In this document: piece after piece, positions 1 through 64,000 of the stretch
Position numbering within the stretch: position 1 is the stretch's first letter
How the letters are laid out: every line of letters starts with the position of its first letter
NCBI GenBank assembly: GCA_031292145.1
Contig: JARLHR010000091.1
Coordinates: forward strand, 62,001-126,000
Reading direction: 5' to 3'
DNA length: 64,000 nucleotides
From: Clostridium sp.
GTDB lineage: Bacteria > Bacillota > Clostridia > Clostridiales > Clostridiaceae
Notes under the pieces: model-generated
The model's input: only the letters and a program-made list of their open reading frames with translations
Databases searched by the model: none
What the model was told of the DNA's origin: nothing
Position numbers and translations under genes: made by a program

Positions 1-900
1 GTTTAATATTAACCAAAAGTCTAACTCATTTCTATAATCTAACTCTTTATATGTATCTAAAATGTTTAAAATCCCTCTAAGAAATTTGTCATTAAACTCC
101 ACAAATTGTGAAAATTCACTCAAGTAATGATAATACAACTTATAAGCATTTCCTATACTTGCTATAGAATGATCAATATGTATTTTGAGGTTAACCCTCG
201 CTTCATTTATAATATTAGTTTGTAATTCCGATAGTATAAATTCTTTATATTTATTAATTGCATATTCATGATTCTCAGATTTATATATGGTTGTTATCAC
301 TTTTCCTACATTCTCACTACCACAAATCTTAATAAATTCATAATACCCCACAAATTTATCAAAAAATAAATAATATAAATAAATTATATACCCCTCTATG
401 TTAATAACCTTATTTGCAAAACTTTTTCTAAAAACTTCATGAATAATTTTTACACAATCATCTTTCATCGCAAGTATACTTTTATACGAATATTTATACT
501 TTTCTAATAATATATATGATTTTACTTCTAAATCACATTTTTCAATTTCTTGTTCAGATAAATCCCATTCCAGTTCGTCTTCTTTAAAATCGTGGAAATA
601 CCATGTTTCCTCCAAAGATAAATTTCTAAGTATACTTACTTTTTCTTCAAATGCCTTACTATAACGCAATTCCTTAAGCTTATTATTTTCTTTTTCTATA
701 AGAACTAAAATATAATTTTCTTTTTTTTCATTATTATCATCTTTCTTTTTGTTAGGCTGCCTTGGAATTGTTTCTTCGTATATATATTTTTTCGCATTTT
801 CATTTTCAATTAAATTTTTTAACTTCTCTATTTCTTTGTTTATGTTATCTTCAATTATTACTTTGTTATTTTCCTTTTCTTCTAAGCCATACTCATTCAT
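1..900 (-). CDS. Unknown protein, C-terminus outside window
   Basis: An uninterrupted frame of 300 codons runs from an ATG at 900 to the window edge, so the 3' end is missing. The start has a good ribosome site (AGGAGGG) and an extended -10 element (TGGTATAAT) upstream. The N-terminal 80 residues are Glu/Lys/Asn-rich and probably coiled or disordered; the rest looks like a helical cytoplasmic protein with an aromatic stretch (YIIYLYYLFF) near residue 170. I do not recognise the family. It is transcribed divergently from the radC operon and belongs to element A. Confidence 0.75.
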   Translation of the reverse strand, partial: MNEYGLEEKENNKVIIEDNINKEIEKLKNLIENENAKKYIYEETIPRQPNKKKDDNNEKKENYILVLIEKENNKLKELRYSKAFEEKVSILRNLSLEETWYFHDFKEDELEWDLSEQEIEKCDLEVKSYILLEKYKYSYKSILAMKDDCVKIIHEVFRKSFANKVINIEGYIIYLYYLFFDKFVGYYEFIKICGSENVGKVITTIYKSENHEYAINKYKEFILSELQTNIINEARVNLKIHIDHSIASIGNAYKLYYHYLSEFSQFVEFNDKFLRGILNILDTYKELDYRNELDFWLILN

Positions 901-920
901 AAAATTCCCTCCTGTGTTTT

Positions 921-974
921 ATTATACCAAAATATCAATCCAACATTTTTTTATTTAAAACTTTCTGGTATAAG
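921..974. promoter_or_regulatory. Divergent promoters with extended -10 elements
   Basis: Both strands carry the same element. The - strand reads TGGTATAAT (921..929) upstream of the gene starting at 900, and the + strand reads TGGTATAAG (966..974) upstream of the small ORF at 1004. Each is followed by a similar TAATAAAAC run, so one regulator could act on both. No strong -35 is seen on either side, as expected for extended -10 promoters. Confidence 0.5.
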
Positions 975-1003
975 TAATAAAACAAACAAGGAGGAATAAC
1001 AAA

Positions 1004-1183
1004 ATGCAAAACATAACAAGTACATATTTATTAACCAAAACAGCTACCAATTTGCTAAAAACTACAGGAATACTTTTACTTTCAAACCTTATTAGTCAAG
1101 AGCTAAGAAATTCCACAAAATCAACCAATGATAGCTTAGCCCAAAACATTAGATATTGGCGCAATAGAGCAAAGAGAACTTAA
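1004..1183 (+). CDS. Small hypothetical protein, 59 aa
   Basis: A 59-codon ORF with a strong ribosome site (AAGGAGG, 8 bases upstream). The middle is hydrophobic (TGILLLSNLI) and the C-terminus is basic (RYWRNRAKRT), so a membrane association is possible. It is the first gene of the + strand operon containing radC and is followed at once by a terminator-like hairpin. No family recognised. Confidence 0.6.
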   Translation: MQNITSTYLLTKTATNLLKTTGILLLSNLISQELRNSTKSTNDSLAQNIRYWRNRAKRT

Positions 1184-1189
1184 CAAGCA

Positions 1190-1222
1190 TAGAGAATCAA
1201 TCAACGATTCTCTTCTTAATTT
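1190..1222 (+). terminator. Hairpin after first operon gene
   Basis: AGAGAATC (1191..1198) pairs with GATTCTCT (1206..1213) and is followed by a T-rich tract. It lies between two genes of the same direction, so it may act as a partial terminator that lowers downstream expression. Confidence 0.6.
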
Positions 1223-1249
1223 TTAATGTAAGAAAGGATGAAATTAACT

Positions 1250-1648
1250 ATGACAAGAGAAGAATTCAAAGAAACATACTATGAAAAGACAGGAGAATGG
1301 CTTTCAGACGAACAACTAGATAACTATATTGAATCCATAGATTATGATCAATCATTTAGTGATAATCAACATACAACAAAACAAAATGAACGCATCCACG
1401 AATCGGATTCCCAAGTTGAAGATGAATATGACTTATTTGATGATAACTTAGCAGATGAATTTAATAATATATTTTCTACCATTGCTAATAAAATCAAATT
1501 ATCTTTGACAAAAAGGAACAATTCAGAAAATCTTGAATCAGAACTAGAAGAGTTCATTTTTTACGGAGAGTTATTTTTAGCCAAAAGTCTTCTATACTTT
1601 ATCTTAAAGAAAGGTGTAAAAAAGGGATATAAATTTATTAAATTTTAA
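1250..1648 (+). CDS. Acidic hypothetical protein, 132 aa
   Basis: I prefer the ATG at 1250 to the one at 1238, because the AAAGGA ribosome site overlaps the first ATG. The protein begins MTREEFKETYYEKTGEW, has a very acidic middle (residues about 30 to 75) and a basic C-terminus with a hydrophobic stretch (FLAKSLLYFILKKGVKKGY). This may be a DNA-mimic-like or membrane-tethered small protein, but the family is not recognised. It sits between two hairpins in the radC operon. Confidence 0.6.
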   Translation: MTREEFKETYYEKTGEWLSDEQLDNYIESIDYDQSFSDNQHTTKQNERIHESDSQVEDEYDLFDDNLADEFNNIFSTIANKIKLSLTKRNNSENLESELEEFIFYGELFLAKSLLYFILKKGVKKGYKFIKF

Positions 1649-1656
1649 CTAACATC

Positions 1657-1692
1657 GGATGTATTTATTTAAGTACATCCTCTTTTTATTTT
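1657..1692 (+). terminator. Rho-independent terminator
   Basis: GGATGTA (1657..1663) pairs with TACATCC (1674..1680), followed by TCTTTTTATTTT. It precedes the ribosome site of radC. Confidence 0.7.
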
Positions 1693-1707
1693 AAGGAGGT
1701 TTAAATT

Positions 1708-2280
1708 ATGATAAGTGAAACATTAAAAGAATTTGTAAAAGAAGAAAGTTATAACTATATAGTTGAAAACTATTTATCTACTAAAGATCTTGTGAATGCA
1801 CCACTCTTAGAATTAGAAAGTATACCTGGCATTGGCAAAGCTAAGTCAAAACAATTAAAAGCTATAATGGATTTAAGTAAAGAACTTCTAACACCAGATG
1901 ATAAGAACTACTATATTACACAGCCACGAGATGCTTATGAGTTTTGTAAAGACATGGCATTACTCCAAGAAGAGAATTTGAAACTATTATGCCTTAATAC
2001 TAAGAACAAAATAATTCATTCACTAACAGTATCCATCGGTACACTTAACTCGTCTCTAGTCCATCCAAGAGAGGTATTTGCTCCTGCAATTAAATCAAAA
2101 GCTGCATCAATAATCGTACTCCACAACCATCCTAGCGGAGATCCCTCTCCATCATCCGAAGATATCAGCATCACAACTAGATTAAAAGAATGCGGAAAAC
2201 TTATTGGCATTAATTTATTAGATCATATTATTATCGGTAATGGTAAATATGTGAGCTTAAAAGAAAGGGGTATTATATAA
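1708..2280 (+). CDS. radC: RadC family JAB/MPN protein
   Basis: This 190-residue protein has the two-part RadC layout: an N-terminal helix-hairpin-helix-like segment (LESIPGIGKAKSKQLKAI, about residues 36 to 54) and a C-terminal JAB1/MPN metal-binding domain with the signature HNHPSGDPSPSSED (about residues 137 to 150). RadC homologues are very common on plasmids, phages and islands; despite the name, a DNA-repair role is not established. The ribosome site is AAGGAGG. Gene 2282..2536 follows after one base, so they are co-transcribed. Confidence 0.9.
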   Translation: MISETLKEFVKEESYNYIVENYLSTKDLVNAPLLELESIPGIGKAKSKQLKAIMDLSKELLTPDDKNYYITQPRDAYEFCKDMALLQEENLKLLCLNTKNKIIHSLTVSIGTLNSSLVHPREVFAPAIKSKAASIIVLHNHPSGDPSPSSEDISITTRLKECGKLIGINLLDHIIIGNGKYVSLKERGII

Positions 2281-2281
2281 A

Positions 2282-2536
2282 ATGGAAATTATATCAAAAC
2301 CACTAGAAGAAAGCACAAATTCACAATTTAACGGACAACTAGTAGCAACAAGCAACTTTATTAACACTTTTGGTAACAAAGCTTATCTAATAGCAATTAA
2401 AGCAGTTACTAAAATTATTACTGAAAGAGTTCCATTAGGAGCTGATTATCTTCAGGTATGTGAATATAACGGTAAGACTTTCTGGATCATAGATGACATT
2501 GATCATGTAACAGTCCTAATGCCAGAAGATTATTAA
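2282..2536 (+). CDS. Hypothetical protein, 84 aa
   Basis: The start lies one base after the radC stop, with AAAGGGG about 12 bases upstream inside radC, so translation is probably coupled. The small acidic protein has a central helix (KAYLIAIKAVTKIITERV) and a C-terminal beta-like part (FWIIDDIDHVTVLMPEDY). Family not recognised; the position suggests an accessory role with radC and the next gene. Confidence 0.65.
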   Translation: MEIISKPLEESTNSQFNGQLVATSNFINTFGNKAYLIAIKAVTKIITERVPLGADYLQVCEYNGKTFWIIDDIDHVTVLMPEDY

Positions 2537-2551
2537 GGAAGGTGAAACATA

Positions 2552-3052
2552 ATGAATGAAAAACACATAATTACTATCAACGGTAAACCATTTATACAAT
2601 ATGTAGGCCTACTTGAGGAATCACATAAGCCAGGTATACAAAGCTTAGAAGTTGAGATTGTACAATTCCCTAAAGTAGATACTGATTTTACCTGTATCTG
2701 CAAATCCACCCTGGAATCCAAGAATGGTGAAATATTCACTGATTACGGCGATGCTAGTCCTAAAAGTACAAGTAATAAAATATTGCCTCATTTAATAAGA
2801 ATGGCATCTACTAGAGCAAAGGCAAGAGTTATGCGCGATTATTGCAATATAGGCATCTGTAGTTTCGAAGAGCTTAACCCTGATAACATGGAAGATCCAG
2901 CTACATTGTCCCAAATATCTTTGATTAATAAGTTAGTAGCGGAACTTAATATTAAAGTTAATGGTGATAATTTAAATAAAAATTCTGCTTCTAAGCTTAT
3001 AAATGAATTAGCTGAAAAGAAGAAAGTGCAGGGATTAAGAATGGCCAAGTAA
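2552..3052 (+). CDS. Possible single-strand annealing or ssDNA-binding protein
   Basis: 166 residues, ribosome site AAGGAAGGTG. I cannot name the family firmly, but residues about 85 to 110 (ASTRAKARVMRDYCNIGICS) resemble the TRAxxRAxRDxxxIG block seen in Rad52-like and related ssDNA-handling proteins of mobile elements. This match is by eye only. Position after radC and 2282..2536 would suit a DNA-processing role on a mobile element. The gene ends in a strong terminator. Confidence 0.65.
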   Translation: MNEKHIITINGKPFIQYVGLLEESHKPGIQSLEVEIVQFPKVDTDFTCICKSTLESKNGEIFTDYGDASPKSTSNKILPHLIRMASTRAKARVMRDYCNIGICSFEELNPDNMEDPATLSQISLINKLVAELNIKVNGDNLNKNSASKLINELAEKKKVQGLRMAK

Positions 3053-3090
3053 AAGATATATTCCTCGGAAGAGGGATATATCTTTTATAT
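3051..3090 (+). terminator. Strong terminator of radC operon
   Basis: A 16-bp stem with one wobble pair: 3051..3066 pairs with 3071..3086, loop GGAA, ending in TCTTTT. The stem begins inside the stop codon of the upstream gene. Confidence 0.8.
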
Positions 3091-3155
3091 GTGTTTCCAC
3101 ATATATCTACATAAGTATAATTTAATGGTTTGCTAGGTAACGTATCTTGTTTCAC

Positions 3156-3941
3156 TTATTTAATTGTGTTACAAATATGATTAACTAATCTCTTCTTTAA
3201 ACCTGGATAAAGATCTTTAGTATTGGCATTATTACGATTTTGTGGTGATGGATGTATTTCTGGAATAATTTTTATATTGTTAATTTGATATGTAGTTCCA
3301 TCTAATATACACTCCGTCAGTTTTTTGATATTATTTTTTGAAATGTTAGCTAGATTCGAAACTGTATTTCTATATGCCTGCTCACCTAAAACAATTATAA
3401 CTTTAAGTTTTATATCATTAATTATTTCACTTACATAATACCAACAATTTTTTTTCATTTCCGCTGACGGATCTTTGATAGATTTTTCCGATTCCTTTAA
3501 TGGCACACACTGGCAGCTATTTATCATATATATTTTTTTAGATATTTCTTTCACAGTTCTATTTTTGATATTAGAAACTTCCTTAATTACATCGTATATT
3601 AAGTTAGCTGATTCTTTTTCTTGATAAGGCATTTTACTATTATGATAATTAACAAATTTCAAGTCGACAATTGCATTACTTTCACCAGTGAAAGGTATTC
3701 CACTAAAACCACAACCATTTAGTCCGGGTGCTAAGCCAATAATCATGATTTCTATGTCATTTTTTTCTTTAATATAATCCAAAATAAAATTCCTTCTACT
3801 TAAATAACTCATTGGTTTTTCATTATTAATTTTCTTATTAAAGTCCATATAATGGTTCATGAATTTAATCTTATTTTTATTATTTCTACATTTTTCACAC
3901 TTAAATATTTCATTTTGAAAAATCTCTGATACTTTTTCCAT
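3156..3941 (-). CDS. Uracil-DNA-glycosylase-like Fe-S protein
   Basis: 261 residues of the UDG superfamily. Visible marks are motif 1 (GLAPGLNGCGFSGIPFTG, about residues 69 to 86), the hydrophobic VIIVLGEQAY strand, and motif 2 (PEIHPSPQN near the C-terminus). Four cysteines (C..C near residues 15 and 18, SCQC after residue 165, and NCWYYV) fit the 4Fe-4S arrangement of family 4/5 UDGs. Such enzymes remove damaged or modified bases. It is the last gene of a three-gene - strand set with 3987..4748 and 4735..5178. The active-site residue at motif 1 is not the usual one I would expect, so substrate specificity is open. Start ATG has GGAG six bases upstream. Confidence 0.8.
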   Translation of the reverse strand: MEKVSEIFQNEIFKCEKCRNNKNKIKFMNHYMDFNKKINNEKPMSYLSRRNFILDYIKEKNDIEIMIIGLAPGLNGCGFSGIPFTGESNAIVDLKFVNYHNSKMPYQEKESANLIYDVIKEVSNIKNRTVKEISKKIYMINSCQCVPLKESEKSIKDPSAEMKKNCWYYVSEIINDIKLKVIIVLGEQAYRNTVSNLANISKNNIKKLTECILDGTTYQINNIKIIPEIHPSPQNRNNANTKDLYPGLKKRLVNHICNTIK

Positions 3942-3986
3942 AAATTATCTCCACATTCTTTTATTTGATAATCTAAATATACTCAC

Positions 3987-4748
3987 TTAATATTTATATG
4001 GTAGTTTTATTTCTGATAAGCTTTTATCTATTGATACATTATTTAAAGAATTTCCTATAGAATATTTTTTGAGATATGATTCGATATTTAAAGTATTCAT
4101 GGAAAACTCTATAGTTAAAGCACTTTGAATATTTTTGAAATATATTACTGCGCCATCATTCATCATGCCCTTTAGTCCTGATACAAGATGTAATGCACCT
4201 CCAATCAATAAAAATGGATTACAAGTAGACATAGCTATGGCAAACTCTAGTGCACCAACGCCTACAGTGTTTGCAAAATCTTTTAAATCATCAACTGACA
4301 TATTATTATTAAAGGTTTGCTTAAACTTATCAAATCCCTGATAAATTGCTACGGTGCCAGCTAAAATATCAAAACCATTTACAAAATTCCAACTACCCTT
4401 TAATTTATCACAAAACTTTAACAAGCATGTATCTTCTAATATTTCTCCTGGAACAATAGGAATGCCTTGCTTAGTAAATAAATCCGAAAAAATGTGCTCT
4501 AAAAAAGGTTCTATATTTTTTGAAAAATCTATTGGAAAATCATAAATAAGATGGTGTCCATATAATCTATGAGATATTACACCCTTCCCCTTAGCTGCAG
4601 CATCCATTATTCTTCCATAGTTACTATCTCCTATATTAAACTTTTTCATAAACCCATATATTTCATTTCCATTTTTATAAGCATATTCTCTAATATAATT
4701 TGTAGCTGCATCATTTATAATATTATATTCATATTTATTCTTGCTCAT
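3987..4748 (-). CDS. Unknown protein with hydrophobic Gly-rich segment
   Basis: 253 residues, ribosome site AAAGGA. The first half is soluble-looking (a conserved-looking SHRLYGHHLIYDFPID stretch near residue 60); residues about 160 to 200 are hydrophobic and Gly-rich (GVGALEFAIAMS, LLIGGALHLVSGL), which could insert into a membrane. It overlaps the upstream gene by 14 bases, so the two are translated together. Family not recognised. With 4735..5178 and the glycosylase-like gene it forms a possible three-gene module. Confidence 0.65.
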   Translation of the reverse strand: MSKNKYEYNIINDAATNYIREYAYKNGNEIYGFMKKFNIGDSNYGRIMDAAAKGKGVISHRLYGHHLIYDFPIDFSKNIEPFLEHIFSDLFTKQGIPIVPGEILEDTCLLKFCDKLKGSWNFVNGFDILAGTVAIYQGFDKFKQTFNNNMSVDDLKDFANTVGVGALEFAIAMSTCNPFLLIGGALHLVSGLKGMMNDGAVIYFKNIQSALTIEFSMNTLNIESYLKKYSIGNSLNNVSIDKSLSEIKLPYKY

Positions 4749-5178
4749 CTATTTGTTCCTTTGCAACTTTATTACAGTATTCTCTAGTTTTATCTATATA
4801 AGAATTAAATATTAATTGTAATCTTGTTATCTTTAATGCTATCGATGCAGTTCCTGCTATTGGCAATCCTACTGTTGGTACCATCGCTATTGGTACACCT
4901 AAGAACTCATATTTCTTTAATTCTTCTAATTCATCTATGGACTCCCATAACTTATCCAATTCATCGTATAAGTCATTATTATCCATAGCATATTTTCTAA
5001 ATAGGTTAGCAAGTGAAAAATCATAAGCCTTTCTCTTATCTAGTAGTATTTTTTTTGCTTTTTTAAAAGTATTTAGCTTTAACGATGGTATTATTTTGTT
5101 AAATATCCCACTGTATTCTTTTTGTTTTCCTAAAAAATAAACCTCATCAATAAATTGTCTATAACCTGTCTTCGTCAT
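4735..5178 (-). CDS. Unknown helical protein, 147 aa
   Basis: First gene of the - strand trio, with a strong ribosome site (AAGGTGGGGG). It is largely helical and charged, with a Gly/Ala/Pro hydrophobic patch (VPIAMVPTVGLPIAGTASIAL, residues about 94 to 114, quoted in part) followed by a helix. The next gene has a similar hydrophobic patch, so the two may work at the same site. Family not recognised. Confidence 0.65.
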   Translation of the reverse strand: MTKTGYRQFIDEVYFLGKQKEYSGIFNKIIPSLKLNTFKKAKKILLDKRKAYDFSLANLFRKYAMDNNDLYDELDKLWESIDELEELKKYEFLGVPIAMVPTVGLPIAGTASIALKITRLQLIFNSYIDKTREYCNKVAKEQIDEQE

Positions 5179-5344
5179 ATTTCCCCCACCTTATAAAGTT
5201 TTCTTATCTGATAATTTTAGTAAAATTTATGCAAAATCTAAAAAAAATGATACATTTAAACATTAAATTACATCCACATTATACCACATATTAATATTTT
5301 TTCTTATTGTATCATCAAATTTTGCTTGCTGAATTCTTTGCTTT

Positions 5345-5640
5345 TATTCCTTTAAGCTTTCTATCTCTTTAGCAATCCTCCCATTTACCATCATAAATTT
5401 CTGCATCAACGCTATTAACATTTAGCCTTACTAAACTCATTAGCTCCTGCTGCAGTTCTTTTAATCTTACTTCTATTTCATCAATGCTTAGTTCTTCTTC
5501 AACAGCTGGAACTACTTTTTCAACATCCTCAATAATCTTATAACTTTTACAAAAGCCTGCTTTAATTTTTCTTCATGGATTGCTGACATATCACAAGCTT
5601 CGACAGCCTTGCTTACACGCTAAACAAAGATAAGATATAT
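5345..5640 (-). pseudogene. C-terminal remnant of large serine recombinase
   Basis: Read on the - strand this stretch gives VSKAVEACDMSAIHEEKL and then, after a frameshift and stop, an acidic helix ending IYDGKWEDC. The pattern (a 'xxxIxEexLxxAfxkvI' block followed by a heptad helix) matches the end of large serine recombinases. It is broken by at least one frameshift and has no start. A matching N-terminal fragment lies on the opposite strand at 6088, so the two pieces do not form one gene. Confidence 0.5.
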
Positions 5641-5650
5641 CTTTCAAATG

Positions 5651-5948
5651 CAGGTTCCACTGTTCCACATTATAAACATGGTGGAACAAAACTTGGAACG
5701 ACAAAAAATGTTTCTCTTACTAGCTTTAAAGTTATTTGTTCCATAGCCCCATTATTATTATATTTAATATAAATAAAATATTATTTTTTATTATTACTAT
5801 TATATATATATATCTTCTTTGTATATAAATAAAAATTTAGCCATTCACATTGGAATTGTGGAACAATTTTAGACCCTCTCTCACAACTACTAGGTTTTAC
5901 AATGTTCCAAAGATATTCCACGGATTTTTAATACATGAACTTGGAACA
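5651..5948. repeat. AT-rich core flanked by TGTTCCA/TGGAACA motifs
   Basis: Gene-free stretch. Heptamers of the TGTTCCA/TGGAACA type occur at 5661, 5682, 5737, 5859, 5903 and 5942, with near copies at 5654, 5694 and 5851. The pair 5661..5668 and 5681..5688 is a perfect 8-bp inverted repeat. Between 5750 and 5840 lies almost pure A/T with an ATATATATATAT run. The layout copies that of the TGTAACA regions of element B (12210..12520 and 43605..43960), but with a different motif. An origin, partition site or operator array are the main options. Confidence 0.55.
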
Positions 5949-6087
5949 TTCTATTTTAAAACATAGAATTTTCAAGTATAAGAAATAAAACAAGAACACA
6001 TATTCAATCACTTATTCTTGTTTACCACGCAAACAACTTTAACACTGCTTGCATGGTTTTTATTTTTTATACGAGGAGGAAAACAAT

Positions 6088-6246
6088 ATGCCAAAAGAAA
6101 TAAGAGCTGTATGCTATGCTAGAGTTTCATCAAAAGAACAAGCAGAAAAAGAACTATCAATACCAGCACAGCTAGAAGCTATGCGATTTAATTCACTAAC
6201 TATTAGGTTAAGAAACAAAACCAGCAATTTAATTTGTTGGTCATAA
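6088..6246 (+). pseudogene. N-terminal fragment of serine recombinase
   Basis: Starts with an excellent ribosome site (GAGGAGG) and reads MPKEIRAVCYARVSSKEQ, the resolvase-family N-terminus including the catalytic Ser of the YARVSSKEQ motif. Similarity stops after IPAQLEAMR (about residue 31); the remaining 20 residues are unrelated and end at a stop. It is a truncated gene that may still be translated as a 52-residue peptide. The break point may mark an old recombination junction. Confidence 0.7.
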
Positions 6247-6391
6247 TATTACTTAGAATTAAGTCTTGATAATACTTTAAGTATTTCTTTTTTCATTTTT
6301 TAAAAAGCGATGAATGTAACACAATGCTTATTTTGTTACTTTTAATGTAATATAACGTATTCATAGGATAGACATTTGAGGAGTAGTAATA

Positions 6392-6937
6392 ATGAAGATA
6401 GTACAACCAATTAGAGATAAAGCAGTCATTGAAAACTTTAAAAGTGAGTTATTAAAAAATAGTTATAGAGATTATATGATGTTTTGTATAGGAATTAATG
6501 TTGGATTAAGAATATCAGATATTTTAAAATTAAAAATATATAAAGTTAAAGACAAAACTCATATAATCATTAAAGAGCAAAAGACTGGGAAAACAAAAAG
6601 ATTTTTAATAAATAGTAAATTGAGAGAAGAAATAGACAAATATATAAATAATATGAATGATAATGAATACTTATTCCAAAGTAGAAAAGGAGAAAATGAA
6701 CCAATAACAAGAGTTCAAGCGTATAGAATACTTAATACAGTAGCTGATAAGTTAGGCGTTGAAGAAGTTGGAACTCATACACTTAGAAAAACTTTTGGAT
6801 ATTGGCATTACAAACAATATAAAGATGTAATAATATTACAGGATATATTTAATCATTCAGCACCATCAATTACATTAAAATACATTGGAATTACAGACGA
6901 TATTAAAGATAAGACAATAGAGAATTTCTACTTATAA
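6392..6937 (+). CDS. Short tyrosine recombinase (catalytic domain only)
   Basis: 181 residues, ribosome site GAGGAG. It contains the whole Xer-type catalytic set: Arg in GLRISDIL (about residue 39), Lys in EQKTGKTKR, HTLRKTFGYW (H-x-x-R, about residues 127 to 136), His in FNHSAP and the nucleophile Tyr in KYIGI. The usual N-terminal core-binding domain is missing, which is normal for a small group of Firmicute mobile-element recombinases. It could resolve multimers or invert DNA. It ends at a terminator hairpin. Confidence 0.85.
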   Translation: MKIVQPIRDKAVIENFKSELLKNSYRDYMMFCIGINVGLRISDILKLKIYKVKDKTHIIIKEQKTGKTKRFLINSKLREEIDKYINNMNDNEYLFQSRKGENEPITRVQAYRILNTVADKLGVEEVGTHTLRKTFGYWHYKQYKDVIILQDIFNHSAPSITLKYIGITDDIKDKTIENFYL

Positions 6938-6947
6938 TCAATTCAAG

Positions 6948-6982
6948 AAGAGTTGTTTTTTATAGAGCAACTCTTTCTGTTT
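6948..6982 (+). terminator. Terminator of short recombinase
   Basis: AAGAGTTG (6948..6955) pairs with CAACTCTT (6968..6975), followed by TCTGTTT. Confidence 0.65.
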
Positions 6983-7005
6983 AATAGATACGATTTATAG
7001 ACACA

Positions 7006-7045
7006 GTAAAAGACTCACCAATTGTGGAGAGTCTTTTACACTTTT
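7006..7045. terminator. 11-bp perfect hairpin
   Basis: GTAAAAGACTC (7006..7016) pairs with GAGTCTTTTAC (7029..7039), followed by ACTTTTA on the + strand. It may be a second terminator or the barrier against transcription from the - strand. Confidence 0.5.
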
Positions 7046-7125
7046 ATATTAATGCTTTTAACTATTACGTTTCGTTTGATAACACATGTCTTTATAACCA
7101 TATTTAAATACATCTTATGTTAGTT

Positions 7126-7275
7126 ACTAACTTTAAAGCCATATCGATTATATCTTCTGCATTTGGGTCTTTGAATAACTTTATCTATATCATTAACATA
7201 TACTTCATTTTCTTGTAAATAATCAAATAAAATATTATCATTCTTTGTTAATGAAAATATTCCCTCTTAAACATA
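7126..7275 (-). pseudogene. Decayed coding fragment
   Basis: The - strand of 7126..7275 gives GIFSLTKNDNILFDYLQENE, then VYVNDIDKVI, and after a one-base frameshift DPNAEDIIDMALKL. The composition is protein-like, but there is a frameshift and no clear start. I do not recognise the family. The rest of 7046..7486 shows no gene. Confidence 0.35.
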
Positions 7276-7486
7276 TCGAAAAAATATAATATGATATGAT
7301 ATGAAAAATAATAATTATAATCAAAAGGTCTAAGTTGTGTATTCAATGCCAAATATAAGTATTTATGTTCTAATACAATATTTTTTTGACAAATATATCA
7401 CTACTTACAATACTATTCTGATAATGTTTAATTTATACAATCACTTTGTAAAAATATTTTATCCATAAAATTAATTTTTATGTAGG

Positions 7487-8428
7487 TCATCTCATTTTTA
7501 TTGATTTTATCTTTTCCTTCTTCTTTAATATATTTTCAAGTGGATTAAATTCGTTGAAATCTTTTTGCAAGTCATTAGTAAACATATTTACATAGTTCCG
7601 TACTACTTCCATATCTGAATGTCCTAATATCTTTTGCAATCTAAATATGTCACCACCATTTAAAATCCAATTTTTTGCAAATGTATGTCTAAATCTATGT
7701 ATTCCTGTAGTCGTTACCCCTCTTCTTCTATTATAGCTTCTTAAATTACCACTTATGGTATTTCTATTTATTTGTGCTCCAAATGCGGTACAAAATAAAT
7801 AATCTTCATTATTTCCATTTCTAATACCTATATATTCTTTTAGTATTGGTATAATTGTTTCACTTAATGGAATTATCAAAGGTTTCCTATTCTTAGTAGT
7901 CTTTATATACACCATATTATTTGTAAAATCTATGTCTTCAACCTTTAAATTAATCAACGAATTTAATCTACATCCAACAGCTAAAAGAAAATTACACATA
8001 ACCCAATTCCTATATTCAATGAAATCACATTTCTTAACATTGGGTTTTGCCAACAATAAATCCAATTCATTTTCAGAATAAGTTTCGATTATCTCTTTAT
8101 CCATTTTTATTAAGGATATTTTAAACTCCTTCATATACCCCTTTTCCATAAAAAAATACAATATTGTTTTCAATGCCCTTAAATATGTGTTAATTGTTGT
8201 ATCTTTTATATCTAATTCTTTCTTACAAGATAGTATAAAATTATCAACCGTATCTTTTGTAATTGAATCAATATAAGTTTTAGGTTCAATGAATTTATAA
8301 ATAGTCCGCATTGTATTGTCATAAAATTTTATGGTGTACTCTCTTAAATTCCTAGTATTACAATTAAATATAAACTCGTCATATCCTTGGTCTAAAGTGG
8401 CTTTCTTAGTCATTTCAATCTTCTTCAT
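7487..8428 (-). CDS. int: Tyrosine integrase of element A
   Basis: 313-residue phage-type integrase with an N-terminal SAM-like core-binding domain (residues about 15 to 110) and a catalytic domain: Arg in VGCRLNSLINLK, HRFRHTFAKNW, His in LGHSDME, and Tyr in VRNYVNMF. The ribosome site is TAGGAG. It closely resembles the integrase at 60686..61624, so both elements use the same tRNA-Leu site. It lies about 140 bases left of the att repeat, separated from it by TAACACACGT repeats that could be its arm sites. Confidence 0.92.
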   Translation of the reverse strand: MKKIEMTKKATLDQGYDEFIFNCNTRNLREYTIKFYDNTMRTIYKFIEPKTYIDSITKDTVDNFILSCKKELDIKDTTINTYLRALKTILYFFMEKGYMKEFKISLIKMDKEIIETYSENELDLLLAKPNVKKCDFIEYRNWVMCNFLLAVGCRLNSLINLKVEDIDFTNNMVYIKTTKNRKPLIIPLSETIIPILKEYIGIRNGNNEDYLFCTAFGAQINRNTISGNLRSYNRRRGVTTTGIHRFRHTFAKNWILNGGDIFRLQKILGHSDMEVVRNYVNMFTNDLQKDFNEFNPLENILKKKEKIKSIKMR

Positions 8429-8443
8429 TACTTAAACATCTCC

Positions 8444-8508
8444 TAACACACGTTTTTTCAAAAAAATAACACACGTCTAGCTATTTTTTCATAACTAAAC
8501 GTGTGTTA
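8444..8508. repeat. TAACACACGT repeats beside integrase A
   Basis: TAACACACGT occurs directly at 8444..8453 and 8467..8476 and inverted (ACGTGTGTTA) at 8499..8508. The last two form a hairpin-capable dyad. The sequence resembles the CAACACACG half of the tRNA att core. Likely arm-type integrase sites, possibly doubling as a transcription stop or integrase autoregulation site. Confidence 0.5.
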
Positions 8509-8568
8509 CATATAAGTCGTGCGTTAAGTCCCCGAAATCTGGAAGTCAACGGAGTTCTGTTAGGTTTT

Positions 8569-8660
8569 TGGTGCAGGTGACGGGACTTGAACCCGTACGT
8601 TATTCAACACACGCCCCTCAAACGCTCTAAGGGGTTAGTGCTCATAAATCACCTGCACCA
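8569..8660 (-). other. tRNA-like fold at attL (not a functional tRNA)
   Basis: TGGTGCAGGTGA (8649..8660 read on the - strand) pairs perfectly with TCACCTGCACCA (8569..8580 on the - strand), giving an acceptor-like stem that ends in ACCA. The T-arm and variable arm are intact, but the D-arm and 5' anticodon stem are replaced by unrelated bases. Most of this sequence would be reformed in attP after excision. Confidence 0.5.
8572..8624. repeat. att repeat at left end of element B
   Basis: 53 bp identical to 61730..61782. It holds the 3' half of tRNA-Leu from the anticodon loop to the discriminator base. On the left side it continues into GGT, so on the - strand this copy ends in an encoded CCA, unlike the right copy. 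The right flank (8625..8660) is phage sequence and does not restore the D-arm, so this is not a working tRNA gene. Confidence 0.9.
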
Positions 8661-8694
8661 CTCTTGCTGACACTAGTCTATTTTATAGATACTC

Positions 8695-8830
8695 TGCTTG
8701 CTTGTTAACAATAGTAAACTAATGTAAACTAAATGTCAATATATTGTAATAAATAAATGCTTTTTAAGACAACCTGTAGAGTAAAATTTATTTAATGTAT
8801 ATTGGTAGTAAATATTTTGCTTTTCAAAAT
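8695..8830. other. Gene-free left end of element B
   Basis: Nothing coding is seen. Two direct copies of GTAAACTAA, ten bases apart (about 8713..8732), could bind the integrase or an excision factor. The rest is plain A/T-rich sequence. Confidence 0.35.
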
Positions 8831-9037
8831 TTATTTTATAAAATCATCTATATATTTTCCAAATACTAACCAACGGATAAAATTACTCGTGTCTAAGCAC
8901 TGGCACTTTGCTAGTTTTTCAATTATTTCTTTTTCATCTTCAGTAACCCTAATATATAATCTCTGATCACGTAATGGTTGATATTCTTTTTTAGGTTCTC
9001 TTCCTAAAAATCTTAAAACAATTTCTCTCAAATTCAT
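8831..9037 (-). CDS. Small ribbon-helix-helix-like protein
   Basis: The ATG at 9037 is preferred, with GGGGGAG nine bases upstream; an in-frame GTG at 9055 overlaps that site. The 68-residue product has the pattern RLYIRVTEDEKEIIEKLAKC followed by a second helix ending IRWLVFGKYI, as in CopG/Arc or mobilisation-type RHH DNA-binding proteins. It is the last gene of the plasmid-like module next to attL, so it could regulate par genes, excision or mobilisation. Confidence 0.7.
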   Translation of the reverse strand: MNLREIVLRFLGREPKKEYQPLRDQRLYIRVTEDEKEIIEKLAKCQCLDTSNFIRWLVFGKYIDDFIK

Positions 9038-9113
9038 TATTGACCACTCCCCCACTCTTCTGAAAATGATTTTTGACCCCTAAAGGCTATATTTGTATAT
9101 CCAGTAGTCGCAC

Positions 9114-9133
9114 AGTGGGAGGACAATCCCACT
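9114..9133. terminator. 7-bp dyad between parR-like and RHH gene
   Basis: AGTGGGA (9114..9120) and TCCCACT (9127..9133) with a six-base loop. No strong T-run follows on the - strand, so it may be an operator instead of a terminator. Confidence 0.4.
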
Positions 9134-9145
9134 ATAGTTATGCGC

Positions 9146-9367
9146 CTATAAGTCTATACCATCTAACCCTTCTATTTCTTCGTATTCTTCTTTATTATCT
9201 TCTGTTGCAATTTCCTTACTTGCCAATTGAATTATATTTTCACCTTTAGCAATTGCATATAATATTTCTTTTATATAATCTTTGGGACTGTATTTAGAAT
9301 CTAGCATAGTACTAATGATTCTATCTTTTTCATTACTTTCACTGAAATAAAGATTTATCCTGTTCAA
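9146..9367 (-). CDS. ParR-like centromere-binding adaptor
   Basis: 73 residues from a TTG start with GAGGGG eight bases upstream. The opening (INLYFSESNEKDRIISTMLD followed by KYSPKDYIKEIL) matches the short N-terminal beta strand and helix pattern of ParR proteins of type II partition systems, and the acidic C-terminus (EEYEEIEGLDGIDL) would fit the actin-binding tail. It lies directly downstream of the ParM-like gene. The assignment rests on pattern and context. Confidence 0.6.
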   Translation of the reverse strand: MNRINLYFSESNEKDRIISTMLDSKYSPKDYIKEILYAIAKGENIIQLASKEIATEDNKEEYEEIEGLDGIDL

Positions 9368-9384
9368 ATAACTTAACCCCTCTC

Positions 9385-9465
9385 GTGCTGTTTCGTGCTA
9401 TGGATTCATTTAAATAAGTCATGCTTTATAAATATATAGCACGAACTGTTACGAATTGTAACAAA
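9385..9465. repeat. parC-like repeats between parM and parR
   Basis: The 98-bp gap between the two par genes contains TCGTGCT twice ten bases apart, the inverted copy AGCACGA, and the near-palindrome TGTTACGAATTGTAACA just before the actin gene's stop. One helical turn between direct copies is what a ParR-binding centromere needs. The TGTAACA part also matches the motif of the two origin-like regions. Confidence 0.5.
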
Positions 9466-10320
9466 CTAATCTAATCCTTTAGCCTTACCTATGAAATAAC
9501 TGCCATTTACATTTGATAATAAACTATTATTTAATTGTTCTACTTTTTTGAATGAATCCTTAAAAACATTAATAAAGTATTCAGCTCCACCACCACATAA
9601 CTTTATTTCATAGTCCTTAAGATTCTCTACATCAATTTTTATTTCATTAATTATCAAACTTCCAATACTGCATGTAGTATCTTTATAATCATCCAGATCT
9701 ATTAATCCATTATCTATTAACTTAAATATATCCTCTACTTTTCTGTTTTCTCCTTGCGAATTAAGCTTATCTGCTATTATCTTAAAGTAATTCATTGTTC
9801 CTACTGGTATAGATGTTTCTTTTTCTTCTTTTCCATTTACAAAGGTAAATACATCTGTTGTACGCCCTCCAATATCTATAACAGCAATTAGTCCATTATT
9901 TCTTTTAGGTAGGGAATAGAAAGCAGCAAACCCTTCCTTTAATACTCCTACTTTATCAAAGGTTATCTTCTTGCTATCACCATTTACTTTAAATTCAAAT
10001 GTTTTACCCTGTAACCTATCCATTATTGATTGTCTCATAGAAAATTGACTTGAAGGTAAATGTAATATAAGATTTATATTTCCCTCTATTCCTTCTTTTC
10101 CTATTGCATATAATAATGGAATTTCAATTTCTTTATTTGCTTTAGTAAATTCCTTATTAAAATTTCCTCTATTAAAGAAATAAGTATTACCTTCAAATGC
10201 TAATGTTTCTGATCCAAATGCATCTGATTCATTATCTAATATAAATCTATTTTCATATATTCCTCCTAAGCTTGTCTTGATGTTAAAACTCCCTAAATCT
10301 ACAGTTAATAATTTATTCAT
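9466..10320 (-). CDS. parM: ParM/StbA-family actin-like ATPase
   Basis: 284 residues with the actin-fold signatures in order: phosphate-1 loop VDLGSFNIKTS (residues 7 to 17), phosphate-2 loop VIDIGGRTTDVFTF (about residues 145 to 158) and adenosine loop LCGGGAEYF (about residue 243). Such proteins form filaments that push plasmid copies apart. A ParR-like gene and repeat array follow at once. A phage role is also possible: actin-like proteins of some prophages move phage DNA in the cell. The start has GAAGGAG upstream. Confidence 0.88.
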   Translation of the reverse strand: MNKLLTVDLGSFNIKTSLGGIYENRFILDNESDAFGSETLAFEGNTYFFNRGNFNKEFTKANKEIEIPLLYAIGKEGIEGNINLILHLPSSQFSMRQSIMDRLQGKTFEFKVNGDSKKITFDKVGVLKEGFAAFYSLPKRNNGLIAVIDIGGRTTDVFTFVNGKEEKETSIPVGTMNYFKIIADKLNSQGENRKVEDIFKLIDNGLIDLDDYKDTTCSIGSLIINEIKIDVENLKDYEIKLCGGGAEYFINVFKDSFKKVEQLNNSLLSNVNGSYFIGKAKGLD

Positions 10321-10335
10321 ACCTTTATTCTCCTT

Positions 10336-10497
10336 CTATCTTAAATATTTAACACTTTGCTTACTACATAGAATGCATAAACCTATAATTATAAGTCCTA
10401 TACATATAGTTATAATTCCATAGACTATAAACCCAAATCCCCAAGTAACCATTACTTCACCAAATGCTTTCCATTGTTCTGGTGTTGGTATCCTCAT
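10336..10497 (-). CDS. Small membrane protein, 53 aa
   Basis: Opens with MRIPTPEQWKAFGEVM and then has one long hydrophobic segment (residues about 18 to 45), ending in a short basic tail (KQSVKYLR). Ribosome site AAGGAGG, nine bases upstream. It starts 15 bases before the ParM-like gene and is preceded by a structured leader (10510..10586). Function unknown. Confidence 0.6.
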   Translation of the reverse strand: MRIPTPEQWKAFGEVMVTWGFGFIVYGIITICIGLIIIGLCILCSKQSVKYLR

Positions 10498-10509
10498 ATT
10501 AAATTCCTC

Positions 10510-10586
10510 CTTGCTATTGGAGCAACTTTAAGCTATACTAATCTTGCGACGGATTGGTGGTAGCTTAAGGCTGCTGCCTTTTTTAT
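10510..10586 (-). promoter_or_regulatory. Structured leader with GGCAGCAGCC hairpin
   Basis: On the - strand AGCAGCCTTAAGCTA pairs with TAGCTTAAAGTTGCT (14 of 15 positions with wobble), with an inner AATC/GATT stem. It starts with AAAAAAGGCAGCAGCC right after the upstream stop codon and ends in GTTGCTCCAA just before the ribosome site. The same ends, with a different inner stem, occur at 14223..14279. Confidence 0.5.
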
Positions 10587-10587
10587 T

Positions 10588-10743
10588 TCACCATTCTATT
10601 CCTAACAATTTTAATTCTTTTATTATTTCATTTCTGCGGACTACCCATTCATTATGAAAATCTCTAATTACATTAATTCTATGTGATATTATGTTGTCAT
10701 TAACCCCACTTAATTCTATTAATAATTCCTGTATTTTGCTCAT
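10588..10743 (-). CDS. Small charged protein, 51 aa
   Basis: Ribosome site AAGGAG. The sequence is predicted to be one long amphipathic helix (MSKIQELLIE to IIKELKLLGIEW). Family not recognised. It is part of the plasmid-like operon running from the Rep-like gene to the par genes. Confidence 0.55.
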   Translation of the reverse strand: MSKIQELLIELSGVNDNIISHRINVIRDFHNEWVVRRNEIIKELKLLGIEW

Positions 10744-10779
10744 TAAAATCAACTCCTTAATTATTTTATTAACCCTATA

Positions 10780-10986
10780 TTACCTAAATTCAAAAGAAAC
10801 AATTTTATACTCTTCGCTTACATCTATAACATAAGTAATTTTTATTCCTTTATCTGATTTTATAGATGCAGCTATAATATTTTCATTTTCAACTTTTCTC
10901 CAAAAATGAATTTTTCCAGAATCAAATTCAATACGATCAAAGGCAACAATCATTCCAAGATAATAAAATTTTTTAGTATATTTCAT
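10780..10986 (-). CDS. Hypothetical protein, 68 aa
   Basis: Ribosome site GGGTGGGTG within the end of the upstream gene. Alternating hydrophobic residues suggest an all-beta fold (for example KIHFWRKVENENIIAASI, ITYVIDVSEEYKIVSFEFR). One base separates it from the Rep-like gene, so they are co-expressed. No family recognised. Confidence 0.6.
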   Translation of the reverse strand: MKYTKKFYYLGMIVAFDRIEFDSGKIHFWRKVENENIIAASIKSDKGIKITYVIDVSEEYKIVSFEFR

Positions 10987-10987
10987 A

Positions 10988-11629
10988 TCACACCCACCCC
11001 AACAATCTTTTTTCTAAATCGTCATAGTCATATTGCCTTGGTTTAAAATTATCAAACTTAGTTTTAGGCTTCCATTCAGTTTCATTCTCTTCTACAGACT
11101 TAAAAGTATTCTTAATTTTACTTATGTTATTTATTGCCCATAGAGTATAACTGTATAGGTTGTCTGCCCCCTTCTCAGTTGCATAATTAAATGCCCGAAC
11201 TATTTTATCCACCTTATCTTTAGCCACTTGTAAAAGGCTCTTAGCTTGTTTTTGTGTGAAGCCAAGTTCTACTATTTTATTTTCTTCTTCTGTAAGCTCT
11301 GTGAAATGTATTTGACCGTCTATTGGTGGCTTACCATCAGAATCCACTGGTCTATTTATGAATAAGTATTTTAGTAATTTATAAGTGTTTTTCTTTCCAA
11401 TTTTAGTTATTGAGATGTAACCTTTTTTAACTAAAGATTTTAGTAATTTAGAAACTTTAGCTTTTCTTTTAGTTTTTAGATCTGCCATTAATATGTCATA
11501 GCCTGGGTAAGCATATCCAATAGAAATGTTGTGATAATCAAAGATAAGTTCAAGCATATAGCTTTCTTCTAAAGTTAAATTGTTGTCTTTCTTTATTGCA
11601 TTTCTAAACTTTAAATAATCCTTAGTCAT
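10988..11629 (-). CDS. Winged-helix Rep-like protein
   Basis: The ATG at 11629 has GAGGTG eight bases upstream; an earlier in-frame ATG at 11650 lacks a site. The 213-residue protein has an N-terminal winged-helix part (residues about 8 to 90, including KTKRKAKVSKLLKSLVKKGY and a wing ITKIGKKNTYKL), as in replication initiators and DnaD-like proteins, and a helical C-terminus. It is the first gene of the plasmid-like operon, under a promoter covered by a 13-bp dyad, and lies near an iteron region. Replication initiation is the best guess; a plain regulator is the alternative. Confidence 0.7.
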   Translation of the reverse strand: MTKDYLKFRNAIKKDNNLTLEESYMLELIFDYHNISIGYAYPGYDILMADLKTKRKAKVSKLLKSLVKKGYISITKIGKKNTYKLLKYLFINRPVDSDGKPPIDGQIHFTELTEEENKIVELGFTQKQAKSLLQVAKDKVDKIVRAFNYATEKGADNLYSYTLWAINNISKIKNTFKSVEENETEWKPKTKFDNFKPRQYDYDDLEKRLLGWV

Positions 11630-11665
11630 TTTCGTTTCACCTCGTTTCATTCATCTTGTGAATTT

Positions 11666-11710
11666 ATTATAAATCTAAAATTAAGATTTGTAAATAATAA
11701 TTTTAGATTT
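11666..11710 (-). promoter_or_regulatory. Promoter and dyad operator of Rep-like gene
   Basis: On the - strand the -35 is TTTACA (11689..11694) and the -10 TATAAT (11666..11671), 17 bases apart. A perfect 13-bp inverted repeat, AAATCTAAAATTA (11671..11683) and TAATTTTAGATTT (11698..11710), brackets the -35. The fit suggests repression, by the Rep-like protein itself or by the divergent XRE regulator. Confidence 0.7.
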
Positions 11711-11745
11711 ATTTTCTATTTTTTAGATACACTGTCTTAAAAATA

Positions 11746-11774
11746 TTGTAATAGCTAGGTTAAAGTAGTATAAT
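11746..11774 (+). promoter_or_regulatory. Sigma-A-type promoter for XRE gene
   Basis: TTGTAA (11746..11751) and TATAAT (11769..11774) with a 17-base spacer, 30 bases before the ATG at 11804. It diverges from the Rep-like promoter. Confidence 0.7.
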
Positions 11775-11803
11775 TGATATATAAATTAATAGGAGTGATC
11801 AAT

Positions 11804-12019
11804 ATGTTTAACATGAATTTACATATATTGCTGGCTAAAAAGAGAATGACTCAAAAGGAATTGAGAGAATTAACAAGTATATCATCACAAACTATGTCTG
11901 GTTACTATAACAATACTTTTAAACAAATTAATAGAGATCATATAGTTAAGATATGTGAAGTTTTGAATTGTGGGTTAGATGATTTATTTGAATTGGATAA
12001 TAACACTCAAAAAGACTAA
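11804..12019 (+). CDS. XRE-type regulator, 71 aa
   Basis: The ATG at 11804 has AGGAG nine bases upstream. The product is a single HTH_3-like domain (LHILLAKKRMTQKELRELTS, then a second helix SSQTMSGYYNN), with a C-terminal DGLDDLF-like end (CGLDDLFELD), close to Cro/CI-type and YozG-like small regulators. Placed back to back with the Rep-like gene, it probably controls copy number or the plasmid-like state. A terminator follows. Confidence 0.8.
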   Translation: MFNMNLHILLAKKRMTQKELRELTSISSQTMSGYYNNTFKQINRDHIVKICEVLNCGLDDLFELDNNTQKD

Positions 12020-12041
12020 GAGAAATCCTAGTCTTTTTTTA
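12009..12041 (+). terminator. Terminator of XRE gene
   Basis: AAGACTA and TAGTCTT with a short loop, followed by seven T residues. Confidence 0.75.
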
Positions 12042-12097
12042 CCCCTAGTAGTAGTTATTATATAGATTTAATTAATATAAACTATAAGTAATATATG

Positions 12098-12170
12098 AAG
12101 TTCCAAAAGTGAAACTTATTTGAATTTCTAAATATGAAACTAAATCAATTTCTAAAAATAGAACTGGTAT
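12098..12170. repeat. Three degenerate 24-bp tandem units
   Basis: Units begin at about 12098, 12123 and 12147. Units two and three share AATTTCTAAAxATxxAACT; unit one shares the (G)AAACT end. Period is about 24 bp, slightly over two helical turns, as in iterons. Lies between the XRE gene and the AT-rich region. Confidence 0.45.
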
Positions 12171-12209
12171 TTATATTTTGAGTTGCATAAATAGAACTTA
12201 TTATATGTT

Positions 12210-12520
12210 TCAGATTTGTAACAAACCTGTACCAAAAATCAACTTACTTTTGTTACAGCCTTTAGAGTAGTAATATCAAGGCTTTGGGGGTTATTTTTTA
12301 AAATTGGAAATAAAAAACATTTACAACTTTTGTTACAGTGAGAACCGTTGGTATCACTAGCCTTACCCTATATATATAATATATATAACAAAAATATAAA
12401 TATATATATATAGATGAGAAATATAATATACATATATATAAAGATAGTGGGTATATATTTTTAAAAGTTGTTACAAAACACGAACATTAGCCAAAGCCTT
12501 GATATCTAAAGGCTTAACGC
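12210..12520. repeat. Origin-like region R1: TGTAACA sites around AT-rich core
   Basis: TGTAACA or TGTTACA occurs at 12217, 12251, 12331 and 12469. A perfect 15-bp inverted repeat (ATATCAAGGCTTTGG at 12273..12287; CCAAAGCCTTGATAT at 12491..12505) brackets the core. The core 12365..12455 is nearly all A/T. The whole block aligns with the reverse complement of 43605..43960. No gene is seen in 12042..12806; the part right of 12520 shows nothing recognisable. Confidence 0.65.
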
Positions 12521-12806
12521 TGTAATATTTTATAAAAATTCTTGGTATGAAAACCTGTTATTTTTGGTATGAGATGAATTTAAGCAGAAAATGAGGATAA
12601 AAGATAAGATTTATTTTGCTCTACAGGCAGTATAATTTCCTCGAAAAATAAGGTATGCGATTTTAAAGGCGAAATTAGCCAATTAAAGGCATTTTATGTT
12701 TAGTTATATAAATCTATAATCTAATGAATAAAAGTTGAAATACGAGCTTATTTGATATACTATATGCAAAAAAATAAGGCTAGGAAATTTAATCCTAGCT
12801 TTAACT

Positions 12807-13469
12807 TTATTTAATTTCATATATTAATGGATTTTTACTATTTGTATCTATTGAATAAGGATCTATTTCAATCCAGTTAGCATTATTTGCATCTGCGACA
12901 TCAACAACAATCTTTGTGACGTCAGTATAATTTTCACCATTATATTGATAATCTGATTTAGTTAATTTTGCATCCTTTATCTCTGAACTATTTCCTTCTT
13001 GGTCTATGACTTTAATTTTCATATATTTTTCTTTTGAGTCTTCTATATCTTCAAATGGTGGAGCTCCTGAAATTAAAGTTATAGTATTATCTTTTAATTC
13101 TACATTTATCATATTTAACACTAAAGGAAGTCCATCAGACGTTGTTTTACTCTTATCATAACAATAATACGGTTTACCTAATTCAGCGACCTCTTTCGGT
13201 TTCCATTCTTTTTTAGGAGCTTCTTTCTTTGCTGGAGTATCTGCTTGTTTAACCTCTTGTTGTGTACTTGCTGTTGTTTGTTCTACTGGCTTATTCTTAC
13301 CTCCTTGTGCTAATGCTCCAACAAACCAAATAGCAAACACTACTGTTAAAATTATAGTTGCATTTTTACTATATCTTTTATTTTTCCATAACAAGAAAAT
13401 TCCTACTGGTGCAAAAAATATTAGACAAACCCACAGAAACCAATCTTTTTCATGAAATTTTTGATTCAT
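12807..13469 (-). CDS. Membrane-anchored protein with extracellular C-terminal domain
   Basis: 220 residues. Two hydrophobic segments lie near the N-terminus (DWFLWVCLIFFAPVGIFLLW, about residues 10 to 29; ATIILTVVFAIWFVGAL, about residues 37 to 53), followed by a Lys/Pro/Ala/Gln linker and a beta-rich C-terminal half. The layout resembles surface proteins with a DUF4352-like or similar domain, but I cannot name it. It has its own consensus promoter, so it is probably expressed in the lysogen. Function unknown. Confidence 0.7.
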   Translation of the reverse strand: MNQKFHEKDWFLWVCLIFFAPVGIFLLWKNKRYSKNATIILTVVFAIWFVGALAQGGKNKPVEQTTASTQQEVKQADTPAKKEAPKKEWKPKEVAELGKPYYCYDKSKTTSDGLPLVLNMINVELKDNTITLISGAPPFEDIEDSKEKYMKIKVIDQEGNSSEIKDAKLTKSDYQYNGENYTDVTKIVVDVADANNANWIEIDPYSIDTNSKNPLIYEIK

Positions 13470-13500
13470 TATGTATCCCCCTTTTAACTTTTATATGTTA

Positions 13501-13528
13501 ATTGTATATTATTTGGTACTTTTGTCAA
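13501..13528 (-). promoter_or_regulatory. Promoter of membrane protein gene
   Basis: - strand TTGACA (13523..13528) and TACAAT (13501..13506), 16 bases apart, about 30 bases before the start at 13469. Confidence 0.7.
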
Positions 13529-13560
13529 ATATATAATGAAAGTATTAACTTAACCCAATA

Positions 13561-13612
13561 AAAAAAGAGATAGTATTTTACAGCAAACCGCCTTAAATAC
13601 TATCTCTTTTTT
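13561..13612. terminator. 18-bp perfect bidirectional terminator
   Basis: 13561..13578 is fully complementary to 13595..13612, with A-runs and T-runs at the ends. It ends the PLD gene on the - strand. Confidence 0.85.
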
Positions 13613-13613
13613 A

Positions 13614-14213
13614 TTAATAATTTGAATAATTATTAGTGTCAGCCCACATAGTGTTAAACTCTGAAGCATATTCACTAACAATATTGGATTCTCTCATTAC
13701 AATTAAATTTTCGTCGTTTTCTTTTGTTGCATTGGCTGTATAGTTATATGAACCGCCAAGTGCTGTTTTATCATCAATTACGCTTAATTTTAGATGCATT
13801 AACCCACTATGTGAATTAATCTTTACTGGAATATTATTAGCTTTAAATTTGTCTAATATAGCCTTTTGTGCCTTAGTTTGAGACTCTTGCTTATCTGTTA
13901 TAATCTTAACATCAATGCCTTTTTTCTTAGCATCAATAATAGCGTTTGCTATATCTTCTTTAGTTAAACTATAAATAGCCACATCCAAAGTCTTTTGAGC
14001 CGTATTAATTTCTTTGATTAATATCTTATCTAAATTACCATCTTTCTTTGTAAAATAAGTTTCTATTTGATTATCTTGAGTTTGAGCACTTGCTGTTTGA
14101 GTTGTTTGCGTATTTGTTTTTGCATCAGCCACTTTACTACTACACCCCACAAATAATAATGATGAGATTATAAATAATCCTGTTGTAATATAAATTATAT
14201 ACTTTCTATTCAT
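13614..14213 (-). CDS. PLD-family nuclease-like lipoprotein
   Basis: The ATG at 14213 has AGGAGGT six bases upstream. The product has a lipoprotein signal with lipobox LLFVGC, a Thr/Gln-rich linker, then one phospholipase D domain. The HKD motif is HLKLSVIDDKTALGGSYN (about residues 142 to 159). A single HKD motif and about 200 residues fit the Nuc/PLDc_2 endonucleases, which act as dimers. The enzyme would sit on the outer face of the membrane and could cut incoming DNA. It is a probable moron beside the lysis genes. A phospholipase role is less likely. Confidence 0.85.
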   Translation of the reverse strand: MNRKYIIYITTGLFIISSLLFVGCSSKVADAKTNTQTTQTASAQTQDNQIETYFTKKDGNLDKILIKEINTAQKTLDVAIYSLTKEDIANAIIDAKKKGIDVKIITDKQESQTKAQKAILDKFKANNIPVKINSHSGLMHLKLSVIDDKTALGGSYNYTANATKENDENLIVMRESNIVSEYASEFNTMWADTNNYSNY

Positions 14214-14222
14214 GAACTTACC

Positions 14223-14279
14223 TCCTGTAATTTGGAGCAACCTAGATTATATTGTGATAACTTAGGCTGCTGCCTTTTT
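14223..14279 (-). promoter_or_regulatory. Second copy of GGCAGCAGCC leader hairpin
   Basis: Same outline as 10510..10586: AAAAAAGGCAGCAGCC directly after the upstream stop, a loop, then AGGTTGCTCCAA before the ribosome site. AGCAGCCTA pairs with TAGGTTGCT. The inner stem sequence differs from the first copy, while the ends are kept. Confidence 0.5.
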
Positions 14280-14461
14280 TATAATTCTTTTTTTCTTTCT
14301 GCAATTAAGTTCTCTAGCTCTTCTAAGTCTTCTAAGGTTGCCTTATTCCTTATAAAGCTTTTTGCACTACTACGACTTTTTAAATAGGATGAGTATTCTT
14401 TATTATTCTCTGACCATTTCTTATTAGCTTTTGTTTGTGCCTCACTTGTTTTTTTCTCCAT
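14279..14461 (-). CDS. Small basic helical protein, 60 aa
   Basis: MEKKTSEAQTKANKKWSENN, then a Ser/Arg-rich middle and an acidic helix (LEDLEELENLIAERKKEL). The motif KANKKWxENNKEYxxYLKSR is one I associate with short conserved proteins of clostridial phages and plasmids, of unknown role. It resembles a small DNA-binding protein of the ribbon-helix-helix kind. It is five bases from the membrane protein gene upstream. Confidence 0.6.
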   Translation of the reverse strand: MEKKTSEAQTKANKKWSENNKEYSSYLKSRSSAKSFIRNKATLEDLEELENLIAERKKEL

Positions 14462-14466
14462 ATATA

Positions 14467-14646
14467 CTACTCCCCTTTCTTGAAGAATTTAATAACCATT
14501 AGAACTATCATTACTATCGCTAAAGCTAATCCTAGAATCTGTAATGTACTCAAATTACTAAAGTCTAATTCCGAAAGCCAAATACCAGTAAGGATTAATA
14601 CTATAATGTCAATGCTCATGTTAAGTTTTTTACTTTTATTATTCAT
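14467..14646 (-). CDS. Small membrane protein, two TM segments
   Basis: The start is uncertain: ATG at 14646 (59 residues) or 14622 lack clear ribosome sites, and the longer frame to 14709 crosses a structured region. Two hydrophobic segments (IDIIVLILTGIWL and ILGLALAIVMIVLMVIKFF) end in a basic tail (KKGE). A holin-like role is possible because of its place near the amidase, but nothing proves it. Confidence 0.5.
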   Translation of the reverse strand: MNNKSKKLNMSIDIIVLILTGIWLSELDFSNLSTLQILGLALAIVMIVLMVIKFFKKGE

Positions 14647-14670
14647 TTTTATTAAAGATGCTGATATAAT
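14642..14670 (+). promoter_or_regulatory. Candidate antisense RNA promoter
   Basis: On the + strand an extended -10 (TGATATAAT, 14662..14670) lies 17 bases after a weak -35 (TTCATT, 14642..14647). The predicted start near 14677 is followed by two hairpins and a terminator at 14756, giving an RNA of about 80 bases opposite the 3' end of 14718..14828. Confidence 0.4.
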
Positions 14671-14676
14671 ATATTT

Positions 14677-14756
14677 AAGGAGTGAGGAGGGAAGTGGTAT
14701 TTCCCTCACCCCTGTGGTTATTTGCGTTTCCTCTTATGGAAACGCTTTTTCTTTTT
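14677..14756 (+). ncRNA. Candidate antisense (antitoxin) RNA
   Basis: Predicted from the promoter before it and the terminator at its end. The first hairpin pairs GTGAGG-GGGAA (about 14683) with TTCCC-TCAC (about 14701); the second is the terminator. It overlaps the last third of the 36-codon ORF on the other strand, as antitoxin RNAs of type I systems in Bacillus and C. difficile prophages do. No expression evidence is available. Confidence 0.35.
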
Positions 14757-14828
14757 CGGTTTTAGTTCTTTTAATAGTTTTATTATTGTTAAGATGAAAA
14801 CTATTATTTGAAGAATGTCTTTCAGCAT
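14718..14828 (-). CDS. 36-aa hydrophobic peptide with basic tail (candidate type I toxin)
   Basis: Ribosome site AAAGGAGG and a near-consensus promoter upstream (14854..14882). Residues 1 to 20 form one hydrophobic helix (MLKDILQIIVFILTIIKLLK); residues 21 to 36 are strongly basic with a run of four Lys and an RKRK end. This shape matches prophage type I toxins of C. difficile and B. subtilis. A terminator for opposite-strand transcription lies inside the gene. The alternative is a small lysis-associated protein, since the amidase gene is next door. Confidence 0.6.
   Translation of the reverse strand: MLKDILQIIVFILTIIKLLKELKPKKKKRFHKRKRK
14724..14756 (+). terminator. + strand terminator inside small - strand ORF
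   Basis: GCGTTTCC (14724..14731) pairs with GGAAACGC (14738..14745), then TTTTTCTTTTT. No + strand protein gene ends here, which points to an untranslated transcript. Confidence 0.65.
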
Positions 14829-14853
14829 CTTTCTACCTCCTTTCCATAATACA

Positions 14854-14882
14854 ATTATACTACACGTACTATGTAAAGTCAA
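14854..14882 (-). promoter_or_regulatory. Strong promoter of 36-aa peptide
   Basis: TTGACT (14877..14882) and TATAAT (14854..14859) on the - strand, 17-base spacer. Confidence 0.75.
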
Positions 14883-14935
14883 TACAGTTTGGTAAATATT
14901 ATGTATATTTGTTAAATTATTTTATTTAAAACGCA

Positions 14936-14975
14936 AAAAAATAAAGGGTACAGGATTAACTCCCATACCCTTAAA
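14936..14975 (-). terminator. Terminator of lysis operon
   Basis: AAGGGTA and TACCCTT pair (14943..14972) and are followed on the - strand by TATTTTTTT. It separates the amidase gene from the small-peptide promoter. Confidence 0.75.
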
Positions 14976-14999
14976 TACTCTTGCCATTAATATATTAAA

Positions 15000-15776
15000 T
15001 TACTTTTCTATTGAATAGAACCAACTTCCAAGAGTTGATTTAAGTTCATTACATTTGTTTATATCTAAGTATTCCGTTTCAATCCATACACCTTTTTCAT
15101 TTCCTTTGGCATAACATTTAACCCCATTAAAATAACTTAATACATAATTAAGGTCTACACCTTGAAAGCTACCATCACCATTACTTCCATTAGGTAGATA
15201 TGTAGTGACAACATATCCTTTTTCATTCGTGGTTGTAGTTCCAGCAACATCTTTAGGAATGTTAGTATCTATTGCATTACAGAATATATGTGCTAACTTT
15301 TCCCAAGAATATTGATTGTAAATATCTATGTCAGTTTGACTATCACAAAAGCATATTTCAAATATAATATTAGGTGCTTGTACATGATTCATTTCATATA
15401 AACCCGTTGATGTTTTTACCCCTCTATTGGTAAAACCTAAATCACCAAAATTAGTACACAAATTAGTTGCATAGCTATATGCTCCACTGCTTGTACTACT
15501 AACCCACGCTTCAACGCCATGACCTTGCCCATCACTTGCATTCATATGCAAAGATACAAATAAATCTACATTATTGCTATTAGCTATATTAGCACCTTCG
15601 CTTAATTCTGCATTTGCATCACTTCCATTGCTATTACAATCTATTACTGTGTGTCCATGTTCCTCTAATACACATTTTACTGCAGCATAATATAATTTCA
15701 TTTGATCATGTTCATTTACAATTCCAACAGCTCCTTCACAATTGTCTGAATGACCTGCTCTTAATCCAATTTTCAT
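15000..15776 (-). CDS. N-acetylmuramoyl-L-alanine amidase (endolysin)
   Basis: The ATG at 15776 has GAAAGG ten bases upstream. The N-terminal 180 residues are an Amidase_3 domain: zinc ligands in RAGHSDN (His), the ELSEG Glu region, SLHMNA (His) and the catalytic Glu in NIIFEICFCDS. The C-terminal 80 residues (GYVVTTYLPNGS to the end) form a probable cell-wall-binding domain of the type seen in clostridial endolysins. It cuts the bond between muramic acid and L-alanine at the end of the lytic cycle. Holin-type genes lie just upstream. Confidence 0.92.
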   Translation of the reverse strand: MKIGLRAGHSDNCEGAVGIVNEHDQMKLYYAAVKCVLEEHGHTVIDCNSNGSDANAELSEGANIANSNNVDLFVSLHMNASDGQGHGVEAWVSSTSSGAYSYATNLCTNFGDLGFTNRGVKTSTGLYEMNHVQAPNIIFEICFCDSQTDIDIYNQYSWEKLAHIFCNAIDTNIPKDVAGTTTTNEKGYVVTTYLPNGSNGDGSFQGVDLNYVLSYFNGVKCYAKGNEKGVWIETEYLDINKCNELKSTLGSWFYSIEK

Positions 15777-15796
15777 AATATCATTTCCTTTCAAAA

Positions 15797-15829
15797 TAAA
15801 ATAAGAGCAACCATAAAGGCTACTCTAAA
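15797..15829 (-). terminator. Attenuator-like hairpin before amidase
   Basis: AGAGTAGCC pairs with GGTTGCTCT (nine pairs with wobble), followed by TATTTTATTTT. The 3' arm shares GGTTGCTC with the two GGCAGCAGCC leaders. Confidence 0.55.
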
Positions 15830-15831
15830 AA

Positions 15832-16329
15832 TTAAGATTGTGCTACTACTTGGCCTGGAATTGTAGCATTGTTTATTTGTGCTGCTACTTGATTATTATC
15901 TGTAGCTTGCGCAGCATTTTCTGCTATTGCAAATAAAGATTTAACTTTGCTTAATTGGTCCTTTAAACTTGCATTTTCTGCTACTAAATTAGTGTTAGTA
16001 CTTTGAAGTTGTTGTAAAAGAGTAGAATTATCTAATACTACAGCTTTCCCTTGGTTTACTTCTCCAGCTATAGCTTGTCTTAAGTTTGCAACATCATCTT
16101 GTGTAAGCTCAGGAAACTTAGCTAATAATGCTTTATCAAATTCATCTGCTTTTGATTTTAATTTTTCTTCTATAGTTGCACTGATTCTAAAGTTTTCATT
16201 TACCATATTCCATATATTCTTAGCTTCAGTAATATAATTTTGATTCTTTAATATAGTTGCTTCTAGTCCAGATTTAACTAATTTACTTTCTAATACCTTT
16301 GTTATTAATACTAAAATTTGTTTTATCAT
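15832..16329 (-). CDS. Helical lysis-region protein, possibly holin-associated
   Basis: 165 residues, ribosome site GAGG. A modest hydrophobic N-terminus (MIKQILVLITKVLE) is followed by helices and a Gln/Asn-rich coiled segment (LLQQLQSTNTNLVAENASLKDQLSKV, quoted here only by ends). Similar proteins sit between XhlA-type genes and amidases in clostridial prophages, where some are called LLH-type holins. No true membrane helix is obvious, so the call stays open. Confidence 0.65.
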   Translation of the reverse strand: MIKQILVLITKVLESKLVKSGLEATILKNQNYITEAKNIWNMVNENFRISATIEEKLKSKADEFDKALLAKFPELTQDDVANLRQAIAGEVNQGKAVVLDNSTLLQQLQSTNTNLVAENASLKDQLSKVKSLFAIAENAAQATDNNQVAAQINNATIPGQVVAQS

Positions 16330-16352
16330 TTTACATACCTCATTTCATTTTT

Positions 16353-16586
16353 TTATTTGAATATTCTTACTTGAATTGCATAAATAAAGAACCCAAGTAA
16401 CGTTGTTACCCAGATTCCTATAAACCACTTCATTACACTTGTAAGTGCTTTTAAATTTTCACATAGATTTTTCAACTCTGTTTTAAAACTTGCATTATCC
16501 TGCTCTAATTTATCTAACTTTTCACTATGACTATTAAGTCTCTTATCATGCGTTTCTAATTTGTCTTTTATTAATTCTTCATTCAT
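16353..16586 (-). CDS. xhlA: XhlA-type hemolysin/holin accessory protein
   Basis: 77 residues: an N-terminal coiled coil with heptads (HDKRLNSHSEKLDKLEQDN) and one C-terminal membrane helix (WFIGIWVTTLLGFFIYAI), the exact plan of the XhlA family of PBSX-like phages. It acts in the cell membrane with a holin to release the amidase. The ribosome site is AGGTG. Two terminators upstream cut it off from the acyltransferase, so expression needs readthrough or a promoter I could not find. Confidence 0.8.
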   Translation of the reverse strand: MNEELIKDKLETHDKRLNSHSEKLDKLEQDNASFKTELKNLCENLKALTSVMKWFIGIWVTTLLGFFIYAIQVRIFK

Positions 16587-16621
16587 GTTACACCTGCCTT
16601 TATCTCAAATTTTATAAAAAT

Positions 16622-16650
16622 AAGCACAAAAAAAGACTTCTGAAAAGTCC
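16622..16650 (-). terminator. Terminator between acyltransferase and xhlA
   Basis: GACTT and AAGTC (16635..16649) with a five-base loop, then seven T residues on the - strand. Confidence 0.6.
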
Positions 16651-16707
16651 TTAACTATGCTCATATTTTTTTATTTTAATGTTGCGTTCTTTTTTCCTAA
16701 AGCGACG

Positions 16708-16746
16708 TAATAAAGAGCATACTTTAGATAGATATGCTCTTTTTAA
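16708..16746. terminator. 10-bp terminator overlapping acyltransferase stop
   Basis: AAAGAGCATA (16712..16721) and TATGCTCTTT (16733..16742) with T-runs on both strands. The last codons of the acyltransferase gene lie in the stem. Confidence 0.75.
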
Positions 16747-17800
16747 CTTTGGTTAAATTATTTTTTACTGGCTCTTCATAATAACGATGTACTACATCAC
16801 TCAAGAAAATTATAACTATAAATAGTAACAATTGTGATATTAAATGTTTAATTTCGTGACTATATCCATAAATTGATGCTGTGAAAAAAACTGATGTATA
16901 GCTTATTGCTAATTGATGTATTAAAAAAATTGGTAAACTTAGATTTCCTAAATATATTAATATCTTATTTGATATTATAAATGAAACCAATCCTTTTTGA
17001 AATGAAAATATAAACACAATAAAAATTGATGCAGGAATAAAATATATACCATACTTTAAAGAATCGAAGCCTAAAAAACTTGAATGATAAGAATACACTA
17101 GAAACATAAGCGACGCAAATTCTAGAGCTGTGAATAGTATTCTATCTTTAATATAAGTAAAAGTTATATTCTTTAAATTTGTAAAAATAATACCTGCTAA
17201 GAATCCTATAATATAATCAAATAATCTAAAGAATGGCGATATATATATAAACCACCAGCCAAAAGTATAGGGTTCCATTTTACCACGAAAATTATAGGCT
17301 ATAAAGGCTGCTATAAAAAAAATAGAGAGTTGCAAAGCTACCAAAAATCTCATATTACTTTTTATTTTATACTTATGCAACAAATACATACAAAATGGTG
17401 TTAACATGTAAAATAAAACTACATCCGCAATAAACCATGAAACGCCATTGTATGAGAATACTTGTACACCATTTGGAAAATAGCTCTGTAACATCAATAT
17501 ATTTATTAGTGAATAAAATGTGCTTGTTTTAAAATTAGTATAATACATTATTGGAATAGAGAATAAAAAAGTTAAAATATATAACGGGTAGATTCTAAGT
17601 AATCTCTTAAAATAAAACTTTTTTAAATTGTGTTTATTTAGTTCTACAAATTTATCCCTATATCCGTAAGCCATAGTAAACCCTGACATAACAAAGAAAA
17701 ATGTTACGCATATTGTACCCAATCCACCCGGATAACTCAAATGATGAAGGTATATTGCTACTGCTGCAACAAATCGTAATGCTGTAAGTGTATAAATCAT
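16724..17800 (-). CDS. Acyltransferase-3 family membrane protein
   Basis: 358 residues with about ten membrane segments. The N-terminus has the family signature ALRFVAAVAIYLHHLSYPGG (conserved R and His) and FFFVMSGF; the C-terminal end is basic. Family members O-acylate cell-surface sugars. In a prophage this usually alters the host envelope and blocks rival phages (serotype conversion). It lies between tail-fibre and lysis genes, has its own promoter and terminator, and is therefore a clear moron. Confidence 0.9.
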   Translation of the reverse strand: MIYTLTALRFVAAVAIYLHHLSYPGGLGTICVTFFFVMSGFTMAYGYRDKFVELNKHNLKKFYFKRLLRIYPLYILTFLFSIPIMYYTNFKTSTFYSLINILMLQSYFPNGVQVFSYNGVSWFIADVVLFYMLTPFCMYLLHKYKIKSNMRFLVALQLSIFFIAAFIAYNFRGKMEPYTFGWWFIYISPFFRLFDYIIGFLAGIIFTNLKNITFTYIKDRILFTALEFASLMFLVYSYHSSFLGFDSLKYGIYFIPASIFIVFIFSFQKGLVSFIISNKILIYLGNLSLPIFLIHQLAISYTSVFFTASIYGYSHEIKHLISQLLLFIVIIFLSDVVHRYYEEPVKNNLTKVKKSISI

Positions 17801-17838
17801 GATTAGTCCTCCAAATTTATTTTTATAATAACTAAGTA

Positions 17839-17868
17839 ATTATATACCACATATTATAATGTTTGCAA
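17839..17868 (-). promoter_or_regulatory. Promoter of acyltransferase
   Basis: - strand TTGCAA (17863..17868) and TATAAT (17839..17844), 18-base spacer; GGAGG ribosome site follows. Confidence 0.6.
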
Positions 17869-17988
17869 GCATATACCTTGAAATTAGCTTTACATCAATA
17901 TATAATAAACTACATCTGCTTTTGTTAAACATAGTCTACCAGCAATTTTTAATTGATATACTCTATTCCTGTAATTTCTTCATTCTTT

Positions 17989-18126
17989 CTATGATGTAGT
18001 AACTTGATCTATAGCCGTAATTGTATTGGCTTGGTCTTGTGTAATATATCCTTTAGTCACGCAATTAGCTATGTTGGCTGCAGTATATTTGCCTAAAATC
18101 CATTGATTTTTTATAAATTCATACAT
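17989..18126 (-). CDS. xkdX: XkdX-family small tail protein
   Basis: 45 residues with the family pattern: MYEFIKNQW, then GKYT, an AxxVxKGYIT block and a QANTIT end. XkdX proteins follow the fibre genes in PBSX-like phages; their job is unknown. The ribosome site is weak (GGGGGTGT upstream), and the gene starts three bases after its upstream neighbour stops. Confidence 0.8.
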   Translation of the reverse strand: MYEFIKNQWILGKYTAANIANCVTKGYITQDQANTITAIDQVTTS

Positions 18127-18129
18127 AAC

Positions 18130-18432
18130 TTACACCCCCATTAATGCACTCAATGCACTTTCTAAAGCTGTTATTCTATCTTCATCACTTGGAATTGGTG
18201 TCCCTGCTATTGGTACTACATATGAAGAATTAACAGTTAATTCATTGTTAGCTATTGTATATTTTTGTGGTGTAGTAAATGCATCTTTAACTGTATCGGT
18301 TACTTCATCTCCTATAAAACCTACAACTCCACAACCTTGTGGTATATTTGTCCATTCTGTAGTACTGCCCATATAGGGTAAACCATATATACTCCCATCT
18401 GTTGTATTATATAAAAACCAGTAATTATTCAT
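18130..18432 (-). CDS. Tail-fibre-region protein, 100 aa
   Basis: Begins MNNYWFLYNTTDGSIYG, a style seen in small proteins just before XkdX in clostridial phages, and ends in an amphipathic helix (DRITALESALSALMGV). That C-terminal helix recurs in phage fibre-linked proteins. Ribosome site GGGGG. Probably a minor tail or fibre chaperone; not certain. Confidence 0.65.
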   Translation of the reverse strand: MNNYWFLYNTTDGSIYGLPYMGSTTEWTNIPQGCGVVGFIGDEVTDTVKDAFTTPQKYTIANNELTVNSSYVVPIAGTPIPSDEDRITALESALSALMGV

Positions 18433-18446
18433 TATTTAATCCCCCT

Positions 18447-18785
18447 TTAAATTCCTATTGCTACCCATTCAACATTTAATGTCTGTGCGATCCCAGAGTT
18501 TGCTGTTAAAGTGAATCCTGTAACAGTGGCATTTATTGCCCCTATGTTTATATATGTTGCATTTGATGAAGTTACATTTGTCAATGTAGCGAATACTTGT
18601 ATAGTACTTAAAAATGCTACGGGAAATGTAATTGTTGTTGATACTGCAGTCCCTGCTGTTGTAACTGAAATAGAAACTGTCCCGCTTTGTATCTTATAAC
18701 CACCGCTTAAAGCTTTTGCTAAATTATAGCCACCTATTGATAAGTCTGATCCTAAAGACTCTTTTGAGAAAGTTGTAGCCGGCAT
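18447..18785 (-). CDS. Fibre-associated beta protein, 112 aa
   Basis: Thr/Val/Ile/Ala-rich with alternating residues, as expected for a beta-sandwich or receptor-binding tip (TISVTTAGTAVSTTITFPVA, quoted in part). The middle has the VFATLTN..SSNATYINIGAI pattern seen in phage fibre C-terminal domains. Ribosome site GGAGGTG. One base separates it from the next upstream gene. Confidence 0.65.
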   Translation of the reverse strand: MPATTFSKESLGSDLSIGGYNLAKALSGGYKIQSGTVSISVTTAGTAVSTTITFPVAFLSTIQVFATLTNVTSSNATYINIGAINATVTGFTLTANSGIAQTLNVEWVAIGI

Positions 18786-18786
18786 A

Positions 18787-19137
18787 TTATTGCACCTCCA
18801 CTCCGCTCATTGTAAATGTTAATGCACTTGTGGCACTACATATTAATTGAATTGTTGAACCTGCGAGTATCATTGTATTTAAACCAGTTAATATTTTTGA
18901 ATCTTGTGCGTTAACTGTTGCGCCGTATATAATGTAATTGCCATTTACGGCTATTGATATTGTAGCTGCACTTGCTGAAATGTTACATAATATTATTTCC
19001 TTTATATATGCAGTAGCACTTGGAGATGTAACATTAGAATTATTTGAAGGCGCTGTATAATATACTGTACCTGTTGTCGTTGCTGTACCGGAGCATAATA
19101 ATCTTGGGCTTGCTATTGCTGAACTTAAAACTGCCAT
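18787..19137 (-). CDS. Fibre-region beta protein, 116 aa
   Basis: Ribosome site GAGGAGG. The sequence is small-residue-rich (Ala, Ser, Thr, Ile) with no Lys-rich stretch, typical of phage tail-tip or fibre modules: YTAPSNNSNVTSPSATAYIK, then repeated beta strands. The pattern IKEIILCNxSxxAATISIAVNG resembles short phage proteins that bind surface partners. Function not known. Confidence 0.65.
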   Translation of the reverse strand: MAVLSSAIASPRLLCSGTATTTGTVYYTAPSNNSNVTSPSATAYIKEIILCNISASAATISIAVNGNYIIYGATVNAQDSKILTGLNTMILAGSTIQLICSATSALTFTMSGVEVQ

Positions 19138-19159
19138 AATTTTTTCCTCCTCTTATCTC

Positions 19160-19690
19160 TTAATAAATTGTCCAGGCTAAAGGTGTTGTATATTGATTAT
19201 TCGTACCTTTTAGACCTGCAATTACTCTTAAATCTGTTATATTGCTTGTTGTAATGCTTGTTACATTTGCCCCTACATATACTTGAGCCAACGATATTCC
19301 AACAAATCCACTTGGATAAGCTGGAACTGTTGGGGATGCAGCTGGAGTTCCTGTTATTACTTTCAATTGTGGTGTATATGGATTGGTAGTTGTATCTATA
19401 CCTATAACAACTAAATCTATTCTTGGATTCGTAGCATTTGCTGTAGCTATAGCTATAGTTGCTTGAGAATCATTATACATTCTATATCCTCCTGGTAGCC
19501 AAGCATTTCCTCCTACACTTCCTTGTGCTGCTCCACTTACTGTTACCGCCATTGAAGCTGTTGCAGTTTGAGCGACTACTAAATCAGATAATGAAATAAC
19601 TCCAGCATTAATCCAATCGGCATCCCTTTGTAACATGTCCGCAGGAGTATATCCACTCCCACCTGCATAATAAGTAGCATTTACTGTCAT
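19160..19690 (-). CDS. Tail-fibre or baseplate-attached protein, 176 aa
   Basis: Opens MTVNATYYAGGSGYTPADML and contains RIDLVVIGIDTTTNPYTPQL plus KVITGTPAASPTVPAYPSGF, a block found in many phage fibre or collar proteins (the '(P)RIDLVV..D' motif). It probably sits at the junction of baseplate and fibre. Ribosome site GGGAGG. Confidence 0.7.
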   Translation of the reverse strand: MTVNATYYAGGSGYTPADMLQRDADWINAGVISLSDLVVAQTATASMAVTVSGAAQGSVGGNAWLPGGYRMYNDSQATIAIATANATNPRIDLVVIGIDTTTNPYTPQLKVITGTPAASPTVPAYPSGFVGISLAQVYVGANVTSITTSNITDLRVIAGLKGTNNQYTTPLAWTIY

Positions 19691-19709
19691 TTCTTTATAC
19701 CTCCCTTAA

Positions 19710-20129
19710 TTAGTTAATTGTTATTGTTAATGAACTTGCAGCAAATGATAATGTCGCACCACTTGATGCTACCACTTGAGGGTTGTTTAATGTTGCATAT
19801 CCTAGTATATTTCCGCCTGTTGCTGCATCGCTAAAAAATAAATATCCTAATGATGCTGAAGATAACCATGAGCCTGTTGAAGTAGGGAAGGTTATTGCTA
19901 CTCCATTACTTTTATTATTACTAGATGTACTTGGAAAGTTTGTTGTATTGTTAGCAACTGATGCTCTTGCATAACCATTTGTTCCAACAGTTGGCTCTGT
20001 AATGTTTGCCCCTGCTACTGTTGGAAGTGTACTTGATAACCCAATATAAAGGGTTGTAGGTGGTGTATAATTAACAGCTCCGAAAATTTCGTTAACTAAT
20101 GCATCTGCTAAATAAGTTGTAAATGCCAT
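19710..20129 (-). CDS. Phage fibre-like protein, 139 aa
   Basis: The pattern MAFTTYLADALVNEIFG, then TLYIGLSST and ITEPTVGTNGYAR, is typical of a small phage protein family that follows fibre genes. The LYIGLS...EPxxxxYAR motif is well kept. The role in the virion is unknown, probably adhesive. Ribosome site AAGGAGG. Confidence 0.75.
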   Translation of the reverse strand: MAFTTYLADALVNEIFGAVNYTPPTTLYIGLSSTLPTVAGANITEPTVGTNGYARASVANNTTNFPSTSSNNKSNGVAITFPTSTGSWLSSASLGYLFFSDAATGGNILGYATLNNPQVVASSGATLSFAASSLTITIN

Positions 20130-20142
20130 GATATATTCCTCC

Positions 20143-23001
20143 TTAAAATTTTGTATTATATAAAATATTTGTAAATTGTGAACTTAATTTATAAGTTTTT
20201 ATTTGCCCTGATAATGATATATTCTGATTAAAAATTACTGTTTCATATATATTAGATATTTTAATTACTTTTTCATCAATCGAAAGAACTTGTACATTTG
20301 AATTGTTAGTAACATTAAATATTTCTATTTCTTTGATAGCTCCCATATATACATAGTTTGCTATATCCTTGTTTAAAATTACACTTTCAAAATAATTTTT
20401 ATAGGTAAAATTAGTATAATTATTTTGATTAAATTCATAATTAGCATTTATATTTTTTATAAAAGTACCTTGAAGTACAATGAAATATAAATATGATACT
20501 CTTGCATTTATGTTTGAATTAGATATAAGCTGCTCTAATAAACCTATATTGTTTTTTACAGTACCATTTAAACTTGAATTACTTATAATGTTTCCAGCTA
20601 ATTTATTATTTACCGTTATAGCTCCAGTTATATTTGAACTAGCAACAACATTACCAGAAATTTGTGAAATGTCTGTTGTAACATCATTTATTATAAGATT
20701 GGCCGTAAAAGAACTGCTTAAAGAAATTACATTCTTTAAAGTTCCACTTATATTGGTGTTTTCAGTTTCGGTTGCAAATAATAATGATGATAAATGTCCT
20801 GTTGTAATTGAATTTGAATCAATATCACTGTCAATAATTACATTATTGAATATTTCATCAAAGCATAATGGGAAATTTAACGGGAATTCAAATATTTTTT
20901 TCAGTTCAATAGAACTTTCTGAAAACAACTCACTTTCAATAGGAATACTGATATTTCCTTCAATATCCGTTGCGACCTTCAAGTCGCTTTCTAGTTGTAT
21001 TAAACCACCAATAATATCTTCTAAAAATACTAATGGTAATTTCAATGGAAAATTAAATTTTTGAGTTTGTTCAATAGTTGAATTTGCTATTAAACTACTT
21101 TCGATAAGATCATAAACTGTTCCTTCAATATCTGATGTAACATCTAAACTACTTTGAACTAATGCTGAATTTTTAATTAAGCAATCAGTTAAATTATTTG
21201 CCTCTATATTACCTAGTAGGTTTATTTCTATATCTAAATTCGCATTATTAATAGTAAAGCTTAAATTTATAGTAGAACTTGTTAATTCTAAATTTTGTTT
21301 AACACTTGCAACAATATTAGTATTAGTACTTAAATTTGAACTTGAACTATATTTGCAAGTTAGAGTTACATTAATACCAGTGTTACTTTGAACATTGCCC
21401 ATCAATAAATTTTGGATAGCATTATTATTTATTTGTGAATTTCCTGTTAAAATCTGAGGGTTTAAATTCAAATTATTGCATATTCCATTATTAAAATATA
21501 ACGGAAAAGTTAAAGGAAACTGGTTTATGCCCTGTATTTCAATGTTTGTTTGAGTGCTTAATGAGCTATCTATTAAATTAATACTTGCACCATGTATAAC
21601 TGTTTCACTATCTAAATCAGATAATTCATTAAAGACTATAGCTGATAAACTGCTAATAGTATCATTCGCGTTAATTGAGCCAATTAAATTAGATGCACTA
21701 GTGATAGCACTGTTAATGCTAGATACTGCATTTATATTTGGTACTAATAAATTAGATTTTGCTGAAATAGCTGCTGCAATAGTTGTTGAAGTAATTTCAT
21801 TTGTTACTATTAAAGAGCTATTAGCTATATTGGCAACTACACTACTATTAGATACAACCCCAGAAATACAATTTTGTAAATTCCACATTGTACCTTGCGT
21901 TGTAGTATTTGATGTAATATTACTTACTTCTTTTAGTTGTGCTGCAATAGTTGCATTTGTGGCTATATTGCTTGACATATTACTTGTAGTTTGCATTTGC
22001 GAAATAATACTTGAAGCAATGTTGCTATTTGTACAAACAGAACTCTTTTCACTATAAGTACAAGAAATAGTTGCATTTATATTTGATTGAGAGCCTAGAT
22101 TTACGCTTAATAAATCTTGAACTGAATTATCTGTTATTATTGAAGCACTATTTAAATTACCTTTAATATTATAATTAATTAATTGCCCATCATTTATAAG
22201 TAAAGGAAATTGTAATGGAAATCTCCACGTTTGAGGTAAATTTATATTAGAGTATTGATTCAAATTAGATCCTATTAAATTTACTAAATTTCCACTAATG
22301 GTTGTGTTGCTATTTAAGTTACTAATTAAGCTTTCTGATTCTATACTTGAGATAGCTATTGCAGTATTAGCAACTATATTGGTTACTAACTTAAATATCG
22401 CTGTTTCTATATCATTTATAGTTGATGTTGCATTAATAACTTGCGGTGCTAGTACCTGTCTACTTGTAATAGTTGAACTTATTGCTGAATTACTTGTTAA
22501 ACTACAACTTAAAGCCATAGTTGAAGTGCTTTGACTGTTTATTGTTATAACAGATAAAGTATTTCCATTCAAATTTAGCTGTAAATAGTCTGTTGCACTA
22601 ACCACTACTGAAGAATTTAAAGTACTAATTATATTTGATTTTGAAGTTAATGAAATATTATAAGAACTTGTACTTCCTAAGTTTGAAATTAATTTTAAAG
22701 TATTAATGATAGTTGAATTTACAGTAGTTGTGCTATTTAATCCATTTGTAGTTAGATTTAAATTATTATTTAATTGTCCATTAGAGCTTGTACTTGATGC
22801 TACATTACAAGTAATTGGCGTTATTGCTTTTAACGTTCCATTAATTGTTATACTGCTACCTAATGCCCCTATTTCTGCATAAGTTGTATTTACGCTTTCA
22901 ATTGTAAATCTAAATGGAAAGTTAAGTGGAAATTTGAATTGGGACTGTTTTTGATTTATTGTTGAGTTAGCTATTAACGAGCTAGATATGTTTGTCGCCA
23001 T
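20143..23001 (-). CDS. 952-aa repetitive tail protein
   Basis: An Asn/Ser/Thr/Ile-rich protein of very simple composition, with short repeats of the type SNITSNTTxxG throughout. Five times it carries an FPLxFPLxF-like motif (about residues 24, 255, 493, 648 and 703), each time preceded by aromatic or Gln residues, so the protein is built from similar modules of unequal length. The last 130 residues differ (YFIVLQGTFIKNINANYEF and later YKLSSQFTNILYNTKF). A long beta-structured fibre is the likely shape. It lies between baseplate and small fibre genes. No known family recognised. Confidence 0.8.
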   Translation of the reverse strand: MATNISSSLIANSTINQKQSQFKFPLNFPFRFTIESVNTTYAEIGALGSSITINGTLKAITPITCNVASSTSSNGQLNNNLNLTTNGLNSTTTVNSTIINTLKLISNLGSTSSYNISLTSKSNIISTLNSSVVVSATDYLQLNLNGNTLSVITINSQSTSTMALSCSLTSNSAISSTITSRQVLAPQVINATSTINDIETAIFKLVTNIVANTAIAISSIESESLISNLNSNTTISGNLVNLIGSNLNQYSNINLPQTWRFPLQFPLLINDGQLINYNIKGNLNSASIITDNSVQDLLSVNLGSQSNINATISCTYSEKSSVCTNSNIASSIISQMQTTSNMSSNIATNATIAAQLKEVSNITSNTTTQGTMWNLQNCISGVVSNSSVVANIANSSLIVTNEITSTTIAAAISAKSNLLVPNINAVSSINSAITSASNLIGSINANDTISSLSAIVFNELSDLDSETVIHGASINLIDSSLSTQTNIEIQGINQFPLTFPLYFNNGICNNLNLNPQILTGNSQINNNAIQNLLMGNVQSNTGINVTLTCKYSSSSNLSTNTNIVASVKQNLELTSSTINLSFTINNANLDIEINLLGNIEANNLTDCLIKNSALVQSSLDVTSDIEGTVYDLIESSLIANSTIEQTQKFNFPLKLPLVFLEDIIGGLIQLESDLKVATDIEGNISIPIESELFSESSIELKKIFEFPLNFPLCFDEIFNNVIIDSDIDSNSITTGHLSSLLFATETENTNISGTLKNVISLSSSFTANLIINDVTTDISQISGNVVASSNITGAITVNNKLAGNIISNSSLNGTVKNNIGLLEQLISNSNINARVSYLYFIVLQGTFIKNINANYEFNQNNYTNFTYKNYFESVILNKDIANYVYMGAIKEIEIFNVTNNSNVQVLSIDEKVIKISNIYETVIFNQNISLSGQIKTYKLSSQFTNILYNTKF

Positions 23002-23024
23002 TCATTTTTCCTCCCAATTAGAAT

Positions 23025-23345
23025 TTATAACAACGAATCAGTTACCGTTACTGTTCCGGTTAGAACTATTGAAGATTCTCCGCTTGATGTTGCAACTCTT
23101 GCTGCTTGCTCATAATTCCCACTTAGATTTTTAGTATCATTGGCTTTTAACGCTATTGTGAATTGCCCTTGTGTCGGGTTATTTATTGTTATTCCAGATC
23201 CTATTGATTTTGATAATATTGTGTTTCCTTGACTTGTTAAAATCCATTTAATATTAGAATTTGTTAAATCAATAGGCGAATTATTTTCATCTGTTACATT
23301 TATTATTAAATTTCTGCTGTCTCCAGCATAAAAAGATAAATCCAT
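23025..23345 (-). CDS. BppU-like N-terminal domain protein, 106 aa
   Basis: MDLSFYAGDSRNLIINVTDE and LTNSNIKWILTSQG are close to the N-terminal domain of BppU/phage upper-baseplate proteins, which attach fibres to the baseplate. Here it stands alone as a 106-residue protein. Ribosome site is weak (GGGTGT) near the stop of the upstream gene. One base separates the two genes. Confidence 0.7.
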   Translation of the reverse strand: MDLSFYAGDSRNLIINVTDENNSPIDLTNSNIKWILTSQGNTILSKSIGSGITINNPTQGQFTIALKANDTKNLSGNYEQAARVATSSGESSIVLTGTVTVTDSLL

Positions 23346-23346
23346 A

Positions 23347-23844
23347 TTACACCCCCACTATTGCACTAGAAATATACGCTTGATTTGCAACACTTGCGGT
23401 TGCTGTTAGTGTTATAGCTGTTCCAGCTTTTGCATTAATAAATAATGGCTTTAACGAATAACTTCCAGTCTTGTAAGATTGAATACCAGTAGTGCTTGGA
23501 AAATATAAACCTTGGCTTTCTGGTAAAATAGTTTTTGCTTGTGATCCTGTTACATCTGTATAATTAACCACTAAAGTAATATTTACCGCACTTAATACTC
23601 TCAAATATGCTTTTATTTCAAAATTTCCACTTGTACTAGGTGTATAAGTGGCTATAGTTTGAGAATTTAGGGAATTTATTAGTAAATCTTTTGAACTTGA
23701 TACAGGAATATTTGCCTTCCCTCCAACAGCATTATCTACCTTATCCCAATTATCATTTAACATTGTTTTAATATTAAAAGTGTTTGTTCCATCTGCCACC
23801 GGATCAACTTTGTATAATCCCAAATTAGTTGTATTACTTGGCAA
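23347..23844 (-). CDS. Tail-fibre N-terminal protein, 165 aa
   Basis: TTG start with GGAGGTG upstream. The opening MPSNTTNLGLYKVDP, then FNIKTMLNDNWDKVDNAVG, is the standard N-terminus of many Firmicute phage fibres. The rest (SGNFEIKAYLRVLSAVNITL) is beta-like. It would attach to the baseplate and carry the 952-aa and smaller fibre subunits. Confidence 0.75.
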   Translation of the reverse strand: MPSNTTNLGLYKVDPVADGTNTFNIKTMLNDNWDKVDNAVGGKANIPVSSSKDLLINSLNSQTIATYTPSTSGNFEIKAYLRVLSAVNITLVVNYTDVTGSQAKTILPESQGLYFPSTTGIQSYKTGSYSLKPLFINAKAGTAITLTATASVANQAYISSAIVGV

Positions 23845-23846
23845 AT

Positions 23847-24383
23847 TTATTCACCTCCTGCGAATTTGTTCAATGGTGTAGCTTGCAATTGATTAATTGT
23901 CATAACTCCATCTATTTCATTTATTAGTAAATAGCTAAATAGATAATCCAGTAAAATATAAGCTGGTTTAATTTGATTTACTGCGTTTTTCAGATCATCC
24001 ATATTGGAAGGTATACCAGTCACGCTTGTGAATTTAACGTGAATTGTACCATCATAAGTAACAGCTACATCACCATTTGTAAAAGCATCACATACAATTT
24101 TTATGGCTGTACTTGTAAGCTTGCCATTTATTCTTCCCTTTGATTTAATTACACTCCTTCGCGTATCATAATCTTTTGTGTAGTCAGTAACTATTCCTAA
24201 ATCTTTTTCATAGTAATCTAAGGCCCATGTTGCAGTGTCAACATCAAATTGAAGTTGTAAATCTGCCATTTGATTGTATAAATTATCAAATTCACTTCCG
24301 CATGAATCTAATATCTCACTGTTTATAGCCGAATCTGTTACTATAGGAGGAAAATATGCTTTTAAAGTATCACTATAAGACAT
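23847..24383 (-). CDS. xkdU: YmfQ/DUF2313 tail protein (XkdU-like)
   Basis: 178 residues with the family features: short N-terminal MSYSDTLKAYFPPIV, a helix with LDYYEKDLGI, then DTRRSVIKSKGRINGKLT and AFTNGDVAVTY. XkdU-type proteins sit at the edge of the baseplate wedge and link to fibres. Follows the baseplate J gene with 16 bases between, as in PBSX. Confidence 0.85.
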   Translation of the reverse strand: MSYSDTLKAYFPPIVTDSAINSEILDSCGSEFDNLYNQMADLQLQFDVDTATWALDYYEKDLGIVTDYTKDYDTRRSVIKSKGRINGKLTSTAIKIVCDAFTNGDVAVTYDGTIHVKFTSVTGIPSNMDDLKNAVNQIKPAYILLDYLFSYLLINEIDGVMTINQLQATPLNKFAGGE

Positions 24384-24399
24384 ATATCATTACCTCCCA

Positions 24400-25482
24400 T
24401 TATGAAATTGTAACTGTTCCAATTACAGGACATTGAGTTAAACTTGATGCATAGGTTAATGGTATTGCAACAGTACTACCGTTAACAGTTAAATTAGTAT
24501 AATCTAGAAAACCTGGGGTATCTATTATCAATGCTCCAATTTTTGAATAACTGACCGAACTAGCATTAAAAGCTATAGTTTGTAAATAATTTGTTAGTGC
24601 ATTTTCAAAATTGGTCTGCCTTTGTGCATCAGAATAATTTGTATCTTTTACTGCTGTAAAACTGACATTTATTGAAAGCGCTGTTGCTGCTTCAACTGTT
24701 GTAAATGCTCCATATGGTGCAGTTCCATAACCTTGTCCCCATGTAGTACCTAACGGATCAATAACGGTTTGCATTGTATTAATAAAGTCTGTGCTTGGTG
24801 GTAATTTATTTGCATCTATGACAACAAGTAATATTGTATTGTTACCATTCCATGTTGGATATACTTTAACATCACCAACACCGCTATAATCTTTTGCTAA
24901 ACTTGTGAAATAAGCTATATTGCCACCAGTTTGCGGAGATTGTAACTTTTCGTAATATCTTTCAAGTAAAGAACTATCGCTTTCAGCATCATAGCCACCA
25001 CTACTTGCTCCTAGATTAGTTACACTTGTTATACCGCTTATTGATATTGGCATTTGAGTTATTTGTCCTGCTGGTACATTCCCTGTGCTTCCTGCTATTA
25101 CTGCTTGTACTGGTACTGCTCCTGTTCCGCTTATTGTAGTTGCTTGGTTTACTGAAAATTGGATTCTGCTAGGAGTTTGAAATAATTGACCTACGCTCAA
25201 AGCAACATTTCCTGTAATAGTTAGATTTGTTGTTGCATAAGTTGCATCGTTTCTAGTTAATCCAGTTCTTTCATATACTCTGCTTGCTAATTCATCTCCT
25301 GTGAGATTAGATATATCAAATTTTGATGCTAAATTATCCATTTTGATTAAAGCTTTGTTCATTTCTTGGCTTACTGCTGATGGAATATCATAAGCAATAT
25401 AACCTTCTGTTTTATCGGTTGTATCTGAAATGTTCCCTAACATTCTGTTTAATATCGTTGCACTATCTTCGCTATACGCCAT
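24400..25482 (-). CDS. xkdT: Baseplate J-like wedge protein (XkdT-like)
   Basis: 360 residues with gpJ family motifs: LDSRxxERTGL-like opening (ASRVYERTGLTRNDAT), AVIAGSTGNVPAGQI (about residues 125 to 140), SDSSLLERYYEKLQSPQTGG (about residues 170 to 190). It forms baseplate wedges of the contractile tail. Ribosome site GGAGGTG lies inside the upstream gene, with an 11-base overlap. Confidence 0.92.
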   Translation of the reverse strand: MAYSEDSATILNRMLGNISDTTDKTEGYIAYDIPSAVSQEMNKALIKMDNLASKFDISNLTGDELASRVYERTGLTRNDATYATTNLTITGNVALSVGQLFQTPSRIQFSVNQATTISGTGAVPVQAVIAGSTGNVPAGQITQMPISISGITSVTNLGASSGGYDAESDSSLLERYYEKLQSPQTGGNIAYFTSLAKDYSGVGDVKVYPTWNGNNTILLVVIDANKLPPSTDFINTMQTVIDPLGTTWGQGYGTAPYGAFTTVEAATALSINVSFTAVKDTNYSDAQRQTNFENALTNYLQTIAFNASSVSYSKIGALIIDTPGFLDYTNLTVNGSTVAIPLTYASSLTQCPVIGTVTIS

Positions 25483-25891
25483 TAACGCTCACCTCCCCTT
25501 GGTCTGTTTGTGCTGTAAAACTAACTGTTAAAATGTCACCACTTGTACTTATACTAAAGCTACTTATTCCAGTTATGTGTGAATTGTAACTTATACACTC
25601 CCAAACAATTCTTCTGGCTTCACTTTCAATGAGTGCTGAAGAATAGCCTTTTCCAACTAAATCATCTAAATTACTTCCGTAACTTGTACTATAAGCTGAA
25701 TAAATGCTATTGGGAGTTTTTAAAGCTTTCCACATCCAAACTCTTAATGCTTCTGCTCCTGCTACGGTTTGGAATTTTCCATCAACTAATAAATAATCAT
25801 TGTTAGTAAAATCCCATGCATATTCTTTTGGCACTGTAACTGTAGTTGAACTACTTTCCGAAAATGATGCAACTGTTGTTACTACTGCCAT
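25472..25891 (-). CDS. xkdS: Baseplate protein, DUF2634/XkdS-like
   Basis: The ATG at 25891 overlaps the stop of the upstream gene (TAATG) and has GGCGGTGAG as ribosome site; a longer frame to 25924 is not needed. The product has the family's YAWDFTNNDYLLVDGKF and VWMWKALKT, then IYSAYSTSYGSNL and ARRIVWECI. It corresponds to the gp25-like lysozyme-related wedge component of PBSX-like tails. Confidence 0.85.
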   Translation of the reverse strand: MAVVTTVASFSESSSTTVTVPKEYAWDFTNNDYLLVDGKFQTVAGAEALRVWMWKALKTPNSIYSAYSTSYGSNLDDLVGKGYSSALIESEARRIVWECISYNSHITGISSFSISTSGDILTVSFTAQTDQGEVSVNGV

Positions 25892-26211
25892 TATAAACTC
25901 ACCGCCTTGCATAGTAATATCCATGTTTGCATATCTATTGTTGGCATTAAAACAACTGTATCGCCTTCATTTAAATCTGAATTTGTTGCCTCTATAGCTG
26001 TTCCTTCTCCTCCTGTTATAGTTACTTGTCTTGAATATCCACTCAATAAATAGTCTGCAATTAAAATATCATCTTTATATAATGGCATATCATCCACCTG
26101 GATTACTAAATTTGGAGGTGGTGATGTAATAGTTCCTATATAAATGCCTGGCGGATTATTCTTCGCACCTTGTCTTCTCATTGAATGTATAATTTTTGCA
26201 TATGGATCCAT
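25891..26211 (-). CDS. xkdR: Baseplate spike-region protein, DUF2577/XkdR-like
   Basis: 106 residues, with MDPYAKIIHSMRRQGAKNN and a beta-rich body (IYIGTITSPPPNLVIQVDDM), the usual DUF2577 pattern. Proteins of this family lie between the hub and gp25-like genes and probably fill the gpV/spike position. It starts right after the hub gene (one-base gap). Confidence 0.82.
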   Translation of the reverse strand: MDPYAKIIHSMRRQGAKNNPPGIYIGTITSPPPNLVIQVDDMPLYKDDILIADYLLSGYSRQVTITGGEGTAIEATNSDLNEGDTVVLMPTIDMQTWILLCKAVSL

Positions 26212-27228
26212 TTAACTATCCACCCCCTGAAAGTCCATTATATTGTTAAAGTTTAGTGTAAGTTTCATTGTATATTTGCCTGTCCCGCAATCCCATGTAT
26301 GGGTATCTTCATCAATATAAAGTGTTGTATCATATAATACATCTAGATACCATATCTTAGTTGGTATTGCATACCCTGTTATACAATAAATATTGCCTGC
26401 TGTTTCTACACTTATTTCATGGTCGAAGCCATATAACATATTATTCGCTACGGTATACGGGTCTTTGTCTTTTTCTTTTTGATATATGTCTTGTAAAAGT
26501 CCATAACTACTTATTAATCCAGTATTTTCTACTGTATCAATATAATTGTCATCAGAATCTACTATTTTAATTTTATTAACCATCTTGTCTATGGAATCTT
26601 TGTAAGTCATGCCAATTAAGTTATTATTGTAAGGATCATCTTTTAAAGATTGCAATGTAAAATTAGAAACTGTTGTTCCTTTAAGAATTACATTTAATTT
26701 ATCTGCATCCATTATTGGAATGTATCTCAAACCATTCTGTTTGGCTGCTTGAGTATAACACTCCATTATGATGTTATAATGGCTTAATTTTGAACATTTT
26801 CTGTTAATAGAAATACCTGTACTTTCCATACTTCCTGCTTGTATTCCCATATCCGAGAAATTCTCACATACTTTTGAAGCAATATTCTCTGGCAATTCAT
26901 TTTTAATGTTCTTACTGTCTTTAGATTGCATAAAAAACCTCAGATAATCTACAACCGTAAAAGATTCCTCTTGGTTTGTGCTATCTAAAGTTCTATCAAT
27001 AACTTGGCCTCTAAATATTTCTTTTTTAGTATCACTATCAACTATACTTATTAATGTTCCTGGTCCTATTTGCACTTTTGGCTGATTATCATCTGTTATT
27101 GGATAAACCATATTAAAAGTAACTTTTCTAGCCGGTTGAGTAATTGAACCGCTCCATTGCACTTGTTTTACTAGTGGTGTTATTTCAGTAAGTAACCAAC
27201 CATCATATAAACTATATAGCTTAATCAT
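26212..27228 (-). CDS. xkdQ: Baseplate hub protein (XkdQ/gpD-like)
   Basis: 338 residues. N-terminal LTEITPLVKQVQWSGSITQP and RKVTFNMVYP, then IVDSDTKKEIFRGQVIDR, are typical for XkdQ hub proteins, which form the ring around the spike. It overlaps the preceding XkdP-like gene by 4 bases (ATGA). Confidence 0.88.
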   Translation of the reverse strand: MIKLYSLYDGWLLTEITPLVKQVQWSGSITQPARKVTFNMVYPITDDNQPKVQIGPGTLISIVDSDTKKEIFRGQVIDRTLDSTNQEESFTVVDYLRFFMQSKDSKNIKNELPENIASKVCENFSDMGIQAGSMESTGISINRKCSKLSHYNIIMECYTQAAKQNGLRYIPIMDADKLNVILKGTTVSNFTLQSLKDDPYNNNLIGMTYKDSIDKMVNKIKIVDSDDNYIDTVENTGLISSYGLLQDIYQKEKDKDPYTVANNMLYGFDHEISVETAGNIYCITGYAIPTKIWYLDVLYDTTLYIDEDTHTWDCGTGKYTMKLTLNFNNIMDFQGVDS

Positions 27229-27701
27229 AATATATTACTTCCTAATGCTAAATTTGATTGTGCAAATGTGAATGCTGCTCCATGAGTACCAACTATAGCT
27301 TGATTTAAAGATGTTACTTTGTATCTTTTTAAACTTAAAGTGAAATTAATATCCATAGTCCCATCGTTTTGTCCATATTCAAAAGATTCAATAGAAAATA
27401 AATCATTTACTGGAGTTCCTGTCATAACTAATCTTATAGGCTTCTTACTTAATCTCCATGTTTCAAATGTACTAACAAATTCTTTAGGTGTTGGAAAGCC
27501 TGTATAAGTGCAAAATGTATAATTTTGACTCGGGAAAAAACTAGCTAAAGTTATTTGTGAAAGTTTAGTTTCACCTAAAATATTCAATTCTCCTACACTT
27601 TCAACATTAATAGATACATTGTTATTATCAGTTTTAACAGAATAACTTTGAGGTAAAACTGGCAACTGAATTAACGTATCTTGACCTATCCATATTTCCA
27701 T
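27225..27701 (-). CDS. xkdP: XkdP-like tail protein without LysM domain
   Basis: 158 residues. The N-terminal part (LPVLPQSYSVKTDNNNVSIN, then VGELNILGETKLSQITLASFFP) matches the first domain of XkdP, but the C-terminal LysM module found in PBSX and many relatives is absent. It links tape measure and hub. Ribosome site GGGGG. Confidence 0.82.
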   Translation of the reverse strand: MEIWIGQDTLIQLPVLPQSYSVKTDNNNVSINVESVGELNILGETKLSQITLASFFPSQNYTFCTYTGFPTPKEFVSTFETWRLSKKPIRLVMTGTPVNDLFSIESFEYGQNDGTMDINFTLSLKRYKVTSLNQAIVGTHGAAFTFAQSNLALGSNIL

Positions 27702-27714
27702 TTAAATTGCCCCC

Positions 27715-29895
27715 TTATGCCATTCCTAATTCTGTTTGAGTTAATTTATTTGCTAATGCTGTTGCTATTTTATCAATGTCTGCATCTTCTCTTACGATTA
27801 TATGGTCTGCTAATTTTGCAATTTGAAATATTCTATTTCCACTTCCACCTTTGCTCGCTGTAGATTGTACTGGAATATTAGTTCCTTGCAATCCACCTAA
27901 TGTATTTGTTTTAATTCCCACACTTAAATCTTTAATTGGGTCTGTTACTAGATGCGTATTAACTTTTATTCCATCTCCTAATCCTTGCATGAAATCTGGC
28001 ATCCATTCCTCATAATTTCTCAAACTTCCAACGTCTGGCCTTGAAAAATGAATATATTTAGTAATAGTATCTGCTACTCCACTTACTGCATTTTCAACAT
28101 CACCAATTGCACCTTTTATTCCATTAACTATTCCGTCTATCATATCTTTACCCCAGTTATAAGCTGTTGTAGCGATATCTGCAAATATAGCACCTATAGA
28201 ATTAATTATGTCTTGAATAATATTAACTGCTCCGCCAAATATTGAACTAACTGCATCACAAATGCTATTCCATGCACCGCTCCAATCACCATTTATAGCT
28301 TGCATTACTGCTGTTATTATATCTTCTATAACTGTTATAGCTGTAGTGATAAAAGTTTTAATTGCATTCCATATATTACTTGCTACTGCTAATATAGTCG
28401 CACCATGGGCACTCCAAAAAGCTTCTATGCCCGTCAATACAGTACTAACCACGCTTGATATTGCATTCATTACATTACTTATAGTTTTAGAAATTAATGG
28501 CCAATTGTCAAAAACCCAGCGAACAACTTGTATAAACATTTCTATTATAAATGTTAAAACTGGTTTAAGTACGCTATTCCACACACTGCCTATTGCTGAA
28601 AATACTGATGAAATAACTGCTTTAATTTCTGGAATATGGGCTTTGACTGTTTGAACTAAACTCATTACAATATCTTGTATTCTATTGAGTACATCTGCTG
28701 CGGTATCGGCTGCATCGTCTCCAAAAAGGCTACCTATAAAAGCAGAAATGGCAGTTATTGCGCTTCCAGTTCTATTAAAAGCATCTGTAGCACCTTGAAA
28801 AGCAGTTACTATACTTCCTATAACGCCTTCCACAAAAGTTTTTATACCTCCAAAATCATTTACATAAGCATAAACCAGCGCTGCTATAGCTGCAATTACT
28901 ATCAATATTGGCCCTGTTAATCCACCAATAAGTCCAGTCAATAATGTTACATTTGGACCCAATAACGCAGTCATATGATTGAATAAACTTGCGCCTCCTA
29001 TTAATGTTCCAAACACTGCTGTTACGCTTAAAATAACCGCTATAAGCGTTTTATGTTCGTTTGCGAATTTTGAAACAACTTGAGCGCCTTCATTAAGCTT
29101 TTGAGCTACCGTCGTTAAGTAAGGAAGCAATACTGAGCCTATAGCACTTTTTATTCCTCCTACAGTTTGAGAGAATTTTTCCATCTGTCCTGAATAATTA
29201 TTTAATGCTGCTTGTGATTGTCCGCCAAATTCCTTATTAAGTTCACCTAAAATAACTTTTTGAGCTCCAGCTACATCGCCAGCTGCTTGCATTGCTTGTA
29301 CTTGTTTCTTTTGTGCATCTGTGAATGTAACTCCGACTCTAGTTAATGCTGTTAATCCATTGGCAGGATCATTTAATGCTTTTCCCAACTGAATAGCCGA
29401 ATCTTTTGGAGCACCACCCATCTTTTGAGCCATATCCACCATTGCTTGTGTGGCCTGCGGAAATACATCTTTGCCTATATTGGTAAAAGTAAGTAGCATA
29501 TTATCGCCATCTTTAATCATTCCGGCGCTAGCTAAATTAGTCTTACTCATTTCACTAGCCATTTTACTAACTTCATCAGCTGTCATTCCTGCAGCTCCGC
29601 CAGTAGATTTAATTGTTTGTGCTAAATCCGAATTTATTTTCTGTGCTCCTGCCGCACTAGTTACGCAAGACTTTAAAAAACCAGCACTTGCAACTCCTGC
29701 TGCTCCTAAAGCATCTTTAGCAACTGCTAACCCACTAGCCATCTTTTGCCCTATATTTTCAGATAATGATCCTCTTATTGTGTTTCCAGCTTGTGATGCC
29801 TGTTGCGCCATTCCCTGCATTGCTTGCGCATTTTTTTGCATCTGTGCCGCAAAATTTCCCGTTAAATTCATAATTGCACTTAACGTCATAGCCAT
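27715..29895 (-). CDS. Tail tape measure protein, 726 aa
   Basis: Ala/Gln-rich coiled N-terminus, then the TMP domain (EVSKMASEMSKTNLASAGM, GKALNDPANGLTALTRVGVT), several hydrophobic segments between residues about 270 and 400, and a C-terminal part with the WSGAWNSICDAV and IHFSRPDVGSLRNYEEWMPD patterns found in clostridial and Bacillus TMPs. It sets tail length; by the usual 0.15 nm per residue this predicts a tail near 110 nm. Ribosome site GGAGGTG. Confidence 0.93.
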   Translation of the reverse strand: MAMTLSAIMNLTGNFAAQMQKNAQAMQGMAQQASQAGNTIRGSLSENIGQKMASGLAVAKDALGAAGVASAGFLKSCVTSAAGAQKINSDLAQTIKSTGGAAGMTADEVSKMASEMSKTNLASAGMIKDGDNMLLTFTNIGKDVFPQATQAMVDMAQKMGGAPKDSAIQLGKALNDPANGLTALTRVGVTFTDAQKKQVQAMQAAGDVAGAQKVILGELNKEFGGQSQAALNNYSGQMEKFSQTVGGIKSAIGSVLLPYLTTVAQKLNEGAQVVSKFANEHKTLIAVILSVTAVFGTLIGGASLFNHMTALLGPNVTLLTGLIGGLTGPILIVIAAIAALVYAYVNDFGGIKTFVEGVIGSIVTAFQGATDAFNRTGSAITAISAFIGSLFGDDAADTAADVLNRIQDIVMSLVQTVKAHIPEIKAVISSVFSAIGSVWNSVLKPVLTFIIEMFIQVVRWVFDNWPLISKTISNVMNAISSVVSTVLTGIEAFWSAHGATILAVASNIWNAIKTFITTAITVIEDIITAVMQAINGDWSGAWNSICDAVSSIFGGAVNIIQDIINSIGAIFADIATTAYNWGKDMIDGIVNGIKGAIGDVENAVSGVADTITKYIHFSRPDVGSLRNYEEWMPDFMQGLGDGIKVNTHLVTDPIKDLSVGIKTNTLGGLQGTNIPVQSTASKGGSGNRIFQIAKLADHIIVREDADIDKIATALANKLTQTELGMA

Positions 29896-29926
29896 TTCTT
29901 TTTCTCACCTCCTTATTTAAAGGCAT

Positions 29927-29965
29927 AAAAAAAGAACTACCTTTATACAGTAATTCTTATAATTA
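29927..29965 (-). terminator. Terminator before tape measure gene
   Basis: AAGAATTAC pairs with GTAGTTCTT (nine pairs with wobble; 29932..29940 and 29950..29958), then T7 on the - strand. Confidence 0.7.
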
Positions 29966-30277
29966 AACTATTTGTTTTTTCTTATTTTTATAAATATCTA
30001 TTAATTTTAAAACACCTTTGTATGAAAATTGGAATAATGTTAATGATAAAGCAAATCCATATTTAAGGAATAGCCATAAAAACTTAGCAGTAAGTATACA
30101 TGGTTTAACAATACACCAATTAAATATAAATTTTATTATTTCCCCAATAAGTGTAATGATTCCAACAAATACAAAAACTTCACCTACACCATTTATTTTT
30201 CTATTTCTACTTAATTGAGCTAATGCACCTACTCCGATAGCTTCTTCAGCTAATTGTTTCCTTGATTTTTTATCCAT
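29963..30277 (-). CDS. Membrane protein of unknown function, 104 aa
   Basis: ATG at 30277 with GAGAGG nine bases upstream. Two hydrophobic segments (VFVFVGIITLIGEIIKFIFN and LWLFLKYGFALSLTLFQF) separate basic ends. It lies between tail chaperone and tape measure, a position where phages rarely carry membrane proteins. A role in superinfection exclusion is possible but unproven. A terminator follows. Confidence 0.65.
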   Translation of the reverse strand: MDKKSRKQLAEEAIGVGALAQLSRNRKINGVGEVFVFVGIITLIGEIIKFIFNWCIVKPCILTAKFLWLFLKYGFALSLTLFQFSYKGVLKLIDIYKNKKKQIV

Positions 30278-30362
30278 AACATTCAACCTCTCAAATAAGA
30301 TATTTATTGACTACATTATACATCTTATTTAAGAAATTATGTTAGTTATTTATAAAAAAATA

Positions 30363-30949
30363 TTAAGAGTTATTCATTGCTTCAATTTCTGCATTTCTTT
30401 CATCAATTTCCTTAGTTAGAAATACACCTAATATTTTCTTTTCTCCATAACCTAAACCATTATATTTAGCTGGTGGCATGTGGTGAAGTTTCCATGCATA
30501 ATACATTGCTTGGGCTTCACCATCCACCTCTAAGAGTTTTTTATTTCTTTATCTGCCTTTTCTACTTCCGTAATTCCGCTAAGCTCTGAAATTGTTTTTG
30601 CAAGTTTTGTTACGTCTCCAACTTTGAATAGTTTTTTATCTTTCAATAGTTCTTTTGGAGTTATTTTCCCAAAATGCTCCAATAAAGTTTTATCCTTTAT
30701 GTCCGGTACGCCTTCCAATACAAGTTGAATATTCATTTCTCCAGTATTTACTCCTGTTAAATTGCCTTTTTTATCAAATTCAACCGAATTCTTTTGAATC
30801 TCATTGTAAACATCTAGAGAAACTGGATAGCAAGCAAATTTAACATCTTCTTTTAGTATTTCACTTAATTTATCAACTTTACATTCCTTTGTCTCTATCT
30901 CTAATTTCCCAGCATCTATTTTTAACAATTTTTCAATTATATTTTTCAA
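30363..30949 (-). CDS. Tail assembly chaperone, frameshifted long form
   Basis: A -1 shift at A AAA AAC (- strand, bases 30542..30536) would fuse the first 141 codons of the zero-frame ORF to a further 57 codons ending at 30363 (LLEVDGEAQAMYYAWKLHHM...EIEAMNNS). The heptamer is in the correct phase, four codons before the zero-frame stop, and TGGTGAAG/CTTCACCA can form a stem downstream. This is the G/GT-like arrangement of long-tailed phages. The long form is expected to recruit the tape measure to the tube protein. Confidence 0.75.
30530..30949 (-). CDS. xkdN: Tail assembly chaperone, short form (XkdN-like)
   Basis: About 139 residues from the likely TTG start at 30949 (GAGGTG six bases upstream); a GTG at 30958 overlaps that site. 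The N-terminal MKNIIEKLLKIDAGKLEIET and LVLEGVPDIKDKTLLEHFGKITPKELL (quoted in part) fit XkdN/phage tail assembly chaperones. It stops at 30530, three codons past the slippery heptamer. Confidence 0.82.
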   Translation of the reverse strand: MKNIIEKLLKIDAGKLEIETKECKVDKLSEILKEDVKFACYPVSLDVYNEIQKNSVEFDKKGNLTGVNTGEMNIQLVLEGVPDIKDKTLLEHFGKITPKELLKDKKLFKVGDVTKLAKTISELSGITEVEKADKEIKNS

Positions 30950-31008
30950 TTTTAACACCTCTTTATTATTTTTAAATTTTATTAGGAAGCCTTCAAGACT
31001 TCCGTATA

Positions 31009-31443
31009 TTATTGTGGCGTAATTGTATCTAACTTTTTATACTTGGTAAATGTAAATGGTATAGTTTCTTCACCAGTTTTCCCAGTTTCCCAATCTATTA
31101 AAGTTAACGAATCAAATTTAGCATCTAAAATTGCAATTCTTTCTGCACCAAATGCGTCTGGATCTGCTACATTTGAAACTAATGTGCATACTGTTTCTTT
31201 CCCAGCATCTAAATCGTCACTTTGCTTTTGAATCATTCTACTATAAACTTTCAACAACTTTATAGTTCCTTTGCCTTCCGTAGATACTGTTTTTGTATCT
31301 GTTGCTAATTGGCCTGGAATAACAATCTTAGTTTTTTGCCTTGTAATTTCTGCTTTTAGTGCGGATGTTTCTCCTGCTTGATCTCCGTCAATCCACATTT
31401 CTCCATATGAGCCATTGATGACTCTTTCCCCATTAAAACTCAT
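31009..31443 (-). CDS. xkdM: Tail tube protein (XkdM-like)
   Basis: 144 residues with SFNGERVINGSYGEMWIDG and KIVIPGQLATDTKTVSTEG, then TFTKYKKLDTI, the DUF2001/XkdM pattern. It polymerises into the inner tube of the contractile tail. It follows the sheath gene, as in PBSX. Ribosome site AGGAGGTG. Confidence 0.92.
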   Translation of the reverse strand: MSFNGERVINGSYGEMWIDGDQAGETSALKAEITRQKTKIVIPGQLATDTKTVSTEGKGTIKLLKVYSRMIQKQSDDLDAGKETVCTLVSNVADPDAFGAERIAILDAKFDSLTLIDWETGKTGEETIPFTFTKYKKLDTITPQ

Positions 31444-31457
31444 TTCTTATACACCTC

Positions 31458-32564
31458 CTATATACCTATATTTAAATCAAAGTTTTCAATCGCATCTAAA
31501 ATCGACATATTTCCAGCCAATAGGACTGTGTCGCCTGTATTTGCTTCTTTGATTTGTTGGTCTGTCATTTTTGAAATATCTGTGCCTTGTGCTTTTAAGT
31601 ATGCTCTTTGTGCTACCATATCAATATCAATCGAATAGGTAGTATCAATTAATTTATCGCTTATTAATTGGTCACAATATCCATGGATAGCAGTTATAAG
31701 TAAACATTTATCATTATAGTCATTTGGATATTTACCGATATAGTAATCATTTATAGTTGAATCTATATCATCATTTATTTGGTCCATAATATCAACTTGT
31801 TTAATTTTTTGATAATCTCTTCCTTTGGTTGATGTGAGAGTTGTTAAGCTGTTAACTGCTCTTGCTACTTTAACCTTTTTACCATCATTCATTAAAACAA
31901 ATTTTCCTGCCGCAATTGCTGTATTGAAATCTGTTATAGTCATGTGCGGAACATCTGAAACTTCCGGCAATACTGCATATGTAGCGGATTGCTTTAATGG
32001 TGTTCCTGCAATAAGTCCTGCTATTCTTGTACAATAATCTGCAGCTGCATATGTTTCATTTGATATTGAAGTTGTCCCATCTGGATTTGCTGTTGTAGTA
32101 TTTACGATTATATTATCAGTTTCAAAGTCGATAATTCCTTCGTGATTTGCCACTGTATGCGGTAAAACTGCTTTTACTTTCATACCACTATTATCTCTCA
32201 ATCCTTTTATCCATGTTGAAATAGTTGTTGCATCTGCTGAATCTATTCCTGGAACTGCCAAGTAGTCCCATTGTTCGGCTTCTAATGCTGTCATAGCTGC
32301 TGAGTAGTCTGTTGCTGCTGTTGGTTCTACGTATGCAATAACTCTTGTTGGCGTTGTTACATTACCTATCCATGCATCATTAAGTTGTTTTATATTATAA
32401 GTTGTCAATGTCGAAGGAATATCATCTGTTGAATCCATTATAATTAATCCAGCATTAGTTGAATCTTTTAGAATCAATGCGACAATCCCTCTATTTCCTC
32501 TTTGTATCGCTGTTGCTCCTGCTTCATTAAAAGCAACTGTAACGCTTGGTAATCCTAAAGCCAT
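31458..32564 (-). CDS. xkdK: Tail sheath protein (XkdK-like)
   Basis: 368 residues. The N-terminus (MALGLPSVTVAFNEAGATAI, RGNRGIVALIL) and the block VLPHTVANHEGIIDFETDNI mark the contractile sheath. The C-terminal KYPNDYNDKCLLITAIHGYC and LDAIENFDLNIGI also fit. Its presence sets the phage as a myovirus. Ribosome site GAGG. Confidence 0.93.
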   Translation of the reverse strand: MALGLPSVTVAFNEAGATAIQRGNRGIVALILKDSTNAGLIIMDSTDDIPSTLTTYNIKQLNDAWIGNVTTPTRVIAYVEPTAATDYSAAMTALEAEQWDYLAVPGIDSADATTISTWIKGLRDNSGMKVKAVLPHTVANHEGIIDFETDNIIVNTTTANPDGTTSISNETYAAADYCTRIAGLIAGTPLKQSATYAVLPEVSDVPHMTITDFNTAIAAGKFVLMNDGKKVKVARAVNSLTTLTSTKGRDYQKIKQVDIMDQINDDIDSTINDYYIGKYPNDYNDKCLLITAIHGYCDQLISDKLIDTTYSIDIDMVAQRAYLKAQGTDISKMTDQQIKEANTGDTVLLAGNMSILDAIENFDLNIGI

Positions 32565-33020
32565 TTATTGATCCTCGCTTTCTATATTTAAATTTAATTT
32601 AACCGTTCCAATCATTGGAACTTGCGTTGGTGTTGGTTGTTTGTCCTCTGTCAAAGTCAAATTCAAGGTTATATAAACTTCTTTATCTCTTGGCCCACCT
32701 GTCATTTGGGCAACCTTTACAGCCCTATCTCCAACTGTGAAATAACCAATCTTAAATATTTCTTTTATTGAATCTGACATGTTGTACTGGTCTACTGCAT
32801 CTACATTTGTGTAATCATCAACAAATGGTGCATAATATACAATTTGAATAAATATGTTATTATCCATTGTAAATTTATTCATATCTTTTGTTGCGCTATT
32901 AATTTGAGATATAAAAAAGGAAGGTCTTTCGAATCCTTCCCCTTGATTGCTCAAATGTACAATAGCATCACTTTGCTGTGCTATTAACGTACTAATAGCG
33001 GTTATAATATCCATTATCAT
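32565..33020 (-). CDS. Tail terminator-like protein, 151 aa
   Basis: The ORF fits the slot of the PBSX-like XkdJ region and the size and composition of tail terminators (FERPSFFISQINSATKDMNK, NNIFIQIVYYAPFV). It stops one base before the sheath start. The ribosome site AGGTGA is seven bases before the first ATG. The call is supported by position more than by sequence. Confidence 0.7.
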   Translation of the reverse strand: MIMDIITAISTLIAQQSDAIVHLSNQGEGFERPSFFISQINSATKDMNKFTMDNNIFIQIVYYAPFVDDYTNVDAVDQYNMSDSIKEIFKIGYFTVGDRAVKVAQMTGGPRDKEVYITLNLTLTEDKQPTPTQVPMIGTVKLNLNIESEDQ

Positions 33021-33031
33021 AATTTCTTCAC

Positions 33032-33505
33032 CTACTTATTAAAGGTGTTGTATAGGCTTTGATTATCTGCTGATATTTTATCTAGCATTTCTTCAATCCA
33101 TCTTTCAAGTTCTGGTTCTGCCTTTCCTTGAAAAGCTTGAAAACCGTTTTCCATAAAATGAGTTCCTGGAATAAATTTTTCACTTAACATTACACCTTCG
33201 CTATTAGGACAATTTTTCATGTATTCCGCTGGCAGAAATCTTTGGTGTTGTACATGTCCATCGTTAACAGCTTGAGCATATTCAACATCTGTTCCGGTTT
33301 CAGCGCTATCATTGTCTACTACTTGGGTATTTATTGAACTTCTTAGCCTTCCAGTATCCACGTTAACCAATGGCTTTATTTCTGCTTCCATCATTAGCCC
33401 TAACTTTAACAACTGCTTTTTCTTTTCCTCTGGAAATCTATTGGCCACACCAGCTAAAACTTTTTGAATATTTTCTAATCCATCAATTTTAAATTCAGTA
33501 TCCAT
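33032..33505 (-). CDS. HK97 gp10-like head-tail protein
   Basis: 157 residues with KIDGLENIQKVLAGVANRFP and VDTGRLRSSINTQV, then VEYAQAVNDGHVQ(H): the typical gp10/XkdI signature (DTGxLRxS...Y.xxVExG). It closes the neck between head and tail. Ribosome site GAGG. Confidence 0.88.
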   Translation of the reverse strand: MDTEFKIDGLENIQKVLAGVANRFPEEKKKQLLKLGLMMEAEIKPLVNVDTGRLRSSINTQVVDNDSAETGTDVEYAQAVNDGHVQHQRFLPAEYMKNCPNSEGVMLSEKFIPGTHFMENGFQAFQGKAEPELERWIEEMLDKISADNQSLYNTFNK

Positions 33506-33507
33506 AA

Positions 33508-33840
33508 TTACACTTCCTCTTTAAATGTCACGTCTGCTTCAATATGGTGAGTATTAGGTCTACCAATATTCCCTACTATATATTTAGCAGTAGTATTTAA
33601 TTTTGTTATTGTTACTATTGCTATATCACCGCTTTTAATATCGGCTAACACATTAGGAATATAAAGCCTTGTTTGTTTAGTGAATGTGCCTTGTGGTTGT
33701 CCTTGTACTAGTGTTCCACTTGATCTACCCAGTCTACAATTAAAAGGATCTAAAGTAGTTGTTTGAGGTGTTGCAATATTAGTTCCGGGGATTTTGGCTG
33801 TAGTTGTTCTTGTTATTACGCAAATATCATCATGCCTCAT
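33508..33840 (-). CDS. Head closure protein, 110 aa
   Basis: Small beta-barrel-like protein (ITRTTTAKIPGTNIATPQTT, then TRLYIPNVLADIKSGDIAIV), which corresponds in place and size to XkdH/gp16-like stoppers. The start overlaps the upstream stop as ATGA, so translation is coupled. Confidence 0.75.
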   Translation of the reverse strand: MRHDDICVITRTTTAKIPGTNIATPQTTTLDPFNCRLGRSSGTLVQGQPQGTFTKQTRLYIPNVLADIKSGDIAIVTITKLNTTAKYIVGNIGRPNTHHIEADVTFKEEV

Positions 33841-34424
33841 AATGACACCCGTTTATACCTATCAAGTACAGATGATATGTTTAAAGGCATTTCCGAATCT
33901 TTTTTAGAGTATGTGTATTGCACATCTCCTTCACGCTCCTGCTCTACTCCAAGCCTATTTTCCCTACTATCTTTATACTCTAGTACAACCAGCTTAGTTG
34001 CTGCTAAACTTAAATCGGCAGGTGGAGTATCATACCCAGCAGTGTAAGTTATTTCAACATAAGATTGTTCTGAATTTACATATTTAAGTCTATCTCCCAT
34101 TGTTACATATTTATAATCAAGCAATTCTACATAGCTAGGAAATAGTCTATAATTATTGACCCAGTTATTATCTGGAACAGTATTATCTATGTTATCATCG
34201 AGCCTAATAATACTTGTTACATCTTTTATAGGAGTTTCTTTAGGGAAAATCTTATGATTTATATTATGTTGTTCTGAAGTATACGTGTTTACATCAAAGT
34301 GCCTATGGCAATAATTTTCTACAGTTGCTTGAACATCTGCAATTAATAAATTAATAAAGCTATCATCTGAAGTATCTGTTAATCTAAGATAGCTTTTTAC
34401 ATTTTCTAATGTTGTTAATGGCAT
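33837..34424 (-). CDS. Head-tail connector (gp6/gp15-like)
   Basis: 195 residues. The opening MPLTTLENVKSYLRLTDTSD, followed by LLIADVQATVENYCHR, is the classic phage connector (PF05135-like). Later YVEITYTAGYDTPPADL is the second family block. It forms the ring below the portal. Ribosome site GGTGG. Confidence 0.88.
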   Translation of the reverse strand: MPLTTLENVKSYLRLTDTSDDSFINLLIADVQATVENYCHRHFDVNTYTSEQHNINHKIFPKETPIKDVTSIIRLDDNIDNTVPDNNWVNNYRLFPSYVELLDYKYVTMGDRLKYVNSEQSYVEITYTAGYDTPPADLSLAATKLVVLEYKDSRENRLGVEQEREGDVQYTYSKKDSEMPLNISSVLDRYKRVSL

Positions 34425-34433
34425 TTATACCAC

Positions 34434-34592
34434 CTACTTTTTAGCATTTGGATCTACTAATTTTGTATCTTCCAATGCTATTTCCGCACCATATCCAGCC
34501 TCTATAACTCTAGCAGCTACAGTATCTTCAAAGCTTGCAATATCGTCAATTCTGTACCCATCAAGTGGTTTGATAAATTTTACACATTTCAT
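34434..34592 (-). CDS. Small phage protein, 52 aa
   Basis: Ribosome site AAGGAGG. MKCVKFIKPLDGYRIDDIAS, then VAARVIEAGYGAEIA. Its sister 34607..34747 has the same general plan, and pairs like this occur downstream of capsid genes in clostridial phages. No function known, but the place suggests head decoration or neck. Confidence 0.65.
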   Translation of the reverse strand: MKCVKFIKPLDGYRIDDIASFEDTVAARVIEAGYGAEIALEDTKLVDPNAKK

Positions 34593-34606
34593 TTAATAAT
34601 TCCTCC

Positions 34607-34747
34607 TTAAAATTGAAATTCTGCTTTTCCATCTTTTATTAATTTTTCAGCGATGGTGTCATCAATGTTGATTACATCATCTTGCTTTAAATCCGTTAAA
34701 GTTCCAACTTCTTTTCTTGACACAAAAGTTAATATTTTAATTTTCAT
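34607..34747 (-). CDS. Small phage protein, DUF7302-like, 46 aa
   Basis: ATG at 34747 with AAAGGAG seven bases upstream; the longer frame to 34792 enters the terminator. MKIKILTFVSRKEVGTLTDL, then a DVINIDDTIAEKLIKDGKAE block, is a widespread short motif in Firmicute phages. Possibly a head decoration or structural protein. Function unknown. Confidence 0.7.
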   Translation of the reverse strand: MKIKILTFVSRKEVGTLTDLKQDDVINIDDTIAEKLIKDGKAEFQF

Positions 34748-34761
34748 AATTGCTCCTTTCG

Positions 34762-34799
34762 AAAAAGAAAAGGTTATAGCATATAAAACCATAACCCTT
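34762..34799 (-). terminator. Terminator after capsid gene
   Basis: AAGGGTTAT and ATAACCTT pair, then TTCTTTTT on the - strand. It would lower expression of the genes after the capsid. Confidence 0.7.
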
Positions 34800-34806
34800 A
34801 AATTTA

Positions 34807-35922
34807 TTATTTTAAGAATCCAGTAAGCAATGCAAAAGCGGCAGGTATTGCAGCCTTACCGTCAATTCTTTCCCACATTTTTACCAATACTTCATGATTT
34901 TTAAATGCTTGATCTGATTGAGTGTTCATTTCTGAGCCCATTTCACCTTTATCGAAAAGGTAATAATATTCAAGATTACCAAAGGCCATCTCAGAACATG
35001 TAGTCTTTGCATTTACAGTTAAGTTTTCAGGGAATAAAGCTGTAAATTCTTGTACAGGATATCCATTAAATTTATCTGGAGTACCATTTTGGATATCTCC
35101 ATTCATCCATAAATATCTACCTTGGTTATCCTTAAACAATTTAGCTTGTCTTATTGCACCTGTATTCATATAATAACAACCACCAGCTCTCCAATTAACA
35201 TCAATCGAAAGTGGTAATCCTATCATATCATCGGCAGTTAGTACATTTGTTGTTGCTGCGTTAACACAAGGAACTTCTTTTATTCCAGTAGCATTAATTA
35301 TTCCTTGCGGTTGATTAACTCCAGTGCCTTGCATAATTGCAAGGTTCTCTGCTTTAACAAATGCTTTAGCATATTGTTTAACTAAGTAGTTATAAAGATT
35401 GATTGGTGTATCTGCAAGTAAATCCCTTGCCATTGCTGTATATCCATCAAGTCTTATAACGCTATAGTTTAAACTAGTAAATGTTGGGGCGGTTGGAGTA
35501 AGTGGGTTAGCATCTGAATTTTCCCAAGTAAGATTTACACCTGTAGAACCTATTGGCCATGTACCACCTCTAAAAGTTACTGGAATTATTGTACACTTAT
35601 TTCTTAAAGCAACTGGATCAGCATTTACTCTATCAATTATATCAGTTTGAAATTCAGTTGGAAGTAATTCTAATCCGCTTCCTGCTGTACCACCAGATAA
35701 ATCTTTTACAGTTCCACCACAATATTTAACAATTTCAGATCTGTTATTATCCATCTTTGCTTGGAAATATTTAAGTGTTTTTTCTTCTTTACTCATTTCA
35801 TCAATCGGTTTTTCATTGAATTTTAATTTATTAATTGTATCAGTAAATCCTTTTTCTTTAAGTATCGCTTCTGTTGTTCCAGCTATTACAGCTGCTAATT
35901 CTTTTTCTGTTAATTTTGGCAT
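34807..35922 (-). CDS. Major capsid protein, HK97 fold
   Basis: 371 residues. An N-terminal helical part (MPKLTEKELAAVIAGTTEAI and KYFQAKMDNNRSEIVKYCGG) is probably the delta or scaffold region removed by the protease next door. The body has LELLPTEFQTDIIDRVNADP, VALRNKCTIIPV and AKAFVKAENLAIMQGTG, the usual HK97-family blocks. Neighbours are protease and connectors. Confidence 0.9.
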   Translation of the reverse strand: MPKLTEKELAAVIAGTTEAILKEKGFTDTINKLKFNEKPIDEMSKEEKTLKYFQAKMDNNRSEIVKYCGGTVKDLSGGTAGSGLELLPTEFQTDIIDRVNADPVALRNKCTIIPVTFRGGTWPIGSTGVNLTWENSDANPLTPTAPTFTSLNYSVIRLDGYTAMARDLLADTPINLYNYLVKQYAKAFVKAENLAIMQGTGVNQPQGIINATGIKEVPCVNAATTNVLTADDMIGLPLSIDVNWRAGGCYYMNTGAIRQAKLFKDNQGRYLWMNGDIQNGTPDKFNGYPVQEFTALFPENLTVNAKTTCSEMAFGNLEYYYLFDKGEMGSEMNTQSDQAFKNHEVLVKMWERIDGKAAIPAAFALLTGFLK

Positions 35923-35923
35923 A

Positions 35924-36826
35924 TTATTTTGCCCCCTTCATTAATTTTTCTACATTTTCTGCTACCATCTTTTGAATTTCTTCTTCTGAATAATCTTTCG
36001 CAGTGTCGGCATCATCTCCATCACCATCAGTTTCATTGTTACTTGTAACATCAACTAACGCCTTTAAACACTTAACATGTTCTGTTATTCCATCACACGC
36101 CTTAGTTACAGCTTCTACGGTTGCTTTGCTATGTGCAGCCCCACCTTTTTTAATTTGTCCTTCTAAGTCCTTAATTTGATCACTTAATTTTGTGATTTCT
36201 GCTGTCTTTGTAGATAGTTCTGTTTCATAATTTTTCTTTATGTCATTGGCTTTTGATTCTACTGCTTTATCAATTAAAGCTTGCACTTCTTCTACTTTCA
36301 TATTTTCAATATCCTCCTCATTATTTTTATTTATTGCATCAAAAAAAGCCTTTGATATTTTACCTTCATCAAAAGCTCTTTGAACTGCATTGGGATTGCA
36401 AGGAACGGCTACCATACTAAGTTCTAAAAGTTCCCACTTAGTAAAGTCATAACCACCTTGGTCATTTGGTTTATATTCTTTAGGTATGAATCCAATTGAA
36501 CTAGCATTCATATATTTATTAGAATATAAATAAAACCACTCTTTGCCATTATCTGTTTCAGCAAATTGTATTTTAAATATCATTTTAGAGCCTACTATGT
36601 TAACATCTAAGGCTCTGCCAATGACACTAGGCTTTTCAGTATAACCATAATTGTGATTAGCTATAATTACAGGATTATTTTTATAATTAGTTAGGTCGGC
36701 TCCAGACATAAACATTTTATCGCCAACTCTATCGTAATCCTCTGTACTACCAATCATTTCTATAATACGATTAGCTTCATCTAGAACTTTTATTTCCCAC
36801 GTAAATTGTTTTAGTTGTTTATTCAA
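35924..36826 (-). CDS. Prohead protease with long C-terminal scaffold region
   Basis: 300 residues from a TTG start (AAGGAAGTGAG upstream). The first 170 residues are the HK97 protease domain: GSTEDYDRVGDKM, NNPVIIANHNYG (catalytic His), NASSIGFIPKEY (catalytic Ser) and the WELLELSMVAVPCNP end. The rest has a coiled segment and an acidic tail (ETDGDGDDADTAKDYSEE), much longer than a plain protease. That tail probably acts as built-in scaffold. One base separates it from the capsid gene. Confidence 0.9.
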   Translation of the reverse strand: MNKQLKQFTWEIKVLDEANRIIEMIGSTEDYDRVGDKMFMSGADLTNYKNNPVIIANHNYGYTEKPSVIGRALDVNIVGSKMIFKIQFAETDNGKEWFYLYSNKYMNASSIGFIPKEYKPNDQGGYDFTKWELLELSMVAVPCNPNAVQRAFDEGKISKAFFDAINKNNEEDIENMKVEEVQALIDKAVESKANDIKKNYETELSTKTAEITKLSDQIKDLEGQIKKGGAAHSKATVEAVTKACDGITEHVKCLKALVDVTSNNETDGDGDDADTAKDYSEEEIQKMVAENVEKLMKGAK

Positions 36827-36865
36827 TCTCTCACTTCCTTTTGGGTAAAATAAAAAGCCCTATTA

Positions 36866-37075
36866 TTAAGGCCTATTTACAACTTGATAAATATTTAATT
36901 CTTGCTTAGGTGGTAATCCAAAAATATTTTTATTAACGATATCTATTTCAAAGCCACGCTCTGATAAAGCATCAATAATTATATTTCCAATTTGTCCATA
37001 AGTATCTGATATTAAAATTGTATCAATCTTAGTTCTAACTTTTTGTTTGGGCGTTTTCTTATCATCACTGTACAT
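36866..37075 (-). CDS. Hypothetical protein, 69 aa
   Basis: Ribosome site AGGAGG. A Lys-rich start (MYSDDKKTPKQKVRTK) is followed by an alpha/beta-like piece (IGNIIIDALSERGFEIDIVN). Family not recognised. It lies between the head protease and portal-region genes. Confidence 0.6.
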   Translation of the reverse strand: MYSDDKKTPKQKVRTKIDTILISDTYGQIGNIIIDALSERGFEIDIVNKNIFGLPPKQELNIYQVVNRP

Positions 37076-37134
37076 TTCAATTCCTCCTAAAATAAAAATA
37101 AGCCTTTAACGTAAGACTTGTACGAGATATTGGA

Positions 37135-37470
37135 TCACCTTGACCTTTCTTGATTTATTTTTAATTCTCCAAGTATTTGATTTAACATTGACCTAACATC
37201 TTTTTCTGAATATTCTTTTTCTCTGTGCCAAGTTACTTCCCATGATTTATCAGTATAGATTTCAGGTATATATTTAGGTGGCATCACACCATAGTCCCCT
37301 AAATCAAAGTGTTTTGAATAGCCTGTATATATTAAAGCGTTAGTTGGAAAGTTACTTTCTACATGTACCACCAATACATCTTTTAAAATTTCAACAACAG
37401 ATTCCGGATTCTTTTCAATTAACTCTCTAGTTATCTTAAATGTGCCTATTCTTTTTAATAAATCACTCAT
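37135..37470 (-). CDS. Hypothetical protein, 111 aa
   Basis: MSDLLKRIGTFKITRELIEK, VLVVHVESNFPTNALIYTGY and WHREKEYSEKDVRSML. The pattern with Trp-His-Arg is not one I can name. It follows the 37476 gene after five bases, so the two are read together. Similar small genes near portals are common in clostridial phages. Confidence 0.6.
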   Translation of the reverse strand: MSDLLKRIGTFKITRELIEKNPESVVEILKDVLVVHVESNFPTNALIYTGYSKHFDLGDYGVMPPKYIPEIYTDKSWEVTWHREKEYSEKDVRSMLNQILGELKINQERSR

Positions 37471-37475
37471 TTTGC

Positions 37476-37706
37476 CTATTCCCTACTTTCTTTTTCAATC
37501 TGTTCAATATTTTCAAGCAGATATTTTGAAACCTTTTGATAACCTTCATCATTGCTTTTTTCATCAAAGCCTCTAAATTTAACTCTTGCTGGGTACATAT
37601 TAATAGCTTCATTCTCATCATTAATTTCATAAACTATAGCCCAACCAAAAGTATGAAGTAAAGTATTTATCCACCATAGCAATCCACTATCTCTAAATTC
37701 TTTCAA
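37476..37706 (-). CDS. Small phage protein, possible start shift
   Basis: KEFRDSGLLWWINTLLHTFG, then a VKFRGFDEKSNDEGYQKVS block: a common short protein of Firmicute phages, unknown function. The only in-frame start is a TTG at 37706 with no good ribosome site. Just upstream, AAGGGGG and an ATG open a six-codon frame (MLDKKR) that stops across the TTG. One extra A in the A6 run would join them into MLDKKTLKEFRDSG, so either a frameshift or TTG reinitiation is at work. Confidence 0.6.
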   Translation of the reverse strand: MKEFRDSGLLWWINTLLHTFGWAIVYEINDENEAINMYPARVKFRGFDEKSNDEGYQKVSKYLLENIEQIEKESRE

Positions 37707-37734
37707 CGTTTTTTATCTAACATAATATCCCCCT

Positions 37735-39786
37735 TTAATCAAATGTAGGAATAGTAGTACACCTACAATTTATTACATTCTCAGCACTTCCACCCATTCC
37801 TCCTGGACACTCTAGTTCTTCACCATCTACAATAAAATTTTTATCTAAATCAACTTTTTGTCCATCGGCTTCGGCGTGCCATTCCCTTTCTCGTCCATCT
37901 AGAGCGGTCAACCACTGCTTACCATTTACTACTCCGCTTTGGTCATAACTCAGTATAGAAGCGTTATTTGATGCCCCTATGACTTCCGTTCTTGCAATGC
38001 TTTCAATTCTATAATCTTTCATACCATCACAATATTCACTTATTCTATTAATCAACTTTGGAATACTTTCCCCTAGTCCTTGACCTTCAACTAATTGATT
38101 CTTTATAAGGCTTTGAGTAGTAGAATTGATATATTTTATTTGATCACCACAATACTTATTAAGCCATTCAGTAACTTTTGGGTCATGTAGATTAAATGAA
38201 GTATCAACATTTAATTCATCCATGACTTGGGCACCTTTATCAGCTATTATTTTCTTTAGTAATGATATTATTTGGTCTTTCATATAGTCAGACTCTTCTT
38301 TACCATTTAAAAAGTCCAATATATCATTCAGACTAATATCTTTAATATGCTTTTGTGATTTTATATTAGCAATTATCTTATCTTTCTGATGTTCAAATAT
38401 TCCTTCCCATACTGGCTTCATATCTTTTTCAAATTTATCAGTTTTTTGTACGAATGCTTTCCAATATGTTTCCTTATCTAAATTGTCAAACTGTGATTTA
38501 AGTTTTTTTTTAATGTTTTTTTGTGGCTCCTGAGGTGTTTCATCTTTAGGTGGTGTTGGTTGCGCGGTTGGCATTGGAGTTCCCAAGGGTTGCAATCCTA
38601 CTGGTTGATATATTACGTCTCCACCTTCAATATGTGGTAAATTCCACCCCATAAGTTTATTCAGCGCATCCCTTACCTCATTCTTAGTTAATGATTTATC
38701 TATTTGTGTATCTAATACAGACTTTACAAAATCCTTGTTTTTAGGAACTGGATCCGTAAACTTAATCTCAGAATCTTCTTTGAATAATGGCACAAACTCA
38801 TTGTTAAGAACATCTTGAATTAAATGAAGCAACGGTTTAATAGTATGCATTGCAAATGTATATTCTGCTGCCTCGGCTGTACTCCTATTTACATCATCAG
38901 TAATACCTACTATTGACTTCGGTACACCAAATGCTCCTAATATACCATCCCTTGTGTTATCTTTTAGGTTGGATATATCAAGGTCTTTGATATTAATATT
39001 TATAGGTGTAAAAGTTACAGAACCACCTTTAGTAAAAAGTATCTCTCCGCTGTTTTCTACGCCTCTATGCTTATCCTTATATTGCTCCACTGCTCTATCA
39101 TATTCGTTTTCTTCCATGTCTGGAAAATTAACAATTCCACCAGGTCTTGCATCATTATAAAAGAAATTTTTAACATAAGTTGAGGTATATTTGTCTATTT
39201 CTAAATTACTAGCAGCTGCTTGTGCTGGACCTTTACCACTATAAGGATTTAATAAGTCAGGCAGATTAATAAATATAACTTCATCAACATCTAATGGAAT
39301 TTGTTCTGCCCCAGCCTTATACATATACCCTTTTATAAAATTATTTCTATCTGGAACTACCCAAATATCAAGAGGATTTAAACACCATATCTCTGTAGGT
39401 CTTCCAAGTCTATCTTTAGCAATATACCAAAAACATCTACCTGTTAATTCAAGGTAAGCGCAGCTTTTCCAAAGTAACTGGTATTGACTCATAAATCTAT
39501 TAGGATGTTTAAGCACGTTTAGAGCTAAACTATTCTCTTGAACAACGTCTCCCTTATAAGCCTTCCATTCACTAGAACCTATATCTTGACTTATACGATT
39601 TACTGCCACAAAAAGCCATCCTATTTCCCCATAGGACCTTAAGAAATCAGAAGTATTCATTGTTGGTGCTATAAGTGTTTGTTGAGAATAAAATCCATCA
39701 AACATTTTTCTTCTAGCAGTATCAACTCCTTTAACCACTTTATCTACTGTCTTTTTAAAATTAAAAAAGCCTATCTTTCTCACCAC
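37735..39786 (-). CDS. Portal protein fused to MuF-type head protein
   Basis: 683 residues. The first 430 are an HK97-type portal (TSDFLRSYGEIGWLFVAVNR, RPTEIWCLNPLDIWVVPDRN, RSTAEAAEYTFAMHTIKPLL). A Pro/Thr/Gln linker (PMPTAQPTPPKDETPQEPQK, quoted) leads to a SPP1 gp7/MuF-type domain ending ECPGGMGGSAENVINCRCT. These are separate genes in most phages, so one protein does two jobs: DNA gate and minor head protein. The start is unclear among GTG codons at 39786 and 39783. Confidence 0.88.
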   Translation of the reverse strand: MVRKIGFFNFKKTVDKVVKGVDTARRKMFDGFYSQQTLIAPTMNTSDFLRSYGEIGWLFVAVNRISQDIGSSEWKAYKGDVVQENSLALNVLKHPNRFMSQYQLLWKSCAYLELTGRCFWYIAKDRLGRPTEIWCLNPLDIWVVPDRNNFIKGYMYKAGAEQIPLDVDEVIFINLPDLLNPYSGKGPAQAAASNLEIDKYTSTYVKNFFYNDARPGGIVNFPDMEENEYDRAVEQYKDKHRGVENSGEILFTKGGSVTFTPININIKDLDISNLKDNTRDGILGAFGVPKSIVGITDDVNRSTAEAAEYTFAMHTIKPLLHLIQDVLNNEFVPLFKEDSEIKFTDPVPKNKDFVKSVLDTQIDKSLTKNEVRDALNKLMGWNLPHIEGGDVIYQPVGLQPLGTPMPTAQPTPPKDETPQEPQKNIKKKLKSQFDNLDKETYWKAFVQKTDKFEKDMKPVWEGIFEHQKDKIIANIKSQKHIKDISLNDILDFLNGKEESDYMKDQIISLLKKIIADKGAQVMDELNVDTSFNLHDPKVTEWLNKYCGDQIKYINSTTQSLIKNQLVEGQGLGESIPKLINRISEYCDGMKDYRIESIARTEVIGASNNASILSYDQSGVVNGKQWLTALDGREREWHAEADGQKVDLDKNFIVDGEELECPGGMGGSAENVINCRCTTIPTFD

Positions 39787-39803
39787 CTTTCAGGTAAAAT
39801 AAA

Positions 39804-39826
39804 AAGCCTTATTTCTAAGACTTAAT
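39804..39826 (-). terminator. Weak terminator before portal
   Basis: AAGTCTTA and TAAGGCTT (39816..39823 and 39804..39811) with loop GAAA, followed by TTTATTTTA on the - strand. Confidence 0.5.
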
Positions 39827-39827
39827 T

Positions 39828-39971
39828 TCAATTGGTTGAAGTTGTTTTTCCTAAATCTTCTTTCAGTTTAGCATTTATATTTGTTTTTTCCATGTCTCCA
39901 ACTCTCTCATGTTCAATTGTTATGCTTTCTACCCTAGGATTATTTAAAAGCTCTTTTAACAATTTTTCCAT
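39828..39971 (-). CDS. Small hypothetical protein, 47 aa
   Basis: Ribosome site AAAGGGG. MEKLLKELLNNPRVESITIE followed by a short charged tail (GKTTSTN). It fills the gap between large terminase and portal. It resembles short acidic helical proteins of unknown role at this place in related phages. Confidence 0.55.
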   Translation of the reverse strand: MEKLLKELLNNPRVESITIEHERVGDMEKTNINAKLKEDLGKTTSTN

Positions 39972-39991
39972 TAAACACTTTCCCCTTTCAA

Positions 39992-41725
39992 TTAAGCCCA
40001 AGTCATTTTAAATTGTCCTGTGCTTTTAATATCTCCAATTCTATTTGTAAACTCAGCAGTTATATCAGGTGCATCATCATGAAGTGAATACTTTTGACCT
40101 CTAAATTCAAGTATTTGATCTGTAAATTCTGTATCTTCTTCACAAAATATAATCTGCCCTTTGTTCATAAAAGGAATTATTGTTGAGATTTTATCGTCCT
40201 TATTCTTCTTTTGAGATTCATTAATTATAGTGATTTTTTTATGTTTCAATACAGGATCATCTTTAATTGATTTCTCAAGTAAATTTGCATCAGCCCCATT
40301 GAAAGTGTTTTTTTCAATGTATACACAAGTTATATCTAGATATTCTTTTAATAACTCAACCATATGCTTAACATACTTATCAAAATCAGTTCTAGCATTT
40401 ATCTTTGCTAATTCTGCTTTACGAGCATACTTTAATTTGTTATCTGCCTCACTTCCAACTAAAAAAGCACTATAGTCTGATGTGGTTTTAGCAGTTGCAC
40501 CAGGATCAACACACAACATAGTTTTTCTAAATTTATGTGTTTCAATAATTGCTCTTGTTTCAGTTGCTACAGTTTTAAACCACTTTTCACCAATAGAATC
40601 AACATCACCTTGAACCTCTTGTTTAAATGAACTAGGATTCTCATAATAACTCATAGCCATATCTAAGCAATCCCAAAATTCAGCCCATAGAATAGGAAAT
40701 TTCATTTCCTCTTGATGTGACCAATAGAATTCTTTAGCATCTTCCAAATGTGTTTCAACTTTGAAATTAAATAAGATATCTTTGAATTGTTTCCATAACC
40801 CTGTATCAAAATAGTGGTCAAGTCCATTAATCTTTTCACCATTTTCATTTACAAAATCATCAATTAAGACCCCTTTTTTATTTTTAAATTTCCATGTTGG
40901 CAGCTTCATCAGCCTGCTATAAAAACATTCCTTATGCTGCAATGTTCCAAGAGCAATAAAAGTTGTACCTTTTTTTACAACTTTTCCATTTCTATAAACA
41001 GCTTTTTGACTAGCATACTTAACATCATCTGAAAATCGCTTCCACTTTTTTGCTCTGGCATCTTCTGTTCTAACATCATCTTCTGATTGATAGTCATCCA
41101 GGACTATTAAATCTGGTCTGCAATTATCATATTTTCTACCACGCATAGGAGAGCTTGAAGAAATAGCTTCTAAAAAAGATACATTCGTAAACTCTAACTG
41201 TGTAGAATTACAAATGTATCTTTTATCTCTATCATCTAATATCTTTCCAAATGCCTTTTCAATATATTGATTTTCTAAGAATGTATTTTTTATATCTTTT
41301 ATAAACTTCTCAGCAGTACTTCCTATATCGGAACAAATCAAAGTATATTTTTTGAATCCATAGCAATGACTCCAGATTGTTGTAGCAAAAGTACCAAATG
41401 CACTCTTCCCTGTACCTCTTGGAAATATTCTTCCTATTTGGTCTGAACCATCACCAATTATTGATTCCTGAATATCGGCCCACAATTCATGATGAACTTC
41501 AGCTATAGGTGCTGCTGTGTTATTCTCTTTAGGTAAGAAAACATCTTGAAGAAAATATAAACAAAAGAATTCCAATGATCTCTTACCAACAGACCAAGCA
41601 AGTCCATGATAATCAAACAAATGGTCTTTATGCTTATACATAAGTTCCTTTGCTTTTTCTGCTGAATATAATTTTTTTAAATATGTATACAACAACCTTC
41701 TGTTTTCTTTATTTTCATCAATCAT
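39992..41725 (-). CDS. terL: Terminase large subunit
   Basis: 577 residues with the ATPase Walker A-like motif RIFPRGTGKSAFGTF (about residue 100), Walker B-like DLIVLDDY (about residue 215), and the nuclease part with MLCVDPGATAKTTSDYSAFL (first acidic centre, about residue 407) and YIEKNTFNGADANLLE (second). The N-terminal lead (LLYTYLKKLYSAEKAKELM) fits phage-packaging motors. It cuts and pumps DNA into proheads. Confidence 0.93.
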   Translation of the reverse strand: MIDENKENRRLLYTYLKKLYSAEKAKELMYKHKDHLFDYHGLAWSVGKRSLEFFCLYFLQDVFLPKENNTAAPIAEVHHELWADIQESIIGDGSDQIGRIFPRGTGKSAFGTFATTIWSHCYGFKKYTLICSDIGSTAEKFIKDIKNTFLENQYIEKAFGKILDDRDKRYICNSTQLEFTNVSFLEAISSSSPMRGRKYDNCRPDLIVLDDYQSEDDVRTEDARAKKWKRFSDDVKYASQKAVYRNGKVVKKGTTFIALGTLQHKECFYSRLMKLPTWKFKNKKGVLIDDFVNENGEKINGLDHYFDTGLWKQFKDILFNFKVETHLEDAKEFYWSHQEEMKFPILWAEFWDCLDMAMSYYENPSSFKQEVQGDVDSIGEKWFKTVATETRAIIETHKFRKTMLCVDPGATAKTTSDYSAFLVGSEADNKLKYARKAELAKINARTDFDKYVKHMVELLKEYLDITCVYIEKNTFNGADANLLEKSIKDDPVLKHKKITIINESQKKNKDDKISTIIPFMNKGQIIFCEEDTEFTDQILEFRGQKYSLHDDAPDITAEFTNRIGDIKSTGQFKMTWA

Positions 41726-42073
41726 GCCTTACCTCGACTTAAAAAAATTTTATAGAAAATGTGGAACCCAATAATCCAAATTCAGCCCCAAACTTTTTTG
41801 GGGGGATTTTCATTTTTCTAAAAAAGCGGGAAATAATTATTAATATTTATTCATTATCAAATGTATATTTATGGTTTTATGCATTAATTATTCATATGTT
41901 TTTATACATTTCACTTATTTTAAAATGAAATAATATACAAATGCCACTCTATGCAAGTAATACACTCATTCTTTATAATTTCGTTATCATTAAATTATTT
42001 CGCTAAATAAAAACTAAGCGAAATAACTTTATACATTTAAACTAATCTTTAATTTCAACTATGGGAAATAATA
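41726..42073. other. Gene-free gap between terL and terS
   Basis: About 350 bases with no ORF. It contains a perfect 10-bp inverted repeat (TTATTTCGCT at 41995..42004 and AGCGAAATAA at 42017..42026), a CCCCAAA/TTTGGGG hairpin near 41788, and inverted AAATGTATA/TATACATTT copies. terS and terL are usually adjacent, so this gap may hold a packaging (pac/cos) site or a decayed gene. Confidence 0.5.
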
Positions 42074-42469
42074 TTATTCATTTTCAAATTCATTTAACTC
42101 CTGGTCCAATATATCTGTAGTAATATTATCTTTATCATCTCTACTATCATCTAACTCAACCCTAGTTGTTGCTCTGCCTAGGTTTCTATCAAGGATATCT
42201 TGAGCAGCAGCCAGTCTTGTCTTTTCATATTTGCCATTAGTAAGTAACTTAATCATTTCATCAGCAGCATTCTTAGCAGCACATTTTAATTTTCCTTGTG
42301 CTGCATAAATAAACTCCTGTCCGAATCTATTCACTTCAGCGTTAAATTCCTCTAACTTCTTCCACTCATAAATAGTGCTTCTTGCAACCTTAACTTCTTT
42401 TACAATATCTGATATTATCATGCCTTGAGCAATTAATCTAGCAACTTCTATTTGCCTTTCATCTAACAT
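42074..42469 (-). CDS. terS: Terminase small subunit
   Basis: 131 residues. The N-terminal HTH (QIEVARLIAQGMIISDIVKE and VARSTIYEWKK) is followed by RLAAAQDILDRNLGRATTRV, the phBC6A51-like small-terminase pattern, and an acidic tail (DQELNEFENE). It recognises the packaging start. Ribosome site GAAGGG. It is the first late gene after the terminator at 42595..42622. Confidence 0.9.
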   Translation of the reverse strand: MLDERQIEVARLIAQGMIISDIVKEVKVARSTIYEWKKLEEFNAEVNRFGQEFIYAAQGKLKCAAKNAADEMIKLLTNGKYEKTRLAAAQDILDRNLGRATTRVELDDSRDDKDNITTDILDQELNEFENE

Positions 42470-42594
42470 ATAATCACTTCCCTTCTATCGGACAATATAT
42501 TTTATATCTCTTAGCCTTGTTGTTAAGTTTTATTTCATTATTCGAGTACTATTTCAACTCAAAATAAAACCTTTGTGCAAGCTTATAAAGTGCA

Positions 42595-42622
42595 TTAAAA
42601 AAGAACCCTGTTAAGAGTTCTT
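42595..42622 (-). terminator. Terminator between early/late boundary gene and terS
   Basis: AAGAACTC and GGGTTCTT (42601..42622) followed by TTTT on the - strand. The late promoter should therefore lie between 42470 and 42594, but none was clear to me. Confidence 0.65.
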
Positions 42623-42632
42623 AAAATAATTA

Positions 42633-42788
42633 TTATTTAGTGACTTTTTCCTGTAACCATCTTAGTAAAGATAAGCTGTCTATTTCTCCATTTTCTTTTA
42701 AAATCTTATGGGTTGCCATGTAATATGCTATTGCATCAGCCATTTCATATTCATCTTTCATAGATTTTAGTCTTTCAAAATTATTCAT
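42633..42788 (-). CDS. Small hypothetical protein, 51 aa
   Basis: Ribosome site AGAAGGGG; promoter with an extended -10 at 42814..42822. MNNFERLKSMKDEYEMADAI, then a KILKENGEIDSLSLLRWLQE block: a helical, acidic protein. Enclosed by two terminators, so it is a single-gene transcript between regulator and terminase. Function unknown. Confidence 0.6.
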   Translation of the reverse strand: MNNFERLKSMKDEYEMADAIAYYMATHKILKENGEIDSLSLLRWLQEKVTK

Positions 42789-42813
42789 ATAACCCCTTCT
42801 TTCCTATAGGTTG

Positions 42814-42822
42814 ATTATATCA
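42814..42822 (-). promoter_or_regulatory. Extended -10 promoter of small gene
   Basis: TGATATAAT on the - strand, 26 bases before the ATG at 42788, just after a terminator. No clear -35. Confidence 0.5.
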
Positions 42823-42832
42823 TAATAGTTTA

Positions 42833-42868
42833 AAAAGACACCTACAATTTAATATGTAAGTGCCTCTT
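42833..42868 (-). terminator. Terminator of early region
   Basis: GGCACTTACA and TGTAGGTGTC pair at ten positions with wobble (42837..42846 and 42855..42864), then TTTTT. Confidence 0.7.
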
Positions 42869-42969
42869 TGTTTTATTTCTATGATACTATTATATAGCCT
42901 TAAAACCATTGAAAACAGTAATGTTATGATAATAATGTAATAATAAAAATATAAGAAAGTAATAATAAA

Positions 42970-43410
42970 CTATAATATAAATGAAGATATTTTATCTATT
43001 ACTTTTCTTCTAACCTTAATACAATTATCTACCGATTGATTTAAGTCTTGAGCAATACTTGTCCAACTTCTTGTTGGTTTACTAAAATATCTTAACTCTA
43101 CAAGCTTTCTTTCATCATCTTCTAATAGATCTAATGTTGTATTTATTAATTCCTTTTCAATAGTTCTACTTTCTTTTTCTTTTTTAAGCTGCTCTACTTT
43201 ACTACTAATATGTTCATCACGTTTAATTACTTCATTTTCAACACATGAACTAAATGCATTAGTTGGACTACTCTTTTCTTCATATGAGATTGCTTTTACA
43301 GATACATCATTAAGTAACTGCTTAATTTTTATATCTGCTAATTGATTTAATTTATCTATATCTTTATAACTATATAAGTGATATTCTGTTTTTTTAAATT
43401 TGTCTTCCAT
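42970..43410 (-). CDS. ArpU/RinA-like late gene regulator
   Basis: 146 residues. The C-terminal third is a sigma-70 region-4-like HTH (LLEDDERKLVELRYFSKPTR, then WTSIAQDLNQSVDNCIKVRR), preceded by a basic coiled region. This is the ArpU-type late activator found just upstream of terS in Firmicute phages. Ribosome site CAGGAGG lies in the upstream gene. It probably switches on the packaging and structural genes. Confidence 0.8.
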   Translation of the reverse strand: MEDKFKKTEYHLYSYKDIDKLNQLADIKIKQLLNDVSVKAISYEEKSSPTNAFSSCVENEVIKRDEHISSKVEQLKKEKESRTIEKELINTTLDLLEDDERKLVELRYFSKPTRSWTSIAQDLNQSVDNCIKVRRKVIDKISSFIL

Positions 43411-43570
43411 TCCTAGCCTCCTGAATCTTTTGTATTTGTTTTTCTAAATCTTTCTTTTCAACTAATAGCGGTTTTATATTAATAGCACATCTAGTTTTAT
43501 ATGCCTTTTTAAGCTGCTTATCTATTTCCCTAACTCTATCTTTTTTAACTTCTAACATATCAGGTTTCAA
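43394..43570 (-). CDS. Small coiled-coil protein, 58 aa
   Basis: TTG start at 43570 with GAGGTG six bases upstream gives MKPDMLEVKKDRVREIDKQL. The longer frame to 43633 would run into the repeat region and has no ribosome site. The product is one basic amphipathic helix. It overlaps the ArpU-like gene by 17 bases, so it may support that regulator. Confidence 0.6.
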   Translation of the reverse strand: MKPDMLEVKKDRVREIDKQLKKAYKTRCAINIKPLLVEKKDLEKQIQKIQEARNGRQI

Positions 43571-43604
43571 TTTAATCACCTCATTTTTGAGTTTGTACCA
43601 AAAA

Positions 43605-43960
43605 ATAACGAGTTTTGTAACAAGAATTTTCACCCCTTTGTTACGCTTCTAACCATTGATATCACAAAGCTTAGAGAGTATTTTTAATTTTGTAACAAAA
43701 ATCTAAAATACCTACTACCCATCTTTATATATAAGAGAGTATATATATTTCTCATCATATACATATATATATTTATATTTTTGTTATATTTATAATATAT
43801 ATATATATAAAGGGCATAACCATGCGGTCTGAGGTCTGTAACAAAACTTGTAACAAGAAATTTTTATCCATTTTTTAACATTAGCCTCAAAGCATTGGTA
43901 TGACTAGCTTTGAGCCTGTAACAAAAAACATACCAAAAATTTAAGTTTTTGTTACAAAGT
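43605..43960. repeat. Origin-like region R2: TGTAACA sites around AT-rich core
   Basis: TGTAACA or TGTTACA at 43616, 43691, 43837, 43849, 43917 and 43950, with a variant at 43639. The core 43725..43810 is A/T only and contains ATTTCTCATCATATA, the reverse of the R1 core block. CTCAAAGC and GCTTTGAG (about 43886 and 43907) form a dyad at the place of the R1 dyad. The block aligns with R1 in reverse orientation throughout. No gene lies in 43571..43982. Confidence 0.65.
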
Positions 43961-43982
43961 TTGGTACAACCTTATTAAATTA

Positions 43983-44144
43983 TCATTTTATTAAACTGTT
44001 TACTGCTTTCCTAATTTTTATTAAATTAACATCTTTTAAAATCATTTGGCATTGTTTTATTTCTTCGTTTTGATACTTTATTTGTTCACCTTGCTTTACA
44101 ACTATTTCTCTTAATTCTCTTATTTCTTTTAATATTTCTTCCAT
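43983..44144 (-). CDS. Small coiled-coil protein, 53 aa
   Basis: Ribosome site AAAGGAG. MEEILKEIRELREIVVKQGE with regular heptads through residue 32, then a basic end (VNLIKIRKAVNSLIK). Structure predicted only by eye. It is the last early gene before region R2. Confidence 0.6.
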   Translation of the reverse strand: MEEILKEIRELREIVVKQGEQIKYQNEEIKQCQMILKDVNLIKIRKAVNSLIK

Positions 44145-44182
44145 GTAACTCTCCTTTCTACGTGCAAATCTAGTTACCTAAC

Positions 44183-44371
44183 TTATATTTGCTTTTGTAT
44201 AGTAACTTCTAATTCACCGTTATTGGCTGCAATATCAATAATGTAATATTCTCCATAATTTTTTAAATCAGAATAGTTTGGATAAAACTCTTCTCCTGTA
44301 TCATGATGATTTATTCTTAAAACCTGACATGTTTTTACCTGAGTTAAAATATCTTTTAATTTTAGGTCCAT
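44183..44371 (-). CDS. Hypothetical protein, 62 aa
   Basis: ATG at 44371 (AGAAGG upstream) gives MDLKLKDILTQVKTCQVLRI, then EFYPNYSDLKNYGEYYIIDI and an end rich in beta strands. The longer frame to 44413 overlaps the neighbour's stop. Read with the PAPS-reductase-like gene. Family not recognised. Confidence 0.6.
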   Translation of the reverse strand: MDLKLKDILTQVKTCQVLRINHHDTGEEFYPNYSDLKNYGEYYIIDIAANNGELEVTIQKQI

Positions 44372-44412
44372 TCTTTTAACCTTCTTTCTGCACCAAATAT
44401 TAGTATTACGCA

Positions 44413-45435
44413 CTAGATTGTCATTTTAAATTGCTGATACATTCCTTGTCCTGGTTCTTTCATAACCTTAACGTTATTCATATATGGAACATCTATATAA
44501 TCTAAAACCTTGGCTAAACCTAGTCCACCTTTTTCCCAATCCTTCATGCAATATTGATAGAGCTGTGGATGTGTGGTTTGCATTTTTTGAAATCTATTAG
44601 GACATTCTTCCAAATGGCATCCAAAAGCACAAAACATACAACCAGTTCTTTCTACTCCTGTAGTTCTATAAACTCCATTTTCACAAACTATCTCACCATA
44701 TACGCTACATATTTTTAACTTATTTTCATATGCATATCTTAAAACATCTTGTTTTGTCCAAAATCCCATAGGTTGGCTCTTTGGTGCATTTGCTTCATAA
44801 ACATTACAACCAGTTTTTTCATATTGTCTTTGCCTTTGAAATCCTTCATCTTGCGTAATTCCAATGTATGGGTATCTATTAGTCTTTTTATGATATTCTT
44901 TAAAAGGTTTCTTTTTCATAACATCACAGCATTTTTCACTAGTATCAAAAGGAGCATTTAAAAGTGTTTTCCACTTCTCAGCTAGTTTCCCTAAAGAACC
45001 TCTTTCATCACCATTCATAAGATAATTTCTATATTTATCTGATAAGTTGCCATGTCTTAATTTTCTTATTTTAGCTGCTGTTTCTTTACTTACTATAGGA
45101 TATCCATACTCTTTGATAACCTGTCTAAATGACTTTTGAGGTTTTAATATTGTTACATCATCAAAAGTATTAACAAACTCTCTTAGCTCTGGATATTCAA
45201 GCCCAGTATCAACAAATACCGCAGGTATATCATTGTATAAATGTTCTCTAACCAAATGCAAAAGAACTGTACTATCTAGACCACCTGAAAAACTTATATA
45301 TACATCACCTTGCCAATAACTGTACCAATCTTCAATTCTCTTTTTACTCAATAGCAACTTTAGTTCATAAGGTAGTCCTTTTCTTTGACTAAAGGCCCAA
45401 TCCTTAAGTTTTAAATCTATATCTTGAATATACAT
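44413..45435 (-). CDS. PAPS-reductase-like PP-loop protein
   Basis: 340 residues. PP-loop SFSGGLDSTVLLHLV (about residues 48 to 62) and AVFVDTGLEYPELREFV mark the PAPS reductase/DndC superfamily. Cysteines in TSEKCCDVMKKKPF and the Cys pattern ERTGCMFCAFGCHLEECP (about residues 270 to 287) could hold a metal or Fe-S cluster. Family members activate sulfate, sulfur or other adenylated substrates; DndC acts in DNA phosphorothioation. It directly follows a C5 DNA methyltransferase gene, so a DNA-modification role is worth testing. Ribosome site GAAAGGAG. Confidence 0.85.
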   Translation of the reverse strand: MYIQDIDLKLKDWAFSQRKGLPYELKLLLSKKRIEDWYSYWQGDVYISFSGGLDSTVLLHLVREHLYNDIPAVFVDTGLEYPELREFVNTFDDVTILKPQKSFRQVIKEYGYPIVSKETAAKIRKLRHGNLSDKYRNYLMNGDERGSLGKLAEKWKTLLNAPFDTSEKCCDVMKKKPFKEYHKKTNRYPYIGITQDEGFQRQRQYEKTGCNVYEANAPKSQPMGFWTKQDVLRYAYENKLKICSVYGEIVCENGVYRTTGVERTGCMFCAFGCHLEECPNRFQKMQTTHPQLYQYCMKDWEKGGLGLAKVLDYIDVPYMNNVKVMKEPGQGMYQQFKMTI

Positions 45436-45447
45436 TTCTTCTCCTTT

Positions 45448-46407
45448 CTAAATTGCTTCTAGCTCTAAAGGCTGTGAAAGAATAATCTGCTTAAATATAC
45501 TTTCAAAAATCGGAACTGGAATACTATTGCCAGCTTGATGATACAAAGCTCCATTAAGCTTTCCATCTTTGTCTGGATGAACCTTTAACGCTGCTTCAAA
45601 TTCTTTATCAGCATAGCCTTGAAGTCTCCAACATTCTTTTTCAGTTAAATATCTATATCTGCCATCACCTAAGTCAATTACTCCACTATTAGGACAACGC
45701 ATTTGTTTTGTAGTAATGGTTGTACAATAATCTTTAATAACTTGTACTCTTCCACCAAAATTACTATCCTTACATCCTATTTTCTTTAACATGCTTGGCT
45801 GAGATACAATATATTTTTCTTCCTGAGTATCTTCTAAAAACTCTGATATATTTCTCATTGCCTTTCTTTCTAAAGTGCCAAAATTAAATAGTGATCCATC
45901 TAAGCAGCTTATAGTAAAAACTCTTTCTCGACTTTGAGGTAATCCAAAATCAAGTGCATTCAATACTTCATAGTTGCTTGTATATCCCATGTTTTGCATT
46001 TCTTCCAGGTATCTATTAAAATTATGTCTCATATGTTTTGAAAGAACATTTTTTACATTCTCCCAAATAACATATTTAGGCTTCCATTCTCCCATCTGCT
46101 TAATTATATTAATGGTTTCCCACATAAGGCTTGACCTCGTTTCTGTTCCTTCATCCGCTCCCTTTTGATGTCCTGCAATACTAAAATCTTGGCAAGGTGA
46201 ACCATGAATCAGAATATCTGGTCTAAGATTCCACCCTACAACTGATTGAGTTTTATACTCTAGTTCCTTCTCAAACATTGCATTATAACTTCTTACTGCC
46301 TTTTCATCTATCTCAACATAATCAATAGCCTTAACATCTATTCCTAAGTTTCTAAGAGCAATCCTCGGACTTCCTATGCCTCCAAATAACTCTAATATCT
46401 GTATCAA
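45448..46407 (-). CDS. DNA (cytosine-5) methyltransferase
   Basis: The start is probably the TTG at 46407 (AAAGGAGG, 10 bases upstream; MIQILELFGGIGSPRIALRN), not the ATG at 46440. Motifs: I LELFGGIGSPRIAL, IV HGSPCQDFSIAG with the catalytic Cys, VI WENVKNVLS, VIII and IX/X at QAGNSIPV. No restriction enzyme gene is adjacent, so it is probably an orphan methylase that protects phage DNA. It pairs with the PP-loop gene 12 bases away. Confidence 0.92.
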   Translation of the reverse strand: MIQILELFGGIGSPRIALRNLGIDVKAIDYVEIDEKAVRSYNAMFEKELEYKTQSVVGWNLRPDILIHGSPCQDFSIAGHQKGADEGTETRSSLMWETINIIKQMGEWKPKYVIWENVKNVLSKHMRHNFNRYLEEMQNMGYTSNYEVLNALDFGLPQSRERVFTISCLDGSLFNFGTLERKAMRNISEFLEDTQEEKYIVSQPSMLKKIGCKDSNFGGRVQVIKDYCTTITTKQMRCPNSGVIDLGDGRYRYLTEKECWRLQGYADKEFEAALKVHPDKDGKLNGALYHQAGNSIPVPIFESIFKQIILSQPLELEAI

Positions 46408-46481
46408 TTTATTTTTTCCTCCTTTATCTATATTTCCCATAATTATTGTGATAATATTTAACTTGAAAGGAGGGGATTTTT

Positions 46482-46733
46482 ATGAATCCAAGAGAAATGT
46501 TAAATACTATCCTATTAGATTTATACAAAGTTAATAGCGATAACAAACCGTCTTTAAATATTGCACATAAAATTGGTGATGACGATAAAATTGGCCTATA
46601 TACTTCCAAGGCTATTGACTTTGGAAAAGAAAATTCATACTTAACTGTAATACGAGCATCCATGGGAGAATCACTATGTTGCATACTACCAGATGGAATT
46701 GAATACGTAGAAAAATATTTACTCACAAAATAA
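46482..46733 (+). CDS. Lone + strand gene, 83 aa, unknown
   Basis: Strong ribosome site (AAAGGAGGGG). MNPREMLNTILLDLYKVNSD, then IGDDDKIGLYTSKAIDFGKE and SMGESLCCILPDGIEYVEKY: a winged-helix-like pattern is possible. It runs against the early operon between the methyltransferase and the primase-helicase, with its own terminator (46743..46766). It is therefore probably expressed separately. Family not recognised. Confidence 0.75.
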   Translation: MNPREMLNTILLDLYKVNSDNKPSLNIAHKIGDDDKIGLYTSKAIDFGKENSYLTVIRASMGESLCCILPDGIEYVEKYLLTK

Positions 46734-46742
46734 CTTTATCTG

Positions 46743-46768
46743 CTGCCTATATTGGTGGCAGTTTTTAT
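46743..46768 (+). terminator. Terminator of lone + gene
   Basis: CTGCC (46743..46747) and GGCAG (46757..46761), then TTTTTATT. Confidence 0.65.
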
Positions 46769-46792
46769 TACATCTTTTCTAAATATTCAGCA

Positions 46793-49396
46793 TTACTTAG
46801 CAACACTAAATATATTTTGTTCAGCCATACTTACCGCTTCTTCCATCAAGTCACATTCGACAATTTCACCAACATTTAATTCAACTAATTTAACTGTATC
46901 GTATTCGTCATACCATGCGTTACTTCCAGTGTCCTTATCTCTAAATTGCTTAGCATTAGCCTTTATGATGTACCCGCTTTTTTTAGCTTGCTTCTTGAAA
47001 TCCTTAATTTTTACCATGTTAATATCCAAACTTTGATAATCTTTTTGATATTTAAACAATATGTCTACAAGAATTTGACTCCTGATGTATGTTTTACCTC
47101 TTTCAGTTTTAACTGCTTTATAAGCATGTACATAATTACTATCCTGTAGAATATCATTAAATTGAATTATCATTTGCTCAATAGTGCTATCAGTGTCGTC
47201 ACCATTAGTCAATATTTCTTCACGTATATTTTGTTCAATAGCGTTGAAATACTCTTCTATAGGCTGTAAACCTTGTTTAATAAGCACCTTATTAAGTAAC
47301 TCAATTCCACAACTTGTATTAATAGCTGTATTAAGTGGTCTATCCTTTAGAGTAAATTTATCTCTTAAGCTAATACGCAAGTTCTTATATTCTTCTATAG
47401 GAAAGTTTAAAACCTCTAAAATAATGCTTTTGCCTAGCTTATTTAATAATTCTTTGTGATCTTCTAGCCAAAATATTGACTTACTGGTTTCTTCAGTTCT
47501 TTCACCTTTTCCCATATAAACAATACAACTTCTAGTAATAATTGCTTTTTCATTTCCAGGAATCATTTCTTCACCTGCAACTATCATAGGTCGAGTTAAT
47601 TTTACATCTTTAACTCCGAATCCTTTGTCACCACGACTTATTGCATCTCTGTCGTAAGCACTACGAAATATATTACTAAGTTCATCTTTTTTATACTGAG
47701 TCATTTTACTTGGCTTGAACTCTTCATATATGATTGGATAATTTCCTACAGATAATTCCTCTTTGATAGAATGTATTGTTGAGGACATTGTCTTTTTATC
47801 AGACTTAGGATAATTTAAGATTGGCATTAATACTTTTTCTAATATAGTAGTTTTTCCAGTTTGGCTTTCACCTAGTAGGAATAAATGATGTAATTGAGAA
47901 TCTAATGCTATGCTTTGAGCTACTTCTAAAAAACTTAGCACACTACCTATAAGACAGACAGCTTGGTTATAATTTATAAATCTAAATAAATGTTGCATTA
48001 ACTCTTGGAGCTCTTGTTTTTCTATAGGCTTTATATCCAATATGTCAATATTGCTATTTTCAGCTACACAACTTCTATCTGTGGCACCCGGTGTCAATGT
48101 GCCTGTAGATGTAATGATTTTAAATTGCTCAGTCCCTTCTATAGGCAATATCTTAGTCCCGACATTTATTTCACTATTATCTACAGCAAAATACTTATTT
48201 ACCCATCCTTTAAGTTTTACCAACTCACCTACATTTACGCCCATGAATGAGAAGTCCATGCCTAGAAAATTTCTAAAGGTTCTTAAATCGTCAAATATTT
48301 TGCTAGAGCCAACCTTTTCAACTATCTTTCCATCTATGCAGCTTTTAATTTTTAATTTTATATTTTGTGTACCTTCATCAATTCTGTTTATTTTACTTGC
48401 CTCTAGAATATTAAAATCAGTTAAATAAGTTGGTTTCATTTTCTTTTCTTCATCTTCAGAGTCTACTTTTAATTTATAAATTCCAAAGTTATCTTGTTGA
48501 AGTTCTTTTTTATTCTTCAGGTCTAGTGATCTATCAAAAGCATTTAATAATTCTTGCTTGGTATATCCGGCTTCTAGCCAATCCGTAACATCTTTATTGT
48601 TGCCTAATGATTTTAATCCAGGTAAATTTATTATTTTGAAGCTGCTTGCATCTTTTAAGAAATTATATTTAATGTTATTTACATATTTCTCTCCAGCTTC
48701 ACCAGTATCACCTAAAACCATTATTTTCATAAATTCACTTTTAAGAATTTTTAAATCTGTACATCCTTTAATGGAAGTTGCAACATAATTTTTATTTTTT
48801 AATAGAGAATTTATATTATTAGCATCTTTTTCACCTTCAACAAATATGATTATTTTGCCTTCAGCGATTCCTTTTAAAACATTGTATAAATTATATGGCA
48901 ATTCTTCTATGCCATCCCTATTGTTGATTATTTTATCTCCTGAGAATCTATAATAAGAGCTTGCTTTTTTACCATTAGGCTTAAGAAATTTAGCTTTATA
49001 ATAAACAATTTCATTCTGCTCATTTACAAATTCAAACAGTCCTAAAAATTTATATCCTTGCTTATATTCAGTATTTTTAATATCCCAATCAATACGACTT
49101 AATATTTTATCGAATTGTAATTCTCTTTCTGTTTTTTCCATTGATAATCCTAAATATTCTCTCGCTTTATCATAAGTCATATTTTTATACTTAATTATGA
49201 AGTCTATTGCATCACCTTTGGCTTCACATCCCCAACAATGATATCTTTCTTTATTGGCATTAGGAATAAATTTAACACTCATAGAAGGTGTTTTTTCATT
49301 ATGAAAAGGACAGCATATATATCCTTCTCTATTGAATTTTTCTCCTGTTTCATCCTCTATAGTTTGTTTTAAATTTATGTCTTGTATCTCTTTCAA
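46793..49396 (-). CDS. Phage primase-helicase, 867 aa
   Basis: TTG start with GGAGGTG upstream. N-terminal CHC2 zinc finger (CCPFHNEKTPSMSV to YHCWGCEAKG, about residues 28 to 58), Toprim-like block (KIIIFVEGEKDANNINSLL and IMVLGDTGEAGEKYV, about residues 190 to 250), then a helicase-type ATPase with Walker A FLLGESQTGKTTILEKV (about residue 510) and YPIIYEEFKPSKM. Lays primers and unwinds DNA in phage replication. Fused primase-helicases of this size are frequent in Firmicute phages and plasmids. Confidence 0.88.
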   Translation of the reverse strand: MKEIQDINLKQTIEDETGEKFNREGYICCPFHNEKTPSMSVKFIPNANKERYHCWGCEAKGDAIDFIIKYKNMTYDKAREYLGLSMEKTERELQFDKILSRIDWDIKNTEYKQGYKFLGLFEFVNEQNEIVYYKAKFLKPNGKKASSYYRFSGDKIINNRDGIEELPYNLYNVLKGIAEGKIIIFVEGEKDANNINSLLKNKNYVATSIKGCTDLKILKSEFMKIMVLGDTGEAGEKYVNNIKYNFLKDASSFKIINLPGLKSLGNNKDVTDWLEAGYTKQELLNAFDRSLDLKNKKELQQDNFGIYKLKVDSEDEEKKMKPTYLTDFNILEASKINRIDEGTQNIKLKIKSCIDGKIVEKVGSSKIFDDLRTFRNFLGMDFSFMGVNVGELVKLKGWVNKYFAVDNSEINVGTKILPIEGTEQFKIITSTGTLTPGATDRSCVAENSNIDILDIKPIEKQELQELMQHLFRFINYNQAVCLIGSVLSFLEVAQSIALDSQLHHLFLLGESQTGKTTILEKVLMPILNYPKSDKKTMSSTIHSIKEELSVGNYPIIYEEFKPSKMTQYKKDELSNIFRSAYDRDAISRGDKGFGVKDVKLTRPMIVAGEEMIPGNEKAIITRSCIVYMGKGERTEETSKSIFWLEDHKELLNKLGKSIILEVLNFPIEEYKNLRISLRDKFTLKDRPLNTAINTSCGIELLNKVLIKQGLQPIEEYFNAIEQNIREEILTNGDDTDSTIEQMIIQFNDILQDSNYVHAYKAVKTERGKTYIRSQILVDILFKYQKDYQSLDINMVKIKDFKKQAKKSGYIIKANAKQFRDKDTGSNAWYDEYDTVKLVELNVGEIVECDLMEEAVSMAEQNIFSVAK

Positions 49397-49428
49397 AATC
49401 TCACCTCCTATTTATAAATTTAATTTTA

Positions 49429-50070
49429 TTAGCATAATAGTTTTTGTACTAAATCATTAAATACTATTGGAATTAATTCGCTCATTTCTTTTAATAACGG
49501 TACTGCCAATTCTCTCATTTGCGGATGTGCTGGCTTATCTGCTCTTAAGCTGAAGAAATGTCTCCATTCTCTTAAATTCATTGTCATTACTATTTCTGTT
49601 TTAAGTGAATTAGGTAATACTGAACGTGCCTCCTGTGGACTTGCCCCGTCATTTAATAAAGTAAAATAAGATGTTTCTGCTTGCTTACATGCTAAAACCC
49701 ATCTATTATAATTATCTGTACCATATTCCCAAAATACTGGTTCTATAACAGTAAGTTCATTACCAAACTTATCTTTAGAATAATTACAATACCTTGTACT
49801 TTCTTGTCCAAAACTTGCAAGTCTATGCCTGACTAACTCATGACTTACCCCTCTGTCGCATATAAATCTTACTGAAATAGCATTATGCTCTATCATTGCT
49901 TCATGTCCATTTTCTATTAATTTAGCTACAAACTTCTTTGCAGAATCATCCGTAATATTGTTTTCTGACTTGTAGCAAGTTCTACCAACTACCTCAATCC
50001 CTTTTAATAACTCTAAACCATCTATATTTTCCTTATTGATAATTTCATATTTTGCGCTAATTACTTTCAT
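49429..50070 (-). CDS. thyX: Flavin-dependent thymidylate synthase
   Basis: 213 residues. The ThyX motif appears as RHRLASFGQESTRYCNYSKD (about residues 82 to 101), with NAISVRFICDRGVSHELV before it and LREWRHFFSLRADKPAHPQM near the end. It makes dTMP from dUMP with FAD and methylene-THF, boosting nucleotide supply for phage DNA synthesis. Ribosome site AGGAGG. Confidence 0.95.
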   Translation of the reverse strand: MKVISAKYEIINKENIDGLELLKGIEVVGRTCYKSENNITDDSAKKFVAKLIENGHEAMIEHNAISVRFICDRGVSHELVRHRLASFGQESTRYCNYSKDKFGNELTVIEPVFWEYGTDNYNRWVLACKQAETSYFTLLNDGASPQEARSVLPNSLKTEIVMTMNLREWRHFFSLRADKPAHPQMRELAVPLLKEMSELIPIVFNDLVQKLLC

Positions 50071-50082
50071 TTATTTTTCCTC

Positions 50083-50373
50083 CTAAATTTTAAATCCATT
50101 CCAAATTTCATCCTCTGTCATATCCCTATAGAGTAAAGTTTCTATCTCTTTTTTAGTTTTGCTTAAATCTGAAACTAAGTCATTAAACACGCTAAAGGTA
50201 TTAATATACATTGGATTACCATTACCATCATCTTTAGTCTTATATGTGCCATCCTTATTCCTTAAAGGTGTTGAACATTCTATAAAACTATGAGTATTCA
50301 AGTAAGTTTCTGCCTTACTATTTCTTTCTAGCAAGGCATTGTATTTTTTCTTGAGTTCAATTAATGCTTCCAT
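50083..50373 (-). CDS. Hypothetical protein, 96 aa
   Basis: ATG at 50373 (GAGG three bases upstream, GGAAGTGAGGAG) overlaps the stop of the upstream gene. MEALIELKKKYNALLERNSK is a coiled helix, followed by a Gly/Asn loop (YKTKDDGNGNPMYI) and a second helix ending DEIWNGFKI. Family not recognised. Confidence 0.65.
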   Translation of the reverse strand: MEALIELKKKYNALLERNSKAETYLNTHSFIECSTPLRNKDGTYKTKDDGNGNPMYINTFSVFNDLVSDLSKTKKEIETLLYRDMTEDEIWNGFKI

Positions 50374-50378
50374 ACTCC

Positions 50379-50846
50379 TCACTTCCTATAGGCATATTTA
50401 CAGTTCCCCATGTCTTCAGTTTCATTAAAAGGTATTACTTCCTGCTCCTCAAAGTGCTTGTACAAGTCACATTCATGACAATGTTTTGTACAATCTTTGC
50501 AATTCATGTCCATAGTAATTTCTACTAATTCAAAATACTCTTTACTATCTTCAAAAGCTGCATTTAATTCAGTAACCTTACGTTTTTGCAACACTTCCAG
50601 TTCACTATTGGTAACCACAACAACTTTAGAACCTTCATTAAGCCTTACAAATTTCTTAGCTTGTGCTTCACCTAGTCTTTTATTTAAACTAACTAAGCCA
50701 CTTTTAAGGAAGGTACTAGCCTTTTTAAGACTAGTTTTTTCTTCTTTATTCATTACATTTCCATCAACAAAATGTTTAATTAGGTTTCTAGCTTGGCTGA
50801 GTATTATCATTTCTTTTGTCTCAGAATTATTAAGATAATCTTTCAT
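50379..50846 (-). CDS. DUF5651-like Cys-containing protein, 155 aa
   Basis: ATG at 50846 with AAAGGAG ten bases upstream. A helical N-terminal half (QARNLIKHFVDGNVMNKEEK) is followed by a Cys cluster (MDMNCKDCTKHCHECDLYKH) that should bind zinc. I associate this plan with the DUF5651 family of clostridial phages. Function unknown. Confidence 0.7.
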   Translation of the reverse strand: MKDYLNNSETKEMIILSQARNLIKHFVDGNVMNKEEKTSLKKASTFLKSGLVSLNKRLGEAQAKKFVRLNEGSKVVVVTNSELEVLQKRKVTELNAAFEDSKEYFELVEITMDMNCKDCTKHCHECDLYKHFEEQEVIPFNETEDMGNCKYAYRK

Positions 50847-51358
50847 TACCAAACAACTCCTTTAAGCCTTTCTAGCTTTTCTTTTTTATGATGGTCAATT
50901 TCAGCATTACTAAATATTAATCTAAGTTGACATAACATGATTTCAACGTCTGCTATTTCTTCACATACGTTTTTTACATCAGCATTCTGGTCAATTATTA
51001 TTCTGCTAAGAGCTCTTATAAGTTCTCCGCATTCTTCCATGGCTTTAACCATCTGAGTATATTGTCCAAATGTATTAATTGCCCTTAGATATACTTCTTT
51101 TTCTTTACAATCATGCTTTAGTCCAAGTATGCAATAGTCTTTATCTAATCCATATTGTCCCCCATATAATACATAAGTTATTTCTTTTGAAATCTCACGG
51201 CCTGTGAATTCTTCATTTATTTTAGGCTTAAATTCTTTCAAAACCAATGTGTCGCCAACTTTGTAATTACAATCATTTACTCTAAGTTCAAAAGGTTTAT
51301 TCCCATTAATAACATCTTCAAAATATTGTGGCAATATCTTTTTATAATGAGTTTTCAT
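50846..51358 (-). CDS. ASCH/DUF3850 domain fused to MazG-like domain
   Basis: 170 residues. Residues 1 to about 88 have the DUF3850 pattern (LPQYFEDVINGNKPFELRVN, VGDTLVLKEF, ITYVLYGGQYGLDKDYCILG), related to RNA-binding ASCH domains. Residues about 95 to 165 are MazG-like: MEECGELIRAL and CEEIADVEIM are the EExxE-12 to 28-ExxD pattern for Mg-dependent NTP pyrophosphohydrolysis. MazG phage homologues lower ppGpp or clean nucleotide pools. The fusion is not a common one. Ribosome site GAGG; overlaps the next gene by one base. Confidence 0.8.
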   Translation of the reverse strand: MKTHYKKILPQYFEDVINGNKPFELRVNDCNYKVGDTLVLKEFKPKINEEFTGREISKEITYVLYGGQYGLDKDYCILGLKHDCKEKEVYLRAINTFGQYTQMVKAMEECGELIRALSRIIIDQNADVKNVCEEIADVEIMLCQLRLIFSNAEIDHHKKEKLERLKGVVW

Positions 51359-51932
51359 TTTTCAATTCCTCACTTTCCTCTAAAATAAATCCCTTATGTT
51401 TAAATAATGTATATACCCAACCTTGCATTTTATAATAAATCTTACTTCCCATAACGCTTTTATCTACTGGAACTATAGCTGTGTTATATTCACATTCAAT
51501 CATCTTATATATCCTATTCATAAGAGTAAATGGATCATATTCGCTTCTATAGTTTCCCATACGTAAATTTGTTTCAAAGTTTAAATCTTCAATGTAAACT
51601 AAATATTTCATTTCATACATATTAAGATGTGCTAATTCTTTTTTTAGTCTTGCTGCATCTTGCTTTAAATTACCTGCCAATTCATCTATATCTGCTTTAC
51701 GCTCTATTACAAAATCCCTATCAAAATATATGTCACTTGTAAACTGGTCTATAGTGCCCTTAGGTATCATGCAACTGTAATCACCATAGTTTAAATTCAT
51801 TCGCCTATAGGGTTTCTTTTGCTTATCAAAGAAGTCTGTAATATGCTTGTTGTTTTGTTCTTTTGTATCAACTAGTATTACAATGCTATTTTTAATCCTG
51901 TCCATTTCTTTATCTGTAAATTTATATCTCAA
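51342..51932 (-). CDS. ERCC4-domain nuclease
   Basis: 196 residues from a TTG start (GAAGGTG upstream). Key motif: VIERKADIDELAGNL (about residues 79 to 93, the ERK...D core of ERCC4/XPF nucleases), with VDTKEQ (about residue 17) as the first acidic site. The enzyme acts on branched DNA, for example in recombination. It overlaps the DUF3850-MazG gene by 17 bases. Confidence 0.88.
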   Translation of the reverse strand: MRYKFTDKEMDRIKNSIVILVDTKEQNNKHITDFFDKQKKPYRRMNLNYGDYSCMIPKGTIDQFTSDIYFDRDFVIERKADIDELAGNLKQDAARLKKELAHLNMYEMKYLVYIEDLNFETNLRMGNYRSEYDPFTLMNRIYKMIECEYNTAIVPVDKSVMGSKIYYKMQGWVYTLFKHKGFILEESEELKNENSL

Positions 51933-51950
51933 GCTTTCACCTTCTCATTT

Positions 51951-52067
51951 TTAAAATCTTCTGTAACATTTATCTACACAACACTTTCTATTACACTTTG
52001 GCTTTTTATTATCTGCACCACATCTGAAAGGAGTTCTATAATATTTGCAATATCTTGCATAATACAT
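51951..52067 (-). CDS. Tiny Cys-rich protein, 38 aa
   Basis: Ribosome site AGAAGGTG. MYYARYCKYYRTPFRCGADN then KKPKCNRKCCVDKCYRRF: five cysteines in 32 residues and a strongly basic charge. A single zinc finger or disulfide knot is possible. It lies between the XRE/Cys gene and the nuclease gene. Family not recognised. Confidence 0.55.
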   Translation of the reverse strand: MYYARYCKYYRTPFRCGADNKKPKCNRKCCVDKCYRRF

Positions 52068-52102
52068 TTAATCACCTTCTATCAATTGATTATCTTTTGA
52101 GA

Positions 52103-52139
52103 ATAAGAGCAAATAACAATGTTGTTAAATGCTCCTTAT
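52103..52139 (-). terminator. Long hairpin after XRE gene
   Basis: ATAAGGAGC and GCTCTTAT pair (wobble allowed), with an inner TAACAA/TTGTTA stem; only a short T-stretch follows. Confidence 0.45.
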
Positions 52140-52144
52140 AGTTA

Positions 52145-52510
52145 TTAATCTATAAACAATGCACTTGTACTATTAAATTTAAGTTCTTTGGATGGCTGAC
52201 TCACTTCATTTTCACTTTGGCAAAAGTCCTTACCATTAGTAACTATTGGACTTTGACAATACTTTTGCTTATTAAGTGGACACCTTTGATTGAGACACTT
52301 TTTCTTTTTAATTACTTTAGTAACATTCTTTAATAATTCTAAAGGGTCTGCAATCTCAAAATAATTTGCAAGCTTTTCCAATCTATCGTTTGATGTTTTA
52401 TATTGCTTGTTTTCAATATTAAGTATTGTAGGACCAGTAACACCAGTTGCCTTTGCTAATTGATTGATTGATAATCCTTTTTCTTGCCTAAGTTTTCTTA
52501 ATAAAACCAT
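52145..52510 (-). CDS. XRE regulator with Cys-rich tail
   Basis: 121 residues. The N-terminal 60 form an HTH_3 domain (LRQEKGLSINQLAKATGVTG, TILNIENKQYKT). The C-terminal part has a Cys pattern, CLNQRCPLNKQKYCQS, then DFCQS, suited to one zinc or Fe-S site. Such a tail is unusual for a phage XRE protein, so it may sense something. It is in the early operon between SSB-like and nuclease genes. Confidence 0.8.
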   Translation of the reverse strand: MVLLRKLRQEKGLSINQLAKATGVTGPTILNIENKQYKTSNDRLEKLANYFEIADPLELLKNVTKVIKKKKCLNQRCPLNKQKYCQSPIVTNGKDFCQSENEVSQPSKELKFNSTSALFID

Positions 52511-52528
52511 AGTTAAGTCCTCCTTGGG

Positions 52529-53119
52529 TTAAAATGGCATTTCAGAATCCGAAGTATCTATTTGTAGATCACCATAAATATCAGGTCCATTGCTATTGCT
52601 TGTAGCAGATGGATTAAGTAATTTATCCTTTGGAACATCTACACCTTTTTTAATATCCTCAACTGTAGTAAAGTGTTGATGTTTAACTGAAAACTTACTT
52701 ACTCCAGCATTGTCCAACCATTCTTCTCTTCCAAAAACACCACCAACTAGCTTACCTTTAAAACATGTTGCAAAGTTATTTCCCCATTGAACCTTAAAGC
52801 CTGGATTACTTTGTTCTACCATTTCTATAAAAGTCTTAAATCCTCTATTGGTATTCCCTTCTGCATCTAATACCAGTTGCCTTACTATTGCATTATTAGG
52901 CCATTTCTTATCAGGCTTTTGGTTATTTTTATATTGCTCACTAAAATAATTAGGTTGCTTATCTGTCTTATCTGTATCAAGATAGATTACTATCATATCT
53001 CTTCCTGCCTGGCTCTTTGTTTCTTCAACATTCATAACCTTGCAGATATGTCCGCCTGCCTCTAATGGTGTGAATCCTGTATAAGCTTGTACTTGTTCGA
53101 AATCTTGTGGTTTTTGCAT
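52529..53119 (-). CDS. SSB-like protein (DUF669-type)
   Basis: 196 residues. MQKPQDFEQVQAYTGFTPLE, AGRDMIVIYLDTD and FATCFKGKLVGGVFGREEW suggest an OB-fold core as in DUF669 phage proteins. The tail ends ...DTSDSEMPF, the acidic, hydrophobic-ending tip that recruits partners in bacterial SSBs. It sits next to the RecA-like ATPase. Ribosome site AAGGTGAGG. Confidence 0.82.
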   Translation of the reverse strand: MQKPQDFEQVQAYTGFTPLEAGGHICKVMNVEETKSQAGRDMIVIYLDTDKTDKQPNYFSEQYKNNQKPDKKWPNNAIVRQLVLDAEGNTNRGFKTFIEMVEQSNPGFKVQWGNNFATCFKGKLVGGVFGREEWLDNAGVSKFSVKHQHFTTVEDIKKGVDVPKDKLLNPSATSNSNGPDIYGDLQIDTSDSEMPF

Positions 53120-53121
53120 AA

Positions 53122-53436
53122 TTATTTATCCTCACCTTCATTATTTACTGAAACCCATTCTGTTACTGTAATTGTCTTTTCATAAGTCTTTTTTTGAACT
53201 TCTACAGGTTGCTCATAATATTCATTTTCTTGACATTCTGTAAGACCTTCTTCCCAATTAGTAGCAAAATATCTATCGCCTATTTTAGAAATAGTTCTTG
53301 CGCTTCTTGACCATCTTCTATTTTCACCTTTTTTACTCTCAACCTTAAATTCAAAGATTATATCGCATAACTCGCTTTTAATAAGTTCTTCACCGTTATC
53401 TATCTTCTTTAATAATTCTTCTTCATATTTATCCAT
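53122..53436 (-). CDS. Hypothetical protein, 104 aa
   Basis: Ribosome site AGGAGGT. Acidic helix first (MDKYEEELLKKIDNGEELIK), then a beta part with GENRRWSRSARTISKIGDRY and FATNWEEGLTE. It lies two bases before the SSB-like gene. It resembles short phage proteins that go with SSB or RecA-like ATPases; no named family. Confidence 0.65.
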   Translation of the reverse strand: MDKYEEELLKKIDNGEELIKSELCDIIFEFKVESKKGENRRWSRSARTISKIGDRYFATNWEEGLTECQENEYYEQPVEVQKKTYEKTITVTEWVSVNNEGEDK

Positions 53437-53449
53437 TTACTTTTACCTC

Positions 53450-54091
53450 CTAAAACTCTTCTAAGGCTTTTAAAACATCAGCCATGTTATTATCTATCTC
53501 CATGCTTTTAAATGCTCCCATTGGACTCTTAGCAGTACTGCAATTGCTTTGTGTTTCAAATATGTGTTTGTTATCAACACACTTTGCCAGTAGAACTGTA
53601 TTAAATTTGCTTTCTAAAACAATCTTGTCCAATTTCTTACCTGAAGTCTTAATCCTGGTCCATAAGAATCCACTTTCATTTACATCAGTTTGACTATGGC
53701 ATATAAATATAAAAGTTAAATCTTCTCTATAGGTAAGTGCATCATCAACGATATTCCATACACAAGCAGCTAAGTCCATCCATTTATCGTAGCCTTTGTC
53801 TTTGCTTCTTCTCATTTCATCAGCTACCATTGCACCGTTAACAGTGTCTACAACGATTGTTTTAATCTGTGGTGCTTTATCATTTATATTTTTAGCTAAA
53901 CTTCTTATAGCTAAAGGATCATCTGTTGCAATGTAATTTTTACTTTCTTTGTTGTATTGTTGTTTCCAACCTTTCCAACTAAGACCTTTTTTATCTGCAT
54001 CTATAATATAAGTTGTCTTTGGGTCCAGTGTTCTAAGGCTTGTTGTCTTTCCTGCTCCACTTTCGCCCATGATTCCAATTAATTTACTCAA
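53450..54091 (-). CDS. RecA-like phage ATPase (Sak4/AAA_24-like)
   Basis: The TTG at 54091 has AAAGGAGA nine bases upstream; GTG at 54100 would overlap it. Walker A is GIMGESGAGKTTSLRTL (about residues 7 to 23); IKTIVVDTVNGAMVAD (about residue 80) is the Walker B strand; DLTFIFICHSQTDVNESGF (sensor region, about residue 125) follows. Proteins of this type support phage recombination or replication with SSB. Neighbours SSB-like and ERCC4 fit this. Confidence 0.88.
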   Translation of the reverse strand: MSKLIGIMGESGAGKTTSLRTLDPKTTYIIDADKKGLSWKGWKQQYNKESKNYIATDDPLAIRSLAKNINDKAPQIKTIVVDTVNGAMVADEMRRSKDKGYDKWMDLAACVWNIVDDALTYREDLTFIFICHSQTDVNESGFLWTRIKTSGKKLDKIVLESKFNTVLLAKCVDNKHIFETQSNCSTAKSPMGAFKSMEIDNNMADVLKALEEF

Positions 54092-54698
54092 TTGTTTCAC
54101 TCTCCTTTACATTTTCAACTACTCTACTGGCCCACATATCCGCAAAATGAATAATCATTTGAAGTGGCGTTTCCTTGCCATTAAGAGAATATTTCAAATC
54201 CCCATACATGCCATTGTGTTGCAATATTGCAAAGCTTTCTTCCTCAGTTAAATCTAAATACCTACTGGCAATCTGTACACTTCTTATTTCATGTGGTACA
54301 TATATTAAATCTGGATTACTTGCATAAGGCTTACTTTCAGAAATTTTATATTTTTGTTCAGGATCTGTTTTAGTTGGTCTACCATCTTTGACCATATTAG
54401 TTATATAATTTGTTTTTCCAAACTGCCCCATCTTTCCAATATCATGAAGTAATGCTGTAACACTTACACTTCCTATAGGTTCATAACCAAGGTGTATTGC
54501 TAACTTTCTTGCTATTTCTTCAACATTTAAGCTATGTTCAAGAAGTCCACCTTCTTTACATAAATGATATTGAGTTGAGCATGGAGCTGTAAAAAATCCA
54601 CCTGTTTCAAGTTCTCCAATTAATCCATCAAATCCAATATTACCTCTGCCTATAGACAGATATGCATATCTTAATTGCTCTATAAATATTTTTTTCAA
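54084..54698 (-). CDS. HD-domain hydrolase
   Basis: TTG start with GGAGG upstream. 204 residues with HSLNVEEIA (first His) and TALLHDIGKMGQFGKTNY (HD pair, about residues 83 to 100), then PHEIRSVQIASRYL and ILQHNGMYGDL, as in HD phosphohydrolases with a late Asp/His. It probably acts on nucleotides or small signal molecules. It overlaps the ATPase gene by about 8 bases. Confidence 0.88.
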   Translation of the reverse strand: MKKIFIEQLRYAYLSIGRGNIGFDGLIGELETGGFFTAPCSTQYHLCKEGGLLEHSLNVEEIARKLAIHLGYEPIGSVSVTALLHDIGKMGQFGKTNYITNMVKDGRPTKTDPEQKYKISESKPYASNPDLIYVPHEIRSVQIASRYLDLTEEESFAILQHNGMYGDLKYSLNGKETPLQMIIHFADMWASRVVENVKESETIE

Positions 54699-54700
54699 GT

Positions 54701-54889
54701 TTATTCCTCCTTCTTTGGAGCTCTAAGCATCCAATTAATGAAATACTCATATGTGCCGCATACCATTTCATCTTGTTCTTCCTTTTCTTCTTCTGAATAC
54801 CAAGTGAAATTTTTGATTTCCAGCGCTTCCGCCTGGCACATTCCTTCTTTATAATTAATACAAGTTTTTGCATTACACTTGACTAACAT
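54701..54889 (-). CDS. Small Cys protein (DUF1540-like), 62 aa
   Basis: MLVKCNAKTCINYKEGMCQA gives a C-x4-C-x7-C pattern like DUF1540, plus a later Cys (MVCGTYEY). Ribosome site GAGGTG. Two bases separate it from the HD gene. Probably binds a metal; function unknown. Confidence 0.72.
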   Translation of the reverse strand: MLVKCNAKTCINYKEGMCQAEALEIKNFTWYSEEEKEEQDEMVCGTYEYFINWMLRAPKKEE

Positions 54890-55148
54890 CTTTGCACCTC
54901 CAAATACTTTGAAGTGTTTCTTTTATTTTAATCAATTTTTGCTCTGCATTTTCACCAGTAAGATCTATTTCGTGATTAATAATATCTTGAGGATTATTGC
55001 TATAACCTTCTGGAAATATTTCTACATCCAATTCATTTACATGAGGAAAGTATTTAACATATACATCTGTTTCTTTTTCTTCGCTTATAGCCATACTTAA
55101 ATTAAGAATATCCCTACATAGCTTTCTAACTATAACTTTAGTTTTCAA
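54873..55148 (-). CDS. Hypothetical protein, 91 aa
   Basis: TTG start with GGGAGG upstream. MKTKVIVRKLCRDILNLSMA, then YVKYFPHVNELDVEIFPEGY: mixed alpha/beta, unknown. Overlaps the next gene by 17 bases, so the operon is tightly packed. Confidence 0.65.
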   Translation of the reverse strand: MKTKVIVRKLCRDILNLSMAISEEKETDVYVKYFPHVNELDVEIFPEGYSNNPQDIINHEIDLTGENAEQKLIKIKETLQSIWRCKDVSQV

Positions 55149-55198
55149 CTTGCATTCCTCCCTCTATGTGTTATAATGGATTTGATTTATTCGACATG

Positions 55199-55378
55199 CT
55201 ATCTTGGAATACTTTGGTCGGTTTCCTTGGTAGTTTCTTTTTTATTGATAAACATTTCTTTAGCTTGTCTCAAAGCTGATTTATAATCTAATCCTCCTAA
55301 ATAAAGCCTACTTGCTTCATCTGCTATAGCTTTATCTAGTTTATCTTTAGTTGCTGCATAATCTGCTAACTTTCCCAT
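55199..55378 (-). CDS. Small hypothetical protein, 59 aa
   Basis: Ribosome site AGGAGGT. MGKLADYAATKDKLDKAIAD and LYLGGLDYKSALRQAKEMFI: alpha-helical, with a C-terminal Thr/Glu-rich tail. No family recognised. Follows the 41-aa gene in the early operon. Confidence 0.6.
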   Translation of the reverse strand: MGKLADYAATKDKLDKAIADEASRLYLGGLDYKSALRQAKEMFINKKETTKETDQSIPR

Positions 55379-55386
55379 GGTACCTC

Positions 55387-55512
55387 CTACTTAACTCTTA
55401 TAATCTTTGGAATCCTCTTAAGATTAAAACCAAATTCACTAATGCATAAGTAAAAACTGTCATATTCTTTAATTTCCCTGTATTCCTCGCCTTTGATTTT
55501 GAATATTTTCAT
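55387..55512 (-). CDS. Small hypothetical protein, 41 aa
   Basis: Ribosome site GAAAGGA. MKIFKIKGEEYREIKEYDSF and YLCISEFGFNLKRIPKIIRV. Basic, beta-like. Family unknown; the gene is translated in the gap between two small neighbours. Confidence 0.5.
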   Translation of the reverse strand: MKIFKIKGEEYREIKEYDSFYLCISEFGFNLKRIPKIIRVK

Positions 55513-55535
55513 GATTAATCGTCCTTTCTTTTAAT

Positions 55536-55706
55536 TTACAATGAATATTTTGATAATAATTGACCGCTAAAACACATCCCTTTATTAATCTTTTTGTGCT
55601 TAGAACCTGCTGAACAAGTTTTATCACCATTTCCTCCACATTGGCATTCAGCACAATCTACATATAATTTACCTTTGCTATCAAGTCCACTTGCTTTTGG
55701 CTTCAT
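55536..55706 (-). CDS. Small Cys-rich protein, 56 aa
   Basis: Ribosome site AAAGG. MKPKASGLDSKGKLYVDCAE, then CQCGGNGDKTC and KGMCFS: five cysteines that could bind zinc. Another frame (55469..55654) overlaps it but lacks a ribosome site. Function unknown. Confidence 0.6.
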   Translation of the reverse strand: MKPKASGLDSKGKLYVDCAECQCGGNGDKTCSAGSKHKKINKGMCFSGQLLSKYSL

Positions 55707-55708
55707 AA

Positions 55709-55984
55709 TCAATCAACCTTTCTTAATTTATCTGTAATAGCTGCTGCTTTCTTAAATTCAGCTAAACACGTAGGGCATATGTCTAATCCCAAAACATTAG
55801 TTAAATCTTTCATTTCTCCGCAGCAATGACAACCGACTTGATGTTTCCTTAAGATAATATCTTCACCTTCAACAAAAATCTCCATTGGGTCATTCTCATT
55901 AATTTTTAAAACCTTTCTAAGTTCTTTTGGAATTACTACCCTTCCTAATGGATCTACATTTCTAACTATTCCTGTTGCTTTCAT
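55709..55984 (-). CDS. AbrB/SpoVT-type regulator with zinc ribbon
   Basis: 91 residues. MKATGIVRNVDPLGRVVIPK and ELRKVLKINENDPMEIFVEG form the swapped-hairpin DNA-binding domain; a C-terminal zinc-ribbon part follows (GCHCCGEMKD, then DICPTC). Proteins of this shape are common in clostridial phages and probably control early genes. Ribosome site GAAAGG. Confidence 0.9.
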   Translation of the reverse strand: MKATGIVRNVDPLGRVVIPKELRKVLKINENDPMEIFVEGEDIILRKHQVGCHCCGEMKDLTNVLGLDICPTCLAEFKKAAAITDKLRKVD

Positions 55985-55998
55985 AATTAATCATCCTT

Positions 55999-56157
55999 TC
56001 AAATTACATATTTATTTTTATTTTTTAACAATACTTTTGGTGTATTACCATGCTTCTTTGCCTTCTCTTGGCAATCTGGACATATAAAAATTTTATCTTT
56101 ATTCTTTTTACTTACATTCCAACTTAAATTGCATATTCTACATCTTTTGTATTTCAT
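55999..56157 (-). CDS. Zinc-ribbon-like protein, 52 aa
   Basis: KRCRICNLSWNVS and FICPDCQEKAK supply a C-x2-C...C-x2-C ribbon. The start overlaps the upstream stop (ATGA), which explains the poor ribosome site. Likely nucleic-acid or protein contacts; unknown. Confidence 0.65.
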   Translation of the reverse strand: MKYKRCRICNLSWNVSKKNKDKIFICPDCQEKAKKHGNTPKVLLKNKNKYVI

Positions 56158-56246
56158 AGGCTTGTACTCTTAACAGCTGCATTAATCTTCTTAAGTATTT
56201 CCTCTTTAGATTCTTTTGCTTTAAAAGAGATTACAAAGCCTTTCAT
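56154..56246 (-). CDS. Tiny protein, 30 aa
   Basis: MKGFVISFKAKESKEEILKK, then INAAVKSTSL, with GAGGTG nine bases upstream. Coupled by ATGA to the zinc-ribbon gene. The sequence is helix-like and basic. It could act as a leader for the next gene or as a real peptide. Confidence 0.5.
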   Translation of the reverse strand: MKGFVISFKAKESKEEILKKINAAVKSTSL

Positions 56247-56248
56247 CT

Positions 56249-57109
56249 TTATTTCACCTCAATTTTTATACCAGTAATTAATTCAAATTTTTTAGCATTA
56301 AAGTTTGGGATGCTCTTAATTATTTCTTTTTCATCATTAGTCAAGTTGTCCCATAAATTATTCCAGGCTTCTTTATAAGAGAATACTTTTAAATATCCAC
56401 CAGTGGTTTTATATGTTGGATACTCTTCTTTTTCTTCATCTGACATATTCTCTTCACAAACCCATGTTGTAGTTTCCATATTCCAATTTATAATTCTTCT
56501 TGCTCTATGATCTAGCCAATCCCTATAGATTAATTCAGAAGGCTTGTCAAAGAATTTAATTTTCTCTTCTTGGGTGCAAAATACTCCGCTAGAGTAGTCC
56601 ACTGTGTTCCCATCACCTGTGTTCCCATCACCTGTGTTCCAATCACCTGTGTTCCAATTACCTGTGTTCCTATTACCTGTGTTCCTATTACCTGTGTTCC
56701 CATCACCTGTGTTCCAATCACCTGTGTTCCTATTACCTGTGTTCCCATCACCTGTGTTCCAATCACCTGTGTTCCTATTACCTGTGTTCTCGAGTCCTGT
56801 GCAATCCCTACCAGTGTTTACGATAGTTAAAAGCTCCTGCCATGGTATTTCTCTAATTATTACTAACTCATTAGTAACTGACTTATTACCCTCTGTTTCT
56901 ACCAACCCTATAGCTTCAACTTCTGCTACTTTATTGCTGCTGTCAAAACTATAATAATTAAAACAATCACTTGCTTTTTGGCAGAAATGAAAACCTCTAT
57001 TACATAGTCCAATATCGCCCTCATGTTTAAATATCTTTCCAACTTCATATTGGAATCCTCTGCATGTCCAATCGCTGTTAAATACCTTAAATCCTTTTAC
57101 ATTACTCAT
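56249..57109 (-). CDS. Protein with 15 NTGxx pentad repeats
   Basis: 286 residues, ribosome site GGAGGT. Residues 98 to 172 are fifteen consecutive pentads of NTG plus two residues (DW, DG, NR, NW), a close relative of pentapeptide repeats, which fold as a right-handed beta helix. N-terminal residues 1 to 95 (GFQYEVGKIFKHEGDIGLCN) form the DUF7666-like cap found with such repeats; the C-terminal part has an EEKEEYPTYKTTGGYLKVFS stretch. Known relatives mimic DNA, but the function here is open. Confidence 0.85.
   Translation of the reverse strand: MSNVKGFKVFNSDWTCRGFQYEVGKIFKHEGDIGLCNRGFHFCQKASDCFNYYSFDSSNKVAEVEAIGLVETEGNKSVTNELVIIREIPWQELLTIVNTGRDCTGLENTGNRNTGDWNTGDGNTGNRNTGDWNTGDGNTGNRNTGNRNTGNWNTGDWNTGDGNTGDGNTVDYSSGVFCTQEEKIKFFDKPSELIYRDWLDHRARRIINWNMETTTWVCEENMSDEEKEEYPTYKTTGGYLKVFSYKEAWNNLWDNLTNDEKEIIKSIPNFNAKKFELITGIKIEVK
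56603..56800. repeat. 15-bp tandem repeat within NTG gene
   Basis: About thirteen copies of a 15-bp unit containing CCTGTGTTC(C), with the last positions alternating (CATCA, AATCA, TATTA). This encodes the pentads and keeps all six frames open. Recent unit gain or loss is likely because third positions match. Confidence 0.9.
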
Positions 57110-57110
57110 T

Positions 57111-57266
57111 TTATTTACCTCCTAAAATTTGTTTTTCTGTGAACTTTACCATTTCAAAATTATGTGAACTTAAATTCTTGCAGATATACTTTTCTTCATA
57201 ATGGTCGTATTTTTCGACTTCATATTTTTGTCCTTCGTGATTGAATACTCTGCCAGATTCAATCAA
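57111..57266 (-). CDS. Small protein, 51 aa
   Basis: TTG start at 57266 with AGGAGGG eight bases upstream. MIESGRVFNHEGQKYEVEKY, then a KYICKNLSSHNFEMVKF block. The stop overlaps the ribosome site for the NTG protein. Function unknown. Confidence 0.6.
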   Translation of the reverse strand: MIESGRVFNHEGQKYEVEKYDHYEEKYICKNLSSHNFEMVKFTEKQILGGK

Positions 57267-57334
57267 TTTTTCATCCCTCCTTTTTCTTTTCCTTTCAAAA
57301 TGTGGTAGAATATTGTTGAAAGGGGGTGTTATTT

Positions 57335-57823
57335 ATGGGTTATTATGAAACTGCTCAAATATGTGAAAATGGTCATGTTATAACTGTGTGTTATCCTACT
57401 GATTCTGGTGAAAATTATTGTCACTCATGCGGATCTAAAACTATGACCACTTGTCCAAGTTGCGATGCTCAAATACGTGGTAAATATCAATCAGATGGTG
57501 CAATAAGCATTACTACTAAGAAAAATTTCCCAACTCCATCGTTTTGCTATAATTGTGGCGATCCATATCCTTGGACTAAATCTGCATTAGAAGCAACTAG
57601 TGAGCTGTTACAACTAGAATCAACCTTATCAGCAGAAGAATTATCATATTTAAATGAAAATATGGCATCTATTTTAGTTGATACTCCAAAAACTACAGTC
57701 GTAGCAACTAAATTAAAAATTGCACTTGGGAAAGCTGGTTCTACTGCAGCTTCTGCAATAAAAGACATATTAGTTGATATTGCATCTGAAACAGCAAAGA
57801 AAATTATTTTCCCTCAGCAGTAG
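57335..57823 (+). CDS. DUF2321-like zinc protein
   Basis: The ATG at 57335 has AAAGGGGG eight bases upstream. MGYYETAQICENGHVITVCY, YCHSCGSKTMTTCPSCDAQI, and FCYNCGDPYPWTKSALEAT are the DUF2321 signature with three zinc-type Cys pairs; the C-terminus is helical. The gene runs against the early operon, has its own ribosome site and probably its own promoter (TGTGGTAGAAT near 57303), so it looks like a moron. Function unknown; a stress or defence role can be imagined but not shown. Confidence 0.85.
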   Translation: MGYYETAQICENGHVITVCYPTDSGENYCHSCGSKTMTTCPSCDAQIRGKYQSDGAISITTKKNFPTPSFCYNCGDPYPWTKSALEATSELLQLESTLSAEELSYLNENMASILVDTPKTTVVATKLKIALGKAGSTAASAIKDILVDIASETAKKIIFPQQ

Positions 57824-58133
57824 CTTCTATAACTAGCAATTTATAACCTGGACATTTATCAAGTCCACATTTATATGGTTTATTTTTTACCCAACATTTA
57901 GGACAAGTTTCATGTAACTTCTTACCTGCTTGTGGTGAAAAATTACTCACTGACTGCTCTTGAACTGGTACTTCTTGAGCAGTTTCTAATGGTACAAACA
58001 TTTCACTACTAACTAACTTAATATCTGCTCTTGATATAACTAAACTATAATATGGGTTGTGATTTTTCTTAAGATACTCTACTACTGGGTTGCATATTTC
58101 TTCTAATTCTTGAATCTCTTTTTCTTTGTTCAT
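57804..58133 (-). CDS. Zinc-site protein, paralogue of 58668..58826
   Basis: 109 residues. The N-terminal LEEICNPVVEYLKKNHNPYY, then SLVISRADIKLVSSEMFVPL, matches the whole of the 52-residue protein at 58668. A C-terminal Cys region (ETCPKCWVKNKPYKCGLDKC) was added. Ribosome site AAGGAGG. Its 3' end overlaps the DUF2321 gene by 20 bases in the opposite direction. Confidence 0.68.
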   Translation of the reverse strand: MNKEKEIQELEEICNPVVEYLKKNHNPYYSLVISRADIKLVSSEMFVPLETAQEVPVQEQSVSNFSPQAGKKLHETCPKCWVKNKPYKCGLDKCPGYKLLVIEATAEGK

Positions 58134-58144
58134 GGTTTTCCTCC

Positions 58145-58336
58145 TTATAAAATTACTGAATCTGTTCTGAATCTGTATCCTGGTGTTAATAGCCTGTCAA
58201 TTCTAAAATGTCTTAAGAAGCCTTCTTTGACTTGTCCTATAACTTTAGGAATAATCATTTCATTAAATGGGTTAAATATTCTCCAGTTAACTGTTATAAC
58301 TGATAGAAAATTCTTTCCTATGCCTTTGTAATACAA
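58145..58336 (-). CDS. Basic protein, 63 aa
   Basis: TTG start with AAAGGAG ten bases upstream. MYYKGIGKNFLSVITVNWRI, then a PKVIGQVKEGFLRHFRIDRL block, which is strongly basic. 11 bases before the next gene, so likely the same operon. Unknown. Confidence 0.5.
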   Translation of the reverse strand: MYYKGIGKNFLSVITVNWRIFNPFNEMIIPKVIGQVKEGFLRHFRIDRLLTPGYRFRTDSVIL

Positions 58337-58441
58337 CTTTTATTCACTCCTTTAATTAAATTTGCTTGTACACTTTCCAACTCTTATAATTAAAGTATCA
58401 GTTTGACAGAACTGAAATATTTATGAAAGGTGGTGTTACAT

Positions 58442-58642
58442 ATGAATTTAAGACCTGTTTCATCAAGTCGAATGAATGCAGTTGGTTGGGAAAATAACAC
58501 AATGTATATTAGATTCAAAAATGGTTCTGTTTACGCATATATGAATGTGTCTGAATCACAATATACTGATTTTATTAATTCTCCATCTTTAGGATCTGCT
58601 TTAGCTCAATTTGATAAAGTTCATCCTTATCATAGAGTTTAA
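58442..58642 (+). CDS. KTSC-domain protein
   Basis: The ATG at 58442 has AAAGGTGG upstream. MNLRPVSSSRMNAVGWENNT, then MYIRFKNGSVYAYMNVSESQ with VHPYHRV at the end: a KTSC domain (here SSSR...), 66 residues. These domains occur alone or beside RNA enzymes; activity is unknown. It is a single + strand gene with a strong terminator. Confidence 0.85.
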   Translation: MNLRPVSSSRMNAVGWENNTMYIRFKNGSVYAYMNVSESQYTDFINSPSLGSALAQFDKVHPYHRV

Positions 58643-58648
58643 TCTCTT

Positions 58649-58685
58649 AGTGATGGCTAATTGGTACTTAGTCATCGCTTTTTAG
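58649..58685 (+). terminator. 12-bp terminator of KTSC gene
   Basis: AGTGATGGCTAA pairs with TTAGTCATCGCT (wobble at two pairs), then TTTTT. Confidence 0.82.
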
Positions 58686-58826
58686 TGGTATGCCTATTTC
58701 ATCCCTAACTAATTTAATGCAACTATCTGTGATAATTATGGTACAGTGTGAATCCCAATTATTTTTCAGATATTCCACTAATGGTTCAGATAACTCCTTT
58801 AGTTTTTCAATTTCCGGATTATTCAT
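58668..58826 (-). CDS. Small protein, paralogue of 57804 N-terminus
   Basis: Ribosome site GAAGGGTGG. ELSEPLVEYLKNNWDSHCTI and DSCIKLVRDEIGIPLK align with the start of 57804..58133. Its ATG overlaps the stop of the 19-aa ORF (ATGA). Function unknown; it overlaps the KTSC terminator in the opposite direction. Confidence 0.65.
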   Translation of the reverse strand: MNNPEIEKLKELSEPLVEYLKNNWDSHCTIIITDSCIKLVRDEIGIPLKSDD

Positions 58827-58882
58827 TTATTGCCACCCTTCTTTTTTAAAAGTTCTAAATAGTATTCATCTGCCTCATTCAC
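58823..58882 (-). CDS. 19-aa micro-ORF, copy 1
   Basis: GTG start with AAGGAGG about eight bases upstream, inside the end of the XRE gene 58875..59093. Product MNEADEYYLELLKKKGGNK. Ends in ATGA overlap with 58826. A homologous 19-aa peptide lies at 59716..59775, same length and GTG start. Too short for confident calling alone, but the pair argues for selection. Confidence 0.55.
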   Translation of the reverse strand: MNEADEYYLELLKKKGGNK

Positions 58883-59093
58883 TTTTGGGTTCCTCCTTAA
58901 CATATAATTCTTTGTAAGATACACCTAAGCCATTACAAAGCTTACTTATAGTCATAGGTCTTACCTTGTCCACATTTCCATTAACAAGTCTTGATATTTG
59001 AGTTTTTGACATTCCTGTCTTTTCTGCAAGTTCTGAATAACTGATTCCTTTTTCAATTACTATTTCTTTTAATCGTTCAACATTTAGTGCCAT
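58875..59093 (-). CDS. Cro-like XRE regulator, 72 aa
   Basis: HTH_3 domain: LKEIVIEKGISYSELAEKTG, then MSKTQISRLVNGNVDKVR. First gene of the leftward early operon, under the promoter at 59126..59154; ribosome site GGAGGTG. It probably acts as the Cro-type counterpart of the regulators on the + strand. Confidence 0.85.
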   Translation of the reverse strand: MALNVERLKEIVIEKGISYSELAEKTGMSKTQISRLVNGNVDKVRPMTISKLCNGLGVSYKELYVKEEPKSE

Positions 59094-59125
59094 TTTTCTT
59101 TCACCTCCGTCCTTTCTATATTTTC

Positions 59126-59154
59126 ATTATAATTACTTTGTTTTCAGATTGAAA
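59126..59154 (-). promoter_or_regulatory. Early leftward promoter
   Basis: - strand TTTCAA (59149..59154) and TATAAT (59126..59131), spacer 17. Lies 33 bases before the Cro-like start. Confidence 0.65.
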
Positions 59155-59357
59155 CATTGATATAAGATAGTTATATGAAATTATCTTTATTTTCCTTAAT
59201 ATTCCTTTATTTATCTCTATTTTAATCAAATTTAAAATAATTCTATTTTTGAAAACTTTTTTGTGTTTTTATGTCATTAATTTAAATAGTTGAATTTTAT
59301 TTACAATAGTTTACTTTTTTTAACTTTTGTTATATACTTATTTAAGAGGTGAAAACA

Positions 59358-59714
59358 ATGAATTTTATTGATAGATTAAAAAATTATATGAATGAAAACA
59401 ATTTGAAGCAAATAGATTTATCTGATAAGACTGGTATGAGTAGAGGAAGTATAAGTAATATACTTAGTGGAAAGAGAACTCCAAATGAAAAAATGCTTAC
59501 AGTATTAAGCGAAATGAGTGGTAAAAGTATAAACTGGTGGCTCTATGGAAATGAAATACGTAACAATTTAGATTCTCTAAACAAATTAATTGATTTATTC
59601 ATTTCTAATGGAGATATAAAAGCAGATGGTTCTTATGATGAAGATACTAAAAATATATTACATACTATGCTAGATAAAGAAATACGTGTAAAATTGCAAA
59701 ATAAAAAGGCTTAA
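59358..59714 (+). CDS. XRE regulator (repressor-like), 118 aa
   Basis: The ATG at 59358 has AGAGGTG six bases upstream. N-terminal HTH (MNFIDRLKNYMNENNLKQID, then SRGSISNILSGKRTPNEKML) with a C-terminal helical extension (WWLYGNEIRNNLDSLNKLID). The GKSINWWLYG block is common in phage CI-like regulators. It diverges from the early operon, so it is a candidate repressor of P-left. The micro-ORF copy 2 lies antisense directly after it. Confidence 0.85.
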   Translation: MNFIDRLKNYMNENNLKQIDLSDKTGMSRGSISNILSGKRTPNEKMLTVLSEMSGKSINWWLYGNEIRNNLDSLNKLIDLFISNGDIKADGSYDEDTKNILHTMLDKEIRVKLQNKKA

Positions 59715-59715
59715 C

Positions 59716-59775
59716 TCACTTGTTAGCCTTTATTTTTTTGATTATTTCTAAAAGAAACTTGTCTGCTTCATTCAC
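59716..59775 (-). CDS. 19-aa micro-ORF, copy 2
   Basis: GTG start, GGGGG about nine bases upstream. Product MNEADKFLLEIIKKIKANK, aligned with copy 1 without gaps (MNEAD, then FLLExIKK). It lies downstream of a strong LexA-boxed promoter and its transcript would continue antisense into the XRE gene. Confidence 0.5.
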   Translation of the reverse strand: MNEADKFLLEIIKKIKANK

Positions 59776-59823
59776 TTTTAAACATCCCCCACTGATAATA
59801 ATATCGCTTTAAATGATAAAATC

Positions 59824-59853
59824 ATTATAGCACATGCGAACACTTGTTTGCAA
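59824..59853 (-). promoter_or_regulatory. Promoter with candidate LexA box
   Basis: - strand TTGCAA (59848..59853), 18-base spacer, TATAAT (59824..59829) with TG before it. CGAACACTTGTTTG at 59837..59850 fits the clostridial LexA form GAAC-N4-GTTT and overlaps the spacer and -35. It would drive micro-ORF copy 2 and run antisense through 59358..59714 on SOS induction. Confidence 0.55.
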
Positions 59854-59939
59854 TATTAATATATATTGGTAATATTTTAACATTGTAAACATTATGTGCC
59901 TTGCTGTAAACTTATTATACACCCAAAAAGGTTGTATAT

Positions 59940-59956
59940 ATTACAACATTTCCCCA
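59940..59956. promoter_or_regulatory. GTTGTA-TACAAC operator-like dyad
   Basis: GTTGTATATATTACAAC, six-base arms, about 30 bases before the TTG start of the next gene. Likely a regulator site. Confidence 0.4.
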
Positions 59957-59989
59957 TAATAGGACACTTTAAAAAGAGAGGTGCTAACT

Positions 59990-60220
59990 TTGCTGAGGTG
60001 CAAAAGAAGAATAAGAGGTCTAAACCAATCACAATTAGGGAAAAGAATACGAAAAAGTAAAAGTTATGTTAGTAGGTTGGAAAGAAAAGTAAAAGGATAT
60101 GAGCCAAATTTGCATATGATAAAAAAACTAGGTAAAGAATTGGAATGTTGCCCTATAGAATTATTTGTATTTTTTGCAGATATTGATTGTAAATATTTTA
60201 AAAAATCAGATTTGCTTTAA
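59990..60220 (+). CDS. Small XRE-like protein, 76 aa
   Basis: TTG start at 59990 with GAGAGGTG six bases upstream; an in-frame GTG at 59981 lies in that site. MLRCKRRIRGLNQSQLGKRI, then RKSKSYVSRLERKVKGYEPN: HTH_3 with a basic first helix. C-terminal CCPIELFVFFADIDCKYF. Part of the switch region; may adjust repressor synthesis. Confidence 0.75.
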   Translation: MLRCKRRIRGLNQSQLGKRIRKSKSYVSRLERKVKGYEPNLHMIKKLGKELECCPIELFVFFADIDCKYFKKSDLL

Positions 60221-60244
60221 AATATTCAATTTACAAAACTGTCC

Positions 60245-60300
60245 CTAAAATGATTATAATATAGCCTTTTTTACACTAAAATGATTATGTAATAGTCATT
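60245..60300. promoter_or_regulatory. CTAAAATGATTAT direct repeats (operator)
   Basis: CTAAAATGATTAT at 60245..60257 and 60276..60288 (31 bp apart), with an inverted AATGA/TCATT overlap after the second. They lie upstream of the 60352 repressor gene and probably bind it. Confidence 0.55.
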
Positions 60301-60351
60301 ATGTAACAATATGCTCCTGTATAATTATAATTAAAAGAATATAAGGAGCAT

Positions 60352-60648
60352 ATGACATTGTTAGGTGAAAGAATTAAATTACTTAGAAATGAACAGGGAA
60401 TTACACAAGACCAACTTGCAGAATATATAAACGTATCTAGATCAAGCGTAAACGGATATGAAAATGGTGGTGTTGAACCTAGTTTAAGTGTTCTAGTTAA
60501 GCTAGCTGATGTATTTAACGTTAGCTTGGACTATCTATTAGAACGAACCGAAGAAAAGCATAATATTAATCTACTAAATCAAGATGCCAAAGACTTTTTA
60601 CTTAAAGTAATTGAACTTGCAAATGATTATAAAATAAAAAAGAAGTAA
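60352..60648 (+). CDS. CI-type XRE repressor, 98 aa
   Basis: The first ATG (60352) is only three bases from the GGAG site; the in-frame TTG at 60358 gives better spacing and starts MLGERIKLLRNEQG. HTH_3 domain: IKLLRNEQGITQDQLAEYIN, then VSRSSVNGYENGGVEP. C-terminal part short (ANDYKIKKK). The nearest regulator to the integrase; likely the lysogeny repressor. It has no protease domain, so release may depend on another factor. Confidence 0.85.
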   Translation: MTLLGERIKLLRNEQGITQDQLAEYINVSRSSVNGYENGGVEPSLSVLVKLADVFNVSLDYLLERTEEKHNINLLNQDAKDFLLKVIELANDYKIKKK

Positions 60649-60690
60649 TCTATATAACTTAATGTATAAGATTACTTCTTATTTTTTATT
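60640..60690. terminator. Bidirectional terminator between repressor and integrase
   Basis: AGAAGTAATC (60641..60650) and GATTACTTCT (60670..60679), with A- and T-rich flanks on both strands. Confidence 0.78.
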
Positions 60691-61624
60691 TTTTAATCTT
60701 TATTGATTTTTTATTAATGAACTCTAAAGGATTAAAATCTTCAAAGCCATCCTGTAGGTCTTTGGTGAACATATTAACATAGTTTCTAACCATATCCATG
60801 TCACTATGGTTAAGTGTCTTCTGTAACTTAAATATATCCCCTCCATTAAGTATCCATTGCTTAGAAAAAGTATGTCTCCACCTATGAATACCTGTCTTTT
60901 TAACGCCTCTAGAATGATTATAACGCCTCATGCTGCTATCTATACTATCTCTATTCATTTGGTCACCATAAGCAGTACAAAAAGCATAATTTTCTTCATT
61001 CCCTTCTCTTATAGCTAAAAATTCCCTAAGAATAGGCTTTAATGATGGAGTTATTGGAATTGCTAAAGGTCTTCTGTTTTTTGTAGTTCCTAAAAACAAT
61101 AGGTTATTATCTAGATCTATATCTTTGATTTTTAAATTTCTTATGTTGGAGCATCTCATGCCTGTAGAGTAAAGTAAATTGCATATGGTCCAGTTCCTAA
61201 ACTCTACAAAACTACAATTACTTTTATTTGGTTTTTTGAGTAATATCTTAACTTCATCTTCTGTATAAGTTTCTATTACTGGCTTATCATATTTTACTAA
61301 AGCAATATGAAATTTTTCCATATACCCTAGCTTCATGAAGTAATATAAAATTGTTTTTAATCCTCTAAGATAAGTATTTATAGTTATATCCTTTATATTC
61401 AATTCATTCTGGCAACCTACAATAAAATTATCTACTATAGACTTTGTAATATCCTTTATAGGCATCTTAGGCTTAATAAATTTATAAATAGTTCTAACTG
61501 TATTATCATAAAATTGTATAGTAGCAGGTCTAAAGTTTCTAGTCCTACAATAGAAAATAAATTCATCATAACCTCTATCAAAAGTTATACTTTTTGTATT
61601 AATTTCAATCATTTTTCTTTTCAA
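60686..61624 (-). CDS. int: Tyrosine integrase of element B
   Basis: The start is the TTG at 61624 with AAAGGTGG eight bases upstream, giving MKRKMIEINTKSITFDRGYD, parallel to the element A integrase. Catalytic parts: STGMRCSNIRNLK (Arg), GIHRWRHTFSKQW, LNHSDMD (His) and VRNYVNMF (Tyr). It recombines the tRNA-Leu att core at 61730..61782, about 100 bases away. The copy at 7487 is a close homologue. Dyad repeats right upstream may be its arm sites. Confidence 0.93.
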   Translation of the reverse strand: MKRKMIEINTKSITFDRGYDEFIFYCRTRNFRPATIQFYDNTVRTIYKFIKPKMPIKDITKSIVDNFIVGCQNELNIKDITINTYLRGLKTILYYFMKLGYMEKFHIALVKYDKPVIETYTEDEVKILLKKPNKSNCSFVEFRNWTICNLLYSTGMRCSNIRNLKIKDIDLDNNLLFLGTTKNRRPLAIPITPSLKPILREFLAIREGNEENYAFCTAYGDQMNRDSIDSSMRRYNHSRGVKKTGIHRWRHTFSKQWILNGGDIFKLQKTLNHSDMDMVRNYVNMFTKDLQDGFEDFNPLEFINKKSIKIKK

Positions 61625-61648
61625 AATATATACCACCTTTATAAAAAA

Positions 61649-61692
61649 TGCACGCACGTTTTAAGTATTTCTACAAAATAAACGTGCGTGCA
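61649..61692. repeat. 13-bp dyad TGCACGCACGTTT beside integrase B
   Basis: TGCACGCACGTTT (61649..61661) and AAACGTGCGTGCA (61680..61692), perfect, 18-base spacer. It lies between the integrase start and the att core. Probably arm-type binding sites; the matching repeats at 8444..8508 differ in sequence. Confidence 0.55.
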
Positions 61693-61729
61693 AATTTAAT
61701 CCTTTAGGTGGTTTAAACCTTGTAATCAA

Positions 61730-61782
61730 TGCAGGTGACGGGACTTGAACCCGTACGTTATTCAACACACGCCCCTCAAACG
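61730..61782. repeat. att repeat at right end of element B
   Basis: 53 bp identical to 8572..8624; covers the tRNA-Leu 3' half. On the - strand it is followed by ATTGATT, not CCA. This end rebuilds an intact tRNA gene from host 5' half plus phage 3' half. Confidence 0.92.
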
Positions 61783-61811
61783 TGCCTGTCTGCCAGTTCC
61801 AGCACACCTGC
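61730..61811 (-). tRNA. tRNA-Leu (anticodon GAG)
   Basis: Reading the - strand: acceptor GCAGGTG (61811..61805) with CACCTGC (61737..61731) and discriminator A; D-arm CTG...CAG; anticodon stem CACGT/GCGTG with loop TTGAGGG (anticodon GAG, reads CUC/CUU); variable arm; T-arm ACGGGTTCAAGTCCCGT. No CCA is encoded. It is the host gene used as attB by both elements. A promoter lies at 61833..61861. Confidence 0.93.
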
Positions 61812-61832
61812 AAAATATTAATTAACTTCTTA

Positions 61833-61861
61833 ATCATAATTCATTTTTCTTAAAATTTCAA
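61833..61861 (-). promoter_or_regulatory. Promoter of tRNA-Leu
   Basis: - strand TTGAAA (61856..61861) and TATGAT (61833..61838), spacer 17; expected start about 15 bases before the tRNA. The rest of 61812..61975 shows nothing else. Confidence 0.6.
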
Positions 61862-61975
61862 GTGAGTTTCATAAAATATTTAAATTAATTATTAATTAAT
61901 AAACTACTAATTAGTGCACTTTTAAAAAATAATAATTTACAAACTATAAACTATATTTTCTAAAAGTGCCTAGTT

Positions 61976-62605
61976 TTAAAAATGTACACTTACCAAGCTT
62001 TGGATTGATTTTATTATTTTATTACTATTAAAATACTTTTCGTCTTTTCTGTAAAAATATTTATATATAGAGTAATAAGTATTTACTTTATCTACATACT
62101 TTTTTGTTTCTCCAAAAGGTATATAATCTATACTTTTTCCATCTGAAGAATATTTTTCATTGTCCAGCCATGACTGCACATTTGTCGGCCCTGCATTATA
62201 AGCCGCAATTGTTAAATCTAAATCTTTATTAAAAGTATCATTTAATCTTCTAAGATACCAGCATCCCATTCTTATATTATATTCTTCATCATATAAATCT
62301 TCTTTTGAAAATGTACTATAACCCATTTCTTTGGCTGCCCATGCCCCTGTTTCAACAGTTATTTGCATAAGTCCTACAGCATTTTTATGCGAATGTGCAT
62401 TATCATCAAATTTACTTTCAGTTTTTATTACAGCTAATACAAACAGCGGATCTAAATCGTATTGAGAACTATATAAATCTACATACTCTTTATATTTATA
62501 AGGAAAAAAATTTTCTTTTACAACATATCTACAACCTATGCCAATTACTACTAAAGCTATTAATAATAACATCACTTTACGCAAGGTCTTTCTCAAAAAT
62601 TTCAT
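61976..62605 (-). CDS. Membrane-anchored lytic transglycosylase
   Basis: 209 residues. N-terminal TM anchor (VMLLLIALVVIGIGCRYVV, about residues 11 to 29), then an SLT domain: the catalytic Glu in VLAVIKTESKFDDNA, NAVGLMQI, and TIAAYNAGPTNVQSWL. It cleaves peptidoglycan glycan strands from outside. Host gene; the order polA-coaE-transglycosylase is familiar in Clostridium. Confidence 0.92.
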   Translation of the reverse strand: MKFLRKTLRKVMLLLIALVVIGIGCRYVVKENFFPYKYKEYVDLYSSQYDLDPLFVLAVIKTESKFDDNAHSHKNAVGLMQITVETGAWAAKEMGYSTFSKEDLYDEEYNIRMGCWYLRRLNDTFNKDLDLTIAAYNAGPTNVQSWLDNEKYSSDGKSIDYIPFGETKKYVDKVNTYYSIYKYFYRKDEKYFNSNKIIKSIQSLVSVHF

Positions 62606-62701
62606 TATCGTCTCCTTAATTTATACATATTCTAAAAATAATATATCACATGCTACTAAATCTATTTCGCATTACTGACCTACTACCTTCTTTCATATGC
62701 C

Positions 62702-63301
62702 TTAGCTTATTAATTTCATAAAATCAATTAAATCATAAACCTGCTTTTGAGTTTCCATTAATTCACCATTATTATCAATAATAATATTGGCAAACTCCTT
62801 CTTTGCTTCTAACGACATTTGAGCATTTATTCTGGTTACGGCATCAGGCTTACTTAATTTATCTCTACTCATAACTCTTTGTATTTGTACTGAGTTATCT
62901 ACACAAACAAGTATTATATAATCCATTTCATCTTGCATATTATTTTCTATTAACGTTGGTGCATCTATTATTACTATTTTTTCACCTTTTTTCTCATAAG
63001 ACTTTATATTTTCCTCTAAAGTCTTCTTAATATAAGGTATAATTATATTTTCATATTTTATTCTTTCCTTTGTGAATCTAAAAATATGATTTCCAAATTC
63101 CCTTCTTCTAAATTCTCCTCTCCAATCAAAGAACCCTGATCCAAATTGTTTACGAACCATTTCTAATATTTGAGGATTCTTTTCAATTACTTCTTTAGCT
63201 ATAACATCTGCATCTATAACTTTAAATCCTTCATTTCTCAGAATATTACATACAGTACTTTTTCCTGTACCAATTCCACCTGTTAAACCAATTTTAATCA
63301 T
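62702..63301 (-). CDS. coaE: Dephospho-CoA kinase
   Basis: The ATG at 63301 (AAAGGGTGG upstream) gives MIKIGLTGGIGTGKSTVCNI, with the P-loop GGIGTGKST; a GTG at 63316 is less likely. VIDADVIAKEVIE and YIILVCVDNSVQIQRVMSRD are the other family blocks. It performs the last step of coenzyme A synthesis in the cytoplasm. Host gene between polA and the transglycosylase. Confidence 0.95.
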   Translation of the reverse strand: MIKIGLTGGIGTGKSTVCNILRNEGFKVIDADVIAKEVIEKNPQILEMVRKQFGSGFFDWRGEFRRREFGNHIFRFTKERIKYENIIIPYIKKTLEENIKSYEKKGEKIVIIDAPTLIENNMQDEMDYIILVCVDNSVQIQRVMSRDKLSKPDAVTRINAQMSLEAKKEFANIIIDNNGELMETQKQVYDLIDFMKLIS

Positions 63302-63412
63302 TTTTACATAAACCACCCTTTATTCAGTTTACAGTTAACAATTTGCAGTTAACAGTTAATAATAAGTAGAAAATCCTTAAGGATTTTCTACTTAATCTTT
63401 AGTATTTTAAGC

Positions 63413-64000
63413 TTACTTTGCATCATACCATGTGTTCCCGAAATTAACATCTACGTCAAGTGATACTTTCAATTTAATTGCATTTTCCATTTCATCTGCA
63501 ACTAATTTTTTAACCTCTTCAAATTCATCCTTTTTAACATTTAATATAAGTTCATCATGAACTTGAAGAATTAATTCGCTTTTAAAATTCTTTTCATTTA
63601 ACTTATTATAAACATTAACCATTGCAAGCTTTATGATATCAGCTGCACTTCCTTGAATAGGCGCATTCATTGCTAATCTATCTCCTAAAGCTTTTACTAT
63701 TTTATTTGAAGATTTTATTTCTGGTATGAATCTTCTTCTATTTAAAATTGTTAGTACATAACCTTTTTCTTGAGCTTCTCTAACTACATTTTCTAAATAT
63801 TCCTTTATCTTTGGATATCTCTCTAAATAGATTGCCATATATTCTTCTGCTTCTTTTTTTGAAATTTTCAAGTCTTCTGCCAAACTAAATGCACTTATTC
63901 CGTATACTATTCCAAAGTTTACAGCTTTTGCTCTACTTCTCATAAGAGAAGTCACCTCATCTATTGGCACTTTAAAAACTTCTGAAGCTGTCTTTGTATG
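63413..64000 (-). CDS. polA: DNA polymerase I, C-terminal part
   Basis: The frame runs to the window edge, so the 5' end is outside. Visible: the fingers motif B RSRAKAVNFGIVYG, then YLERYPKIKEYLENVVREAQ, and motif C QVHDELIL near the end. This is the polymerase domain of family A enzymes used in repair and Okazaki fragment processing. Host gene, first of the polA-coaE set. Confidence 0.96.
   Translation of the reverse strand, partial: HTKTASEVFKVPIDEVTSLMRSRAKAVNFGIVYGISAFSLAEDLKISKKEAEEYMAIYLERYPKIKEYLENVVREAQEKGYVLTILNRRRFIPEIKSSNKIVKALGDRLAMNAPIQGSAADIIKLAMVNVYNKLNEKNFKSELILQVHDELILNVKKDEFEEVKKLVADEMENAIKLKVSLDVDVNFGNTWYDAK

Follow-up and report, generated by a model that had tools for sequence, protein, structure and literature searches.

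Why would a prophage carry the same intergenic element twice, in opposite orientations, on either side of its late genes? The question arises from a 53.2-kb Clostridium prophage in the window, by which we mean the whole 64,000-nucleotide stretch of DNA analysed here. Its assignment as a prophage is borne out by its ends, which form a perfect 53-bp tRNA-Leu direct repeat (attL, 8572..8624; attR, 61730..61782, within the tRNA-Leu gene at 61729-61812); the tyrosine integrase is encoded at 60686..61657 (- strand). The two elements, R1 (12217..12547, + strand) and R2 (43594..43969, - strand; all ends approximate), are oppositely oriented and lie one on either side of the late (structural) genes, as the first-pass annotation had reported. 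That annotation offered three readings: twin replication origins, which our analysis supports, and centromere sites or operators, which fit less well. Judging from sequence comparison, R1 and R2 are probably two iteron-type origins of one phage, read by the primase-helicase encoded at 46793..49396 (- strand).

R1 and R2 are diverged copies of one element

R1 and R2 are diverged copies of a 350-400 bp element that combines TTGTTACA-type iterons with an AT-rich core. The R1 iterons at 12217 (TGTAACAA), 12250, 12330 and 12468 (TTGTTACA) flank its core (12369..12469), and exact TGTAACA sites surround the R2 core (43712..43812); the earlier counts of such sites, four for R1 and six for R2, were correct. 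The window as a whole holds 37 exact TGTAACA sites versus 14 expected. Among the 100-bp stretches of the prophage, the R1 and R2 cores rank first and second in instability, respectively.

Blastn aligns R1 with the reverse complement of R2 at 76% over 212 columns (E 1e-24). Their local alignment score of 164, which is the same with the coordinates of the first-pass annotation, far exceeds those of 500 dinucleotide shuffles of R2 (mean 26, maximum 44). The similarity is strong for the left flank (score 65 versus a background maximum of 41, n=2974) and the core but weak for the right flank, which alone scores 25, a value that 178 of the 2974 pairs of AT-rich background equal or exceed, and which has one iteron in register despite this low score. 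An alignment through the whole length, as initially described, is thus an overstatement. A covariance-free sequence model finds R1 (12328-12475, 66.2 bits) and R2 (43691-43846, 84.4 bits) as its only matches in their own genome, both copies having belonged to its training set; plain DNA searches of this genome return additional weak, AT-rich matches.

Both copies are intergenic, and neither lies inside the proposed initiator gene. The statement that they contain no gene is true in substance: the first gene past R2 (43394..43633, - strand), which encodes a small protein listed as 79 aa with a GTG start, extends 29 bp into R2 as listed, but its true start is probably internal and, judged by eye, outside R2. 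The neighbours of R1 are convergent (11774-12019, + strand; 12807-13469, - strand).

The inverted pair recurs in related phages

A plain DNA search across 68 genomes gave matches in 50 of them at E 0.001, nearly all AT-rich noise, and we therefore used the sequence model instead. Blastn returned no match for R2 among phages and none for R1 among plasmids. Five phages carry the inverted pair: the window phage, G022 (copies 32 kb apart), G018 from C. neonatale (26 kb apart), G067 from C. weizhouense (on two contigs, with the relative orientation deduced from gene directions), and G074 (16 kb apart across the integrase side). The G074 copies score 52.4 and 51.5 bits, and this genome was absent from the training set of the model. 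As in the window, the cores occupy instability ranks 1 and 2 in G022 and G018; those of G067 rank first in each of its two stretches, and those of G074 first and second in their two stretches. In both the window and G022, no stretch of the entire prophage is less stable than the R1 core.

The iteron word tends to be common to both copies of a pair. Counts of TGTTACA:TTGTTAT, given as R1/R2, are 4:1/6:1 in the window, 3:5/3:7 in G022, 4:2/4:0 in G018, 8:0/9:0 in G067, and 0:12/0:11 in G074, an agreement that is modest as a test (4/120 permutations). The relative direction of early and late genes is constant among the pair-bearing phages compared, which speaks against R1 and R2 as recombination or inversion sites.

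The element accompanies a primase-helicase gene

On the sequences compared, the element accompanies the primase-helicase gene, and not the genes for the Rep-like, ParM-like, or RinA-like proteins. Six of eight viral records contain the element, and all six contain the primase-helicase; G069, G070, and G071 provide an independent test here, because they were not fetched via the primase. Of 33 primase-helicase matches, 23 were covered. Nineteen other primase-helicase prophages, more distant relatives, were compared. In 13 of the 19, a single iteron cluster, with a word of its own each time, lies 3' of the gene, in that, of all 7-mers in the fetched sequence, the one repeated most often falls at most 1 kb behind it with no other interval equally high; one relative gave a tie, and five lacked this arrangement. 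This exact-word test was run only after a cruder repeat score that allows one mismatch, by which the picture is much less clear, had separated poorly. In the distant homologs carried by Terrisporobacter plasmids, no iterons follow the gene.

In the relatives with one copy, the stretches fetched showed no further cluster that stood out, so that R1 would not be generally needed for initiation. On inspection by eye, neither the extra cluster suggested in G182 nor an additional model match in G141 held up. Similarly, G070 has R2 and the primase-helicase, while R1 was not found across its 89.7 kb.

The protein itself is predicted to comprise a DnaG-type zinc ribbon (found in 14 of 15 members by Pfam) and, by weaker models, a Toprim domain and a P-loop. 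It has no match at E 1e-20 among 50,697 GenBank phage records.

A proposed mechanism and a possible role of R1

The observed starting points are two diverged inverted copies, whose iterons surround the phage's least stable DNA, and the membership of R2 in a family of iteron loci, which in 13 of the 19 relatives compared stand directly 3' of the primase-helicase gene. The primase-helicase would bind the iterons, melt the AT-rich core, and load itself; we infer this from its placement, the co-occurrence, and the precedent of the SaPI Rep protein. For R1 our proposal is more tentative: by analogy with what has been proposed for SPP1, it may either be an additional origin or block R2 forks and so switch theta replication to recombination-driven concatemer synthesis. 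Which copy fires, and that R1 would stall forks to begin concatemers, is likewise inferred. A candidate partner for recombination-dependent replication is the ERCC4-type nuclease (51342..51932, - strand); nearby lie genes for a Sak4-like single-strand annealing recombinase (53450..54100, - strand) and a weakly SSB-like protein (52529..53119, - strand; phrog_378, E 1e-4), whose best family, phrog_18107, is of unknown function.

A more speculative and rather unlikely extension is that the inverted pair forms a built-in fork trap, in which forks from R2 run into an initiator complex that faces the other way at R1, beside attP. This complex would break the fork, so that concatemer synthesis begins at a fixed place. 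If so, in an unexcised prophage R1, located at the boundary, would cause flanking host DNA to be copied too.

Strand composition gives no consistent pattern. At fourfold sites of the + strand (summed bins), G and C number 196 and 257 in the late and 81 and 69 in the early region of the window, 137 and 169 versus 75 and 57 in G022, and 122 and 122 versus 62 and 63 in G018.

Alternative explanations

R2 might be the only origin and R1 a control site, acting by initiator titration, by handcuffing, or as a distant enhancer like crr of phage P4, whose ori1 and crr offer a parallel. G070 and the single-copy relatives manage without R1, which in the window also has fewer exact iterons than R2 (4 versus 6). 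We nevertheless regard this as unlikely, since R1 retains alongside its iterons an AT-rich core, which a pure titration site would not need and which is the least stable DNA of the prophage in the window and G022.

Still less probable is that the origins are read by another protein, namely the Rep-like winged-helix protein (10988..11650, - strand), the small protein 43394-43633, a 99-aa protein (50083..50382), or a host factor. The small and the 99-aa proteins are both retained by all four other pair-bearing phages, and the Rep-like protein, for which tblastn gave no match among phages, shows weak similarity to families for phage replication initiation. However, the Rep-like gene was not found in G018 and G067, and of the 11 among 68 genus genomes that have it at E 1e-20, only 2 have the element and 9 do not; G068 likewise encodes the protein and lacks the element. 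A scan for DnaA boxes found one TTATCCA in R2 and none in R1. The first-pass annotation proposed binding tests with the Rep-like, ParR-like, and RHH proteins, but the comparisons favour the primase-helicase as the putative reader.

We consider it very improbable that R1 and R2 are early/late transcription operators for a repressor or for the RinA/ArpU-like late regulator (42970..43410, - strand), which has a sigma-region-4-like helix-turn-helix. R2 does lie just 5' of two genes, the small one and that for the RinA-like protein, in all five pair-bearing phages, yet R1 sits between convergent genes in the window, the AT-rich core is unusually unstable, and the RinA-like proteins of the window and G022 share 93% identity and, by eye, their helix-turn-helix, while the iteron words of the two phages differ. 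Least credible are centromere-like partition sites for the ParM-like actin homologue (9466..10320, - strand), because its gene, present in the window, G022, and G067, was not found in G018 and G074, two of the five pair-bearing phages, and the element accompanies the primase-helicase instead.

Comparison with known replication systems

We found no description of an R1/R2-type element in the literature searched. The best reading is a predicted origin system that is SaPI-like by placement and, with its resemblance to oriL/oriR, SPP1-like by number. A family of temperate Clostridium phages would carry one or two origins of a common kind, the initiator co-varying with the iterons, so that two questions become open to comparison: what purpose a second phage origin serves, and how a self-loading primase-helicase selects where to act. 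For annotation, the practical rule is to seek an iteron cluster 3' of the primase-helicase gene.

As described for SaPI and SCCmec elements, the initiator is a self-loading Rep helicase, sometimes fused to a primase (as in SaPI5), and the C-terminal domain of SaPI Rep binds iterons located directly behind the rep gene (PMC7581432). In 13 of the 19 relatives the cluster lies directly 3' of the helicase gene; R2 of the window is 2.8 kb behind it. SaPI elements have primases of the AEP type, in contrast to the DnaG-type zinc ribbon and weak Toprim seen here, and SaPI Rep helicases are of the DUF927 or Primase_Cterm/D5 type, neither of which is among the 25 of 61 Pfam families listed for the primase-helicase. 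The passages cited mention no twin origin for SaPIs.

In the Bacillus subtilis phage SPP1, oriL and oriR are reported to lie 12-13 kb apart one way (PMC6316719, PMC3485210) and therefore about 31 kb the other way. The window phage too has two distant repeat sites and an AT-rich predicted unwinding element. SPP1 is lytic, whereas the pair-bearing Clostridium phages are temperate; its gp38 acts with the helicase loader gp39 and the helicase gp40, in place of a primase-helicase as putative initiator; and oriL lies inside gene 38, whereas both copies here are intergenic. R1 and R2 are inverted, and the SPP1 origins are compared irrespective of their relative orientation.

The crenarchaeal plasmid pRN1 is described as having its probable origin just 3' of a primase-helicase gene (PMC4234260). 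That origin is given as a single 100-nt stem-loop, in contrast to the iterons found here. The satellite phage P4 has two cis sites, ori and crr, the second being an accessory region. Its alpha protein is reported to unite primase and initiating helicase in one polypeptide (PMC7145576). Compared by description, P4 would resemble the window phage in both its fused primase-helicase and its two cis sites.

Two inverted copies of an origin-like element in the prophage

The prophage spans about 53.2 kb between the two copies of a perfect 53-bp repeat (8572–8624 and 61730–61782, the second inside a tRNA-Leu gene), and its integrase is encoded at 60686–61657. A second, similar tyrosine integrase (7487–8428) lies outside the prophage and ends just beyond the repeat at 8572–8624, which suggests that it is part of a neighboring element, inserted beside the prophage into the same tRNA-Leu site. 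Within the window, the repeated-word signal peaks at a protein rich in NTGD/NTGN-type short repeats (56249–57109).

The first-pass annotation proposed that the prophage carries two origin-like copies in opposite orientation, separated by about 31 kb. Alignment of R1 (approximately 12217–12547, forward strand) with reverse-complemented R2 (approximately 43594–43969, reverse strand) bears this out: it gives 76% over 212 columns and a local score of 164, the highest score among 500 shuffles being 44. Its counts of TGTAACA sites in both copies proved correct on recount. Of the alignment that it described along the whole length, the left flank and the core hold signal, whereas the right flank alone stays within background. 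In each copy, iterons flank an AT-rich core on both sides. Judged by nearest-neighbor energy (SantaLucia values), no 100-bp stretches of the prophage are less stable than the R1 and R2 cores, in the window and likewise in genomes G022 and G018 (Clostridium neonatale LCDC 99-A-005); the core ranks first in each of two stretches of G067 (C. weizhouense YB-6), and first and second in two stretches of the viral record G074. Skew at fourfold sites showed no consistent pattern. R1 lies 3.6 kb inside the prophage end, flanked by two convergent genes whose 3′ ends face it. R2 follows the primase-helicase gene, from which other genes separate it, and precedes a small gene and that of a RinA-like regulator.

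Recurrence and divergence of the pair

A DNA search of 68 genus genomes and fetched stretches recovered the inverted pair with a spacing of 32 kb in G022 and 26 kb in G018. In G067 the two copies sit on separate contigs; from the late-gene directions of both contigs, we deduce a join in which these copies are again inverted. A sequence-only model built from nine cores detected the element in six of eight viral records, including both copies in G074 (52.4 and 51.5 bits), which was outside the training set. At E 1e-6, the model matched 5/206 family genomes and 5/225 order genomes, the fifth match (G141, 37.8 bits) lying immediately behind the primase gene. Judging by the spacing in complete cases, the place where R1 would be expected lies beyond or close to the ends of the records G069, G071, G073, and G075; G070 covers that place and has R2, and no R1 was found in it. 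ParA-like and RHH-like genes, identified by eye, lie near that place in G070 (47037–47789). G018 has a further single copy (77318–77475) beside an apparent prophage remnant; this region (74873–78549), where the copy adjoins endolysin, holin-like, and sigma-region-4 proteins, looks like a prophage stripped of its structural genes.

R1 begins about 180 bp inside the left prophage end in G022 (95-bp repeats at 3301983 and 3350726). A broken host gene is about 100 bp away from R1 in G018, and the integrase gene about 450 bp away in G074; in G067, host-like genes start within about 400 bp of it (by eye). Divergence is seen in the genes that lie between the copies: the G022 tail, head, and terminase proteins are 30–38% identical to those of the window, the lysis genes near its R1 show 66–67% identity, and the G067 terminase 64%. 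A tree of the copies groups R1 of G022 with R1 of G074 (support 1.00) and the two G018 copies with each other (0.99), so that a single old duplication is unproved; the AT-richness of the element weakens every such alignment-based tree. Counts of TGTTACA relative to TTGTTAT are concordant between the two copies of a pair, with 4/120 permutations equally good, a modest test on five pairs. By eye, a change from KQxR to KQxT near the primase-helicase C-terminus accompanies the pure-TTGTTAT phages G073, G074, and G075; since these may share one ancestor, we regard this association as a lead only.

The primase-helicase as candidate initiator

Each of the four other pair-bearing phages encodes relatives of seven minus-strand ORFs of the window: those at 24400–25482, 31458–32564, and 50083–50382, the RinA-like regulator (42970–43410), a small protein (43394–43633), the primase-helicase (46793–49396), and an ERCC4-type nuclease (51342–51932). 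Among them, the primase-helicase is the likeliest initiator. It is present in 6/6 viral records with the element, three of which were fetched through it, leaving G069, G070, and G071 as independent cases. The Rep-like gene (10988–11650 in the window) occurs in 11 of 68 genus genomes, only two of which have the element; G018 and G067 carry the element without this gene, and G068 has the gene and lacks both element and primase.

Eight Terrisporobacter plasmids encode a primase-helicase relative (28–31% identical), which is the sole gene annotated for DNA replication on the four inspected. Their support for an initiator role is limited, because the gene tables are incomplete and no iterons were found behind the gene. 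These four plasmids are circular, about 21 kb in size, and carry proline reductase and selenocysteine genes.

In SaPI Rep helicases, the C-terminal domain binds iterons directly behind the Rep gene (PMC7581432). Phage SPP1 has two sites of this kind, and a switch from theta to concatemer replication has been proposed upon fork stalling at oriR (PMC6316719, PMC3485210). The window phage also codes for a Sak4-like recombinase, the ERCC4-type nuclease, and a weakly SSB-like protein, which would fit such a switch. We therefore read R1 and R2 as putative twin origins of a primase-helicase replicon.

Single iteron clusters in the wider family

Relatives of the primase-helicase gave 33 matches in 28/206 family genomes; four belong to pair-bearing phages, 19 others were examined, and 10 were left out. 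For 13 of these 19, the top-repeated 7-mer of the whole fetched stretch lay no more than 1 kb behind the primase gene, and every other 400-bp window scored lower; one was tied (G060) and five failed (G023, G081, G028, G049, and G166). The G081 cluster lies about 3 kb behind the gene, and iteron pairs are visible by eye in G049, as in the viral record G072. The repeat words vary among relatives (AGGTAACC, ATGTTACC, GGTTACAA, ATGTTACA, GTTATTA, and others), and the 16–62 kb covered per genome in the single-cluster relatives examined showed no convincing second copy. In G133, the primase-helicase and a single GTTATTA cluster behind it reside on a separate contig of 59,182 bp, perhaps a phage-plasmid; no overlap was found between its ends. 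In G069, the primase-helicase gene (30739–33347) falls into two overlapping frames of 725 and 152 aa, either because it is truly disrupted or through a sequencing error.
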